Of a stretch of DNA of 64,000 nucleotides, positions 1 to 64,000 are shown in pieces (the first letter of the stretch is position 1; the number at the start of each line of letters is the position of its first letter). Under the pieces are notes generated by a model. That model ran no database searches. It saw nothing but the letters and a program-made list of their open reading frames with translations, and was not told the DNA's origin. A program made the position numbers and the translations under genes. This stretch comes from Ianthella basta. Taxonomy: Eukaryota > Porifera > Demospongiae > Verongiida > Ianthellidae. The stretch is from contig OZ025869.1 of the NCBI GenBank assembly GCA_964019415.1, positions 421,501-485,500 on the forward strand. The letters run 5' to 3'.

Positions 1-750
1 GCAGTAGTTATCCTGAATTGAGGCCAGTCACCTGTCACCAAAGTGCAGTCACCTGTCACCAAGTTGCAGTCATTTGTTTACATCCTGGCTATCCAGCCAT
101 TTTAATTATATTAATGTCATATAATGAATATCATTATCTAGAATATGAATACTATTACTTCACTTCAGCTTGTGGGGCAGTTTTAGGTGCTGTTTACATT
201 TTTGTTCATTATTTAACCAAGTCATTTTTGAACAGCATCCATGAAATTTAGCTATGGTCATCTGTCAAGCGCATGTGTAAATGTAAATATTAGCTAACAG
301 ATTGCTTCAAATACAGTACTTGGTTGGTCGGATACCATAGAAGAGAAGCTCACCAGAGGTGGGCTTCTCAGCTAGTATATATACTGTATATATACTCCAT
401 TACGAACATAAAGCTGTATGAATACCTAAAGTGAAACAATATAGGGGTGCCTTTGGCACCCCAAAATGGTACACCATGTAGGCTATAGGGTATTGTATGT
501 GACAAAGTGTTATTAGTGTATTGTTTATTCCAAAATGATCAAATTAATGGTAGACACATTCCCAATTTGCCATGTAGTCTAGTGTGTCCATCCCTCGGTT
601 GTCTTATGTCACCAATGCAAGTCACATGACACGCAACTCACATATTCTTTGTGTCACGGAGCAACTTGACAGACATTAGTGTGTGCCCCAGATGGAAGTT
701 GACTGCAGTCTACTTACATAATACTATAGTAAAATGACATCATTTTGGCA
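1..750. repeat. Duplicated 5' flank of family A gene 1
   Basis: This stretch is non-coding and closely resembles 38100-39070 (before gene A3), and more loosely 51215-52004 (before gene A4). All three share the AT-rich block around 100-330 and the block just before the promoter (about 480-720). It begins with two or three decayed copies of the 21-bp minisatellite seen in full at 38120-38285. I see no gene in it. The shared flank shows that the duplicated unit included at least 700 bp upstream of the promoter. Confidence 0.8.
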
Positions 751-789
751 CTAAAAATAGAAGTGGGTATTGTATTTGTTCTATAAAAG
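751..789 (+). promoter_or_regulatory. Core promoter of A1: MEF2-type box plus TATA box
   Basis: CTAAAAATAG at 751-760 fits the MEF2 consensus YTA(A/T)4TAR exactly. TATAAAAG lies at 782-789, 31 bp downstream start to start. TGACATCA just upstream (734-741) resembles an AP-1/CRE half-palindrome. The ATG follows 62 bp after the TATA start, which leaves a short leader. The same boxes at nearly the same spacing precede the other three family A copies. The factor assignment is motif similarity only. Confidence 0.75.
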
Positions 790-843
790 TGGAGACCCTG
801 CAGCAGCAGCTTCAACAATCCAACAATCAAACTGCAAGCAACC

Positions 844-2104
844 ATGAAGCTGCTCGGTGTGCTGGTGTTGGCCTGCTTGCTACTCTCCCTGCCTCCTGCC
901 TTTGGGACTCATTCTCCAACTGCCAATACCACAGGACACTGCAAAGCAGGCCCCTGGGCTCCAACACCAGTGATAGGACTTCCAGGAAGAGACGGAAGAG
1001 ACGGACCTCGCGGGAAAGATGGTCTCCCTGGCCCTCCCGGTCCACGTGGACCCAGTGGAATAGGTCTTGGGGAAATACGTGAAATTGTGCGCTTGATAGC
1101 TGAAGAGGAGGTAGGGAACTTGACAACAATCGTGCATCAAAGCCCAGTCAAAGTAGTGGTGAATTGTGCTGACAGTTCATTGGGAGCAGTGAATACCCCA
1201 ACCCAGGCACCCTTCAACCAGACGCCATCCACCCCCACTACTGAGCTTCCAACTGGTGGCATGCTGACATACGAGTGTGCCAACACATCTAATCAGAACT
1301 GTCCTGGGTTGACTTTCTACAACCCTGCTAACTCATGCCGCGATGTATACCTTTGCAACCGGTTTCTCCCTTCTGGCAACTACTGGGTTCGGAGATATCA
1401 TTCTGATGATGGTTCCATCACGCTTGTCCGTGTCTACTGCTACATGAGGGAAGACAAGTGTGGGATTGGTGGAATTATGCGTGTGGGGTACTTGAACGTT
1501 CTCAACTCAACGACCAATTGTCCCTACCCTTTGACACTGTACAACGCATCAGGAACTATACTGTGCGGGCCGACTGATGATAGCAGCCAGTGCGATCAGC
1601 TGACTTTCCGTACTCACACTATACCCTACAATACTGTGCGTGGAAGGGCAGTCGGCTATGGGTATTACGCTAATTATGGATTTAACTATGGTGGCAGAGG
1701 CATTGATGACGCCTATCTCAGTGGATTGTCCATCACCAACAGAAATAATGGACAACGTTCACACATTTGGAGCTATGCAGCAGGGTATAGTGATGGTAGT
1801 TCCAATTCATACAACTGTCCCTGTGCTCGATATGCTGGTAGAGCAGCTCCATCATTTGTTGGTTGACTACTATTGTGAGTCAGGTGCTCACACGTCGCTA
1901 TCCAGGCAGTGGTACACCTCCAACCCACTGTGGGACAACAAGGGCTGCTACAGTGGTAGCAAGTGCTGCAACCCAAGTCATGCACCTTGGTTCCGGAAGT
2001 TCTTGAATGTGGAGGTTACTTCTGATATTGAAGTTCGCTGGTGCCATCCAGGTGGCTCTAATGACAAAGTTGGCATTGAACTGCTTGAAATTTATGTTTA
2101 CTAA
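844..2104 (+). pseudogene. Family A collagen-like secreted protein, copy A1, frameshifted
   Basis: The start is the ATG that begins MKLLGVLVLACLLL, as in the intact copies A2 and A3. The open frame runs 340 residues through the signal peptide, ten Gly-X-Y triplets, helical segment, Thr/Pro linker and fibrinogen-like block. It then stops at TGA 1864-1866. Compared with A2, the reading GGCACTGAC has become GGTTGAC, a 2-nt loss. The remaining ~80 codons, ending GIELLEIYVY, continue in another frame to 2104 and stay highly similar to A2 and A3. Promoter and signal peptide are intact, so a truncated secreted protein could still be made. This is either a young pseudogene or an assembly error; the rest of the sequence shows no decay. 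Confidence 0.8.
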
Positions 2105-3652
2105 CTGAGCAGCTGTGGTTTTCTGTAGGTTTCAGTAGCCAATTTTCTGCAGTGTACTTTACTGTAGCATTAGGTCACTGTTGCCATTTTCCTACGTATA
2201 GCATCCATTTCCTATAGTTTCTAGTTGTCAACTGTATGCAGCTGTACTTTACTTTTCATTAGATCTCAGTGGTCGTTTTTCCGTAACAGAAGTACTACAA
2301 ATCTGTACTGTAGTATGGCATTTGTCATGTAGTTTGAAAGATTCAATATGCTGCGCTCGATGGTGAACTCCAATTGTAATGGCACAAGTTGATTGCTGCA
2401 ATCAGACGTGATGATGCATCAGAATGCTGAATCAGCATCTTGTTCACATTCACTTGAGGTGGACATTTCTAAGCAAGCACTGCTTAGTACAGATGTCTTA
2501 TACTGTTATGTGCTATAGGTTTGCCTGTTTTGTGAGTTTGTTAGCTATACCATTTTGTCCCGCCACATGGACTGACCCCCAAATGCACCATGCCGGTTAA
2601 GGAGGGTCAGGGGGAGGTTCCAAGAGAAAATAATAACGTGAATCAAGTGGCCATTCACGAAATATGTATCCCATGGCATTTGCACAATATACCCTAAGAT
2701 GTTTTGCAATACTGCAACACACCACCACAACCAGCTCAAGTTACTTTGTTTACATACTGTAACACATTCCCATATTGTACTGTGACCTCAGATGTGATAG
2801 TATCATTGCATACCATGATGGGGTACAACAGACTAGTATTAGTGCACTTGCATATGAGATGCCAGCCTCCAACAAATGGAAATCAAGCTGACATGCAGTA
2901 TGCAGGTATGAACACACTGGCATGGATGTGCCAGAGCAGAAAAACGGCTTCCTGCTCGTTTGTTAAATGTGCAGTGACGGTGGTTTAGTCATAACTGATA
3001 TAACATGACACTATTTCTCCTATGAACGAAGTGAATTCATACATGCATGCTGTGCGCATGTGTGTGTGTGCCCTTTCACATGCTTCTTGTGATGCTGAAC
3101 TACTGCTCTATACAATTTGTGTGGAAACATTTATTGCTGGATTTGATTGTCATAGCGTATGTTACCATGCATTCTACAAGCAGTGCTGTATAGACAATGA
3201 TTTCTGTTTGCCCTAAGTACAGTCGTAATTTCTCTGTGCATATGTATGGGTCTTTTACTTATGCATGTGTTCTTGATTGTATGTCCCTTCATTCAATGGT
3301 GCGTGTGTGTGCAGAGGAAAGGGATTTAGGAATGTTACACATTTGCAACATTTGTGTGGACCATTCTATGTGAAATCTTTGAGTTGGTGCCTTTTAGTGG
3401 ACTGTCACCCAGATGTTGTCACTCCAGTGTTGGACCTTTTGAATCATTTTCAGCTGCAAATCTGCCAATGCCCTAATGAATACATAGAATCATGCATGCA
3501 GCTCAAATGAAGCTCCTTATTGAGTACACGAAGAGAGATCTAGTAATAGCTGCTCTCCTTATGCAAGTAGTCCAAAACCTGTAGTGAATTGATAAAGACG
3601 GCAGCTCTACTTTACTGAAGTTGTAGGGAGAGAAATCGTCGGCATACTTCAT
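2105..3652. other. 3' flank of A1 and unannotated sequence
   Basis: The first ~700 bp is the 3' flank shared with A2 (16049-16662) and A3 (40428-41000); for example, the AACACACCAC block near 2718 recurs in both. It is more diverged here than between A2 and A3. The rest, to 3650, holds only short unsupported open frames, and I recognise no gene. Confidence 0.6.
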
Positions 3653-3752
3653 GTCTTTTCAGATAATGTTGAGCTGGAGTACAAGCAGTAAGCAGCCAAC
3701 ATTCGTTCGCATAGTGTACCTCGCACAGCTTCCGCAGCGAGTATGCAATGTA

Positions 3753-4007
3753 GTGACGTCACATCTGGCGACGCCTGTATTAATAGTATGCGAGCCTAAT
3801 GATATGCACGTTAGGGCAACCACAATCTTTGTGGCATGCGAAATGGTCGGTATAAATGAGAATCAGAAAGAGAACTATACAGTGTGGACACCTTACACGC
3901 CCCTCTTCGACCGCATAAATAGAAATTTCCGGAACGGCGTACTATATTGGGTGAAGTATTGGGTATAGGGAATTTATATTGTCGGCCATTTTATTCGGCC
4001 GGAAGTG
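3753..4007 (+). promoter_or_regulatory. CRE and ETS-type promoter motifs before a small spliced gene
   Basis: The palindrome GTGACGTCAC at 3753-3762 is a full CRE. CCGGAAGTG at 3999-4007 is a consensus ETS/GABP site and follows a GGCCATTTT (YY1-like) stretch. Both lie 90-340 bp upstream of the ATG at 4094. This is the usual make-up of TATA-less housekeeping promoters and differs from the TATA-driven collagen genes. Use as a promoter is inferred. Confidence 0.5.
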
Positions 4008-4093
4008 GACTGTGTGCGAGACCAAGGGACTTTCAAAACCGGCTTCTAATCGTCGTCTTAGCGAACTTTGGACGTTCTCTTCAGCCGCTGATC

Positions 4094-4369
4094 ATGGAAC
4101 AGACTCCTACAGCACTTTTGGCCGACGGGTAAAGAGACAGCGCCCAACAAGTTATCGACTTCACCCCGCGCATTCTTCAATACTGGCCGCGCCCGCCTCG
4201 GAGGACTTCACTCCGCCGCTTGGAGCACATGACAGGAGTAACTTAGAAACTAGTGAGCGCCACGATATGTACACGCTAACATTTTTCAACCGTCTGTAGC
4301 GTTAAAAAGCTTAGCGCGCACAGTTGCCCTTCTAAATGCTCTTCAAAACCTGCAGCTGGCCCACGCGTG

Positions 4370-4439
<70 letters not shown>

Positions 4440-4707
4440 AGGTCACCGAAGTGTATGACACTGTCATGTTTACCTATCGTGAGCGAGCAGCGACTTAATT
4501 TAAGGGATGAAGTATTTTGAATCACTTGTTTAGAATATTTATGGCACTCCCCATCTGTATATATGCTGAGTGCTTGCACCTACATAATTATACTTCCTCA
4601 CCCCCTATCTCTCCAGGTACAACCTGTATGTGGACTGTATGCCAGTGGAGGGTGTGTCTGACATGGACTCTACTGAAGTGGACAGGTCACTGTGGACTGG
4701 CATGCAG
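4094..4707 (+). CDS. Putative spliced gene, first two exons, unrecognised product
   Basis: Exon 1 is 4094-4128, encoding MEQTPTALLADG, with a GTAAAG donor. Exon 2 is 4617-4707, after a pyrimidine-rich CTCTCCAG acceptor and ending at a GTGGGC donor. Exon 1 ends with two spare bases and exon 2 supplies one, so the frame joins as LLADGYNLYVDCMPVEG and runs open for 30 more codons, ending in phase 0. The intron carries a (TG)33 microsatellite. I do not recognise the 42-residue product and cannot find a third exon before the next repeat. It may be the 5' end of a gene whose remainder is lost or lies in exons I cannot see. Support is splice signals, frame and promoter motifs only. Confidence 0.45.
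4371..4436. repeat. (TG)33 microsatellite
   Basis: Uninterrupted TG dinucleotides inside the putative intron of the 4094 gene. Open frames across it encode only Cys/Val or His/Thr runs and are not genes. Confidence 0.95.
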
Positions 4708-5368
4708 GTGGGCACTAGTTGGAGTAGGGGAAGAGTGATGCTTTTGTCAGTGCATTGGTTCTGTCAATAGTGAGCAGTGGACACAACAGTTGTATATGAT
4801 AGAACCATCCTTTATTTGGATAGTCACACAACTACTGTATGCTCATTTCACATGCACCCTAAAACTGGGTGAACCCGAGTTGATGATTTCACATAGTTCA
4901 CTTGACTTGGTTTAATTGAATTTGGTTGATGTTTAACTTACGTATATACCCCATTGCCATGGCAACCACGAAACTATATTGCGCAAACAAGCCATCCGGG
5001 ATATAAGTTATAATTATAGTACGTGCGTAGATATAAGTTATAATTATAGTACGCCCTCGTGCTTCGTGAAATAAAAAGCATATAGGCCGGCTTGACATCC
5101 TATAATTGGCTTATTGTTTTTCAAAGTTAAGAAGAATGTAGCCGATTCGCTAAACCCTCGAACGTTTTGTTGCTAAGCGCGTAGGGGATCAGAAGGGATG
5201 CGTAAGAACTCGGAAGGATTCTTTTGTAGAAGTGCTGCTCTTGTCGCCGCAGCCAGAGGAACTAGTATAAACTACGTAGCTACTTCAACTGCAATGAGGC
5301 CTACGCGAAGGACGTTTCAGCGCAGCAACCGTCATTCTGAAGTTATTCCACAGCTGCAGGTTCACATT
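4708..5368. repeat. Unannotated stretch with a 23-bp direct repeat
   Basis: ATATAAGTTATAATTATAGT plus three bases occurs at 5001-5023 and again at 5031-5053. The block around 4870-4930 (TGATTTCACATAGTTCACTT) recurs at about 50988 as a diverged copy. I see no gene. Confidence 0.6.
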
Positions 5369-5416
5369 TAGTAGTTACTACGCCAAACTTGACTAAGTTT
5401 GGCGTAGTAACTACTA
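5369..5416. repeat. Perfect 22-bp inverted repeat with 4-nt loop
   Basis: Arms 5369-5390 and 5395-5416 are exact reverse complements around the loop GACT. A decayed half-copy of the stem follows at 5417-5440. No flanking target duplication is evident. It could extrude as a cruciform or be a tiny fold-back insertion. Confidence 0.85.
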
Positions 5417-5559
5417 GGCCAACTTGACTAAGTTTGGACTACTTGCGGAAAACATCATCTGAATTCGCTGTAGCTGCAGAATGGAGACGAGGCAGCCACT
5501 GTAAGTGTTGTAGAGAATGCCCCGCTTACATGGAAATGCTTTAGCTTGTTGCAGTGCTA

Positions 5560-6095
5560 TGCAGCATAGTATGGTGTCTCAGTTTGTGGGGAAAGCTGCT
5601 CTATGATCTTCTGTGGTATATGACAGCTATAGTTGAATGCCAACCCCTTAAGAGTACTCCATCTCCACTCAATTGGCATGTAGTGCTTCAAGGCAGTGCA
5701 GTGCAGATTCTTATAGGGAACACATGCACACATGGAGGATGAGCATTGTACTATAAAATAACAGCAATCCACAATCATAGTGGCTAATGATGTCATATGC
5801 TGTCAATTGGCCAACACTCCATTCAGAGAATGGCTGGCATCCCATGCACTCATGTGGGCTGACCAATCAAATACAACAGAATTGTACACAACTACTGCCA
5901 TGGTTATACAGTACTGACATTGTACAATGCCATGTATGTACCTAGTGTAAGTGCTCCAGTTGTACTACAAGTCCACAGCTCCTATTGAGCTGAATGGTAA
6001 TACCTACAGGCCTATACATGTACAATACAGGAAACTCTGTTCAGTAGCACACAAACTAAAACTAGAGAGTTCCACTGCTTCTATGGTCCTCCACT
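5560..6095. repeat. Duplicated 3' flank of family B genes
   Basis: This is the downstream flank and 3' UTR of gene B1. Parts recur after the other family B genes: the block from about 5780 (GTCAATTGGCCAACA) to the stop codon recurs at 28970-29258, 32096-32240, 46450-46763 and 59395-59688. The first part (5575-5745) recurs without a B gene at 41695-41860, 41940-42110 and 55160-55290. No gene lies in it. Confidence 0.8.
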
Positions 6096-6998
6096 CTACT
6101 TGGTGCACACAACACAGGACAGCTCTTTTGTCTGGTCATAATTTGGGCATGGAAGGCCACTGCTGCAGTGAGCCTCAACGTGGAACATCAAAGCACCGTT
6201 GGTGTTAGCTGCTGCTCCTTGTACTGTTTCGGGAGTCTTATCCAGGCAGATGTGCATGGTTCGGTAATGTGTACGATCTTCAGACACCAGCCACCCGCTG
6301 TACTCCACTGTCCATGTATCAGGACAGGTGTATCTTCCTGGTATCATGATCTGCTTGGAACGAGAGGATACTTCACACACAGCACAGGGGGCATTGTGCT
6401 GGAGTAAATCAGCCAGTGGTTGGCCACCATAGAATTGATATTCTGTACCGTACAAAATGGCATCACCCTCATTGCTAGTGGTTGCTTCAGGGTGGTACTC
6501 AATGTCATCTCCATTTGCTATACAGATATAGTTGGCTCCACCACCACGGTGTTCAAAGTGACTGCCTGCAGTGAGGCCTTCATAAACAAGTTCCGTTCCA
6601 GTAACATTCGGGCACACTGTCCTCCCCCAGCGGATGTAAGTTGTTCCTCCTGAGGCAGGTCCAGGAGGGCCCTGTTCACCAGGTGGTCCAGCAGTGCCAA
6701 CTGCTCCATCGGCTCCAGGTGCTGCAATGGTTGGTAGTGTTTCAGTGAGACATGCACAAATGGCAGACTTATCGCAAATGGTTTTGGAGAAAGTATCCAG
6801 CTTACCTCCTGGAGGGCCCAATGGTCCAGAGGAGCCATCACGGCCATCCCTCCCTGGTTGTCCTGGCAACCCATCCCTTCCAGGCAGTCCAGGGAGGGAG
6901 CAGGTAGAGCTGCTTTCTGCTTCCGCTCCAAAGTGGAGGAGGAGAAGGATGGTGCCAAACAGGGCAAGGTTCATCATATTTAAACTGTTCATTCTCAT
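6096..6998 (-). CDS. Family B1: short-chain (C4-type, spongin) collagen
   Basis: Exon 1 is 6998-6806 and exon 2 is 6721-6096, giving 272 residues. The 84-bp intron (6805-6722) has GTAAGC and CAG ends and splits a Gly codon region in phase 1. Splicing restores perfect Gly-X-Y register. Residues 1-27 form a signal peptide. Residues 37-87 are 17 uninterrupted Gly-X-Y triplets. From about 91 (TTYIRWGRT) to the end (KELSCVVCTK) is the C-terminal domain of sponge short-chain collagen C4, with its conserved cysteines. Known members are secreted matrix collagens, and chain assembly through the C-terminal domain is inferred. I chose MRMN as start because it matches the paralogs; the upstream in-frame ATG at 7037 lies at or before the likely transcription start. 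The intron is a multiple of three without stops, so its retention would stay in frame. Confidence 0.93.
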   Translation of the reverse strand: MRMNSLNMMNLALFGTILLLLHFGAEAESSSTCSLPGLPGRDGLPGQPGRDGRDGSSGPLGPPGGKLDTFSKTICDKSAICACLTETLPTIAAPGADGAVGTAGPPGEQGPPGPASGGTTYIRWGRTVCPNVTGTELVYEGLTAGSHFEHRGGGANYICIANGDDIEYHPEATTSNEGDAILYGTEYQFYGGQPLADLLQHNAPCAVCEVSSRSKQIMIPGRYTCPDTWTVEYSGWLVSEDRTHYRTMHICLDKTPETVQGAAANTNGALMFHVEAHCSSGLPCPNYDQTKELSCVVCTK

Positions 6999-7068
6999 TC
7001 CTTTGATGTACACTTTCCAAGCTTTTCTTCTTGCCAAACCTGGCGCTGTGGTGTTGAAACTGAATGTC

Positions 7069-7126
7069 CTTTTATACCTTCTCTACGTCTGACATCGGAC
7101 AGGTATCAGACATGCATCACATTCCA
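7069..7126 (-). promoter_or_regulatory. Promoter of B1: TATA box and CATTCCA box
   Basis: TATAAAAG reads on the minus strand from 7076 to 7069. CATTCCA (plus strand 7120-7126), a TEAD/MCAT-type motif, starts 44 bp beyond the TATA end. The identical pair and spacing occur at B2 and B4. Function is inferred from conservation and motif similarity. Confidence 0.65.
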
Positions 7127-7689
7127 CAGTCTCCTCCTTGCTACGTAATTGTCACTTTGTCTGTATTCAGTATATAGTCATGTACATTATAATGCTGACT
7201 CAGCGTGTTCATACAGCTAGGTCACACAGACATTGTTCAATGTGCAGTGCAAGTTGTGATGAGTGCAGTACAGGTTCGGGTAAAACTGATGCAATATACT
7301 CACAATTTATCTTGTAGTATTAACTCAGTGATCATGAATTACCAGAAGATTATCAATCTCTGTCACTAGCAACTGAACAATGTTATTCCATGCAAACATG
7401 CACACAGGACTACAACAAAGAACATTGTGGTACATGTAACTACGTAAATGAGGTTACAACTCCTATATACTCTGTTGCCGGGGCAACTGCTAGGATATAA
7501 CTGCAATAGGAAGCTGTTTTTGGGGTATAACTGCAATATGAAGCCATATACTGCAGGGCTTTCTTCACACAGGCTTGCTATTCACAGTGTTGCAAACCTT
7601 TGCTAGAGGAAGACATAGTGCTGTGACATCTATGTTGATGCTACATTAATTGTAGGAGACTCTCTCAGTTTAGCATTGTGTGTAGGTGT
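7127..7689. other. Upstream flank of B1, no gene seen
   Basis: I see no supported gene. Two similar ~40-bp segments containing TATAACTGCAATA occur around 7490-7545 as a small imperfect tandem repeat. Confidence 0.5.
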
Positions 7690-7810
7690 TGCATGCACCC
7701 ACACACTCACACTCAACCACAGCCGGTCGGTGCTGAGTACGTGACTCCTACTGTTCATCTGTAGTCTACAAAGCATTAATTCCTCCCCACTAGCTACAGC
7801 TGTAGAAAGT
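7690..7810. repeat. Dispersed repeat with TACGTGACTCCTACTGT core
   Basis: About 90-120 bp containing TACGTGACTCCTACTGT and a CTAGCTACAGCTGTAGA end. Copies lie at 35340-35490 (two in tandem), 36325-36415 and 49165-49260. Frames are interrupted in several copies, so it is treated as non-coding. It travels with the upstream flank of family B genes. Confidence 0.75.
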
Positions 7811-7967
7811 GCAATGGAACGTTTCCAATAACCATGTCTTGATAATTTCACCTTCACTCTGTAGTAGAAGATAAACTATCACCCTGACTACAACATTCCT
7901 ACATCCCTTACATCGAGTGATAACAGGAGTACTATACACAATGTACATTTGAGATGTGTCATCCAAC

Positions 7968-8133
7968 ACATGCACTCCAACACATACACTCCAACACACG
8001 CACTCCAACACACACACTCCAACACATACACTCCAACACACACACTCCAACACATACACTCCAACACATACATTCCAACACATACACTCCAACACACGCA
8101 CTCCAACACACGCACTCCAACACATGCTATACG
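7968..8133. repeat. 14-bp minisatellite
   Basis: About twelve copies of a 14-bp unit built on CTCCAACACAYACA. Because 14 is not a multiple of three, all three frames stay open and show the same 14-residue period. This produces false open frames on both strands. Confidence 0.9.
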
Positions 8134-8416
8134 GGATGTATACACACATTGGGATGCACACACACACATATATATGTGTGCATGTGTATCTCGATGTGTG
8201 TAATCCACTGCACATGTACTAGCTAGAAGCACTTGGAAGGCATTGTGTGTGTATGTGTGTGCTGGTTCACCTGTCCCATGTACCATCATGGAGGTTGTCA
8301 CATCTGTTTACATAGTGACATGTACAATGTGTTATAGTTCATCACTCTACATGTGTACATGATGTGTGTGCTTGTATGTGTACATGTATTGTGTGTTACC
8401 CTCTAGTTCTCTTCAG

Positions 8417-8576
8417 ATTCAAGAGGGACTATGCCCAACAGCACATCCCAGTCCTCCTCTCCTCCAGAGGAATGGACCCCTCTCTCATCATACCCAAGGC
8501 ACACAGGAAGGGGAGGAAGAGGAGGGGCAGGAGAAGGGGACAGGGAGGGCCATTTCAGCAAGCAATGACAAGGAAT
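8417..8576 (+). pseudogene. Lone copy of the FKRDYAQQ exon
   Basis: After a CTCTTCAG acceptor the sequence reads FKRDYAQQHIPVLLSSRGMD and continues with a basic tail. It is the terminal exon of the module whose longer copies lie at 24813-25555 and 61586-61938. The preceding exon (DFAVHSW...) is missing here; its place is taken by intron-like sequence shared with 30780-30890 and 48640-48754. This is a relic exon carried along with the upstream flank of B1. I do not recognise the protein. Confidence 0.6.
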
Positions 8577-8615
8577 CATGTGATCATTGGTGCATGGTAT
8601 GTGTGTATGTGTACA

Positions 8616-8621
<6 letters not shown>

Positions 8622-8705
<84 letters not shown>
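8622..8705. repeat. (TG)n microsatellite
   Basis: About 42 uninterrupted TG units. It grades into imperfect TG-rich sequence to about 8830. Confidence 0.95.
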
Positions 8706-8706
<1 letters not shown>

Positions 8707-8829
8707 ATGCGTCTGCGTGCATGTGTGTGTACGTGTGTGTCTGTGTGTGAGTGTTTGTGCGTGCTTGCATATATGCATGCTTTTGAAGTGTGTGTGTATT
8801 TGTATATGTGCAAGTCAGTGTCACAGACA

Positions 8830-9900
8830 CGTGTTTGCGTGTGTTGTACTACTAGAACTGCGTAGGAGTCCTATATATAATATGGTATAGCTGGTCTTTG
8901 TCAGACAGTTACTTTTCCAAGACACCACTATATGCACAAACAACTGTGTACATGCCGTGGGCGAGGAATGGAATGTGGGAGCTCATTACTTATTTGACTC
9001 TTGCATGTTTGAACTAGAGTGCATGGTCATTATGATGTATACAGTACATCAACACTGCATTGCATATTTACATACAGTATTATTCTGTGTCACAGTGTGC
9101 CTTTACATTTGCTTTAGGCAGAAATCCCTATAATTATGCAATAGACCCTTTATATGTAGTCCCTCCTCCTTTGTATGTGCTATATTACTCACATGCAATG
9201 TCCTTTCACCAAACTACGTCTGCTATGCGTACATGTAGTTTTTTGTACCATGACGTGTTCTTCATCATATCCTGTTTCCCTGTACTACTGCACCGGAAGG
9301 TGTGGGATGAGAGTATCAGCAAGTGTCACAAACGAGATGCATGTTGATTTAACTGCCACAGCACCAACTGGTAGAGACATAACAATCACATAGGGACTGC
9401 TAACTCAGTATATAATAGATTGTGGCTAACTGTATGCTGAGTTGCGTAATAGGAAAGTTCCCGGCTGGTAAGAACTCTGGTCTAGGCTAGCCTACAACCT
9501 AGTGAGGAATTCAAAGTTTGTTCAGTTATTCTTTGAGGACTAAGGTGCTCCTGCCGTCATTCAAAGTTGTGCAGACGGATGGACCAGCATATTGGATATG
9601 TCAGTCAGTTAGTTTCAATGTGAAAGGAGATGATAAAGCAAATGATCCACAGATTTTGGTGAGCTAGGAGTTTGCTTCTCCTTTAGTCCTATACTGTTAT
9701 TGTGATACACTCTGTCCTGTTCATTGCAGAGTTGTTCATGCAATAATAAACTGCGTATCAAGGGTTATTGCCCAAAGGGGTGCTTTACAATTTACTCTCA
9801 GTTGTGTATTGGCTTGCACAGAAATGCTAATCGTGGTACAGTTGGTATTGATGTACATGTGTGCTGGAGATGTAACCCTTTGAATCCTCCTTCTATCCAG
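8830..9900. other. No gene recognised
   Basis: There are only short open frames without recognisable domains, splice support or similarity to the duplicated modules. Confidence 0.5.
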
Positions 9901-10757
9901 TGGGGGTGAGCGTTGAAGAGACTGATGGCTGTGTGTGTTTATGTCTTGTCTTTGTGGTTTAAAACTCTTCATACATACAGACAGTGCGTGTGTGTGTGTG
10001 TGCGCGTGCAGTGTGTGTGTGTACACCTGCTTGTGTATTAGCATTGTAGGCATACTTGTGGTGGTTACATTAGCTGTTTTGTACTGATCTTGAGCAGATA
10101 GCTGTCTACTGACTACTAACACACCACTTTGTAGTACTTGCTCTTCATGTAATGGGACACAGCCCCACTCATACCTGTCCTGATTTAGAAGTGCTAGTTT
10201 TGTCCACTCTACATATGTCCATCCTGGGACTGTTACTGTGCAGGTCATAAGAGGCTAGACAGACAATGATGCACAAGAAGGCTGCCACACGAATTGCATC
10301 ATTATGGGAAATACACCATGTTTTTCATACTATTATGTACTGTGTATACGAGATTCCTGTTCTGTGACTTTGATATGAAGGGCGCATGCCATGCCATCAT
10401 GGTAGGCACTTGTGCTCTTCCCTGCAACATAGCTCCAACAGACACATTCTATGGTGCCGTGCTGAAGTAATCAGCTACCACGTACATTTAATGACACTAG
10501 AAAGCAGCAACATGGATTGTCTATAGGCTTTTCCTATTTGACTTGACTATTTATAGCTAGCTACGTAGCTAACTGGCTATGCTGTAGACTTTCATGATCA
10601 CAGCAGTTTGCTGTTGTGTTCCTGTGTATGCATGTTCGTTTGCCATAGCATGATGGTGTGATAGAACATGTACATGGATGCATATGGGGACATTCCCTCT
10701 CTAATGACATGTCATGCTATTGTTTGTGTGTGTATATTTGCGTGTGTGCGTGCATGC

Positions 10758-10765
<8 letters not shown>

Positions 10766-10839
<74 letters not shown>

Positions 10840-10849
10840 ATGTGTGTGT
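10766..10849. repeat. (TG)n microsatellite within the array
   Basis: Over 40 TG units within the second unit of the tandem array. A shorter interrupted run lies at about 11504-11570. Confidence 0.95.
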
Positions 10850-13629
10850 AACAGCATTGTAGGCTTACCTTTAGAATAGTGGTTACATCTGTATTGTGCT
10901 GATTTGGTGCAGACAGCTGTCTACAGACTACTAACTGTTCACTTTGTAGTACTTGCTCTTCATGCAATGGGGCACAGTCCCACTCATACCTGTCCTGATT
11001 TAGAAGTGTGCTATTTTTGTCCAGTTCCCATATCCACCTCTGTCTGTTCTCAAGTATATGATCGCAGCACTGCACATTCTGTATGTATGAGATGGAGGTA
11101 TTGAACTGAAGCGAACACATGTAAGCCATATGCTGCCTATGGCAATGTTTGTAGTTACCTTCTTACTGTACTTTGTGTGTTGGTTGTCCCAACCAGATGT
11201 TTGCAATTGACAATCCTCAACATGTAATGTACATGGTGATGTGGCTATAGTGGCTGCAAGTTTAGCTCAAGCAGCGACAATTTGAATGAGGAAGATTGGC
11301 ATAAAGCATGTTCAGACTATATTGTGACTGAGAATGGCATTGCTACACTGGCATGTGGCTCATGGCATTGATGAGCCTCAGCAGGGAAGCCTGCTAGAAG
11401 TGGTCTCTCCTTCTAGTTGTGTATTTAAATGATGGATGTCCTTTATATATACTAAATGGTATGCGTTGTGTAAAATCTATACACCTAACCAAATCATATG
11501 AGTGTGTATGTGTGTGTGCATGTGCAAGTGTGTGTGTGGTGTGTGTGTATGTGTGTGTGTGTGTGTGTGTGTGCGTGCGTGCATGCGTGCATGCGTGCAT
11601 GTGTGTGTATGCATTTGTGTGTGGATGAGTGGTTGGGTATCTGTAGAAAATGCTTGTAGACTTGTATGGTCATGTCTAACTGTTTTGTACTGATTTGGTG
11701 CAGACAGCTGTCTACAGACTACTAACTGTTCACTTTGTAGTACTTGCTCTTCATGTAATGGGGCACAGTCCCACTCATACCTGTCCTGATTTAGAAGTGT
11801 GCTATTTTTGTCCTACTGTCCATCCCAGTCTGTTGTTGACATGATCCCAGTACTACGTATCTATGTAGGTATTCCTGTAGAGCCTGGTTTGTCTGTTAGC
11901 AGACTCTTGATACAGCTTGTGTATACCATTGACACAAAGTGTGCTAATAGTATGGGTGCTGAATGGGGTTAGTCATAGGGGATAGATGGACAATGTTTCA
12001 CTGCACCCGCAAAGACTGCAGTAGGAATTTCTTCATTTACAAGAAAAGACGCCATGTCTTTATACATTTGTGAACTACTTGTTTGGGATTCAGTTCCTTG
12101 GCTTTCAAAATGGGTACCATGCCAAAGAGTAGGCAGTTGTGATCTTCCCAGCAACATAGTCGCATTGCATAATTCCATGGGGCCATGCTGAAGCAATCAG
12201 CTACCACATGTGACATGACAACAGAAAGCAGCTACACGGATTGCCTATATTTAATAGACTTCCTTCTGTGTGCAATTAATAGCTGGCTAGCTACCTGGCT
12301 ATTCCATTCTTTATCTTTCTAGATACATAGCTATACCAGACTTTTATGATCACAGCAGTTAGCTGTTGCCATCCAACATAATAATGCATCTTCGTTTGCC
12401 AGTGTTTGCCAGCATAATTGTGTGATAGGATAGGTACGTGGGTGGGGACATTCCCTCTCTTATGACACATGCTGTCGTCCACAGAACTAGCTAGCTAATT
12501 CCACTCTACAGGGACCATCAGTGTGTCACACTGTATGTGTTGCCCCAGGCATCCTCCACAAACCCATGAAGTCCTCCCTTCACACTGTCCACATTGCTAC
12601 ACCAGCATACACTGTACTTGCTGGGGTCCATGCTGCTGTACAGTGAGCTGGAATCTAATGTATGAGTGCATGACATGATGGAATACAACAGACCATGAGG
12701 TTGTGTACAAACTGGAGTCCTTGCACTGGTATGCAACACTCTCGCATTGACGACCTATAGCCCGCCAAAAGTGGTCTTTCCTTCTAGTTGTGTATTTATG
12801 CAACAGATGTCCTTTACTAAATGGTATGCATTGTGTAATGTAGAACATGTTTGTAGACTTCGCTGGTTATGTTTGACTGTTCTGTGCTGATTTGGTGCAG
12901 ACAGCTGTCTACAGACTACTAACTGTTCACTTTGTAGCACTTGGTCCTCATGTAATGGTACAAATTGCTACTCATACCTGTCCTGATTTAGAGGTGCTAT
13001 TTTTGTCCACTATACTTATGTCCATATCAGGCTAGCATCTCAATGAATAGAACTATTGTGTGTGGATATACATCCTGGTCTGCATGGTATGCACTGTGTA
13101 GCAGCTTTGGTCTAGCCAGTTTGTATGTGCGTGTGTGTGTCTTTCATGCTTGGATGGAGCTGCCAGCTAATGTATACAATCATACAGTGTCTGTACATGA
13201 GATATGTATAATTAGAGTAGACTTTGGTTCGTGTGTGGTTTGTATGTTGTATGTGTGTACAATTGTGTATGGTTACAAGTGGGTATATACAAGATTCTAG
13301 TTCCCTAACTTTCGAAATGGGCTACCATGCCATAAGGGGGCGCTTGCACTCTTCCCTTCAAAACAGCTGTAATTAACACTTTCCATGGCACTGTTCTGAA
13401 AGTAATCAGCTTCCACAAGTGTTTATGACACCAGAAAGACCAACACAGATTGACTATAGGCTTCCTTCTGTGGGCCATTTATGGCTAGCTAGCTACGTAT
13501 AGGGCTATGATATGATACTCTTCCCTCCGGTGTATTCATCTTCGTGTGTATCATAGGACATGTACATGGGTGGGTGGGGACATTCCCTCTCCTATGACAC
13601 TCACTGTTGTCTACATAACTAGCTAACTA

Positions 13630-13808
13630 CAGAAGAACCTCAGAAATATGTAAGACCACCATGAAAAGTGGTCTCACGTTTGAGGTGGTCTAATTTCTGA
13701 GAACCATACTTTATGTACGTATGTATACATGGATTTGGGACTAAATCAAGCGGTCTTATTTCTAAGGTAGTCGTTTTATAGAGGCGGTCATTTAGCGGGG
13801 TTCCACTG
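13630..13808. mobile_element. Pogo-like MITE, copy 1
   Basis: About 179 bp flanked by TA. It starts CAGAAGAACCTCAG and ends GGGGTTCCACTG, so the ends are imperfect inverted repeats of the CAGTGGAACC type common in pogo/Tigger-related elements. The interior matches the copy at 54505-54664. It has no coding capacity and must have depended on a transposase elsewhere. Confidence 0.7.
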
Positions 13809-14707
13809 TATGTAATTCCATTATACAAGGGCATTTAATGTCACCCTGTGTGTGTTGCCCAATGAAGCATTCTCCACTAATTCATAAAACCTTCCCTTCA
13901 TACAGTCCACACTGCTATACACGAACATGTGCATTGTATTCTGCTAGGCTTCCATGCTTCTGTATAATGTACTGGCATTTCATGGGACAGTGCATGCCAA
14001 GCTGGAACACAACAGACTACAAGCTGGTGTACAAGATGCCAATGTCCGACAAGCTGGTGTCAATACACTAGCTTGTGACACACTGGCATTGATGAGCCAG
14101 AGCAGGGAAGCTTTCATGCTGGTTGTGTATACATGGGATGGATGTCCAGTACTGAATGGCAGACTTTGCTGGCTACAATTAACTGTTCTGTGCTGATTTG
14201 GTACAGACAGCTGTCTACAGACTACTAACTGTTCACTTTGTAGCACTTAGTCTTCATGTAATGGGGCATAGCCCTACTTACACCTGTACTGAACTGGGAG
14301 TGCTGTTTGTGTCCACTCTGCGTATGTCCATCCCAGTCCACTGTCTGTATGATCACAGCAAGGATGGATGTCCTGTACTGAATGGTGTGCATTGTATGGC
14401 AGCTTAGGCCTAGCCAGTTTGTGTGCACATGTGTGTATGTGTGCATTCATGATAGCCCACTGGACACATTTTTGCTCTGCCACTGCCTGAGTTACAGCAA
14501 TCCTAAATGAAGGAAATTTCCTCCAGACTGACCATTTAATTGACTCTAAATAATGTTACTTTGACGTCATTAACCACACAATGTCAACATTGTGACACAC
14601 AGCTGTCCATTGTGCCATGTGAACAGGAACAACCCAATCTGTGCTAATTGGAATCTGGATCCCAATCTGGATAGCATTGGTCATGTGATTATGACATTGT
14701 TGTGGCA

Positions 14708-14749
14708 CTAAAAATAGAACATGGCATCATGATAATTGTTCTATAAAAG
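14708..14749 (+). promoter_or_regulatory. Core promoter of A2: MEF2-type box plus TATA box
   Basis: CTAAAAATAG at 14708-14717 and TATAAAAG at 14742-14749, 34 bp start to start. The sequence between and before the boxes has diverged from A1 and A3 while the two boxes are exact. The ATG lies 44 bp after the TATA start. Confidence 0.75.
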
Positions 14750-14785
14750 TAATGACCCAGCAACAGCTACAACAAATGAGTAACC

Positions 14786-16048
14786 ATGAAGCTGCTCGGT
14801 GTGCTGGTGTTGGCCTGTTTGCTACTCTCCCTGCCTCCTGTCTTTGGGACTCATTCTCCAACTGCTAATACCACAGGACACTGCAAAGCAGGCCCCTGGG
14901 CTCCAACACCAGTGATAGGACTTCCAGGAAGAGACGGCCGTGACGGACCTCGCGGGAGAGAGGGTCTCCCTGGCCCTCCCGGTCCACGTGGACCCAGTGG
15001 AATAGGCCTTGGAGAAATACGTGAAATTGTGCGCTTGATAGCAGAAGAGGAGGTGGGGAACTTGACAACAATCATGCATCAAAATCCTGTCAAGGTAGTG
15101 GTGAATTGTGCTGACAGTTCATCTGGAGCAATGAATACCCCAACCCAGGCACCCTTCAACCAGACACCATCCACCCCCACTACTGAGCTTCCAACTGGTG
15201 ACATGCTGACATACGAATGTGCCAACACATCTAATCAGAACTGTCCCGGGTTGACTTTTCACAACCCTGCTACCTCTTGCCGCGATGTATACCTCTGCAA
15301 CCGCTTTCTCCCTTCTGGCAACTACTGGGTTCGGAGATACCATTCTGCTGATGGTTCCTTCACACTTGTCCGTGTCTACTGCTACATGAGAGTAGACAAG
15401 TGTGGGATTGGTGGAATCATGCGTGTGGGGTACATGAACATTACCAACACAACGGCTAGCTGCCCCCATCCTCTGACACTGTACAACGCATCTGGAACTA
15501 TACTGTGCGGGCCGACTGATGGTAACAGCCAGTGCGATCAGCTGACATTTCGAACTTACACTATACCCTACAATTCTGTGTGTGGAAGGGCAGTCGGCTA
15601 TGGGTATTATGTTAATTATGGATTTTACTATGGTAACAGAGACATTGATGACGCCTACCTCAGTGGATTGTCCATCACCAACAGACACAATGGACAACGT
15701 TCGCACATTTGGAGCTATGCCGCAGGGTATCGTGAATCTAGTTCCAATTCATTCAACTGTCCCTGTGCTCGATATGCTGGCAGAGCTCCTTCATCATTTG
15801 TTGGCACTGACTACTATTGTGAGTCAGGTACTCACACATCGATATCCAACCAGTGGTACACCTCCAACCCACTGTGGGACAACAAAGGCTGTTACAGTGG
15901 TAGCAAGTGCTGCAACCCAAGTCATGCACCATGGTTCCGAAAGTTCTTGAACGTAGAGGCTACTTCTGATATTGATGTTCGCTGGTGCCACCCAGCTGGC
16001 ACTAGTGACAAAACTGGCATTGAACTGCTTGAAATTTATGTTTACTAA
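14786..16048 (+). CDS. Family A2: collagen-like secreted protein with fibrinogen-like start and uncharacterised C-terminal domain
   Basis: One uninterrupted exon, 420 residues. Residues 1-21 are a signal peptide (MKLLGVLVLACLLLSLPP). Residues 45-74 are ten Gly-X-Y triplets. Residues 75-92 (EIREIVRLIAEEEV) look helical and could trimerise. Residues 110-140 form a Thr/Pro-rich linker with N-glycosylation sequons. Residues 165-207 (CRDVYLCNRFLPSGNYWV, then VYCYM) resemble the opening of a fibrinogen-related domain but lack its calcium-binding C-terminus. From about 296 to 420 comes a Cys-rich domain with SHIWSYAAGY, FVGTDYYCES, SKCCNPSHAPWF and GIELLEIYVY. I recall similar SPSGYYW/HIWTFAAG proteins, of unknown function, from sponges and cnidarians. 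It is probably an extracellular-matrix or lectin-like protein. It faces gene B2 on the opposite strand. Confidence 0.88.
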   Translation: MKLLGVLVLACLLLSLPPVFGTHSPTANTTGHCKAGPWAPTPVIGLPGRDGRDGPRGREGLPGPPGPRGPSGIGLGEIREIVRLIAEEEVGNLTTIMHQNPVKVVVNCADSSSGAMNTPTQAPFNQTPSTPTTELPTGDMLTYECANTSNQNCPGLTFHNPATSCRDVYLCNRFLPSGNYWVRRYHSADGSFTLVRVYCYMRVDKCGIGGIMRVGYMNITNTTASCPHPLTLYNASGTILCGPTDGNSQCDQLTFRTYTIPYNSVCGRAVGYGYYVNYGFYYGNRDIDDAYLSGLSITNRHNGQRSHIWSYAAGYRESSSNSFNCPCARYAGRAPSSFVGTDYYCESGTHTSISNQWYTSNPLWDNKGCYSGSKCCNPSHAPWFRKFLNVEATSDIDVRWCHPAGTSDKTGIELLEIYVY

Positions 16049-16662
16049 CTCAGCTGCTGTAATTTTCTGTAGGTTTTAGTAGCCATCTTTCTGCAGTGTA
16101 GTTTTCCACAGCAGTAGGTCACTGCTGCCATTTTTTCCTGTAGCAGCAGTTCCTGTAGTTTCCAGTAGCCATTTTGTGTGCAGCTGTAGTGCTCTATACT
16201 TTTCCTTAGGCCTCTGTAGCTGTTTCTCTATGTAACTGAAGTAATTGCAAATGTGTGTTGTAGTGTATTATACAATTACAAATGTATTTTGAGTGATTCA
16301 CTATGGTGTGCTCAACAGTTAACTCCAATTGTTATGGCACAAAACGATTGCTGCAAGTAGAATTGAAGATGCATTGGATCACCTGTGAAATTTTGACTTC
16401 GCATCTTAATCGCCTTCACCACTTATCTATTACAGATGTTTTATACTGTTATATATGCAGTAGGCTAGCCTGTTTGTGAGTAGTTTGTTATGTAACTATA
16501 TACAAATGTGTGCCGCCAAATCAGTACCGCAACACACCACTACAACCAGCTCAAGTTACATTGTTTACATGCTGTAACACCTTCCCATGTTGTACTGTGA
16601 CCTCTGTGTAAGTGTGTCTATAGACACATGGTGTGTTGACGTCTGCTGCATCGTGCACCCAG
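16049..16662. repeat. 3' flank of A2, duplicated after A3
   Basis: This is nearly identical to 40428-40990, including the TCGTGCACCCAGC end. The match stops abruptly at about 16663, where the LINE fragment begins, so the A3 flank represents the uninterrupted site. Confidence 0.85.
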
Positions 16663-18057
16663 CATTTGGAGACTGCCAAGGAGGTCTTTGAGGATTGCAA
16701 CATACACATCACATCCACGGGTCAGAGGCACCTTGGTTCGGCCTTGGGGAGTGACTCTTTCCTAAGCGATTTCGTGGCCACGAAGATCTCCACGTGGGTG
16801 GACGAACTGGAGAATCTCTCCGAGGTGGCAAAGACAGAACCACAGGCTGCGTATGCCGCACTCACACATGGGTTGATAGCAAAATGGACGTACCTCATGA
16901 GAACTACCCCCGGCATCTCAGACCACATGGCCCCACTTGAGGAAGTACTCAGGCACAAATTCATTCCTGCCATTACAGGCAGGAAGACTGTAACCGACGA
17001 AGAACGGCAACTGCTGGCGCTCCCTTGCAGAAATGGTGGGTTAGGAATCATTGATCCCACCCACCAGTGCAGTTCGCGGTATGATGCATCAGTGGATGTG
17101 ACAGCACCCCTGGTAGAGTTGATAATGGAGGAGAAGAATGCCGACAGCATTGATGTGGAGATTGAACAGAAGAAGAGGAAATCGAGGCTAAAAGTAAACC
17201 AACGCAAAGAAGTCGAGGAGAGGGTGAAGAGTCTTACACTGCCTGAGACACTTGGAAGGGCTGCCAAGCTTGTCAGCGATAAGGGAGCATCAAACTGGCT
17301 CTCAGCAGTGCCACTTGAACGCCATGGGTTTGTACTTCACAAGGGGGCATTTCGAGATGCCTTGTGCTTGAGGTATGGATGGTTGCCTGAAAAGCTGCCG
17401 ACCAGGTGTGAGTGTGGGAGTGCCTTCTCCATCAACCATGCCTTAAATTGTCCCAATGGTGCTTTTCCCAGTCTCCGACATAATGAAGTGAGGGATTTCA
17501 CAGGGAAGCTTCTTGCTGAAGTTTGCCCTGATGTGACCCTTGAGCCTGATCTCCAACCTCTTGATGGAGAGTCTCTTGATTTTGCCTCAGCCAACCAGGA
17601 AGACAATGCAAGGGCAGACATCCGAGCCAGAGGATTTTGGGGTGGCAACCGTCAGTGCGCATTTTTTGATGTCAAGGTTTTTAACCCAAACGCGCAATCA
17701 TACAAACGGTCATCCCTGGAGTCTTGCTTCAGACGCGAGGAAAATGCCAAGAAACGAAAGTATGAACAACGCATCATTGAAGTGGAGCACGGCTCATTTA
17801 CGCCCTTGGTCTTCTCCACCTCAGGCGGAATGGGGAACTTGGCGTCCACATTCTACAAGAGATTGGCTTCACTCCTGTCAGAGAAGAGACAGGAGGCCTA
17901 CTCATCCACACTGGGCTGGATTCGCACTCACCTCAGTTTTTCCCTGCTCCGATCTGCAATCATGTGCATACGGGGAGCTCGATCAAGTTCCAAGCACGTG
18001 GTGAAGGGATGTGACAGCTGTGATCTCGTCACGGCGGAGGCTCACATCCAAGAGTGA
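16663..18057 (+). mobile_element. 5'-truncated LINE with restriction-like endonuclease
   Basis: The open frame extends from 16633, but its first ten codons are host flank. From about 16663 it encodes the C-terminal ~460 residues of a non-LTR retrotransposon ORF. First comes a post-RT segment (PLEEVLRHKFIPAITGR, LALPCRNGGLGI). Next is a zinc knuckle C-x-C-x7-H-x3-C at residues 259-273. Then follows a PD-(D/E)XK-type restriction-like endonuclease with RHNEVRD at 282-288, RADIRARGFW and FFDVKVF. This layout is that of the R2/NeSL/CRE group. The polymerase core is absent, consistent with 5' truncation at insertion. No stop interrupts the remaining frame. The 3' end is not resolved and may reach ~18.3 kb. 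I found no target-site duplication. Confidence 0.75.
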
Positions 18058-18976
18058 GAATGACGCTTGCAGCAACACAACTAATCACCTGTAAATGTCT
18101 TGTATTGGACCCACATATCAGAATCTGACCCACTATCCATTATCTAATTATGACATGATGTACCTTTGTACCGTGTATTATTACATGAAACTTATGTTAT
18201 ATATGGGCAGTGCGCATGTGTGCCTATTACTGTTATCATTTCTGATTCTGCGTCTTAGGAGTGCCTAATTAAAAGGCCAAACATTCCATTGATGTAAATC
18301 GTTGGTCATGAAGTGACTTTACTGTTGTGCTCAATTGTCCAAACTGTGCGACAGTGTTGGTTTTCTAATTTCCCAGCCCCAGATCTAGAGGTTGTTGTAA
18401 AGTTGAACGCCTGACGTGCGTGAAAACCATGAAAGAAGTCTACATACTACACTTGGCTACATAACAGTTATGTGTATACTTGGTAATGTACATTAAAGCT
18501 CTCACTGAACATGACCTTGATGCATGTCATGAATTTGATTAATTTTGAATTCCCTGATACAGCTACACATGATTATAGCTAGCTATATAGCTATATAGCT
18601 ATGGGAGATGCAGCCTTTTCCCCAATGCATGCATGTGAGGAGCATACAGTGCTATCGCTATAGCTATGTAGTTACAAGGTTTTCAGCTATACTAGCTCTA
18701 TAGCTATAGGAACAATCTCGATCCATCATGACCAGTTGATTGACATGACACATGCATGTGTATATAACCAAACAAATATGTCTTACATCAGTATGTAGCT
18801 ATATGTATACGTATAGCTACAGCTGGCTAGCTATACAGCTAGCTATGTACTATAGCTCCTGATCAATAGATCTGGATCATGATCATGCGCGCACAGCTGT
18901 ACATATTATATAGAGACAGAACATGCAGGTTAGCTTTATGATGTCATAATTATATAACGTGCATGATGTCATATGT
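18058..18976. other. LINE 3' tail region and TAGCTA-rich sequence
   Basis: No gene. From about 18575 to 18860 the sequence is rich in the palindromes TAGCTA and AGCTAT. The LTR element inserted at the edge of this region. Confidence 0.5.
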
Positions 18977-18981
18977 ATGTC

Positions 18982-19305
18982 TGTGGAGGACTGGACCTCT
19001 ATTGTGTTTTAGCTGTGTTTACCTGTGTGTTTATTAATCTTTGTATTAGGCAGTTGAGTTGTTTGGTTATATTGTCTTGGGCCTGTAATCTATAAATAGT
19101 TGCTTATGTGTTAGTTATTTAGTGTGTCTGTTTTTAGTGTTTTTCGTATGTAATGTACCTATAGTTGGTTACATCACGTGCTTAGGAGTAGAACTGATGG
19201 TGGACACGTGTGTGAGTGCCTTGTAGTAACTGTTGCCCTTGTGATTTGATTAATCCTTGTTGTTCGTGGTTAGCGTCCGTTCGAGCCCTCATTCGGTCCC
19301 TTACA
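18982..19305 (+). repeat. 5' LTR
   Basis: 324 bp, TG...CA ended, indistinguishable by eye from the 3' LTR. A primer-binding site beginning TGGTGGCAG follows within a few bases; the matching tRNA is not assigned. Confidence 0.93.
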
Positions 19306-19380
19306 CGTGGTGGCAGTTGGTGGGATTGATCGACAGCAGGAGTTGCCGAGATCAACACCGCGGAAGTGACTGTTTAGCGA

Positions 19381-22300
19381 ATGACAACGAGATCGGGTGT
19401 TCGTTACAGACGAGAAGAGTCCAGTATGTCGGGAGAGTCGGTGGACCTGGCGCAAATGATGAAGACCCTCCTGGAAGATAGACAGCGGCACGAGGAGGAG
19501 CTAAGGGAGGAACGGCGACGGCGCGAGGAAGAGAACAGAGTACGAGAGGCAGAACTACGCGAAGAACGCCAGAGACGCGAGGAAGAGCTCGCGAAGCGCG
19601 AAGAAGAGTCCAGGAAGCAGATACTCCTGTTGCAGGCACTCGCTGAAGGCGTGAAGAAGCAAGGTGAGGCAGCTGCACACAAAGCTGAGAGCGATAAGGA
19701 CGTGAGGGTGGCAAAATTGACAGAGAATGATGACATTGAAGCATACCTTACGACCTTTGAACGGCTGATGGGTGCATATGAGGTAAAGAAGGACAAGTGG
19801 GCTTTCAAGTTGGCTCCACAGTGGTGGGGAAAGCACAACAGGCTTATGCTGGGCTCTCAGTCGATGATGCTAGTGACTATGATCAACTGAAGTCAGCAAT
19901 TCTCCGACGGTATGACATAACTGAGGAGAGTTATCGTCAGCGCTTCAGAGCAGCAAAGCCGGGACCAGGAGAGTCCAATCGGGAGTTGGCAGCAAGGCTT
20001 GAAGACCTTGCAGGTAAGTGGATGAAAGCATGCACATCCATTGATGAGCTCAGGGACCTGGTGGTCCTGGAACAGCTCCTAATTAAACTCCCTGAGGATG
20101 TCCGCATTTTTGTCAAGGAGAGGAAGCCAAGGACCAGTGTAGAAGCTGGTCGACTGGCTGATGATTATATTGCAGCGAGAAAGGAGGATGCGGCAGAGAA
20201 AGGGGAAGAGGAGAAATCCCCAGATCGACGTCAATCCCTCCGATGTGGTAAGTGCCGGAAGTTTGGTCACTCGGCACGAGACTGCAGACAGTCCCTACCT
20301 AAGTGGGAGCGAGAGAAGGACAAACGGGAGGCCGGCAAGAAGCCTAAGAGAGACCTGAAGGACATTGAGTGTTTTAATTGTCACCAGAAGGGTCATTATG
20401 CCTCTAACTGTCCTAGTAATGCTCTATTCTGCAGGGAGAAATTGCCAGGGAAGGTGGCAGAGCAAGCAATGACCAGTACTGGCCTGACCAGGAAGGGGTC
20501 AGTTGAAGGGAGACCTGTTGACAAGATCCTCCTAGACACTGGGTGTTCGAGGACACTGGTGCATCGGGAGCTAGTTCCCAGAGACAGGCTGCTTGAAGGA
20601 GAAGCAGTGGCCATTCGCTGTGCCCATGGGGACACAGTATTGTACCCGGTAGCACTGTTGCAGGTTGCTGTAGGTACTAAGATTATGGAAGTGAGAGCTG
20701 CAGTGTCGGAGACATTACCCGTTGATGTGTTACTGGGGACTGATGTTCCGGAACTCCCTAACCTGTTGCGTACCGACTACCATGCTGATGTCATGGTGGT
20801 TGTAACACGGGCTCAAAGACGTCAGATGCTCGCAGAGGAGGAAGATACTCACCAGAAAGAATGTGAGTCAGGTGCTGCTAGCACGAGTATAGAGGAAGTG
20901 GGTGAGTGGATGTCTAACTTGGAGGATGATCTCTTCAGAGGAGGACGAACCCGAACCCAACGTTCCAGGGCCCAGAAACGGGAGGAACGACGTGCCTATG
21001 CTAGGGTCATGGCGGAAGAGGATGCTTCAGCAGTGGATGATGTGCCATCGGAAAAGGGTTCTCACCCCCTTGACATCTCCGCAGACCAGCTAAGAACCCT
21101 ACAATCATCAGACATGACCCTGGAAGCAGTTCAACGGGCAGCAGATGGGCAACCATGCTCAGCGGGGGTTGGTTTCTTCCGAAAGGATGGGCTGCTCTAT
21201 CGCCGGTGGGCTCCACCTGGGCGTGATGAGGAGATGGCCACAGAACAGCTGGTCCTCCCAACTCAGTGTCGTAAGACGGTCCTTGAAGTAGCCCATGATA
21301 TTCCACTATCAGGCCATCTGGGAAAGGGGAAGACTGCTCAACGCATTTTACAGAGATTTTACTGGCCTACATTGTACCGGGATGTTGCAGAACACTGCCG
21401 TACCTGTGAGGTGTGCCAGAAGACATCCCAACGCAGGCCCAGGAGAGTGCCACTGTCACCGCTGCCGGTGATTGAGGAGCCGTTTGGCCGAATCGCAATG
21501 GACATTGTGGGTCCATTGCCCAAAAGTCGTTCAGGAAAGAGATATGTCCTGGTCATCTGTGATTATGCCACGCGGTACCCAGAGGCTGTGGCATTACGAT
21601 CCATTGATGCCGAACATATTGCAGAGGAGTTAGTGACAGTGTTTTCTCGAGTTGGTGTTCCCCGAGAAATACTAACTGATCAAGGAAGCAATTTCACATC
21701 CCGTCTTCTCACTGAGTTGTACCGGCTGTTGCATGTACATCCAATTCGCACCTCCCCTTACCATCCTCAAACTGACGGCCTGGTTGAGCGTTTCAATCAG
21801 ACACTCAAAGCGATGCTCCGGAAGTCTGCACAAACAGAGGGCAAGGACTGGGACAAGCTCCTCCCATTCATGCTATTTGCATATCGGGAAGTGCCCCAAG
21901 CCTCCACGGGGTTCTCCCCATTTGAACTCCTTTATGGGAGGGCTGTCCGAGGACCTTTAGACATCTTACGTGAGTCTTGGGAAGCCGAGAAGAGGTCTGA
22001 TGAGAGTGTTGTTTCGTACATGCTGTTATTGCGGGAGAAGCTGGAGAAGATGTCCCAGCTGGCTCGTAGCAACCTGCAGTCGGCACAGAGCGCCCAAAAG
22101 GCATGGTATGATCGGACAGCACGAGAGAGATCGTTTCAGGTGGGAGACCAGGTATTGATCCTCCTTCCAACCTCAACCAACAAGCTGGTGGCAGAGTGGC
22201 AGAGTCCTTACCGCATTATTAAGCGAGTGGGAGAAGTTGACTATGTGGTTCACATGCACGATCGCAGGAAGAAGAGCCGACTCTTCCATGTAAACATGCT

Positions 22301-23809
22301 GCGGAAGTGGCAGGTGCCTGGTTCCACTGACACTGGCTACTGGTGTGAAGAAGTGCTGGAAACCACTGAAGATGACATACCGGTATGGAGTAGTGACAAT
22401 GGCAACACAGTCAATGAAGCTCGACTTGCGGAGAGGTTGAGCCAGGAGTACCGTGCTGCATTGACAGGCGTGCTGGAGGAGTTTTCAGATGTCTTCCAGG
22501 ACAAGCCTGGGAGGACTTCGGTCATTGAACATGCCATCGAGACTGGTTCAGCACAGCCAGTGAGACTTCCACCGTATAGGTTACCACATGCCTACCGTCA
22601 GGCAGTGAAGGATGAGCTAGAGGAGATGATTTCCTCAGGAATCATTGAACCAGCGGCGAGTGAGTGGAGTGCCCCTATCGTCCCAGTAAAGAAGAAGGAC
22701 GGGTCCTTGCGACTCTGTGTGGACTATCGGCGACTCAACCAGGTTTCAGTGACTGATGCCTATCCAATGCCCAGGGTAGATGACCTCATTGATCGTGTAG
22801 GAAAGTCCACCTACATCTCAACTTTGGATCTGACACGAGGCTATTGGCAGGTCCCGGTGGCTATGAAAGACAGGCCAAAGACAGCCTTTACTACCCCATT
22901 TGGACTGTATCAGTTCAATATGATGCCGTTTGGGCTGAAGGGGGCACCCGCAAGAGGCTCATGGACCGTGTCATTCATGGGCTTGACTTTGCTGCCGCAT
23001 ACTTAGATGATTTGATTGTTTTCAGTGAGTCATGGGAGAACCACTTGTCCCACATCCAAATGGTTTTGGAACGACTCCGTCAGGCAGGATTGACTGTGAA
23101 GGCCAGAAAGTGTGAGTTGGGGGCTGCTGAATGTGTCTATCTAGGCCATATTGTTGGCAGTGGAACGGTCAAGCCGGAAGGAGATAAGACTGTTGCAGTA
23201 CAGCAGTTTCCAACTCCTGAGACAAAGAAAACAGTACGTTCCTTTTTAGGACTTACCGGCTACTACCGTCGTTTCATGGAAAACTATTCGACAGTCGCTG
23301 CACCTCTCACTGACCTCACTAAAAAGGACAGCCCCCATAAGGTAGTATGGACAGCGGCTTGTGAGCGAGCTTTCACCAAGCTCAAGGAGTTACTCACCAC
23401 TGCACCCGTACTTATGAGTCCCGACTTTGAAAAGTCATTTATACTCCAGACTGATGCATCAGAGCAGGGTGTTGGTGCTGTTCTCAGCCAACTAGGTGAC
23501 GATGGTCTAGAACATCCAGTGGCGTACTGGAGCCGGAAGTTACTTCCACATGAACAAAGATACTCCACCATCGAAAAGGAGTGTTTGGCTATTAAGCTGG
23601 CAGTCCAGGCTTTCCGTGTCTACCTGCTTGGTCGGCCCTTTCACATTGAGACAGATCATCGTTCCCTCGTATGGATGGAGAGGCTCAAGCACACAAACAA
23701 CCGCCTGGCTCGTTGGAGCCTTGCTTTACAGCCCTTCCAGTTCACCATCCGCCATCGTGCTGGGAGTGCCAATGGCAATGCCGATGCCCTCTCGCGCGCA
23801 ACAAACTAG
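19381..23809 (+). pseudogene. gag-pol coding region of the LTR element (fossil)
   Basis: Coding region of the element above. An N-terminal charged coiled-coil-like stretch (repeats of REERRRREE type) precedes gag. Recognisable motifs are CGKCRKFGHSARDC and CFNCHQKGHYASNC (zinc knuckles), LLDTGCSRTLVH (protease), HCRTCEVCQK and HPQTDGLVERFNQT (integrase), and LRLCVDYRRLN and YLDDLIVF (RT). QTDASEQGVGAVLSQ marks RNase H. It is broken, with about two frame interruptions overall. Confidence 0.88.
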
Positions 23810-23839
23810 TTAGCTTGTTGCTGAAGAAGGGGGGAGGGG

Positions 23840-24163
23840 TGTGGAGGACTGGACCTCTATTGTGTTTTAGCTGTGTTTACCTGTGTGTTTATTAATCTTT
23901 GTATTAGGCAGTTGAGTTGTTTGGTTATATTGTCTTGGGCCTGTAATCTATAAATAGTTGCTTATGTGTTAGTTATTTAGTGTGTCTGTTTTTAGTGTTT
24001 TTCGTATGTAATGTACCTATAGTTGGTTACATCACGTGCTTAGGAGTAGAACTGATGGTGGACACGTGTGTGAGTGCCTTGTAGTAACTGTTGCCCTTGT
24101 GATTTGATTAATCCTTGTTGTTCGTGGTTAGCGTCCGTTCGAGCCCTCATTCGGTCCCTTACA
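23840..24163 (+). repeat. 3' LTR
   Basis: 324 bp, preceded immediately by a purine-rich polypurine tract (GAAGAAGGGGGGAGGGG) and followed by the ATGTC target duplication. Confidence 0.93.
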
Positions 24164-24812
24164 ATGTCATGCAGCTGCCCTGTAGCTAGCTAGCCCCCAG
24201 GCCATGGGATGCGTATAGCTATAGGTATTACACCCATACCCATGCACTCATTTGATATGCGCCCTGGCCATACAATGTTAATATAATGCATAAATATATC
24301 ATGCATAAAGTAGGGGCGATTCGAGACTATACCACGTTTCATAACTGTACCTGGGTGCTAATATAATTATCCTTGAGGCCCCCGGCGCCATATGGACAGT
24401 TGCCATGGTTACGACGTCCTTTAGCGGGAACATGTCTGCGAGTGAGTCAAGCCACTATCCATGGTGAAGCTGTACAGTGATCTCCCGTCCTGGGACTCGT
24501 AGTGGAGTGGGTCATCGATCACCGCACGCGAGCTGCTGATCAAGTCGAGGGGGAGAAGGAAGGCGCTTGCATTTGGAGCTAGCCTGCGGGGCCGCCGCTC
24601 TCCTTCAAATCGTTAACCCGTGCAGGAGCAAAGAGAAGAGTGACGGTGCGTATTTGTGCAGCAGTGCTCGGTACGGCGACGCACATTGTTGTGTCCTTAA
24701 CCATCTGTTTTGTTGGATGAGGTGAATTGAACTAGGCCTGTATGCGTAAGGTTATGCTTTCAGTGCTGTCCTGTATATATCCGTTCAGTGTTGCCTTATT
24801 CGCTGTGCTTAG
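24164..24812. other. Flank with possible 5' exon of the FKRDYAQQ module
   Basis: About 24405-24525 matches 43163-43275 (GAACATGTCTGCG, then CTCCCGTCCTGG), and 24640-24690 matches 45798-45845. An ATG at 24432 lies before a strong GTGAGT donor, but its phase does not join the exon at 24813 without a stop. The true first exon is therefore unresolved. Confidence 0.4.
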
Positions 24813-25555
24813 GAGACGACGGGTCGGATCTCGCGCCCTGCAAGACACGATCACCAAGACCAGACTGACACTCCACCGTCTTCCTGGTATGTACGTACGT
24901 GTGTCTTTGTGTATGCACATTTTGTTCTGTTATAATTAGTTTCTGTTTGCTACCTTATTCTGCTATCCTAACCCTTCCTGTCTCTCCTCCTCCCTCTGCT
25001 GTAGTGACCCAGTTTCAAGTTCCACATGACGTTGTGGACATCCTGAAGGCCCAGAGCCATGGTCCAACCACTCAACTCATCACATCTGCTGTATGTCACA
25101 TCTGTTTACACAGTGCCATGTACAGTGTGTTGTTTGTAGTCGTCACATACATGTGTACATGATGTGTGTGTGTGTACCTGTGTTGTGTGTAGGACTTTGC
25201 AGTACACAGCTGGGGCCCCAAGGTGCAATTGGCCTTTGATACTCAAGTGGGAGTGACCCCACGGAGGATAGAGATTGAGAGGTGAGGGGAGGGGGAGTAG
25301 GAGTGTGTGCATGTGTGCGCGCATGGTCTCGTGTAATGTTGTTCTTCAAACTGTTTCCTCACTATTCCTTGTTGCTCCTTCCCATCTCTCTTCAGATTCA
25401 AGAGGGACTATGCCCAACAGAACATCCCAGCCCTCCTTTCTTCCAGAGAAGTGGACCCCTCTCTCATACACAGGACACACAGGAAGAGGAGGGGCGGGGC
25501 AGGAGGAGGGGACAGGGAGGACCGCTTCAGCAAGCAAGGACAAAGCATCTTGTGA
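24813..25555 (+). CDS. Four-exon module of unknown gene (fullest copy)
   Basis: Exons 24813-24886, 25005-25090, 25193-25281 and 25396-25555 each have canonical AG acceptors, and the first three have GT donors. They join in one frame: LQDTITKTRLTLHRLP, then TQFQVPHDVVDILKAQ, DFAVHSWGPKVQLAFD, TPRRIEIER and FKRDYAQQNIPALLSS, followed by a basic Gly-rich tail and TGA at 25553-25555. In the 61.6 kb copy the last exon ends instead at a GTAACC donor, which is lost here. I do not recognise the protein; the charged helical RIEIERFKRDYA stretch suggests a cytoskeletal or ciliary protein only weakly. The start is unresolved, and this may be a partial duplicated gene rather than a working one. Confidence 0.5.
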
Positions 25556-25773
25556 GCATTGGTGCACTTCTAAGGGGTCCACTTGGGGGGTGGAGTGTTG
25601 ACACCCCACCCCACTAGCTATAAGATTACCAGGAGTGCAAAAAGTGGGGTACACAAAAATTGGAACAAGTTCCGTAATCTTACAGTTATAGAAATGAAAT
25701 TTGTTGGCTCTGTAGAAAATGCATGTAGCCAATTGCATGCAAAGATGATCTGCCTGGAGGCTGCAATGACCAG
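25556..25773. repeat. Flank shared with 61940-62160
   Basis: Downstream flank of the exon module, matching 61940-62160 until the TIR element interrupts it at 25774. Confidence 0.7.
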
Positions 25774-26599
25774 CAGGGCCGTTGGAGGCAATTTAGAAGT
25801 GGTAAGGCCATTGGGTGAAGGATCCAAAATGTTGCGAGCGGAGCGAGCGAAAAATATATTTTTTAGCTACTTTTAATTATCATACAGATAATGTTTGCTG
25901 CAGATCTGTGCCTCAAGAATGGTGATGCCTTTGCTAGCCCAGCATGCACTCTCGATCAGTCAGTAAATCGTTTTAAGAGGGTTACATAGATTTCACAATA
26001 AATCATGTACTTGTTTTGCATGCATTGTCTGTACACAGTATATATAATATATTAATGAATGAAGCCATATCAATATTTCCACAGGTTAGCAGTTCCTGAA
26101 AACCTGCGCAAGGCTGATGAGGCTTGTCACCTATTGTCGGCGTTCTTAGGTCCACGTGCTTCGACGATGAGGCCATTTTGAATTGTTACATCACCATTAA
26201 GAGTATAGCAATTCGCTGACGTGTGGTGCTACAAGCCATGCTTCGTAGCGCCAGGTGATGTGGGTCTATTGGTGCGAGAAAACGATTGCCTACGTACGCG
26301 CTGCTGGCCTCCATCTTTATTACGTTTTGAATCGATTACGTAACAAAACATGGCGGAAGAAAGGAGCGTGCTTGCAAATCGTGAAGTATTGGACCCTACT
26401 TGATATCTCCGGTTTCATTGCATCTGCTAACAACCTAAGATCATTGCTTCTTTGTTTCCTCAACGGTTAGTTAGGGTAGGGTAGGGGTTATCTGGTTTAG
26501 TAGCTAAAAACACTGCTTTTGAAAATTAAAAAAACTGCTAGCTGTTCAAAAAGTGGTACGGCCATGGCCGTACCGGCCGTACCGCCTCCGACGGCCCTG
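25774..26599. mobile_element. 826-bp TIR element with 5-bp target duplication
   Basis: It begins CAGGGCCGTTGGAGG and ends CCTCCGACGGCCCTG, terminal inverted repeats with one mismatch in 15. It is flanked by ACCAG (25769-25773 and 26600-26604). The duplicated region at about 62150-62200 runs through the equivalent site without it, which confirms the insertion. A second internal palindrome (GTACGGCCATGGCCGTAC) lies near the right end. No transposase is encoded. The superfamily is not assigned: the ends recall hAT, but a 5-bp duplication does not fit that family. Confidence 0.7.
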
Positions 26600-27139
26600 A
26601 CCAGGAAGTGATGTTAGTAATTTTACGCATGCAAAGATAAGAATTGCCATCAAGGTACCACTTCAGGATGATGAAACTACATTGGACATGTTGGACAACC
26701 TTTATCGACTGATAAAAGTCTTTTCACCTGCTCCTCTCTGTTTCAAAGACAAGTTGCGGTATGTGGTTAAAACATACTATAGTATGCAGGTGTAATATGA
26801 GTATGGGTATGGAAATACCTATTTACAGCTGCGGCCATGTCAGTAACAAGTATTGGTGTAGTACATACGTGCTTTTAACCTGTAACACTTACTCTCAAGT
26901 CAGTCTGTGAAGGTCCAGCTGAAGTGAAAGCCACATGTGCACGCAGTAGAGTGAAGAAGCCCCTATGATAAAGAGGGTATTGTTTGGAACCCTATGGAAT
27001 AACCCAGAAAGTGGTGACTTTCACAACTCTAAATCTTTAAAGTATGGTTTTATGCATGAACATATATAGCATATCTGTATAAAATGTCTAACTTGTGTAG
27101 CCTCACTGAATGATTCTACTGTAGGTATAGCTTTAAATA
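26600..27139. repeat. Duplicated flank, matches 62200-62690
   Basis: Shared blocks include GTCAGTCTGTGAAGGTCCAG and GAGTGAAGAAGCCCCTA. No gene is seen. Confidence 0.65.
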
Positions 27140-27828
27140 GCTACAGGAAAAAGTACGCAGTGCACTATCTTTTGGCCATCACTACTGCAGCGGGGACTCC
27201 AGTCACCACGTGTCGGCTTCGTTTGATTCATACCTAATGCATGAACCTCAGATGCTGAAGAGTGCCAATGTGTATTCCAGACCCAGCTTCAATTCAAACC
27301 CAGCCTCTGTTTTAGACCAGGCCTGTGTTGGTTGATTCATTTTCAGCTACTACTGTAATTGGCCAAAGGCATAATGGATAAATGAAATCATGCACTAAGC
27401 TTGGAGCTTGGAGCTCCTCACTGAGAACAAGAAGGAAGGAAATGCCTGCTTTCTTTATGCAAGAGGCTCCCATAGGCTGTACTGAAATATTTAATGGCAG
27501 CATGCTTTAATTATTCTATTGGAAAGTTGAGATAATGTTAAACACTAAATACAGAATGTTAAACTTTAGTTACACTCCTCCTTTCTGTGGGAGCACTCTA
27601 AAAGTTTCATACATGTTATGCAAACTTGGTTCACTAGGAGATGTTTCGTTAGGTACCCTTTTGTAGTTACATAGATAATCACATTTGGTCGTGTCCCAGA
27701 CTTATACATACCATTATAGCAAAATCCATAACATTGTAGCATAGTACACACAAGCAATGTAGTGAGATAGTAGGGATGGAAATGGTTCATCGACCCCTCT
27801 GTGTGTTGTTTGTGTGTTGTATACACAC

Positions 27829-28437
27829 TAGTCTCGTGTAGCCCAGACCCTTTCTCCATTTCTGCTGTTGCATAATAGGGAGAAAGGATCTGAGAGTTTT
27901 CCAAAGCATAAGCTGTTTCACCCATGCACTGCCACTATTTACTTAACACCTTTGTGGGATGATAATTCAGAGGTGTTGATTAGGTGTTACACCAGAGATG
28001 CGCGTGCACTGCAAACGGCGATGGATGTATTTTCGGGTCTTCCCTGCACTCGCTCGATGACAAGGGACAGCAATCTGTAAATAAGAGATTTACTGTAGCC
28101 AGTAGGAAGCGATATGGAAGTATCACAACCATTGATGAATTCTAAGATGGCTTGCATCTGCTCTGGCTATAGATCTTGGAACCCTGCATCGGCCACTGTC
28201 ACACGTTACACATCATGGTAATACGGTCTCGTTCCACTTCGTCTTCACTCACTTCAACACTTGCTGCCATTTTCGCTGACTCACTTATGATGACTGTGGT
28301 ACCACATCAAACAGGGGTTAGATTTACACCTTGTCCAGCTTCCCACAGACATTGAACAGTTACTGAACTTCCAGACCCTTTCCACCTGGTTTTTGCACAA
28401 TAGCCAGAAAGGAAATAGTCTAGGCTACGTGAGACTA
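27829..28437. mobile_element. TAGTCT-family TIR element carrying a RecQ-like fragment, copy 1
   Basis: The left end TAGTCTCGTGTAGCCCAGAC and the inverted right end (GTCTAGGCTACGTGAGACTA) pair with few mismatches over 20 bp. Similar 9-bp sequences (TATACACAC and TATACACAT) lie at or near the two ends. Inside, on the minus strand, 28096-28285 is a decayed copy of the RecQ-like exon found open at 58846-59043, with frameshifts and stops here. Short hairpins lie next to both ends. Confidence 0.6.
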
Positions 28438-29259
28438 TATATACACATGTACATTTGTGTATGGTTTTGTATGCATAAGTGGCCTTCACATGTGTGGGGC
28501 TATAATGTTCATCTTCATGTGTATACTTGCCTCTACAACTGTGAACTACTGCATGCTATCATCTCACGCACAAACATCGAGAATCCATGCATTGTAATGG
28601 CATCATTCCGCATTCATAGTGCCTAATGATGTCATCAGGAGGTGGGTTTCCAGGGGTTTCGGGAAACCCCCTTTCAAGCAGCTAGCTATACATTGACAAT
28701 ATAAATTAAAGAGAAATTCTTCATAGCAACACACTTGAGGATGAGTTAGCATTGCTACTATTGGCCATTCCTGCTGCTGTTGCACTGCATAAGATAGTAT
28801 CCATTCGCCTCTTTCATCCCTTTCCCATGATTCTAGCGACCAAAATTTCACTTTGCTTTTGGCGGCCATTTTGATGATGCACTATGACGTCATATGCTGA
28901 CAATAATTAGGCCTAATAAACAGGAAACCTCCTTAATAAAATTCCTGGCTACACCCCTGGTCATGCTGTCAATTGGCCAACATTCCATTCAGAGAATGGC
29001 TGGCATCCCATGCACTCGTGGACTGACCAATCAAATACAACAGAATTGTACACAACTACTGCCATGGTTATACAGTACTGACGTTGTACAATGCCATGTA
29101 TGTACCTACTGTAAGTGCTCCAGTTGTACTACAAGTCCACAGCTCCTATTGAGCTCAATGGTAATACCTACAGGCCTATACATGTACAATACAGGAAACT
29201 CTGTTCAGTAGCACACAAACTAAAACTAGAGAGTTTCACTGCTTCTATGGTCCTCCACT
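28438..29259. repeat. 3' flank of B2
   Basis: From about 28970 this is the family B 3' flank and 3' UTR block also found after B1, B4 and B5. The stretch 28630-28960 is inserted relative to the 59.4 kb copy, and I see no gene in it. Confidence 0.65.
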
Positions 29260-30172
29260 CTACTTGGTGCACACAACACAGGACAGCTCTTTTGTCTCAT
29301 CATAATTTGGGCATGGAAGGCCGGCACCACCACAGTCAGCCTCAACGTGGTACAGCAGAGCAGCATCGTTCTGAGCTGCCCTTCCTATTACTGTTTCAGG
29401 AGTCTTGTCCAGACAGATGTGCATGGTTCGGTGATGGCCATAGCGTCCAGACATCAGCCACCCGCTGTACTCCACCGTCCATGTATCAGGGCAGGTGTAT
29501 CTTCCTGGGATCATGATCTGCTTTGAACGAGAGGACACTTCACACACAACACAAGGGGCATTGTGGTTGAACAAATCAGTCAGAGCTTGTCCATCTCTGG
29601 TTTCATATTCCACACTGTACAAAACACTATCACCTAAATTGACAGTGGTAGCTTCAGGGTGGTACTCAGCATCATCTCCACTTGCTGTACAGATATAGTT
29701 GGCTCCCCCACCCTGGGTTGAATAGAAAGTGCCTGCAGTGAGGCCTTCATAAACAAGCTCTGTTCCAGTAACATTTGGGCACACTGTCCTCCCCCAGCGA
29801 ATATAAGTTGTTCCTCCTGAGGCAGGTCCAGGAGGGCCCTGTTCACCAGGTGGTCCAGCGACACCATCTGGTCCATCGGCTCCAGGTGCTGCAATGGTTG
29901 GTAGTATTCATTAGTGCACTCTGCATGCGGCATCTTTGTCTAATTGACATCACAATGGTAGTATGGAAATAGTTCAGCTTACCTCCTGGAGGACCCACAG
30001 GTCCAGACAAGCCATCACGGCCATCCCTCCCTGGTTGTCCTGGCAACCCGTCCCTTCCAGGCAGTCCAGGGAGGGAGCAGGTAGAGCTGCTTTCTGCTTC
30101 CACTCCGAAGTGGAGGAGAAGGATGGTGCCAAACAGGGCAAGGTTCATGACATTAATACTGCTCATTCTCAT
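29260..30172 (-). CDS. Family B2: short-chain (C4-type) collagen
   Basis: Exon 1 is 30172-29983 and exon 2 is 29888-29260, giving 272 residues. The 94-bp intron (29982-29889) has GTAAGC/CAG ends in the same phase-1 position as in B1. The signal peptide has one Leu fewer than B1 (TILLLHFG). Gly-X-Y triplets run across the exon junction without a break (GPPG, then APGADGPDGVAGPPG). The C-terminal C4-type domain from TTYIRWGRTVCPN to CVVCTK is complete. Its GRYGHHRT and AAQNDAALLYHVEADC segments ally it with B5 rather than B1 or B4. The intron is not a multiple of three. It faces A2 across the LTR and LINE insertions. Confidence 0.93.
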
Positions 30173-30232
30173 TCCATTGATGTACGTTTCTGATCACCAA
30201 TTCAGCTGCTAGAGTGTTGCAAATAGCACATT

Positions 30233-30290
30233 CTTTTATACCTTCTCAACCTCTGACTTCACATTCACATCTCACGTACAGCACATTCCA
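30233..30290 (-). promoter_or_regulatory. Promoter of B2: TATA box and CATTCCA box
   Basis: TATAAAAG on the minus strand (30240-30233), with CATTCCA at plus 30284-30290, 44 bp beyond the TATA end exactly as in B1 and B4. A run of 18 C residues (30297-30314) follows directly; B4 has only six at that position. Confidence 0.65.
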
Positions 30291-30635
30291 CAGTCTCCCC
30301 CCCCCCCCCCCCCTTAGTTATCACCTTCCTATCTTCTGAGGCCTAAGTCTGCAGTTATTATAGGAACATGCATAATGCTGACTCAGCATTTCTTAATCTT
30401 GTAGAGGCGCTTTGCCACGTCTTGTAACTTCAAGAGGGGGAAATAGCGAGCAATTCTCATAGCATAGAAAGTAATCAACAGAACGTTGATTACTTTATAT
30501 GTCAGATGTTAACCCAGTTGTAAATATAAGATAAAAAGGGCTTCATTTGACTATCAACAATCACTGCATCCTTATGTGTATGGTACAACCTGTGTATATT
30601 AAACTGCACACACATATATCAAAAGTTATTGGAAG

Positions 30636-30756
<121 letters not shown>

Positions 30757-30890
30757 GTGTATTGTGCCATCAGGAGGTTGTTTACATAGTGACATGTACA
30801 GTGTGTTATAGTTCATCACTCTACATGTGTACATGATGTGTGTGCTTGTATGTGTACATGTATTGTGTGTCACCCTCTAGCTCTCTTCAG

Positions 30891-31036
30891 ATTCAAGAGG
30901 GACTATGTCCAACAGCACATCCCAGCCCTCCTCTCCTCCATAGGAGTGGAGCCCTCTCTTATCATACCCAAGTCACACAGGAAGGGGAGGAGAGGGACGG
31001 GGCAGGAGGAGTAGACAGGGAGGACCATTTCTGTAA
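30891..31036 (+). pseudogene. Lone copy of the FKRDYAQQ-type exon
   Basis: After CTCTTCAG it reads FKRDYVQQHIPALLSS, followed by a frame-altered Gly/Arg-rich tail and TAG. The preceding exon is missing, as at 8417 and 48755. It lies about 650 bp upstream of the B2 TATA box. Confidence 0.6.
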
Positions 31037-31168
31037 GTAAGGACTTACATAGCATCACATGGTGCATTTCTTAGTGCTACACTTAAGGGGTGGGTGGAAG
31101 GTTGACTTATTCACTACCGTAGGTATCATCTTGCCAATCTACCCAAAAGGTTTATGAATGATGTAATA

Positions 31169-31581
31169 TCTATCTATATATTATAATTCAGTTTGTTTGT
31201 TTGTTTGTTTGTTTGATTGTTAGCGATTCAGGCTAAAACTACTGCACAGGGTGCCACCAAACTCTCAGGGATTATAAAGTGGGGCTCCAAAAGTGTCCTC
31301 CGTGGGTTAAAATTGCCCGTCTTACAGTTCTTGAAGAGATATCCTTCAACTTCCAATTTTCGTTCATGGCTGATGTCCATTTTAGTAATTACTACTCCCT
31401 TGACTTCCGGTTATTGGGCAGTTTGATTCGCCGTCGTCCAGCGATCGAATTGATTTTTGACCATCGGTATAGCAGCTACCCTTCATTGCTAACAGCGCAG
31501 TTTCTTCAAATCAGCCTGGGCCCATTCGCTGTTGTGCGACTTGCTGTAGCAGAAGCCGGTCAAAGGCGGGTGTCCTGCTAG
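31169..31581 (+). mobile_element. Helitron-like non-autonomous element
   Basis: A 413-bp element starting TCTATCTATATATTATAATT after an A and ending CTAG before a T. The terminal CTAG is directly preceded by a short GC-rich hairpin (GCGGG-TGT-CCTGC). A TC start, a 3' hairpin with CTRR end and insertion between A and T define Helitrons. There is no target duplication, as expected. It contains an open frame of 100 codons with no recognised domain. Confidence 0.55.
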
Positions 31582-31693
31582 TTAATATATAGCTTACTCT
31601 TACCTTCCTTTCATTTGCTTGGACCAAAGTTCTGTCCATCCCTTGATGACATATTTCTTCTATGTACATACAGTATATGGCATGAACACACAT

Positions 31694-31885
31694 AATGTGG
31701 TAGAGGCTCATGCTACATTGTCTAGCAGGTTTATGAGGCGTTGATGAGCATTCATGTAGCTAAAAGGAAAGTTCAAGTAAAACGTTTCGACCACAGTTTT
31801 GTAACTGATGAAGACCCTCGTGGTCGAAACGTTTTACTTGAACTTTCCTTTTTAGCTACGTGATTGCTCATCAACGCCTCATAAA
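31694..31885 (+). mobile_element. 192-bp fold-back element with hammerhead-like core
   Basis: It is flanked by the exact 13-bp direct repeat CATGAACACACAT (31681-31693 and 31886-31898). A near-perfect inverted repeat of about 65 bp (31730-31794 with 31819-31885) encloses a short loop. At 31805-31830 it reads CTGATGA, A, GACC-CTCGT-GGTC, GAAAC. This is a hammerhead-ribozyme core layout (CUGAUGA, stem II, GAAA) with one extra A. The long target duplication and inverted arms fit short relics of Penelope-like or retrozyme-type retroelements, which are known to carry hammerhead motifs. Cleavage competence is not shown. Confidence 0.55.
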
Positions 31886-32095
31886 CATGAACACACATGA
31901 AGGCGAAATGTGTGCATGTGGAGGATGTGTACTACAGTATGTGTATTAATGTGGACATTGTGTGTGTATATGTACATGGTATATTTGTCTGTGTGTATAG
32001 TGTATAGTGTATGTGCCTCAGAGAGGAGGTGGCACGTATGACCCTGCATAGTCATGACAGTTTTCTCTTGACTTTTTCACATACATAGACTGTAA

Positions 32096-32423
32096 GTGCT
32101 CCAGTTGTACTACAAGTCCACAGCTTCTATTGAGCTCAATGGTAATACCTACAGGCCTATACATGTACAATACAGGAAACTCTGTTCAGTAGCACACAAA
32201 CTAAAACTAGAGAGTTCCACTGCTTCTATGGTCCTCCACTCTACTTGGTGCACACAACACAGGACAGCTCTTTTGTCCCGTCATAATTTGGGCATGGAAG
32301 GCCACTGCCGCAGTCAACCTCAACGTGGTACATCAGAGCACCATTGGTGTTAGCTGCTGCTCCTGGTACTGTTTTGGGAGTCTTATCCAGGCAGATGTGC
32401 ATGGTTCGGTAATGGGTACGATC
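32096..32423 (-). pseudogene. Truncated family B copy, 3' part only
   Basis: 3' UTR plus the last ~60 codons of a C4-type collagen (RTHYRTMHICLDKTPKTV to SCVVCTK at 32241). Similarity to B1 and B4 ends abruptly at 32423. Confidence 0.85.
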
Positions 32424-32746
32424 AGCGGCAGATAGCAATCTACGTTTGTAGCCAGCCAACTAACGTGAACTGTGCGTGCGTGTTTCTTTGCAGCATACCC
32501 TGATCACTTCCTAATCACTGCGTGTTTGTGTACACAGTGAGGTCACGTGCAGGCTTAACACCTGGGAGTGAGTGACCGCAGCGCAAGGTGTTAGCGCCGC
32601 CTTCCTGCCTTATAAGGGAATCATGAATAATCATCGGTCCCAACTTCCTCGGACTCCTGTCAGGAACAAAAATGGCGTAAGCTCCCAGACCGTCTCTTGC
32701 GAAGGCGGGGTCTGAGCAAAGATGGCGGTCTGGCTACGCGAGACTA
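32424..32746. other. Unrelated block between two family B fragments
   Basis: About 320 bp of sequence unlike family B, ending CTGGCTACGCGAGACTA at 32746. That is the right end of a TAGTCT-type TIR element, with an inner CCAGACCG...CGGTCTGG hairpin. A matching left end is not clear. ACACAGGAC follows, the start of the second B fragment. Confidence 0.5.
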
Positions 32747-33600
32747 ACACAGGACAGCTCTTTTGTCTCGTTATAATTCGGGCATGGAAGGCCAGTGCTG
32801 CAGTCAGCCTCAACGTGGAACATCAGAGAACCATTGGTGTCAGCTGCTGCTCCTGGTACTGTTTCAGGAGTCTTGTCCAGGCAGATGTGCATGGTTTGTT
32901 GAGGAGTTGGCGTTGAGCCACCAGCCACCCGCTGTACTCCACTGCCCATGTATCAGGGCAGGTGTATCATCCTGCGATCGTGATCAGCTTGGAATGAGGG
33001 AAGGCGTCACGTGCAACACAAGGAGCATTGCGTTCAATCATTCCCAATGCTCTTTGTAGTCCATTGTTCTTGTTCACTTATAGTTTTATTGCTCCATATG
33101 TGTACAGTATTTGCTTCCCCCACTACTGTGCATAAATGAGACTGCTTGTGGTAAGGCCTTCATACAGTAACTGTTCACAGTTCCGTAATATTGAAGCAAG
33201 GTATCCTCCCCCAGCAATACATATAAATCATTCCTCCTGAGGTGGTAGAGGTACCTGGGCACCAGTGGGTCCAGGAGGGCCCTGTTCACCAGGTGGACCA
33301 GCAACACCATCTGATCCATCAGCTCCAGGTGCTGCAGTGGTTGGTAGTGTTTCATTATTACATATGTGTATGCCATCAGTCTACATGCAGCAGATTTGTC
33401 AAAATGGCAGGCATATCACAATGGATATCACAATGAATATTGCATATCGCAATTTGATGTATCGCAATGCATGAGAACGCACTCAGCTTTCCTCCGGGAG
33501 GCCCCACAGGTTCAGAGGAGCCATCACAAGCATCCCACCCTGGTTGTCCTGGCAACCCGTCCCTTCCAGGTATAGTGCAAGGAGGGAGCAAGTGGAACTA
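32747..33600 (-). pseudogene. Decayed family B copy (B3)
   Basis: The minus strand carries a degenerate exon 1 (about 33600-33488; PGRDGLPGQPGWDACDGSSE) and exon 2 remnants down to 32747 (MHICLDKTPETVPGAAADTN). The splice donor has changed from GTAAGC to GAAAGC, and the middle of the C-terminal domain has deletions and frameshifts. The signal-peptide exon start is lost. Its 5' flank (33660-33850) persists and matches 55890-56060. Confidence 0.85.
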
Positions 33601-33659
33601 CTTTTCCAATGCAAATCAGAGCAAAATAGAATCAAATACGTATATCGAGACCTGTAAAG

Positions 33660-34167
33660 TGTAAGCTGTTCATTCTCTGTCTATCAATGTAATGAACAAG
33701 CTTTCCTATCACCAATCCTATAGCAACAGTAGTGTGTCAAAGTGTGAGTGCCTTTGTACCCTGCATACACATCTACTGGATACGTATTGCTCAATATTCG
33801 CATATCACTTTCATGTCATCACTTGCAATCAGCACTAATGCATCACATTCCAACCTCTCCTATCTGAGACCTTAGTTACAGTAGCGGCTGTCTCTCACCA
33901 TACAAGTACACATGTAGAGTACCAACTGTACTACTAGCTACCATGTATGTGGGGTGTGGGCACAAGGGCAGGAGTTTACTTAATGGACAGTTGAGTTGAG
34001 GCAGGAAGGAGATAGTGAGGAGGGAGGTGATAGGAATGTGATGCATGTATGATATGATACATGAAGTCAGAGGTAGAGTAGGTGTATAAGCACTCACAGT
34101 TTGCGGCACTGCTGTACTGGGATTGGTGAGAGGTGAAGATTGTGAGAAGTACTTTGATCGTTAAAGA
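33660..34167. other. 5' flanks of two opposed family B pseudogenes
   Basis: 33660-33850 is the upstream flank of B3. 33850-34167 is the divergent interval before the inverted pseudogene at 34168 and holds no supported gene. Confidence 0.5.
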
Positions 34168-35150
34168 ATGAACAATTTCAGTGTCATAAACTTTGCCTGT
34201 TTGGCACCATCTTTCTCCTCCTCCACTTTGAAGTGGAAGCAGAAAGCAGCTCTACCTGCTCCCTCCCTGGACTGCCTGGAAGAGATGGGTTGCCAGGACA
34301 ACTGTGGAAGGATGGCTGTGATGGCTTGTCTGGAGCTGTAGGCCCTCCAGGAGGTTAGCTGGAGTCTGTCTCCTGACCATTTCTTGCCAGTATGACAAAG
34401 CTGCTGCACATAGAGTCATGGCATAAACATGTATTCAATGATAACTACATGCATACCAACTGTTGTCACACGTGGAGTTGATGGGAACGGTAGCATAGCT
34501 GGACCTGGTGATTAGGGTCCTCCTGGCCTCCTGGTGAACCAGTCATCTTAGTAGAAATGATGGATGTTGGCTGAGGTCAGACACAAGCGTTGGAGGGTGC
34601 ACCCAAACAGTACTGGACATAAGCTCATTTATGGTGGCCTTACTGCAGGAGGTGATGTTTGACAAGCTTGTGGAGTGCTAGCTAATTGTACATTGCAATT
34701 GGAGCCGAAGGCAAGTGAATTGTGCAGTACTGAATATCAGTCAGTAAGTAAAGTGGCACTGAGTGATTTCATCAACCGCAATGACCCCTGTGCTGCATCT
34801 GAAGTGTTCTTTGAGATTCATTCCAAGCTGATCATGACCCCAGGAAGATGCACCTGCTCTGGTGCATTGACAATAGAGTACAGTGGGTGACTGGTAAGAG
34901 AAGACTGTACCCTCACTAATCTGTACACATCTGTGTGGACAAGGCTCCAGAAACAGTGCCAGGAGCAGAGGCTGACACACATGTTGAGACTTAGGCCAGT
35001 TATAATTATCAGAGCCCAACTTATGAATCTACAAAGGCGCTTCCTTGCGTTTTGCACACTGAGCTGAGTGACAACCATAGAAGCAGTGGAGCAGTTTAGT
35101 TTATGTGCTATTGAACAGTGTTCACCATATTGCACATGTATAGGCCTGTA
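34168..35150 (+). pseudogene. Inverted, strongly decayed family B copy
   Basis: The only family B copy on the plus strand. ATG at 34168 opens a frameshifted signal peptide and collagen exon (CTGGAAGAGATGGGTTGCC region). Exon 2 remnants include NDPCAASEVFFEIHSKLIMT and EYSG near 34780-34890. It ends in a decayed 3' UTR matching the B-family UTR (about 35075-35150). There are many indels and stops. It is clearly older than the other copies. Confidence 0.8.
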
Positions 35151-36544
35151 GGCGTTATAGATTGGACGTGGACACTATCTGGCCCATGCATTAGTTGTAT
35201 GTGTTAACTTGAGGACACTGATAATGTGACTACTAACATCATTGTGCTGAGGCTGGCATCACGTTGTGTTACACTGTCTGTAACTGTACTGGTGGTAGTG
35301 GGTATCAACTACAAAGACAAGTGTTCCTCTATGCACACAGCTGGTGAGTACGTGACTCCTACTGTGCAGCTGCAGTCTACAAAGCATTCCTCCCCCACTA
35401 GCTACAGCTGGTCAGTGCTGAGTACGTGACTCCTACTGTGCAGCGGGTAGTCTACAGAACCTCACCTAGCTACAGCTGTAGAGGTACAACACAACATTCC
35501 AATAACAGTGTAGTCACGTTACTAGTGTCTACACCTGTTGTAGTAAGGTAAATGATCACGACTACTACAACATTCCTTGTCAGTGTGACGTAGCCAGAGC
35601 TGGCTATATGACCGTAATACCACACACACTGCACATGTAGTGTGGAGAGAATCACTCAACACACAAAGTGCAGATATTAATGTGCTTTCAACGTACACAT
35701 CACTCAGGACAACATGGCACACGAAATGAGCATATGTCCATATGTATGTATACGCATACATGTACTGTATATACTCCAACACAACTTGAACTAGTACTGA
35801 TACATACACTGTTATGCTTCCACATGTGTCCACAAATGTGCACCACAGGTACAATATACACATGGACACGTATTGTCATGTGCATACATGCTCTCTCAGT
35901 TTTGTCTTCAGTATATACTTCTTGTGCTGTGTGGGGTGGGGCGTTCTTGTGTGGGGCAGGAACTCAGCCGATTAAAAGGTTTTGGTCCTTTACTAACTAG
36001 TCCAATTAATGGTGATTTTAAAATTGGCTAGCCTCATGCACACGGAAGTATGCTTTGGCCATGTCATCTCAGGCACTGAGGCATATCTCTATATTCGTAG
36101 GTCCTGGGGGTGTGGTGTATATGGGATGGATGTTAGTGACAGGAGGTAACAACATTGTGGTATATAGTGTACACACGCACACACACACACATCATATTTA
36201 CACATCTTGTTAGGTACATATTCCCTCCATAAGGAGCAGGGAAGGAATTCGGCCATTTTAAAGTGTAGATCTGTTAGTAGTCCAGTATAGTAGCTAGGCA
36301 CCCACTGCTCCAGTCTACCCACTCACAGCTGGTCAGTGCTGAGTATGTGACTCCTACTGTGCAGCTGCAGTCTACAGAGCATTCCTCCCCCACTAGCTAC
36401 AGCTATAGAGGTACAACACAACATTCCCAATAACAGTGTAGTCATGTTAACTGGTGACTGCCCCCTGTTGTAGTAAGGTAAACCATCACCAGAGCAACAA
36501 CATTCCTCCATCCTTCACTCGCAGTATTAACAAGAGACACATGC
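35151..36544. repeat. Non-coding interval with dispersed repeat copies
   Basis: Contains the TACGTGACTCCTACTGT repeat at 35340-35490 (two tandem copies) and 36325-36415. A block at about 35770-35880 resembles 63185-63280. The remainder has no recognised gene. Confidence 0.65.
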
Positions 36545-36942
36545 CAATCCATGCACTCTAACACACGCACTCCCACACACATTCTGCCACACACACACTC
36601 CACATGTGCTCCAACACACACACTCCCACACACACACTCCAACACACAGACTCTCACACACGCATCCCCACACACACTCCAACACACGGACTCTCATACA
36701 TGCACTCTCGCACACGCATCGCATGTGTGTGTGTGTGTGTGTGTGCCTGTATGCAGTGTGTGTGTGTGTGTGTGCCTGTATGCAGTGTGTGTGTGTGTGT
36801 GCCTGTATGCAGTGTGTGTGTGTGTGTGCCTGTATGCAGTGTGTGTGTGTGTGTGCCTGTATGCAGTGTGTGTGTGTGTGTGCCTGTATGCAGTGTGTGT
36901 GTGTGTGTGCCTGTATGCAGTGTGTGTGTGTGTGTGCCTGTA

Positions 36943-37019
<77 letters not shown>
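36545..37019. repeat. Composite minisatellite and TG microsatellite
   Basis: An AC-rich degenerate array (36545-36720) is followed by eight copies of a 27-bp unit, GCCTGTATGCAG plus (TG)7T, at about 36745-36960, then a pure TG run to 37019. Because 27 is a multiple of three, frames on both strands remain open over the array. Confidence 0.9.
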
Positions 37020-37020
<1 letters not shown>

Positions 37021-37450
37021 ACCTGGTGTTTAGGACTGATACTGGACCTTCCTTCCATTCACTCACCACTCCTGTACAGGGTATGTACTGTTTGTATGCT
37101 CTATAGTTGCAAGAAATTTAGCATTACCTCGAAACCATGCCCACAGCATGATGTGTTAACCATATATGGACTCACAGGGTGAAAGTACAGCTTAAGCTTG
37201 TACTGAATGCTGAAGTGTGTTAACATTCCACGCACAACCACTACACAATCCTCTGTAGCACAATTGGCCTTAACGTCAACATTCCCATGTAATGGTGTAC
37301 CCTCACTTTCTTCAAGTCCCTCCTTCCATTGCTTCTTGTAATCACTATCCCTTGTGATGTGTGTACAATTCACAAGTAATGAATTAGCCTCATACCCAGA
37401 CCCTTTCCATTATTTGCATGGGGAAGGAAAAGGGCCTGGTACCCACTGCT
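37020..37450. repeat. Duplicated block shared with 57309-57690
   Basis: Both copies begin CACCTGGTGTTT or CCTGGTGTTTT just after a TG-rich minisatellite and continue through CCATGCCCACAGCAT. A minus-strand open frame of 90 codons here (37373-37101) is not preserved in the other copy, so I do not call it a gene. At the right end is a TAGCCTC-type hairpin (about 37388-37435). Confidence 0.65.
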
Positions 37451-38119
37451 TTGCTAATGTCACGCTTCCATTAGATGACAATTGCAGTGCAATATAATTT
37501 TATACAATTTAACACTGTGAGGCTTTGTATATGCCAAATTTTCTTGGTGGAGGTTCTCCTAAGGCCCTCCACTCCCAATTTCAAGCAGGATTGAAGGGGA
37601 ACCTACCTGAACACTTCAGTCAGCTTCTGTTAGTGCCATAATTCTCGTAACTTCTCAAATCCAGGCTAAGGCTGGACTCACCAAAGGTGACAGCCTGCTG
37701 TCATACAAGAGGCCATTGGTCCCAATTGATCCCATTTACTGCAATGTCAGGCAGTCCGAGACGGGAAGGAAAGTGTAATAAGATGTAAGAAGAAGGCTGT
37801 CCCTCTGGTTACTTGTAGTAGCTGATTATTTCTTTCGTTCCCACTCACCGTAGCCTCGTTTGTTACACCTGTTTATCCTCAAGCAGATGCCTATCACACA
37901 TTGTGCAATGTGTGCCAAAGGTATCAGAGTTCTTTCTTATGATTACTTAGGTGTTATTGTGTCTCACCAAAAATGGTTCACGACAGTGGTTGTGGGTTCT
38001 TCCTCACTTCTGTTAACACTTCACCAGTCTGACACACTTTGTGGAAGAATCATCTTGCATCAGAGCATTGCATTTTACAATAGCTTGAACATTAGTTATC
38101 CTAAATTGAAGCCAGCCAC
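37451..38119. other. No gene recognised
   Basis: There are only short open frames without domain or splice support. Confidence 0.5.
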
Positions 38120-38285
38120 CTATCACTACAATACTGTCACCTGTCATCAGAGTGCAGTCACCTGTCACCAGCATGCAGTCACTTGTCACCAGTGTGCAGT
38201 CACCTGTCACCAGCGTGTAGTCACCTGTCACCAGCGTGCAGTCACCTGTCACCAGCGTGTAGTCACCTGTCATCAGCGTGCAGTC
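38120..38285. repeat. 21-bp minisatellite
   Basis: About seven copies of GCAGTCACCTGTCACCAGCG-type 21-bp units; the register reads VTCHQRA on the plus strand and LVTGDYT on the minus. Decayed copies open the window at 30-75, in the equivalent position upstream of A1. Confidence 0.9.
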
Positions 38286-39070
38286 ATGAGTTTACATCCT
38301 GGTTAGTCTGCTAAAAAGCTGACATTTGCCATGAGCCATTATTATGTTGATCTTGTGTGGATTACAGGGTGTGGATATGTTCCTGTGAACTGGGGTAGCT
38401 AGCCATTTTAATTATATTCATGTCATATAATGAATATCATTATCTGGAATATGAATACAATTACTTCACTTTGGCTTGTGGGTCAGTTTTACAGTAAGTG
38501 CTGTTCACATTTTTGTTCAATATTTCACCAAATCAAATTAGAACAGCATCCATGAAATTTAGCCATAATTATGATCATCTGTCAAGCACGTGTGTAATCG
38601 GAATATCTGATAACAGATTGCTTCAAATACTTGGTTGGTCGGGCACCATAGAAGAGACACTCGCCAGAGGAGGGCTTCTCTGCTGAATGTGTACTCCATT
38701 ACGAACATAAAGCCATACGAATACCTAAAGTGGAAACAATATAGGGGTGCCTTTGGCGCCCCAAAATGGTACGCCTCATATGCTATAGGGTACTGTGTGT
38801 ACCAAAGTGTATAGTACATTCCAAAACAGAACAAATTAATGGTGGACACATACCCAATTTGCCAGTCTAGTGTATCCATCCCTCAGTTGTCTTATGTGAC
38901 CAATGCCAGTCACATGACATGCAACTCACTTCTTCCTTGTGTCTCTGAGCAACTTGACAGACATACTCTAATCTATGAAAACCAAATTAGTGTGTGCCCA
39001 GATGGAAGTTGACTGCAGTCTAATTACATAATACTATAGTGACCTAAGTGAAAATGACATCATTTTGGCA
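38286..39070. repeat. Duplicated 5' flank of A3
   Basis: Matches 90-750 upstream of A1, with small indels. No gene. Confidence 0.8.
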
Positions 39071-39109
39071 CTAAAAATAGAAGTGGGTATTGTATTTGTT
39101 CTATAAAAG
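39071..39109 (+). promoter_or_regulatory. Core promoter of A3: MEF2-type box plus TATA box
   Basis: CTAAAAATAG 39071-39080 and TATAAAAG 39102-39109, spaced 31 bp as in A1 and A4. TGACATCA lies just upstream. Confidence 0.75.
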
Positions 39110-39164
39110 TGGGGATGCATGCAGCAGCAGCTTCAACAATCCAGCAATCAAACTGCAAGCAACC

Positions 39165-40427
39165 ATGAAGCTGCTCGGTGTGCTGGTGTTGGCCTGTTTG
39201 CTACTCTCCCTGCCTCCTGCCTTTGGGACTCATTCTCCAACTGCCAATGCCACTGGACACTGCAAAGCAGGCCCCTGGGCTCCAACACCAGTGATAGGAC
39301 TTCCGGGAAGAGACGGAAGAGACGGACCTCGCGGGAGAGATGGTCTCCCTGGCCCTCCTGGTCCACGTGGACCCAGTGGAATAGGTCTTGGGGAAATACG
39401 TGAAATTGTGCGCTTGATAGCAGAAGAGGAGGTGGGGAACTTGACAACAATCGTGCATCAAAATCCTGTCAAGGTAGTGGTGAATTGTGCTGACAGTTCA
39501 TCTGGAGCAGTGAATACCCCCACCCAGGCACCCTTCAACCAGACACCATCCACCCCCACTACTGAGCTTCCAGTTGGTGGCATGCTGACTTACGAATGTG
39601 CCAACACATCTAATCAGAACTGTCCCGGGTTGACTTTTCACAACCCTGCTACCTCTTGCCGCGATGTATACCTCTGCAACCGCTTTCTCCCTTCTGGCAA
39701 CTACTGGGTTCGGAGATACCATTCTGATGATGGTTCCTTCACGCTTGTTCGTGTCTACTGCTACATGAGGGAAGACAAGTGTGGGATCGGTGGAATTATG
39801 CGTGTGGGGTACTTGAACGTTACCAACACAACGGCTAGTTGCCCTTACCCTCTGACACTGTACAACGCATCTGGAACTATACTGTGCGGGCCAACTGATG
39901 GAAACAGCCAGTGCGATCAATTGACATTTCGTACATACAATATCCCATACAATTCTGTGTGTGGAAGGGCAGTCGGCTATGGGTATTACTATAATTATGG
40001 ATTTTACTATGGTTCCAGAAACATTGACTCCGCCTATCTTAGTGGGTTGTCCATCACCAACAGAAACAATGGACAGCGTTCACACATTTGGAGCTATGCA
40101 GCAGGGTATAGTGATGGTATTTCCAATTCATTAAATTGCCCCTGTGCTCGATATGGCGGTTCATCTCCTCAATCGTTTGTGGGCTCTGATTACTATTGCG
40201 AGTCAGGCGTCCATACATCACTATCCAGGCAGTGGTACATTTCCAACAAGCTGTGGGATGGTGAAGGCTGTTACAGTGGTAGCAAGTGCTGCAACCCGAG
40301 TCATGCACCGTGGTTCCGAAAGTTCCTGAATGTAGAGGCTACTTCTGATATTGAAGTTCGCTGGTGCCATCTAGGTGGATCCAATGACAAAACTGGCATT
40401 GAACTGCTTGAAATTTATGTTTACTAA
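39165..40427 (+). CDS. Family A3: collagen-like secreted protein, intact
   Basis: 420 residues, the same length as A2, in one exon. I start at the MKLLGVLV methionine at 39165; the frame is open further upstream, but that part overlaps the TATA box. The layout is as in A2: signal peptide, ten Gly-X-Y triplets (GLPGRDGRDGPRGRDGLPGP), helical EIREIVRLIAEEEV, Thr/Pro linker, CRDVYLCNRFLPSGNYWV and C-terminal domain ending GIELLEIYVY. It differs from A2 mainly near residues 325-365 (RYGGSSPQSFVGSDYYCES, NKLWDGEGCY), so surface segments vary while the cysteine framework is fixed. It faces B4. Confidence 0.88.
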   Translation: MKLLGVLVLACLLLSLPPAFGTHSPTANATGHCKAGPWAPTPVIGLPGRDGRDGPRGRDGLPGPPGPRGPSGIGLGEIREIVRLIAEEEVGNLTTIVHQNPVKVVVNCADSSSGAVNTPTQAPFNQTPSTPTTELPVGGMLTYECANTSNQNCPGLTFHNPATSCRDVYLCNRFLPSGNYWVRRYHSDDGSFTLVRVYCYMREDKCGIGGIMRVGYLNVTNTTASCPYPLTLYNASGTILCGPTDGNSQCDQLTFRTYNIPYNSVCGRAVGYGYYYNYGFYYGSRNIDSAYLSGLSITNRNNGQRSHIWSYAAGYSDGISNSLNCPCARYGGSSPQSFVGSDYYCESGVHTSLSRQWYISNKLWDGEGCYSGSKCCNPSHAPWFRKFLNVEATSDIEVRWCHLGGSNDKTGIELLEIYVY

Positions 40428-41694
40428 CTTAATTAGTAGCTGTGGTTTTCTGTAGGTTTCAGTAGCCTTTTTTCCTGTAGCAGCAGTTCCTGTAGTTTCC
40501 ACTAGTCATATTGTGTGCAGCTGTAGTGCTCTATACTTTTTCTTAGGTATCTGTAGCTGTTTCTCTATGTAGCTGAAGTAGCTACAAATGTGTGTTGTAG
40601 TGTATTATACAATTACAAATGTAGTTTGAGTGATTCACTATGGTGTGCTCAACAGTCAACTCCAATTGTTATGGCACAAAATGATTGCTGCAAGTAAAAG
40701 TGATGATGCATCGGATCACCTGTGAAATTTTGACTCCGCATCTTAATCGCCTTCATCTAGTACAGATGTCTTATACTGTTATATATGCAGTAGGCTAGCC
40801 TGTTTGTGAGTAGTTTGTTATGTAACTATATACAAATGTGTGCCGCCAAATCAGTACTGCAACACACCACCACAACCAGCTCAAGTTACATTGTTTACAT
40901 GCTGTAACACCTTCCCATGTTGTACTGTGACCTCTGTGTAAGTGTGTCTATAGACACATGGTGTGTTGACGTCTGCTGCATCGTGCACCCAGCTTTGTTG
41001 GGACTCATGCTATTGCACAGTGTAGTGACTTCCATGTTTCAGTTCATGCCTTGCTGGTGATGAGTGCAGTGCAGGTTTGTCATAACTGATGCAATATGAT
41101 CGCTATTTCCCTTTCCAGCTAGGTGAATTCAAACTTGCATGGTGTATGTGCATGCATGTGTTATCCCTTTCATCTACCATGATGTGTCTACTACCACCAA
41201 TAGCAGGAATGCCCACTTTTGATGGGATTTCCTGCTATGGCAACAAGTCATACAATAGTTTTGTGACAATGGATAGTATATGATGACAGCAAGTGTCTTA
41301 GCAGTAGGTTGAATCGTGTCTTTCACTGGGTGCAAATACAGTAGTAGTGAAGTGCTCTTTTGCTAGGTGCAAATGTTAGTGAAGTGCATTAATTTTGCAT
41401 GCATGTCTGTGGCCATGCATGTGTGGTATATACAGTGAATGTCATGGAAGTACGTAGCTGACAATTGCAAGCAGCAGGAAATTTATATGTGAAGTTTGAT
41501 GGTGTTTCTTTGAAGGACTCTTAATGTGTAGATAATGTTGTCTATGCACACTTCATTGGTATAGGGTATGTTGAACCTGTTGTGTGAACAGTGTAACATG
41601 AGCTGGCTGTGGTGTACAGTGTGGTTGAGTCACATTCATACAGTGGAACAGAATGTGCAGTTGGCTCCATATAAATGACATAGAATAGAATGGT
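40428..41694. repeat. 3' flank of A3 and unannotated sequence
   Basis: 40428-40990 matches the A2 3' flank and preserves the site where the LINE inserted after A2. From 41000 to 41694 I see no gene. Confidence 0.7.
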
Positions 41695-42230
41695 GTCTCA
41701 GTCTGTGGGGAAAACTGCTATGTGATCTTCTGCGATAGGGCAGGTATAGCTATAGTTGGATGCCAACCACTTAAGAGTATTCCAGCCCCACTCAATCGGC
41801 ATGTAGTGTTTTGAGGCAGTGAAGTGCAGATTCTTATAGGGAACACATGCACACTGGGAGGATGTGTAACATGAGCTGGCTGTGGTGTACAGTGTGGTTG
41901 AGTCACATTCATACAGTGTAACAGAATGTGAAAATGGCTCCGTATGATATCAAATAGAATGGTGTCTCAGCCCACAAAGTAAACTGGTCTGTGATGGTAT
42001 GGCAGCTATAGTTGATTACTGCCCCCTTAAGTTCCAGCCCACTCAATCAGCATGTAGTGTTTTGAGGCAATGCAGTGCATATCTTTATAGGGAACACGCT
42101 AACACATGGATAAAGACCGGAGAATGTGCATTGTATTAAAATTACATCATTGCACATTTATTTTGGCTAATGATGTCATGCTGTCAATTGGCCAATATTC
42201 TATTCAGAGATGGTGCAGCTACATAGTATG
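41695..42230. repeat. Family B downstream-flank repeats without a gene
   Basis: Two tandem ~165-bp copies (41695-41860, 41940-42110) of the block at 5575-5745, then the TGCTGTCAATTGGCCAA block near 42178 that normally precedes a B-gene 3' UTR. No family B coding sequence follows, which suggests deletion of a B copy or isolated duplication of its flank. Confidence 0.65.
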
Positions 42231-43402
42231 CCTGCATACATGCGCACCACACAGTAACGCAGTAACATGTAATGTCACAGCCACTATTCCCTACTTCTTG
42301 TGTACAGGCTGCCATGATGTGTGCATTGTTCACACAAGTGTCCATGCACATGTAGCTACACGCAACAGCTGACAGGGCAGCAGCCTCAACTGGCACAGGA
42401 GTTTGTCAAGATTGTGTAAAAGGTTTGGAGGAGACTGGGGAGAAGCGAGGGAGTTGAGCTGAGTGTCAGTTGGTGCCTCTCACATGCGACCGGTGATATT
42501 CCTTTTTACATGTGAAGAGATTTCACAATTTCCCTCTGGTTGTGCAACACACATTGGAGAATCCATCGTTTGAAATCAGCACTATAGAGCAGTGAATTCT
42601 GAAGAAATAAACTACTGAAAGTTAGTGGAATAATTAAAATTTAATTAACTTTAAATAAATAGCTGTAACAATTAATTTAAATGTACAATAATTATTTATT
42701 AAATGTATGCGTTCGTACCTAATTACGCTAGGACAAGAGCACATGTACCGGCCGCATGCAGACAGCTAGCCAAGTGCATACTAGAAAATATAGCTATATA
42801 GCTATAGCTACCTGTATATATAGCATTCATGATCTGGCCCATGCACTAGCTCACAATTGCCCCCACATTGCTTTACATGTATCTACATATGTCAGTGCGC
42901 AAGTGTAATCCCTGACAGTGAGCTTAGTGCCATGCACCATGCAGAGGCTAACATCACTCACTCATGATCATTAGAGCCTGAGAATAGCTAGCTAGCTAGC
43001 CACCCTTGCAATTTGCCCGTGGTCAGTCAGTACCAGTTAAAACGTGCACACATGCACGTGTTATCGGACACGTACAGCCACGCACGGCAGGAAAGGGCAC
43101 TGCCTGGGCTGTGAGTGCAGACTAGCATGTTGGCCAATTGACTGCACGTGGGGGGGCGACATGTCCAGTTGCCATGGATACGGCGTCCTTGTTCATGAGA
43201 AACATGTCTGCGGACTGAGTCAAGCTGTACACAATGACCTCCCGTCCTGGAACTCGTAGTGGAGTGGGTCACCGTGAGCTGCTGCAAGTCGCGAAGGAGA
43301 GGGAAGGCCCTTGGAGCCAGGGCCTTCCCTTGGCACCACAGGGCTATTGATCAGGCAGCCGGTCACATGCACCAATCAACTTAGATGGTGATTTGGCGCT
43401 CA
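42231..43402. other. Unannotated sequence; part matches 24405-24525
   Basis: 43163-43275 is similar to the region before the 24813 exon module (CTCCCGTCCTGG, GTAGTGGAGTGGGTCA). The rest is AT-rich and TAGCTA-rich (about 42780-42830) with no gene seen. Confidence 0.5.
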
Positions 43403-43935
43403 AGTGAGTACAATTAGTAGCTACGTACAGAAGCAGTTTGAATGGAATCTGAAGAGCTTTGGCATGAAGATGAAACCCGGACAGTGGATCAGCCTTCACA
43501 GGAAGATGGTGCAGCTACCTAGACAGTGGATCCTCTGCAAGATTCCCCATCAACCGTCCATCCGATCATTGAAGAGGAGGAGGATGTTGAAGTGAGACCA
43601 TGCAGAGAAGGTTCCAGCAGTCTGTATTGATGAAAATGTCCGTTTGGAGAGCTGCAGTAAATATTGCTCAATAGATGCATGCATATGGATGGTGATAATT
43701 GATGTCGTTTCCGCTGTTGAAAGAAATCCTGTGTGGTACTGTGGTAGATGCACAAGGCAAATTCATGATGAAACGCAGTCTACACTAGGTTGTGACTCTT
43801 GCCTTCCACTTAAATTGTCTCAGCTTATGGAAGCCACCGAAGTCAAGAGTATGGTTCTGCCGATCCTGTTGTGCAGAATTTCATGCATCTTGACACTCAA
43901 CTTTCTTTCAAGTGCTTGTGTTTTATATAGTGAAT
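43403..43935 (+). pseudogene. Remnant of a PHD-finger protein C-terminus
   Basis: Upstream is acidic, stop-interrupted coding-like sequence. From about 43715 it reads NPVWYCGRCTRQIHDETQ and GCDSCL, then after a short deletion shifts frame to HLNCL and VWFCRSCCAEFHAS, ending at TGA near 43935. The Cys/His order fits a C4HC3 PHD zinc finger, which usually reads histone tails. The frameshift and internal stops mark it as broken. I cannot tell whether it was a host gene or transposon-encoded. Confidence 0.5.
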
Positions 43936-44819
43936 ATACATAGATACTGAGTCATACATTCTTTATATCACCACATTTGTATTTGTACTATAATTATATA
44001 ATATATTGAGCTAGTTTGCTATATGCACATGTTTACCTTTTACAACCCTTTCTGATGACCCTTTGATCGCTGCTTTGTAATTTTATATATTACTTCTGCA
44101 TGTGTCATGAACACACTCATGCACACATGCACACGCAGATACATACGAATGGACACAAACCTATAAAGAAGTACAAATGAACACAAGCAGACATGCACAC
44201 ATGTACAACTGCACAGGACTGGACACACATAGTCTCGCATCCAGCCCTTATTCACTGCGAATGTATTATTGCACAATTGTGGTTCCTTTCCCCTCCCCCA
44301 CGGCTGTTTCACTTGTATCCCACGTGTACAATTTAGTAATTCTTGCGCAATAGCAAAATGGTGCCCATTGCCGTATGGTAGCCATGTATAAGGATATCAG
44401 TCCTCCGGGTTTTCCTAGAGAAATGATATACAGCATTTGATCGTTGGTATTATTAGACGTTTTGGTGTAGGTCCCATCTTACTCCTTTTTTCTGCAGGTT
44501 TCCAGGACCGGTATGTTTTATATTGTAAACATGTGTATATTTTAATACTAAATGTCTGTTACGCACATACATTCCTCAAAACTGCAGGAAAATAAGGAGT
44601 AAGATGAGACCAATACCAAAATACCTAAACAATTACCAGCAATAAGATGCACCAAGCCGTTTCTTCTGAAAAACTCGGAGGAATGACATCCGTTATACAT
44701 TGCTAGCATATGGAAAAAGACGCCATTTTTCGAATTCAAAAATGTTGCGTAACAACTAAGTTACCCCGGCGAAACAGCCGTGCCCCCCATGCCAATAACC
44801 ACAGGAACGGCTGGCGTGC
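43936..44819. other. No gene recognised
   Basis: AT-rich sequence with only short unsupported open frames. Confidence 0.5.
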
Positions 44820-45262
44820 GAAGCAAACATACATACGCATACACACACACACATACACATACACGTACATGTATACAGACACATGCACAGATTCTCACAC
44901 AGACTCATGTATACTTGCATATATATATACACACAGAAACACATGCGTGTGCAGACACACACACACACATGTACACATATACAGACGTACATGCACGTGC
45001 ACACACACACATGTACACATATACAGACGTACATGCACGTGCACACACACATGTACACATGTACAGACATGCACGTGCACACACACATGTACACATGTAC
45101 AGACATGCACGTGCACACACACATGTACACATGTACAGACATGCACGTGCACACACACATGTACACATGTACACATATACAGACGTACATGCACGTGCAC
45201 ACACACATGTACACATACAGACATGCACATGCACACACACACATGTACACATATACAGACAT

Positions 45263-45293
<31 letters not shown>
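44820..45293. repeat. 36-bp minisatellite ending in (AC)n
   Basis: An AC-rich lead-in is followed, from about 44970, by about seven copies of a 36-bp unit built on ACATGCACGTGCACACACAC and ATGTACACATGTACAG, then pure AC from about 45264. The unit contains nested palindromes (TGCACGTGCA, TGTACA). Reading frames are open on both strands because 36 is divisible by three. Confidence 0.9.
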
Positions 45294-45296
<3 letters not shown>

Positions 45297-45649
45297 GACC
45301 ACAGGATCGAACACATAATACTCAACTATTCCTGACAATTTCCTCGGTAAGAAAACCAAAAAGAAATCTCTATTTCAGCCTCACTATGCAGCTGTAACAC
45401 GTGTAGCTAGCCACATAGCTACAAAGACTCTGACTCGCTAGGAATCCTTTCCGAGTTAAGATTAAGAGGATACGGCTTTTATGTCAGTAAGAATCCTCCA
45501 AAATATACTCAGCTGACAGTGAGGTAACCATGAAAAGAAGGAGGCGTTCAAGCCCGAGCAATAAAATCGATCGATGTGCATATCACTGGCCGAAGAGAAT
45601 GAGTATTGAATTTGATTGGTGCACGTGACTGTGTGCCCGGATGCGACTC

Positions 45650-45759
45650 TAGTCTGGTGCGCTAGCCCCAACTTCCTGCCCCCGATTGCGCGTGGGCGAG
45701 AAAGGTTTCTCGCCCACGCGCAATTGGGGGCAGGAAGTTGGGGCTAGCGCGCCAGACTA
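45650..45759. mobile_element. TAGTCT-family fold-back MITE
   Basis: 110 bp forming a 54-bp stem (two mismatches) around a 2-nt loop. It begins TAGTCTGGTGCGCTAG and ends CTAGCGCGCCAGACTA. It is flanked by ATGCGACTC (45641-45649) and CTGCGACTC (45760-45768), a 9-bp target duplication with one change. It shares ends and duplication length with the element at 48454. Confidence 0.8.
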
Positions 45760-45789
45760 CTGCGACTCTCGAAATCGTCAATCCAGGAG

Positions 45790-46190
45790 CGGAGGACGGA
45801 GTGACGGTGCAGAGTTATGCAGCAGTGCTCAGTGTGGCGACGGCTTTGTATGTCAAACTGGCTAGAAGCTTTTAAAAGGCCTGGGTGGCTAGGTAGATCA
45901 ATCATACCCATAATCGTGGACGCTAGCCCAACTTGTGATTATCCCCTGATGAAGGTAGCTGTATGCTACGGAAACATCGGAATCCTTTGTTCATTTTAGC
46001 TAGAGTCCACGATTATGGATATGGCTAGAAGCTGTTCTGTGCGGAGTTAGATGAGGTGTGTTGATCTACGCCTGTGTGCTTATGCTCTCGCTGTGTCTGT
46101 CTGTAGGAGACGTTGGAAGGACCTCGCGTCCTGCAAAACACAGTCGCCAAGACCAAACAGATTGTCCACTGACCTCCTGGTACATGCATA
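45790..46190 (+). pseudogene. Decayed copy of the exon module 5' part, interrupted by an insertion
   Basis: 45798-45858 matches 24640-24690. 46034-46183 matches 24730-24890, including the GGAGACG exon start and the CACTGACCTCCTGGTA end, where the frame is broken compared with 24813-24886. The 151-bp element at 45871-46021 lies between the two parts. Confidence 0.5.
45871..46021 (+). mobile_element. 151-bp element with hammerhead-like core and 12-bp target duplication
   Basis: Flanked by the exact 12-bp direct repeat TGGCTAGAAGCT (45859-45870 and 46022-46033). Inverted repeats CCATAATCGTGGAC and GTCCACGATTATGG lie near its ends. Between them is CTGATGA, AG, GTAGC-TGTAT-GCTAC, GG, AAAC, the same order of conserved core and stem as at 31805-31830. 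Downstream TTTTAGCTA is also shared with that element. Interpreted as a second member of one short retroelement-like family. Confidence 0.5.
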
Positions 46191-46763
46191 CGTGTGTCGG
46201 TGTGTGCGTTTAGCATAAGTCTTGTTTTGTTACTGGAAAGTTGTAACTGTGCGTGATTTGTGTGGCGGCGCATGAGATGATGTGTGCATTTATGTTGTAA
46301 TGTGCCGTTTGGTTCATTGCATGCACATGCGAACTCTCTCTTCACTGGTATGCACTGTGGTCTTTAGCAGTGCAGTTAGTTGAGCACTAATGTTGCAACC
46401 CCCTCAATCAGCATGGAGTATTTTGAGGCAATGCTATCCACATAGTGGCTAATGATGATGTCATACTGTCAATTGGCCAACATTCCATTCAGAGAATGGC
46501 TGGCATCCCATGCACTCATGTGGATTGACCAATCAAATACAACAGAATTATACACAACTACTGCCATGGTTATACAGTACTGACATTGTACAATGCCATG
46601 TATGTACCTAGTGTAAGTGCTCCAGTTGTACTATACGAGTCCACAGCTCCTATTGAGCTCAATGGTAATACCTACAAGCCTATACATGTACAATACAGGA
46701 AACCCTGTTCAGTAGCACACAAACTAAAACTAGAGAGTTCCACTGCTTCTATGGTCCTCCACT
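46191..46763. repeat. Flank and 3' UTR block of B4
   Basis: From about 46400 this is the family B downstream flank; 46450-46763 matches the blocks at 5780-6095 and 59395-59688. Confidence 0.75.
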
Positions 46764-47670
46764 CTACTTGGTGCACACAACACAGGACAGCTCTTTTGTC
46801 TCGTCATAGTTGGGACATGGAAGGGCACTGCCGCAGTCAGCCTCAACATGGTACAGCAGAGCACCGTTGGTGTTAGCTGCTGCTCCTGGTACTGTTTCGG
46901 GAGTCTTATCCAGACAGATGTGCATGGCTCGGTAATGGGTACGATCTTCAGACACCAGCCACCCGGTGTACTCCACTGTCCATGTATCAGGGCAGGTGAA
47001 TCTTCCTGGTATCATGATCTGCTTGGAACGAGAGGATACTTCACACACAACACAAGGGGCATTGTGATCAGACAAATCAGTCAGAGCTTGTCCATCTCTG
47101 GTTTCATATTCCACACTGTACAAAACACTACGACCTAAGTTTCTAGTGGTAGCTTCAGGGTGGTACTCGACATCATCTCCACTTGCAGTACAGATATAGT
47201 TGGCTCCTCCACCCTGGATGGTCCAGAAACTGCCTGCCATGAGGCCTTCATATACTAGCTCTGTTCCAGTAACATTCGGGCACACTGTCCTCCCCCAGCG
47301 AATGTAAGTTGTTCCTCCTGAGGCTGGTCCAGGAGGGCCCTGTTCACCAGGTGGTCCAGCAACACCATCTGGCCCATCAGCTCCAGGTGCTGCAATGGTT
47401 GGTAGTATTCATTACTGCCTTCAACAAGCAGCAGCATTGTCTAAATGGCATCACAGTGGTAGTATAGTCCAGCATACCTCCTGGAGAGCCCACTGGTCCA
47501 GAGGAGCCATCACGGCCGTCCCTCCCTGGTTGTCCTGGTAACCCATCCCTTCCAGGCAGTCCAGGGAGGGAGCAGGTAGAGCTGCTTTCTGCTTCCGCTC
47601 CATAGTGGAGGAGGAGAAGGATGGTGCCAAACAGGGCAAGGTACATGACATTAAAACTGCTCATTCTCAT
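46764..47670 (-). CDS. Family B4: short-chain (C4-type) collagen
   Basis: Exon 1 is 47670-47478 and exon 2 is 47389-46764, giving 272 residues. The 88-bp intron (47477-47390) uses GTATGC rather than GTAAGC as donor and the same phase-1 site. The signal peptide (TILLLLHYGAEA) is followed by Gly-X-Y triplets with one substitution, GSP for GPP, at the end of exon 1. Exon 2 carries the complete C4-type domain (SFWTIQGGGANYICTASGDD to CVVCTK). I start at MRMSS because the upstream in-frame ATG (47739) lies between the TATA box and the likely transcription start. It faces A3. Confidence 0.93.
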
Positions 47671-47740
47671 TCCTTCGATGTACGTTTCTGAACTTTGTTT
47701 ATCACGAATCTGGCTGCTAGAGTGTTGCAAGCAGTACATC

Positions 47741-47798
47741 CTTTTATACCTTCTCTACCTCTGACTTCACGTGCTCATCTCCCGTGCATCGCATTCCA
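47741..47798 (-). promoter_or_regulatory. Promoter of B4: TATA box and CATTCCA box
   Basis: TATAAAAG on the minus strand (47748-47741), with CATTCCA at plus 47792-47798, again 44 bp from the TATA end. The adjoining CACAGTCTCCTCCCCCCTTA block is shared with B2. Confidence 0.65.
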
Positions 47799-48453
47799 CA
47801 GTCTCCTCCCCCCTTAGTTATCACCTTCCTGTCTTCTGAGGCCTAAGTCTGCAGTCAGTATACCCACATGCATATTGCTGAGTCAGCATTTGTCAATCTT
47901 GTAGAGGCTCTTTGCCACATCGTGTAACTTCAAGAGGGAAATAGAGTCACAGAACCTATAAAATAATCAACATCGCGTATTCACCCAGATGTTCTTCGGC
48001 TACTATCTAACACCTGAAGAAGGCCTTATAGGCTCAACTCACTGTTCCCTCCTCTTAAAGTCAGCATTTGCTAACATTCATGCAGTTTAACACAGATATT
48101 AGTTTGGTGTACAGTGCAAGTCATAACTGAGCCTTTGGAAATTGTGTAGAAATCACACAACCTCCTTCAGTATCAACTCAACATCAATATTCATAACTGT
48201 TAAACATGTACACCAGACCACAACAAACACCGTTGTTATGCAGTAGATGAACTAAAAGAGGTTACATGACTAAGATAGAAAGTGCTTCATTTAACTGGTA
48301 TAATAATCAGTACACTATAACATGGTGTGTGATGTGTGTACATGTTTGTAAGAGTGTGCGTAGGAGTGTGCACAGGTGTTGTGGGTGTGGGCATCTGTGC
48401 ATGCATAACGCATGTGTATATGTACATCCTTATGTGCATGGTATAATCTGTGC
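47799..48453. repeat. Upstream flank of B4, shared in part with B2
   Basis: 47800-47950 matches 30300-30440. No gene is seen beyond that. Confidence 0.6.
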
Positions 48454-48529
48454 TAGTCTGGCTTGCTAGACCGTCCCTTCCCTTCCACGCCTACCGGGCG
48501 CTTACGGGACGGTCTAGCAAGCCAGACTA
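48454..48529. mobile_element. TAGTCT-family MITE with perfect TIRs
   Basis: 76 bp with perfect 23-bp terminal inverted repeats beginning TAGTCTGGCTTGCTAGACC. Flanked by the exact 9-bp duplication AATCTGTGC (48445-48453 and 48530-48538). It is the cleanest member of the family and probably the most recent insertion. Confidence 0.88.
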
Positions 48530-48754
48530 AATCTGTGCATATACTCAACTGCACAATTTAATACTATTATATCAGAAGTTACTGGTGGGGCAATGTGTGT
48601 ATGTGTGTGTGTGTGTACTGATGTATTGTGTCATCAGGAGGTTGTTTACATAGTGACATGTACAGTGTGTTATAGTTCATCACTCTACATGTGTACATGA
48701 TGTGTGTGCTTGTATGTGTACATGTATTGTGTGTTACCCTCTAGCTCTCTTCAG

Positions 48755-48904
48755 ATTCAAGAGGGACTATGCCCAACAGAACATCCCAGCCCTCCTCTCC
48801 TCCAGAGGAGTGGAGCCCTCTCTCATCATACCCCAGGCACACAGGAAGGGAATGGGCGGAGCAGGAGGAGGGGACAGGAAGGACTATTTTTCAGCAAGCA
48901 AGGC
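48755..48904 (+). pseudogene. Lone copy of the FKRDYAQQ exon
   Basis: After CTCTTCAG it reads FKRDYAQQNIPALLSSRGVE and PSLIIPQAHRKG; the preceding exon is absent. It lies about 1 kb upstream of the B4 TATA box, matching the arrangement at B1, B2 and B5. Confidence 0.6.
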
Positions 48905-49164
48905 AAACCATCCGTTGACTATTGGTGTACTTCTTAGTTGTGCAAGTTTAGGTTATATGCCCCCTTACCCACTCTCAACCTCCCTTAGTATGTTTAGTAA
49001 TGGTAGCTTATACTTGCCTCTCATTATAATGCTGTGAACCTCAGCTTTGCTCACTTCCTGATGAATCATTGCTTCATTGTCTATGGCATGTGTGTGGGGG
49101 GATGTGTGTTACCGTGTGCATTATTGTGTGTGTGTGTTTGCGTGTTGCATTCACACACTCCCAC

Positions 49165-49260
49165 CCACAGCAGGTCAGTACTGTGTACGTGACTCCTACT
49201 GTGCAGCTGTAGTCTACAAAGCATTCCTCACCCACTAGCTACAGCTGTAGAGGTACAACC
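49165..49260. repeat. Dispersed TACGTGACTCCTACTGT repeat
   Basis: Fourth site of the repeat at 7690-7810, again in the upstream flank of a family B gene. Confidence 0.75.
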
Positions 49261-49941
49261 CCATTCATAACCATGCTATATTATTACACTTGAAGCAATC
49301 AAAGCTGTGCTGAGAACTACTCCACTGATTGGGTCTGGACTGGTACTGAGCTCAAATGCTATTTGTCACCTTCTTGAGTTGCACTGTGCAATGTCTGATA
49401 GGCAGGGGGAGATTCAAGGTACTTTACAGAAGCCCCTCAATGGTATATTGACTGGAATGTTGGGTATGCCCATTCACTAGGTAACATGTGTACTTGTGCA
49501 AATGTCTTTGTTCAGCCAAGTAATGTTGTACTGGTATGTACAGTGTAATGAATGGTGCTAATGGTACATGCAGTGAATGGTTGTGTGTGTTGATTACACA
49601 TGGCTGTTGCCACTTCTCAGTGAGCTTGCTATATGCATGTACGTACATGTGGGGATTGCTTATCAGAGAGCATGGAGTGCCATTTATAACAATCTAGGGA
49701 CTACAGACTAAATGGTGTAAACTGTACAGTAATTAACACATATTATTGCTACTCACAGCAGAAAGGTGACAGCAGATGATGTAGGGAACACCTCACCCCA
49801 TGCAGGGGAGATGACTGTGGCATATTGCTGCATAGCTACTAGTGCCACATGTATATACATACATGTATCATTATTGTACTGTATTGCCAGGGTATAGATA
49901 AGTAGTTCATTGAATCAGCCTCTGTACCACTACTCCTGGAC

Positions 49942-50055
49942 TAGTCACGCGTAGCCCAGACTGCTTCTCCCAACATTAGTATTCTGATGTCATTAGTCTC
50001 TGTCTTGCACAATAAGGAAAATGGAGGAAAGGTCCTGGCTATGCAAGCTAGACTA
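49942..50055. mobile_element. TAGTCT-family MITE, diverged
   Basis: 114 bp from TAGTCACGCGTAGCCCAGAC to CTGGCTATGCAAGCTAGACTA, an imperfect inverted pair. Flanked by CTCCTGGAC (49933-49941) and CTACTGGAC (50056-50064), a 9-bp duplication with one change. Confidence 0.65.
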
Positions 50056-50064
50056 CTACTGGAC

Positions 50065-51214
50065 TGGGAGGCATGGAGATACTGGCTACAGATGCACATG
50101 AGTATGTAGGTATGGAGGTACACATAGGGACACTACTACGCAAAGATAGCAGAAAGAGTTTTATCCAGTCACCTACATGTGAGAAAGTTTCTGATATGTA
50201 TATGAGGTTTGCGCATAACATATATGCATAACAGTGTTATATAAGTATACTGCATTGTGTTTGTGTACAATTGAAGGTGTATATATATAGGCTGCATCTC
50301 CTTGTCAGTCGCATTCTGATATAACATAAATACTGACCAAATACTACACAGGACCTGCATACATGTGCATATGACTATCTTTCAATATGATTGTATATGT
50401 ACTTGTCAGTCTAAGCCCAGGTCAACACACTGCAAGAACACACATACCTGATCCATTCCCATTCCAACACACCCTCCTCTCAATATTGGACTTTCCTGAA
50501 TGTGAGGGACATGCCTTGTCCCAGAAGGTTGTACTTGAATGACCCACACTGCAGCAAGTGTGAAGGGTATTGTGTGGCATGCACTGTCAGTCAGGCACAT
50601 TGCTATATATGTATAATTCCAGTACTTGTACTGTATCCCTTACATTTCAAATAAAAGTAAAGGGTAAACCAATGGTTACACCGTTACGGTAATAGTATAA
50701 TCAGATAAGTGCCTGCACAGTACAACTATGGCTGAATGCCTGAGTAGCACTACTTTAAATTCCAACCACTCCAACGTATGTGGGTTGCATCCGCTGTCAT
50801 TTCTCAGTTTACTGTACACAAAATGCCTTGCAAGTTTGCACTCAAACAATTAAGTAAGGGTTAGTACGTGCATGGTCCTTTTGTGATAAGGGTACTAGTA
50901 CTGAGCAGAGGAGATAACAGTTGTGATGGAACCAAACAGTTCTTTCATTCCTTTCATATGTGCAACAAAGTGGGTAATTCCGGGTTAATGATTTCACATG
51001 GTTCACTTGACCTGGGTTGAATTGGGTAGACATGCAGTAGCTATGGGTTCAACCCTGCTTATGAGGTGTAGGACCAAGTATACCATACACAAGTGCGCAT
51101 GAATGGACACAGCAACATGAGAATGCATCTGGATTAGATCTACTCCTGTATCTCGCCTGACAGGTTTTTGCTGCAGGCACTTGTTATATTAATGAGTGCA
51201 ATGTGTGAGCTGGG
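50065..51214. other. No gene recognised
   Basis: Short open frames only. The block near 50980-51030 is a diverged copy of 4870-4930. Confidence 0.5.
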
Positions 51215-52004
51215 GTAACCAGCTATTATAATTGTATTCATATCCTATAATGTATATCATTATTTATATTATGAATACAATTACTTCACAGGCTTATGGG
51301 CCAGTTTTAGGAGTTGATAACACTTTTGTTCAAAATTTCATCAAGGCAAATTAGGACGGCATCCATGAAGTTTGCTAAACTCATCTGTCAAGCTCGTGTG
51401 TAAATCTAAAGATCAGATAACAGATTGCTTCATGCATTGCTTGAAGAAGGTCTGCTAATTCTACAAGGTGTCTAACTGGCAGATTTCTAATTGTGAATAT
51501 GTAACTGCATGGGTGCAAAGCTAATTGTACTATTGCTTCAAAGCAGCCATTTTTACAGTTTCTGCAACAACAAATACATAGTTGAACTTCAGAGCTAATT
51601 GTATGGCAATCTTGCACATTGGTGAGTTTCACCGTTCCCATTGGAAATAAGTACCGCCTTCTGTCTTGCACTCGTTACCACTAATAGAATGGCCTGCCAC
51701 TTAGACTATAGGGTACTGTGTGTACCAAAGTGTTATTGGTGTACTGTGCATCCCATAATAATCAAATTAATGGTAAACTCCTACCCAATTTGGCAGTCTA
51801 CTGTGTCAATCCCTCAGTTGTCTGATGTCACCAATGCAAGTCACATGACATGCCACTCACATCTTCCTTGTGTCTATGAACAACTTGACAGACATACTCT
51901 AAACCATGATATACCAAGTTATATACTGCGCACCTCAAATGGAAGTTGACTGCAGTCTACTTACATGCTGTAGTGCCCTAAGTAGATATGACATCATTTT
52001 GACA
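51215..52004. repeat. Duplicated 5' flank of A4
   Basis: A diverged copy of the flank before A1 and A3, with a ~200-bp insertion at about 51440-51660. The last 200 bp before the promoter are best conserved. Confidence 0.75.
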
Positions 52005-52043
52005 CTAAAAATAGAAGTGGGTATTGTATTGGTTCTATAAAAG
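52005..52043 (+). promoter_or_regulatory. Core promoter of A4: MEF2-type box plus TATA box
   Basis: CTAAAAATAG 52005-52014 and TATAAAAG 52036-52043, spacing 31 bp. Both boxes are intact although the coding region has two stops. Confidence 0.72.
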
Positions 52044-52085
52044 TGGTGATGCAGCAGCAGCTTCAACAATGAGCTGCAAGCAACC

Positions 52086-53450
52086 ATGAAGCTACTCAGT
52101 GTGCTAGTGTTGGCCTGTTTGCTCCTCTCCGTGCCTCCTGCCTTTGCCAGTGCCAATGCCACAGGACAGTGCAATTCATCTCCCTGGGTTCAAGGTCCAA
52201 TGTTGGGGCTTCCAGGGAGAGATGGCTGAGAGGGACCACGTGGGCGTGACAGATTGCCAGGACGTGAGGGCCTCCCTGGACCATCTGGACCAGCAGGTAA
52301 AGAGGGGGCAGATGGAGAGCCGGGAAGCAATGGCTCTAATGGTATGCCTGGCCCTCCTGGCCCACCTGGACCCAGTGGAATTGACTTTGCTGAGATATGA
52401 GAGAGTGTGCACTTGATTGCTGAAGAGGAAGTGGGGAACTTGACGAGAGCCAGCGCTGTGCCTCAAGACCCCATCAAGGTGGTGGTGCAGTGTGCCAGCA
52501 ATGCATCTGGAATAGCAGTTCCTCCCACCCAGACACCCTCCAGCCCCACTAGTGAGCCACCAACCTCTACTGGTGGCATGATCACTACTCTTCCACCTTA
52601 CCAGTACTCCAACACGTCTAGTGGTAACTGTCCTGGGTTCACTCCCTACAACCCAGCCACCTCATGCCACAGTGTTCTGCTCTGCAACCGCTTTCTCCCT
52701 TCAGGATACTACTGGGTGTGGAGATACCATCCCCATGACCTGTCCTACTCTCCAATACGCGTCTACTGCTACATGAGTGAAGACAAGTGTGGGATAGGTG
52801 GAGTTATGTGTGTGGGGTATTTGAACGTTACCAACTCCACCAGTTGCCCCAACCCTCTGACACTGTACAATGCATCAGGAAAGCTGTTGTGTGGACCAAC
52901 TAACCCTGACAGGTTTAAGTGCGATCCTCTGACATTCCACACTTATCACATCCCTTACAATTTTGTGTGTGGAAAGGCAGTCGGCTATGGGTATTATTAT
53001 AATTATGCTTTCCACCATTCTGCTTATAGTGGATACAACACAATCGATAATCCCTATCTCAGTGGGTTGTCTATCACTAACCAGTACAATGGACAACGAT
53101 CACACATTTGGAGCTATGCAGCTGGGTATCGTGAATCTAGTTCCAGTACATTCAACTGTCCCTGTGCTCTAAATGCTGGTAGAGCTCCTCCATCATTTGT
53201 TGGCACTGACTACTATTGTGAGTCAGGTGCTCACACGTCGCCATCCAGGCAGTGGTACACCTCCAACCCACTGTGGGACCGTAAAGGCTGCTACAGCGGT
53301 AGCAGGTGCTGCAACCCCAGTCGTGCACCATGGTTCTGGAAGACCTTGAATGTAGAGGCCACTTCTGATATTGAAGTTCGCTGGTGCCAACCAGCCACTG
53401 TTACTAATGACAAAACTGGCATTGAACTGCTTGAGATTTATGTATACTAA
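52086..53450 (+). pseudogene. Family A4: longer collagen-like paralog with two premature stops
   Basis: From ATG 52086 the frame continues in register to 53450 (454 codons plus stop) without any frameshift, but it contains two TGA codons. One lies in the first collagen triplets (after GLPGRDG) and one just after the collagen stretch (in AEI-stop-ESVHL). Both sit where intact copies have Arg (CGT), so CGA to TGA decay at CpG is likely. The collagen part has 20 triplets, twice that of A2 and A3, with one Gly lost (RLP). The rest is complete, from LIAEEEVGNLT through SHIWSYAAGY to GIELLEIYVY. It could be a very young pseudogene or an allele. It faces B5. Confidence 0.8.
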
Positions 53451-54014
53451 CTCTTCAAGTGCAGCTGATTGTCTGTGTACAGCAGTAGCTGTCTATAGTT
53501 CTCCATTTATTTCCATGTATTCTCTGTAGCTGTTTCTCTCTGTAGCTGAAGTACTACAAGTGTGTGCTGTAGTGTATACATAAAACTGATGTAGTTCGAA
53601 TGATTTAATCATTATGGTGTGCTCGTTGAACTCTGACAATGAGAACAATTATTGCTACTCGTGCAGATTTCTTACCATCAGTATTGGCAATGTGTTTTGA
53701 TTAGTACACTTTAGTACCCAATATGTATACAGATAGAATAAGCAGTAGATCAGTAGCAGTGAGAGGAGAGCAGGTTGTTCATGTGATACAGCATGCTCAC
53801 TGTTCTCATCATTGTGTGTGTGTGCATTATGGTGCTCTCTCGCTCCCTGCAAGGTCCATAAGACTGATTTTACTCACTTTCTCTCCACCTAATTGTGAGG
53901 CTGGATCAAAGATGGTCTGAGTGAGTGTGATGGAGAAGACAGTGTGGGACCGGCTGCTCTCTGCATTCATCTACTTCTGATATTCATATATTATATTCAT
54001 ATATATTAATATAT

Positions 54015-54060
<46 letters not shown>

Positions 54061-54240
54061 TGATATTGATATATATTATGATTTTGATTATTGATATTTT
54101 TGATATTGAAGTTCATCAGTATTGGCAATGCATTTGATTAGTGCACTTTGCCTAGTGCATATTGCAGTTGGATAAACAGTGCATCAGTAGCAATGAATGG
54201 AGAGCAGGTTGTTTATGTGGCATGTTCACTATTCTCATCA
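53451..54240. repeat. Direct repeat around an AT microsatellite
   Basis: A ~160-bp segment at 53660-53820 (CATCAGTATTGGCAATG start) recurs at 54115-54275. Between the copies lies an AT-dinucleotide tract (about 53990-54075) grading into TGATAT repeats. Confidence 0.75.
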
Positions 54241-54424
54241 CTCTGTCTTCGTGCATGTGTGCTTGTACATAAATTGAATTAGCAATGTGTATGCAGGAGA
54301 TTTGTACATGACTAGAGCTAATGTGTTGACACTGCTGAAACAGTGTGAGAAGGTTGAGCCAAGGTTGAGAACATTTAGCCTAACCAAGTGGGTTCAAGTC
54401 TGCTTGTGAGGTGTAGGAGCGAGT

Positions 54425-54502
54425 CATTTGGGACTAAACCAAGGCAGTCTTATTTCTAAGGTGGTTCCTTTATAGAGGTAGTCGTTTAGCGGTGTTTCAC
54501 TG
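54425..54502. mobile_element. Truncated pogo-like MITE
   Basis: Right half of the same MITE as 54505-54664, ending GGTGTTTCACTG and separated from the next copy by TA. The left half is missing. Confidence 0.65.
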
Positions 54503-54504
54503 TA

Positions 54505-54664
54505 CAGTGGAACCTCAGAAATATGACCACCATCCAGGCCATGCAAAGTGGTCATAATTCTGAAAACCATAAAACGTGTATACACGGATTTGGGACTAAA
54601 CCAAAGTGGTCTTATTTCTAAGGTGGCCACTTTATAGAGGTGGTCGTTTAGTGGGGTTTCACTG
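54505..54664. mobile_element. Pogo-like MITE, copy 2
   Basis: 160 bp flanked by TA on both sides. It starts CAGTGGAACCTCAG and ends GGGGTTTCACTG, inverted repeats with mismatches. The interior matches 13630-13808. Confidence 0.78.
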
Positions 54665-54666
54665 TA

Positions 54667-55889
54667 CGTATATACAGATGTTTTCGGGTTGGTTGTCCAC
54701 ACCGGGCACCGGGTACCAGAGTGGAAATCATGGTATTATACATAAACATGAGCATTATTGCTGTATAAAATGTCTATCTCACGATCTATGTCAACACTAG
54801 ATTTTGCAATTACTGTAAGTATGTGTATGAATCTGTATAATATTATACAAGCGATTTCAAGCTGATTCCGGTATCTGGTCGGGACAACCGACCCAAAAAC
54901 TACTGTACAGTGATTGACATGGAAGTACAACAACTGCTAGCAGCAGGCAGTTTACTTATGAAGTTTCATGTTGTTCGTTTGAGGGGGTCTTGATACATAG
55001 ATACCGTTGTCTTTGCATACTCCACTGGTATAGGGTAGGTTTAACCTGTTGTATGAACAGTGTAACATGATCTGGCCGTGACGTACAGTGTGGTTGAGTC
55101 GCATTCATACAGTGGAACAGAAAGGGCAATTGGCTCCGTATGACATCAAATAGAATGGTGTCTCAGTACGTTCTCCTGTGGTATGGCAGCTATAGTTGGA
55201 TGCCGACCCCTTAGGAGAATGTATTCCAGCTCTGCTCAATCAGCATGTAGCAGATTTTATATGGAACACCCAAACACATGTGTAGCATGAAACTCCTTGT
55301 GAGTGCAAGAGAAGGAAATATATCTGCTTGGCCAGTGTATAATGTGTCCATTCCAATATCAATATAGTAGATAATGGAAAATTACTGCATATTATCCATT
55401 TTCAAATTTTGAAATTCGCCTTGGTTTCATTCACAAATCACTTTCCTAATTTGTGATGGCAGCAAAGTAGCCAGGAAGTGGTGATTCATTCCCCTTTTCA
55501 AATACTGAAGAGGAAGTGGAATTCCACTTTCAGGTTTTCTAATATACATCTTTCAGTCAGCCAGGCCTATTGTGTGCAAGGTTGTGATGTCATAGGAAGT
55601 GACATCATAGCCAAATCTAGTAAACGTCCTGCAGTGCGTTTAAATGGCATATGCAAATGCCATTCAGCTTTTCCTTCTATGTCAGCTGGGATTCATACAG
55701 GCGACAACATCCACAGAATCTCAGAGACAGAGTGTGCTCTAGCTAGTCACCTCAGAGAAGGGGATGGGGATGGATTACACACAGGATTGTACATCAGTGG
55801 CACACACTCTAGTAACATTTCACAGTGAAGCTGAACAATGTATATATACTCTTAAAATGTGAAGCAGGAGGTGAAAATAGAATGAAATG
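54667..55889. other. Unannotated, with family B downstream repeat
   Basis: 55070-55290 resembles 41600-41860 and 5575-5745. An open frame of 116 codons (55478-55828) has no recognisable domain, and I do not support it. Confidence 0.5.
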
Positions 55890-56060
55890 TATTGAGATCA
55901 GCTGTTCATTCTCCTGCTGTCAATGTAGTGAACAAGCTTTTTTATCACCAATCCTAGCAGCAGTAGTTTGGCCCAGTGTGAGTGATTTTATACCCTGCAT
56001 ACGCATCTATTGTGTACGTGTTGCTCAATTTTCGCACATTGCTTTTAAATCATCACCTGC
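55890..56060 (-). promoter_or_regulatory. Family B-type 5' flank without a gene
   Basis: Matches 33670-33840, the upstream flank of pseudogene B3, including the AGTGAACAAGCTTT and CCTGCATACGCATCTA blocks. No collagen exon lies at the expected position (55400-55880), so the coding part has been lost or was never duplicated. Confidence 0.55.
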
Positions 56061-57099
56061 ACATCACATTCCATTGTATACTCCCTCCTTAATGTCTCCT
56101 TCCTGTCTTCCTGCCTGAGACCTCAGTTACCGTAGAGACTATACCCAACTGATCCTCCCTGCACTCCACCCATCACCCCTCACTGCATGTTCCCCACCAT
56201 ACATGTACACATGTAAAGCACCAACTGTACTACTATGTGTACTACTAGTTGCCTTGTATGTACAAGGGCAGGAGTTACTTAATAGACAGTTGAGTTGATG
56301 CATGCACTGTTGGAAACTTGGAGTGACGAACACACTACTAGTTGGTGTGAATTGATGAATACTAGTTGGTGTGAATTGATGAATACAGGGCGCACACCAG
56401 ATTCCAGTGCACTGCCACACCATGTTACATGGTGTGACTGCCTCTCATAAACTAAATACCATGTCATAGAAACTGTATAAGAATTGTATACATGCAATGT
56501 GGACCTGTTGTTTGAGTGAGGAACATGTATTCAGCAACTTGACTAAGAAACATGTGCCCACCTCCACTGGTAAACAAAACTGTTGACTCTCACGTAATAT
56601 GTTTCCTAACAACAAACTGAGTTATTTCTTCAGCTGCCTCAACTATATAGGAAATACTCAAATGTGCATTCAGTTCACAGTTCAGGAAACACAGCATAAA
56701 CTATAGCTGTATACAGCAACCTATGCTATTTCATTTTCGACCAGGAAACCACCTATGCACAACTGTACTTGTGTATTACCAGTTTGTAACATAGCTACAG
56801 TACCTGGTATCCACTGCATTCACGTGAACAACAATGAGAGACTGTATGGAATGCAGGAAACGTTTTGCTGTGTGTACGTACACTAGCTGCAACTTTCCAT
56901 TCTCTTAAACCTTTGTTAGCATGACAATCACAGTGAGTTTGTGGTCCCAAATCATTTGTGAAAGGTCTGAAGTGGTGTCGGGAGTGGGACCTTGGAGTGA
57001 AACTGTTGACGCACTTCGTAAACCTTGCTGTGAACATCACTTGTTGCAAGAACTCACGGATCTAGTTTTAAAATGTGTGTGTGCATGCAGGCATGTGTG
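56061..57099. repeat. Duplicated block shared with 60755-61290
   Basis: 56300-56900 matches 60755-61290 in order (TTGGTGTGAATTGATGA, CACACCAGATTCCAGTGC, CAACAATGAGAGACTGTAT). A 29-bp unit is tandemly doubled at 56340-56390. No gene. Confidence 0.65.
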
Positions 57100-57246
57100 C
57101 GTGCATGCATGAGTGCATGCTTGTATGCGTGCATGAGTGCATGCTTGTGTGCATGCATGAGTGCATGCTTGTGTGCATGCATGAGTGCATGCTTGTGTGC
57201 ATGCATGAGTGCATGCTTGTGTGCATGCATGAGTGCATGTGCGTGC
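57100..57246. repeat. 24-bp minisatellite
   Basis: About six copies of GAGTGCATGCTTGTGTGCAT-type 24-bp units, rich in GCATGC palindromes. Open on both strands, reading CACMSACL repeats; not a gene. Confidence 0.9.
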
Positions 57247-57308
57247 ATGTGCGTGCATGAGTGCGTGCGTGCATGCATGCATGCATTCGTGCATGCGTGT
57301 GTGTATGT

Positions 57309-57874
57309 ACCTGGTGTTTTAGGACTGTTACTAGACCTTTCTTTAGCATTAGCTCGAAGCCATGCCCACAGCATATAATGTGTTAGCCATATATGGAGTC
57401 ACAGGGTTAAGGTACAGCTACGGTTAAGCTTGTACTGATGAGGACTGAAGTCCATTAACGATCTGCACATGACCACTACACAATTCCCTGTAACACAAAT
57501 GGCTTTAGCGTCAACTTTCCCATGTAATCGATGTACACTCTATTTCTTCAGGTCCCACCCTCCATTGCTACTTGTGTTAACTATCCCTTGTGATATGTGA
57601 ACAGTACACAAGTAAGGATTAGCCTTGTACCAAGGCACTTTTCATTAATTGCATGGAAAAGGAAAAGGGCTCTGGTATACCACTGTTTTGCTGATGTCAT
57701 GCTTCCATAAGATGACAGTTACAGCGCAATTTAACATCTGTGAGGCTTTGTACTGCTGCATCCACTTGGTGGAGGTTGGCAAGCTTACAATTTGGTCTGT
57801 TCCAGCTATGCCCATTTCCCTCACAGCAGTTCTTTTCACGGACCTTCTGCATTCACTTCATATCTTTATATAGC
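57309..57874. repeat. Duplicated block shared with 37020-37450
   Basis: The same order as the 37 kb copy, again directly after a TG-rich minisatellite. No gene. Confidence 0.65.
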
Positions 57875-58555
57875 TACAGGAAAGAGAATGCAGTGCACTT
57901 TCTTTTGGCCATCGCTACTGCAGCAGGGACTCCAGTCACCATGTGTCGGCTTCGTTTGGTTCATACCTAATGCATGAACCTCAGATGCTGAAGAGTGCCA
58001 ATGTGTATTTCAGACCCAGCTAAATTCCATTTGAACCCAGCCTCCATTTTAGACCAGGCCTGTATTGGTTGATTCATTTTCAGCTACTGCTGTAATTGGC
58101 CAAAGGCATAATGAATATATCATAATGGATAAATCATGCAGTAAGCTTTGAGCTTGGAGCTCCTTACTGAGAGCATAAAGGAAATGCCTGCTTTCTTTAT
58201 GCAAGAGGCTCCCAAAGCCTGTACTGAAATATTTAATGGCAGCATGCAGCATGATGTTAAACACTAAATACAGAATGTGATAGTTAAAATTTAGTTACAC
58301 ATCTCCTTTCTGTGGGAGCACTCTAAAAGTTGTTTCATACATGTTATGCAAACTTGGTTCACTAGGAGATGTTTCGTTAGGTACCCTTTTGTAGCTACAT
58401 AGATAATCACATTTGGTCGTGTCCCAGACTTATACATACCATTATAGCAAAATCCATAACATTGTAGCATAGTACACACAAGCAATGTAGTGAGATAGTA
58501 GTGATGGAAATGGTTCATCGACGCCTCTGTGTTTGTTTGCATGTTGTATACACAC

Positions 58556-59208
58556 TAGTCTCACGTAGCTCAGACCCTTTCCTCCATTTCTACTGTTGCA
58601 TAATAGGGAGGAAAGGGTCTGGGAGTTTTCCTAAGCATAAGCTGTTTCACCCATGCACTGCCACTGTTCACTTAACACCTTTGTTGGATTATAATTCAGA
58701 GGTGTTGATTAGGTGTTACACGATGCGTGTGCACGTCTATACAGCAACAAAGACTGAGATGGCAAACTGCTACTTCTGTAAACAACTGCAAACGGTGACA
58801 GATGTATTTTCTGGTCTTCCCTGCACTCGCTCAATGACAAGGGCATCAATCTGTAAATAGTGATTTACTGTAGCCAGTAGGAAGCGATACGAAAATATCA
58901 CGACCATTGATGATTTCTAAGATGGCTTGCATCTGCTCTGGCTTTAGATCTTGGAACCCTGCTTCGGCCATTGCCACACGCACTAACGCGGTATTATGGT
59001 CTCGTTCCACTTCGTCTTTGCTCACTCCAACACTTGCTGCCATTTTCGATGACTCGCTTATGACAACTGTGGTACCACATCAAAGAGGTCTTATATTCAC
59101 ACCTTGTCCATCTTTCCACAGACTTTGAACAGTTACTGAACTTACAGGCCTATCCACCTAGTTATTGCACAATAACAAAAAGGAATAGGTCTAGGCTACA
59201 TGAGACTA
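58556..59208. mobile_element. TAGTCT-family TIR element carrying a RecQ-like exon, copy 2
   Basis: Left end TAGTCTCACGTAGCTCAGAC, inverted right end GTCTAGGCTACATGAGACTA. It is the duplicate of 27829-28437 inside the larger segmental duplication. Hairpins of the CCCTTTCC...GGAAAGGG type sit just inside the left end. Confidence 0.6.
58846..59043 (-). pseudogene. RecQ-like helicase N-terminal fragment
   Basis: 65 codons on the minus strand: MAASVGVSKDEVERDHNTAL, then FQDLKPEQMQAILEIINGRD and FVSLPTGYSKS. This matches the start of RecQ-type DNA helicases (LKPEQ-x-AI, GRDVFVSLPTGYGKS) up to the Walker A loop. Gly of the P-loop GKS triad is replaced (TGYSKS), and the frame ends a few codons later. 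It lies inside a TIR element, so it is probably a captured exon. Confidence 0.65.
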
Positions 59209-59688
59209 TATATATGCATGTTCATTTGTGTATGGTTTTGTATGCATAAGTCGCCTTCACATGTGTGTTTGTATTGTTCATCTTCGTATGTATACCTGCC
59301 TCTACAACTGTGAACTACTGCATTCATCTCACACACAAACACTGAGAATCCATGCATTGTAATGACATCATTCCACATAGTGGCTAATGATGTCATATGC
59401 TGTCAATTGGCCAACATTCCATTCAGAGAATGGCTGGCATCCCATGCACTCATGTGGACTGACCAATCAAATACAACAGAATTGTACACAACTACTGCCA
59501 TACTGACATTGTACAATGCCATGTATGTACCTACTGTACGTAAGTGCTCCAGTTGTACTAGAAGTCCACAGCTCCTATTGAGCTCAATGGTAATACCTAC
59601 AGGCCTATACATGTACAATACTGGAAACTCTGTTCAGTAGCACACAAACTAAAACTAGAGAGTTCCACTGCTTCTATGGTCCTCCACT
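59209..59688. repeat. 3' flank and UTR of B5
   Basis: Family B downstream block; closest to the 28970-29258 copy, with a short deletion near 59502. Confidence 0.75.
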
Positions 59689-60604
59689 CTACTTGGTGCA
59701 CACAACGCAGGACAGCTCTTTTATCTGGTCATAGTTGGGGCATGGAAGGCCTGCGCTACCGCAGTCAGCCTCAACGTGGTACAGATGAGCACCAGCCGTG
59801 TTAGCTGCCCTTCCTATTACTGTTTCAGGAGTCTTGTCCAGGCAGATGAACATGGATCGGCGATGGGGATAGCGTTCAGACATCAGCCACCCGCTGTACT
59901 CCACTGCCCATGTATCAGGGCAGGTGTATCTTCCTGGGATCATGATCTGCTTGGAACGAGAGGACACTTCACACACAGCACAAGGGGCATTGTGTTCAAG
60001 CAAATAAGTCAGAGCTTGTCCACTTCTGGTTTCATATTCCACACCATACAAAACACTATCACCTAAGTTTCTAGTGGTAGCTTCAGGGTGGTACTCAGCA
60101 TCATCTCCACTTGCTGCACAGATGTAGTTGGCTCCCCCACCCTGGTGTGTATAGTGACTGCCTGCAGTGAGGCCTTCATAAACTAGCTCAGTTCCAGTAA
60201 CATTCGGGCACACTGTCCTCCCCCAGCGAATGTAAGTCGTTCCTCCTGAGGCCGGTCCAGGAAGGCCCTGTTCACCAGGTGGTCCAGCAACACCATCTGG
60301 CCCATCAGCTCCAGGTGCTGCAATGGTTGGTAGTGTTTCATTAGTGCATTCAACAAGCAGCAGCTTTGTCTAAATGGCATCACAATGGTAGTACGTAATT
60401 GTCCAGCTTACCTCCTGGAGGGCCCACAGGTCCAGACAAGCCGTCACGACCATCCCTCCCTGGTTGCCCTGGTAACCCATCTCTTCCAGGCAGTCCAGGG
60501 AGGGAGGAGGTAGAGCTGCTCTCTGCTTCCACTCCGAAGTGGAGGAGGAGAAAGATGGTGCCAAACAGGGCAAGGTTCATGACATTGAAACTGTTCATTC
60601 TCAT
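59689..60604 (-). CDS. Family B5: short-chain (C4-type) collagen
   Basis: Exon 1 is 60604-60412 and exon 2 is 60317-59689, giving 273 residues. The 94-bp intron (60411-60318) has GTAAGC/CAG ends. The signal peptide reads TIFLLLHFGVEA. The cysteine after SSST is replaced by Ser (TSSLPG instead of TCSLPG), so a Cys conserved just before the helix in B1, B2 and B4 is absent here. Gly-X-Y triplets and the C-terminal domain are otherwise complete. It is most similar to B2, consistent with the shared segmental duplication. It faces A4. Confidence 0.93.
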
Positions 60605-60674
60605 TCCTTCAATATACGTTACTTAAGTTTGTTTCTCACCAATCCGGCTGCTGGAGTGTTGCAAATAGCACATC

Positions 60675-60682
60675 CTTTTATA
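60675..60682 (-). promoter_or_regulatory. TATA box of B5
   Basis: TATAAAAG on the minus strand. The CATTCCA box of the other three promoters is interrupted here by an extra base (CATTCTCACAG at about 60726). Confidence 0.65.
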
Positions 60683-60754
60683 CCTTTTCTACCTCTGATC
60701 TCACACACACATCACACGTGCATCACATTCTCACAGACTCCTCCCCTCCCAACA

Positions 60755-61585
60755 CTGTTAGAAACTTGAAGTGATGATCACAGTATTAATTGGTGTGAAT
60801 TGATAACTGCAGGGAGCACACCAGATTCCAGTGCGACTGCCATGCCTAAGCTTAGTACCATGTCATATAAACTGTATAAGAATTGTGTACATGCAATGTG
60901 GACCTGTTGTTTTGAGTGTGGAAACATGTATTCAGCAACTTGAATGTGAAATGTGCTCATCTGCACTGATAAAAATAAAATATAACTGTTGACTCGATCT
61001 CACGTAACATGTTTCCTAAGCAACAAACTAAGTTATTTCTTCAAATGCTCTCAACTAGGTAGCACTTGAATTACTTTCAGTTCACGGTTTAGAAAACACA
61101 GCCTAAACTGTGCCATTTCAGCTTCGACCAGGAAACCACCTACGCACAACTTTACTTGTGTATTACCGGTTTGTAGCATACATATACACAACATTCATGT
61201 GAACAACAATGTGGGACTGTATAGAATGCAAGAAAAGATTAACTGTGTGTACGTGCACTAGCTGCAACTTTCCATTTTCATAAACAGAGGTTGTTACACC
61301 AGTTTACATAGTAACATGTGTCAACTTGAAGCCCAAGCAATGGTCCCACCATTAATTCATTGCATCAGTGCATTGTGTGTGTGTTGTGCACCGGCCAATG
61401 AGTTATTCATAGCTGTCTGTGCACGTGAACCCTTTGGAGACATTGTCCATGTACATGTACCATCATGGAGGTTGTCACATCTGTTTACACAGTGCCATGT
61501 ACAGTGTGTTGTTTGTATATAGTTGTACATGTCACATACATGTGTACATGATGTGTGTGTGTGTGTGTACCTGTGTTGTGTGTAG
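60755..61585. repeat. Upstream flank of B5, shared with 56300-56900
   Basis: See 56061-57099. 61450-61585 is intron-like sequence that also precedes the exon at 25193. Confidence 0.6.
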
Positions 61586-61938
61586 GACTTTGCAGTACAC
61601 AGCTGGGACCCCAAGGTGCAATTGGCCTTTGACACTCAAGTGGGAGTGACCCCACGGAGGATAGAGATTGAGAGGTGAGGGGAGGGGGAGTAGGTGTGCG
61701 TGCTGGTGTGTGTGCTTGATCTCAAGTAATGTTGTTCTTCAACATGTTCCTCACTGTCCCTTACTGCCCCTTCCCATCTCTCTTCAGATTCAAGAGGGAC
61801 TATGCCCAACAGCACATCCCAGTCCTCCTCTCCTCCAGAGGAGTGGACCCCTCCTTCATCATACCCAAGGCGCACAGGGAGGGGAGGGGAGGGGCGGGGC
61901 AGGAGGAGGGGACAGAGTGGACCATTTCAGCAAGCAAG
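61586..61938 (+). CDS. Two-exon copy of the unknown module
   Basis: Exon 61586-61674 (DFAVHSWDPKVQLAFD to TPRRIEIER) and exon 61788-61938 (FKRDYAQQHIPVLLSSRGVD, then a Gly/Glu-rich tail ending ISASK) have canonical acceptors and donors (GTGAGG, GTAACC). The frame crosses the junction without a stop. The two upstream exons present at 24813-25090 are not found here. It is probably a partial duplicate. The intact GTAACC donor shows that the ancestral gene continued beyond this exon. Confidence 0.5.
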
Positions 61939-62840
61939 GTAACCCATCTCGTGAGCATTTCTGCAATTCTTAGTGGTCCACTTGGGGGGTGGAGGGTTGA
62001 CATAATTACCCCACTAGCTATAAGATTGCCTGGAGAGCAAAAAGTATATTTCACCAAAATTGAATAATCTGTAGCCTGCAGCTACGTACATTAATGAAAC
62101 GTTGGCTCTGTAGGAAATACAAGTATAGCTAATTTAATTGCACACAAAGATGATTAGCCCTGATGCTGCAAGTGCTGTTAGGATTTGTCTGCATACGAGG
62201 ACAAAAATTTCAGTCAAGGGTGCACTTCAAGGTGATAATGCTACATTAATTGGACATGTTGGTCAACCTTTCTCTTTAGTGGCCGTTTTTCCTCCTGTTT
62301 GTTTCAGAGATAAATTAATTGCAGTGCTTGGCAGAAAAGGTTAAAATGTACTACAGGTGTACTATGAATACAGGCCTAGGTATATGGTCATATCTTACAG
62401 CTAAGGTCGTGTCAGTAACAGGTTCTGTAACCAGTTCACGTACTCTGCAAGTCAGTCTGTGAAGGTCCAGCTGAAGTGAAAGCCACGATCGAGTGTGTGC
62501 ACTAGAGTGAAGAAGCCCCTACCATAAATAAGGTGCTGTTGGGGTACCTATGAAATAACCCAAAAGTGGGACATTTCACACTGTAAATCTTTAAGGTATG
62601 GTATGATACATGAACATGCATAACATATATCTGTATAAAATGTCTAGCTCTATAGTAACACTGAATAATTCCATTGTAGGTATTCATAAAAACTTGTCTA
62701 AAAATGTGAAAGTGATTCCCAAATACTGGTACCGGTATGGGCGCTGCCTAAAAACAGTCGGTAGGAACATCTAAATGTTTCACAGTAAGAACATGTTTTG
62801 ATCTTGCATGGACTCCGTATACCTAATCTTGTCAATCAAC
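61939..62840. repeat. Flank shared with 25556-27139
   Basis: Same order of blocks as downstream of 25555, but without the 826-bp TIR element. This is the pre-insertion state of that site. Confidence 0.7.
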
Positions 62841-62844
62841 AAGT

Positions 62845-62935
62845 AGCCTCGTCCCCAGGCCATCCGCGATAATTAGCATGGGCGGGAAAGACGGCCTGGT
62901 ATACACTGTTTGTGCATGCGCAAATTTTCCCGGCC
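62845..62935. repeat. Hairpin repeat, TAGCCTCGTCCCCAGGCC type
   Basis: CCCAGGCC and GGCCTGG arms separated by a purine-rich stretch. Related copies are at about 37388-37435 and 57627-57680. It immediately precedes a RecQ-like first exon. Confidence 0.55.
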
Positions 62936-62996
62936 CCAAAGTAGGGGAACAGAAACTGACACATCCGTATATTATCCGTAAAAGTCAACTACAGTA

Positions 62997-63134
62997 ATGG
63001 CTACTGCGCAGGTTACAAAGGACAGGCTATTCACTGACGCTCTGTTGTACGCTCTTTCTTGCGTTGGACTTTCTAGTATTGTGCTCAAGCAAGAACAGCT
63101 GACTGCTATTCGTTATCTCTACCAACGGAAGGAC
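62997..63134 (+). CDS. First exon of a RecQ-like helicase gene (partial)
   Basis: 46 codons from ATG 62997: MATAQVTKDRLFTDALLYAL, then LKQEQLTAIRYLYQRKD, ending in phase 0 at a GTACAC donor. The LKQEQ-x-x-AI signature followed by (K/R)DV is the segment before the Walker A loop in RecQ-type helicases. The P-loop exon (expected F-x-x-LPTGxGKS) is not visible before the window ends, so the gene would continue beyond 64000 or is truncated. It differs in sequence from the fragment at 58846, so it is a separate family member. Confidence 0.45.
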
Positions 63135-63339
63135 GTACACACATGCACACATGTATGTATGTATGTATATAACAGCACACACAAGTATACCACATGAACT
63201 GGCACTAATACATACACTGTTGTGGGTGTATATACGTACATTTATACACAAATGTGCACTGCAAGTACAGTATGCACATGGTTGCACATGCTGTACATGC
63301 TGTACTGAAATAAGCAAACAGTATTATATTCAAACAGGC

Positions 63340-63370
<31 letters not shown>

Positions 63371-64000
63371 TATACATGCATGTGGCAATATTATGTGTTG
63401 CACTTTTGTAGTTGAGAGTAACTGTACATGTGTGGTCATGTCCCAGACTACACTTGTACCACAGGTGGAGGGCATGTTGTTGTAGTGGTACATTCCACCA
63501 TTCCTGGCAGCGAGTTGCTACAGTTGGTTGTATGTGCCATGAATCTGGCAGTACAGTATAAACTGACCAATCAAATGAGCCGTGGCTGATGATGCATTTA
63601 ACGACTTATGCATCTATGTAGTTGGTCTTTACAGTTACAGTATGTGACTGGAGGGGGGCAGTTGTAACATTCAGTTCTAACTACATACATATGCACATCC
63701 ACACACTGTCTACTATCTGTGCATGTGTCAGTCTCCACCTTCTCACAACCAACTGTTAACCAGTTTTGAAACCATTCTGAAGTCAGTCCACCTCAATCAC
63801 AGTTACATGGGCCAAAAGTGTTTGATGTCAAAGATTAAATTACAAATTGTTGTTTGTCCACTACGTGTGCTGATGTGTAGATATGTCTCAGGTATACACC
63901 TCTTGTCTCTGTTATTGGATTGCTGTCACTGTAATACTGTGTGTGTGATTTAATTATGTGACAGCAGATGAGTTGATGCATGTACACATTTCAGAGCTAG
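63135..64000. other. No further exon recognised
   Basis: Contains a (TATG)n tract at about 63340-63370, a block similar to 35770-35880, and short unsupported frames. If the RecQ-like gene is real, this is its first intron. Confidence 0.45.

Follow-up and report, generated by a model that had tools for sequence, protein, structure and literature searches.

The window, a stretch of 64,000 nucleotides from the sponge Ianthella basta, contained two families of collagen-like genes, family A on the plus strand (starts at 844, 14786, 39165, and 52086) and family B on the minus strand (starts at 6998, 30172, 47670, and 60604). The first and last coordinates, 844 and 60604, were the ATG codons of A1 and B5. 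The alternating order A1-B1-A2-B2-A3-B4-A4-B5 reported in the initial annotation was confirmed, with its strands and coordinates, and the distance of 12.9 kb given there for both A3-A4 and B4-B5 was reproduced (12,921 and 12,934 bp). Self-blastn of the window recovered paralogous blocks at these offsets.

Family A comprised two intact single-exon genes for collagen-like proteins of 420 aa, A2 (14786..16048) and A3 (39165..40427), and two broken copies: A1 (844..2104) read in frame for 340 aa and was then frameshifted close to the C-terminus, and A4 (52086..53450), the frame of which belonged to a longer A subfamily, had two in-frame TGA codons. Across the whole array (see below), 12 of the 17 modelled A loci were intact. 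Gly-X-Y stretches were 10 triplets long in A1-A3 and about 22 in A363, the longest of the long subfamily. The window copies resembled the C-propeptide of fibrillar collagens in about 50 residues that matched COLFI, but the match covered about one fifth of the 233 domain positions and scored 16-21 bits against a cut-off of 26.2. The array copy A590 exceeded the cut-off (28.5 bits) over positions 25-73 only. Searches against PDB sequences matched the start of fibrillar C-propeptides (E 0.005 to 0.011), and single-sequence structure prediction of A3 was uninformative (mean pLDDT 34). Neither a complete COLFI domain above the curated cut-off nor a long uninterrupted triple helix, the marks of a fibrillar collagen, was found in family A, which we interpret as short collagens with a COLFI/fibrinogen-like head and a probable role as secreted matrix proteins.

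The intact B genes on the minus strand were B1 (6096..6998, exons of 193 and 626 nt, 84-nt intron, 272 aa), B2 (29260..30172, 94-nt intron, 272 aa), B4 (46764..47670, 88-nt intron, 272 aa), and B5 (59689..60604, 94-nt intron, 273 aa). Each had two exons and was intact once its GT-AG intron (84-94 nt) was spliced out, which in B1 restored an unbroken Gly-X-Y run. B3 (32089..33604, minus strand) consisted of gene fragments only, and an inverted B copy on the plus strand (34033..35152) was degenerate, with stops and frame changes. Plus-strand B-like copies were considered as a third gene and rejected, being degenerate at all five places read in 300-550 kb. In the array, 14 of the 22 modelled B loci were intact. 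The N-termini of A and B appeared signal-like by reading, and A3 and B5 had nothing significant in common outside the Gly-X-Y stretch. Two unrelated and repeatedly duplicated collagen-like families, as initially proposed, are supported.

Spongin short-chain collagens (SSCC), which combine a short collagen segment with an NC1-like C-terminal domain, were reportedly described by Exposito in 1991 and Aouacheria in 2006. Family B, which we take to be similar to proteins named short-chain collagen C4, had a Gly-X-Y stretch of about 17 triplets after splicing (Pfam Collagen match below its cut-off). The C-terminal domains of the four window sequences shared ten invariant Cys (45, 75, 121, 124, 141, 167, 194, 201, 212, and 215), and the HSQ motif was absent from their translations by reading, as in SSCC. 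Ten is also the SSCC number, a likeness by count only: seven Cys are shared with collagen IV and three are spongin-specific according to PMC5395295. B differed from SSCC in that its genes alternate along an extended array with those of another, unrelated family of collagen-like proteins, and in that PF01413 (C4) had no match at the B loci or in the array at E up to 1. The AlphaFold model of the C-terminal domain from the four window sequences was unusable (pLDDT 29), and nothing credible was found among PDB sequences (best E 0.24). B resembles spongin-type short-chain collagen, and a role in the matrix seems probable.

Repeat C was found upstream of each intact B gene, at 8280..8620 (1.3 kb from B1), 30779..31044 (0.6 kb from B2), 48643..48901 (1.0 kb from B4), and 61457..61937 (0.9 kb from B5); the copy at 25094..25566 was the only one in the window that did not adjoin a B gene. 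The repeat was not coding-like. It was rejected as a coding exon, as its substitution rates in the three phases (0.098, 0.094, and 0.056) were not one fast and two slow, and indels were present. Between A2 and B2, an LTR retrotransposon of 5,182 bp (18982..24163, plus strand) had identical 324-bp LTRs, a 5-bp target-site duplication, and a single open frame with SCAN (49-135), protease (238-322), integrase (493-662), and reverse transcriptase (969-1057) domains. Gmr1-like elements are defined by an integrase upstream of the reverse transcriptase, an order that this element shared along with a SCAN-like gag. SCAN is linked to Gmr1-like gag in PMC3424704. The element appeared to be confined to one copy, a view that depends solely on spacing measured by hand: A and repeat C are separated by 10,308 bp here, compared with 5,125 bp at two further sites. 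As for the explanation of long gaps by insertions, the A2-A3 gap contained this element and also extra repeat pieces.

Matches to both families continued past their window copies, and the window was a slice of an array of about 390 kb (C2:315-704 kb). It held 20 loci of family A, every one on the plus strand, and 26 of family B, every one on the minus strand; several were broken. The eight genes first described as a module are real, but two of the four A copies are broken and the array of 46 loci extends beyond them. The clean 13-kb unit did not hold for the whole array, where A-to-A distances measured by hand ranged from about 7 to 45 kb. The locus order was BBBABABABABBABABABABBABABABAABABABBABABABABBAB, in which alternation was broken by runs of B and one A-A neighbour pair. 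Alternation nevertheless exceeded chance: the order has 39 runs, whereas shuffling gave 23.6 on average and never more than 37 (39 or more in 0 of 100,000 shuffles of the 46 loci). The series was compiled by hand from the matches across the array; it does not count the pieces of A at 331.6 and 521.3 kb, those of B at 307.0, 408.3, and 453.7 kb, or the five degenerate inverted copies of B that lie on the plus strand. As strands are fixed in an alternating array, "always converging" equals "always diverging"; convergence is a consequence of alternation and was rejected as an independent signal. Searches of the genome (209 Mb, 96 contigs) scored 122 of its 392 candidates in one case and 100 of 802 in the other, both lower bounds; among the matches listed, reading revealed no A at 100 kb or less from any B except in the array itself. 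When any COLFI match is counted as A-like, the distance from one at C2:831.5 kb to a B match at 877.8 kb is 46 kb.

Such alternation, together with purifying selection on average in both families, could indicate a module for joint dosage or co-expression, as had been suggested, with A and B kept as a couple, both needed in one matrix and switched on together. Short-chain collagens of Amphimedon rise together in the adult according to PMC3447736, and a TATA box was present in all 13 A and all 13 B promoters tested. Apart from TATAAAA, the promoters differed. It was the only 7-mer common to the proximal promoters of both families, which had no 8-mer in common; TGACATCA was found in 12 of 13 A promoters and 0 of 13 B promoters, a MEF2-like motif in 12 A and no B (13 each), TGAGTCAGC in no A and 11 B (13 each), and CACGTG in no A and 8 of 13 B. 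The A and B trees, for which the same branching order had been put forward as a test and incongruence as a refutation, were incongruent under convergent (AU p 1.3e-6 and 3e-4) as well as divergent pairing (AU p 3.4e-9 and 3.2e-6), each with 12 of 19 possible couples; the trees included broken copies, and near-identical duplicates were not independent. A and B distances were weakly correlated (Mantel r 0.281, p 0.030, and r 0.293, p 0.023, with p 0.15 and 0.16 when ranks were used), and the couples A363-B370 and A473-B481 grouped together in both trees (support 86 and 97), so some joint duplication occurred. Conflicting trees, different promoters, two of four window A genes broken beside intact B genes, and couples interrupted by B runs and the A-A pair nevertheless speak against selection for the couple, which we regard as unlikely.

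Near-identical tracts were found at several places. The region 350.3-364.8 kb differed from its copy at about 523-537 kb by 0-4 positions per 500 bp, rising to as many as 56 per 500 on the left and, less sharply, to 2-13 on the right. In block 1, near-identity extended across about 327.8-332.8 kb, beyond which there were 9-22 differences per 500. Where both ends were visible, the tracts were about 5 and 15 kb long. Positions 434784-439045 and 616855-621114 were 99.6% identical across 4.26 kb, the surroundings of B627 and B703 were identical over 2,927 bp, and those of B601 and B676 were 99.92% identical over 3,927 bp. The gene was less diverged than its flank in A460/A570 (p 1e-7) and more diverged in B370/B481 and A377/A460 (p 7e-11 and 2e-9), a mismatch in both directions as patchy copying would give; three of eight block comparisons had no such difference. 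The gene/flank difference is explained in block 1 by the edge of the tract (332.8 kb) and in block 2 by the diverged tail of A348.

The clearest recent tract, 350.3-364.8 kb, carried the divergent couple B354 and A363, as would be expected if the units were head-to-head B-A pairs with a common control region. Four of the five window copies of repeat C lie upstream of B inside the B-to-A gap, and vertebrate collagen IV genes are arranged head-to-head according to PMC5395295. The B-to-A gaps, however, span several kilobases rather than the length of a compact two-way promoter, and the incongruence extends to divergent couples, the distance correlation of which was lost without recent duplicates (r 0.064, p 0.31, 10 couples). 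Head-to-head units are thus very unlikely. Blocks 98-100% identical and about 75, 172, and 190 kb apart could also arise from uncollapsed haplotypes or misjoins, but the 250 kb of contiguous sequence at 300-550 kb contained no N, window copies were 8-27% apart within each family, and the LTR element, from spacing alone, was seemingly in one copy only. As an account of the array, an assembly artefact is most improbable; collapsed or misjoined haplotypes are unlikely in the window, a judgement that does not extend to the 98-100% blocks elsewhere.

The array is probably the product of a two-gene repeat that was copied and swapped many times in the ordinary way, not of a couple maintained by selection. 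Confidence in this is good, given that A and B alternate on fixed strands, some copies are broken, near-identical tracts occur, and the trees conflict. The founding repeat would have held one A on the plus strand and one B on the minus strand, and alternation would stem from it with no selection for the pair needed. The array probably grows, shrinks, and is shuffled through unequal crossing-over and through non-allelic copying from one repeat to another, so that A and B copies find new partners instead of being passed on as fixed couples. This account corrects a tempting view, that selection keeps the genes paired, and offers a clear example of change in a matrix gene array, with alternation persisting as the couples are reshuffled. 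The array is also a place where short collagens could be tested in living animals for their copy number and the diversity of their chains.

On average, purifying selection acted on the intact genes of both families, with a median dN/dS of 0.32 in A (62 of 66 pairs) and 0.42 in B (87 of 91 pairs). Genes for secreted matrix proteins would be expected to behave in this way, and positive selection on whole genes was not seen on average. Windowed change was determined for 12 of 14 intact B sequences (two near-identical dropped) and 8 of 12 A sequences (four dropped). Non-synonymous change exceeded the gene-wide silent mean in B windows starting at codons 121, 161, 165, 169, 217, 221, and 241 and in one A window (329, at 1.01); the clustering in B was reached by 17 of 2000 permutations, and that in A by 287 of 2000. 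The B C-terminal domain was nearly invariant except in a few loops. Two variable loops, in which amino-acid change reached the gene-wide mean silent rate, lay at equivalent places of two half-repeats, in each half between Cys-Pro and the Cys that follows. One might see the array as a stock of matrix building blocks that recombine, in which shuffling of B loops would diversify which chains assemble together and A would be a partner in the same matrix. We give this idea very little credence, all the less because only window 121 of the seven exceeded its own local silent rate (0.234 vs 0.144). The loop variation is possibly just relaxed constraint.

None of the titles and abstract openings listed for this subject named a paired collagen array, with most subscription journals outside this scope. 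Clusters in the freshwater sponge Ephydatia muelleri are similarly tandem and segmentally duplicated, with slippage, unequal crossing-over, and segmental duplication invoked, but the families named in this context are integrins and E3 ligases (PMC7385117). Like collagen IV pairs, A and B are two collagen genes side by side on opposite strands, but A has no NC1, the gaps are kilobases long, and there are about 20 repeats of the arrangement. In this genome, the C4 matches above the cut-off (8 of 33) were located at C1:2.25-3.38 Mb.

The window (C2:421501-485500, C2 being contig OZ025869.1 of the 209-Mb genome) contained plus-strand genes of family A with start codons at 844, 14786, 39165 and 52086 and minus-strand genes of family B with start codons at 6998, 30172, 47670 and 60604, which bears out the initial annotation exactly. 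The collagen-like A genes were encoded in one exon (420 aa each in A2 and A3), and the short-chain-collagen-like B genes in two, separated by a GT-AG intron (84-94 nt) inside the collagen stretch, the removal of which left a continuous Gly-X-Y run of approximately 17 triplets. Outside Gly-X-Y, no similarity between the families was found when A3 was compared with B5. A1 was frameshifted and A4 contained two in-frame TGA codons; all four B genes in the window were intact.

Whole-genome searches with A3 and B1 placed these genes in one array spanning C2:315-704 kb, with 20 A loci, all on the plus strand, and 26 B loci, all on the minus strand (the count excludes five fragments and as many degenerate inverted copies of B). 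The A/B order comprised 39 runs, more than in any of 100,000 shuffles (mean 23.6, maximum 37). Among the matches listed, which are lower bounds, no other place in the genome had A and B relatives within 100 kb of each other; a possible exception, 46 kb away from a B match, is C2:831.5 kb, where a bare COLFI match might be called A-like. The modelled loci, which omit five A and five B loci past 549 kb, comprised 17 of family A (12 intact genes, 3 broken ones, and 2 fragments that had no aligned start) and 22 of family B (14 intact, 4 broken, and 4 without an aligned start). Intact genes were on average under purifying selection, with a median dN/dS of 0.32 for A (62/66 pairs) and 0.42 for B (87/91 pairs), pairs with dS ≤ 0.03 being dropped. 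Family A was divided into a short and a long subfamily, approximately 0.25-0.29 apart, and the broken A498 (loci are named by family and approximate kb position on C2) was distinct from both. The pattern in the window is best explained by a two-gene repeat in an ordinary tandem array that is large and lively. The alternating order needs no co-selected pair, and the proposal that a convergent module was kept by selection for joint dosage or co-expression is unsupported.

Co-inheritance was assessed in 12 of the 19 possible convergent couples (A and B facing each other) and, separately, in 12 of 19 divergent couples (B and A pointing apart), broken copies included. The matching A and B trees proposed as a check on the module were not recovered: by the AU test, the trees were incongruent under both pairings, the data of each family rejecting the tree of the other (convergent, p = 1.3e-6 with A data and 3e-4 with B data; divergent, p = 3.4e-9 and 3.2e-6, respectively). 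Pairwise A-B distances were weakly correlated (r = 0.281, p = 0.030 for convergent and r = 0.293, p = 0.023 for divergent couples), and the rank correlations were not significant (p = 0.15 and 0.16, respectively). When recent duplicates were dropped, the correlation persisted among the 11 convergent couples left (r = 0.305, p = 0.048) and vanished among the 10 divergent ones (r = 0.064, p = 0.31). Conflicting trees together with a weak distance correlation thus indicate some joint duplication and much re-pairing of A and B.

Near-identical tracts were superimposed on older, more diverged homology in the array. The tract at 350.3-364.8 kb, containing the divergent couple B354 and A363, differed from a copy near 523-537 kb by 0-4 bases per 500; differences climbed to 56 per 500 on its left and more gently, to 2-13 per 500, on its right. 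In block 1, one of the duplicated blocks compared, near-identity stopped at about 332.8 kb. A436 with its surroundings was 99.6% identical over 4.26 kb to the A618 locus, 182 kb away. In eight gene-flank comparisons, the gene was less diverged in two (one owing to a tract edge), more diverged in three (one owing to a gene tail beyond the tract), and no different in three. Such a patchwork is the trace that would be expected from unequal crossing-over and non-allelic copying. Assembly duplicates may be among the near-identical blocks that lie beyond the window. Segments at C2:601-628 kb and 676-704 kb were near-identical at a spacing of 75.4-75.6 kb: the sequence around B627 was identical to that around B703 across 2,927 bp, and the sequence around B601 was 99.92% identical to that around B676 across 3,927 bp. 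The segments represent either a very recent duplication or an assembly duplicate.

Promoters were compared in the 300 bp upstream of 13 A and 13 B genes, broken genes included, some copies being recent and non-independent duplicates. TATAAAA was present in all 26 regions (13/13 in each family) and was the only 7-mer common to 70% of the promoters of both families; no such 8-mer was found, and 18 6-mers were common to A and B promoters, both strands counted. TGACATCA and a MEF2-like site were each present in 12/13 A and 0/13 B regions, and TGAGTCAGC and CACGTG in 11/13 and 8/13 B regions, respectively, and in no A region (0/13); the same family-specific motifs occurred in 2-9% of 300-bp stretches drawn at random from the array region. 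The names MEF2-like, T-MARE, E-box and CRE-like are those we presume to fit these sites. Between about -220 and -70, B genes had a conserved TGAGTCAGC core, an E-box (8/13) and a TATA box, and an exact two-part pattern from this region occurred six times in the genome, always in the array directly upstream of B loci. The promoter differences speak against simple promoter-level co-regulation of A and B and are compatible with distant control.

B had 10 cysteines and no HSQ, as in the spongin criteria of PMC5395295. The Pfam C4 profile did not match B, and no solved structure was credibly related to it by sequence search; B is probably SSCC-like, with good but incomplete support. Elsewhere in the genome, collagen IV NC1 (C4) matches above the Pfam cut-off were observed on contig C1 (C1:2252467-2313050 and C1:3377822-3378067); type IV collagen genes are reported for Ephydatia in PMC7385117. 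Family A matched COLFI partially (16-21 bits in the window copies, cut-off 26.2; 28.5 bits in the array copy A590) and fibrillar C-propeptides weakly; a fibrillar collagen was ruled out by domain and helix length. Ficolins combine collagen with a fibrinogen-like head, as A does, and by this analogy an immune role for A is thinkable.

The variability of B was measured in 12-codon windows over 12 intact sequences. Parts of the C-terminal domain were near-invariant (pN as low as 0.006), and windows starting at codons 121, 161, 165, 169, 217, 221 and 241 exceeded the gene-wide silent mean (pS 0.205). Equal or stronger clustering was obtained in 17/2000 codon permutations for B and 287/2000 for A. 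Only the window at codon 121 exceeded its own local silent rate; by reading of the sequence, windows 121 and 217 occupy matching places in the two domain halves. Relaxed constraint explains these loops at least as well as diversification.

An LTR retrotransposon (18982-24163), having identical 324-bp LTRs and a 5-bp target-site duplication, encoded a SCAN-like gag, protease, integrase and then reverse transcriptase, an order we take to be Gmr1-like; another open frame, overlapping the first, was located at 22793-23809. Judging by spacing, neither of the near-identical copies (618 kb and 694 kb) seems to carry the element, which therefore appears to be recent. A 477-aa open frame (16624-18057) had no Pfam match and presumably resembles the end of a retroelement gene. 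Repeat C, a short repeat mostly upstream of B genes, was present at 8280-8620, 25094-25566, 30779-31044, 48643-48901 and 61457-61937; the 52 genome matches listed were all within C2:323-712 kb. Identity of its copies to the 8280 copy ranged from 73 to 96%; the repeat was not coding-like and may be a control element. A 192-nt repeat occurred in five spaced copies between B1 and A2 (10052-14352).
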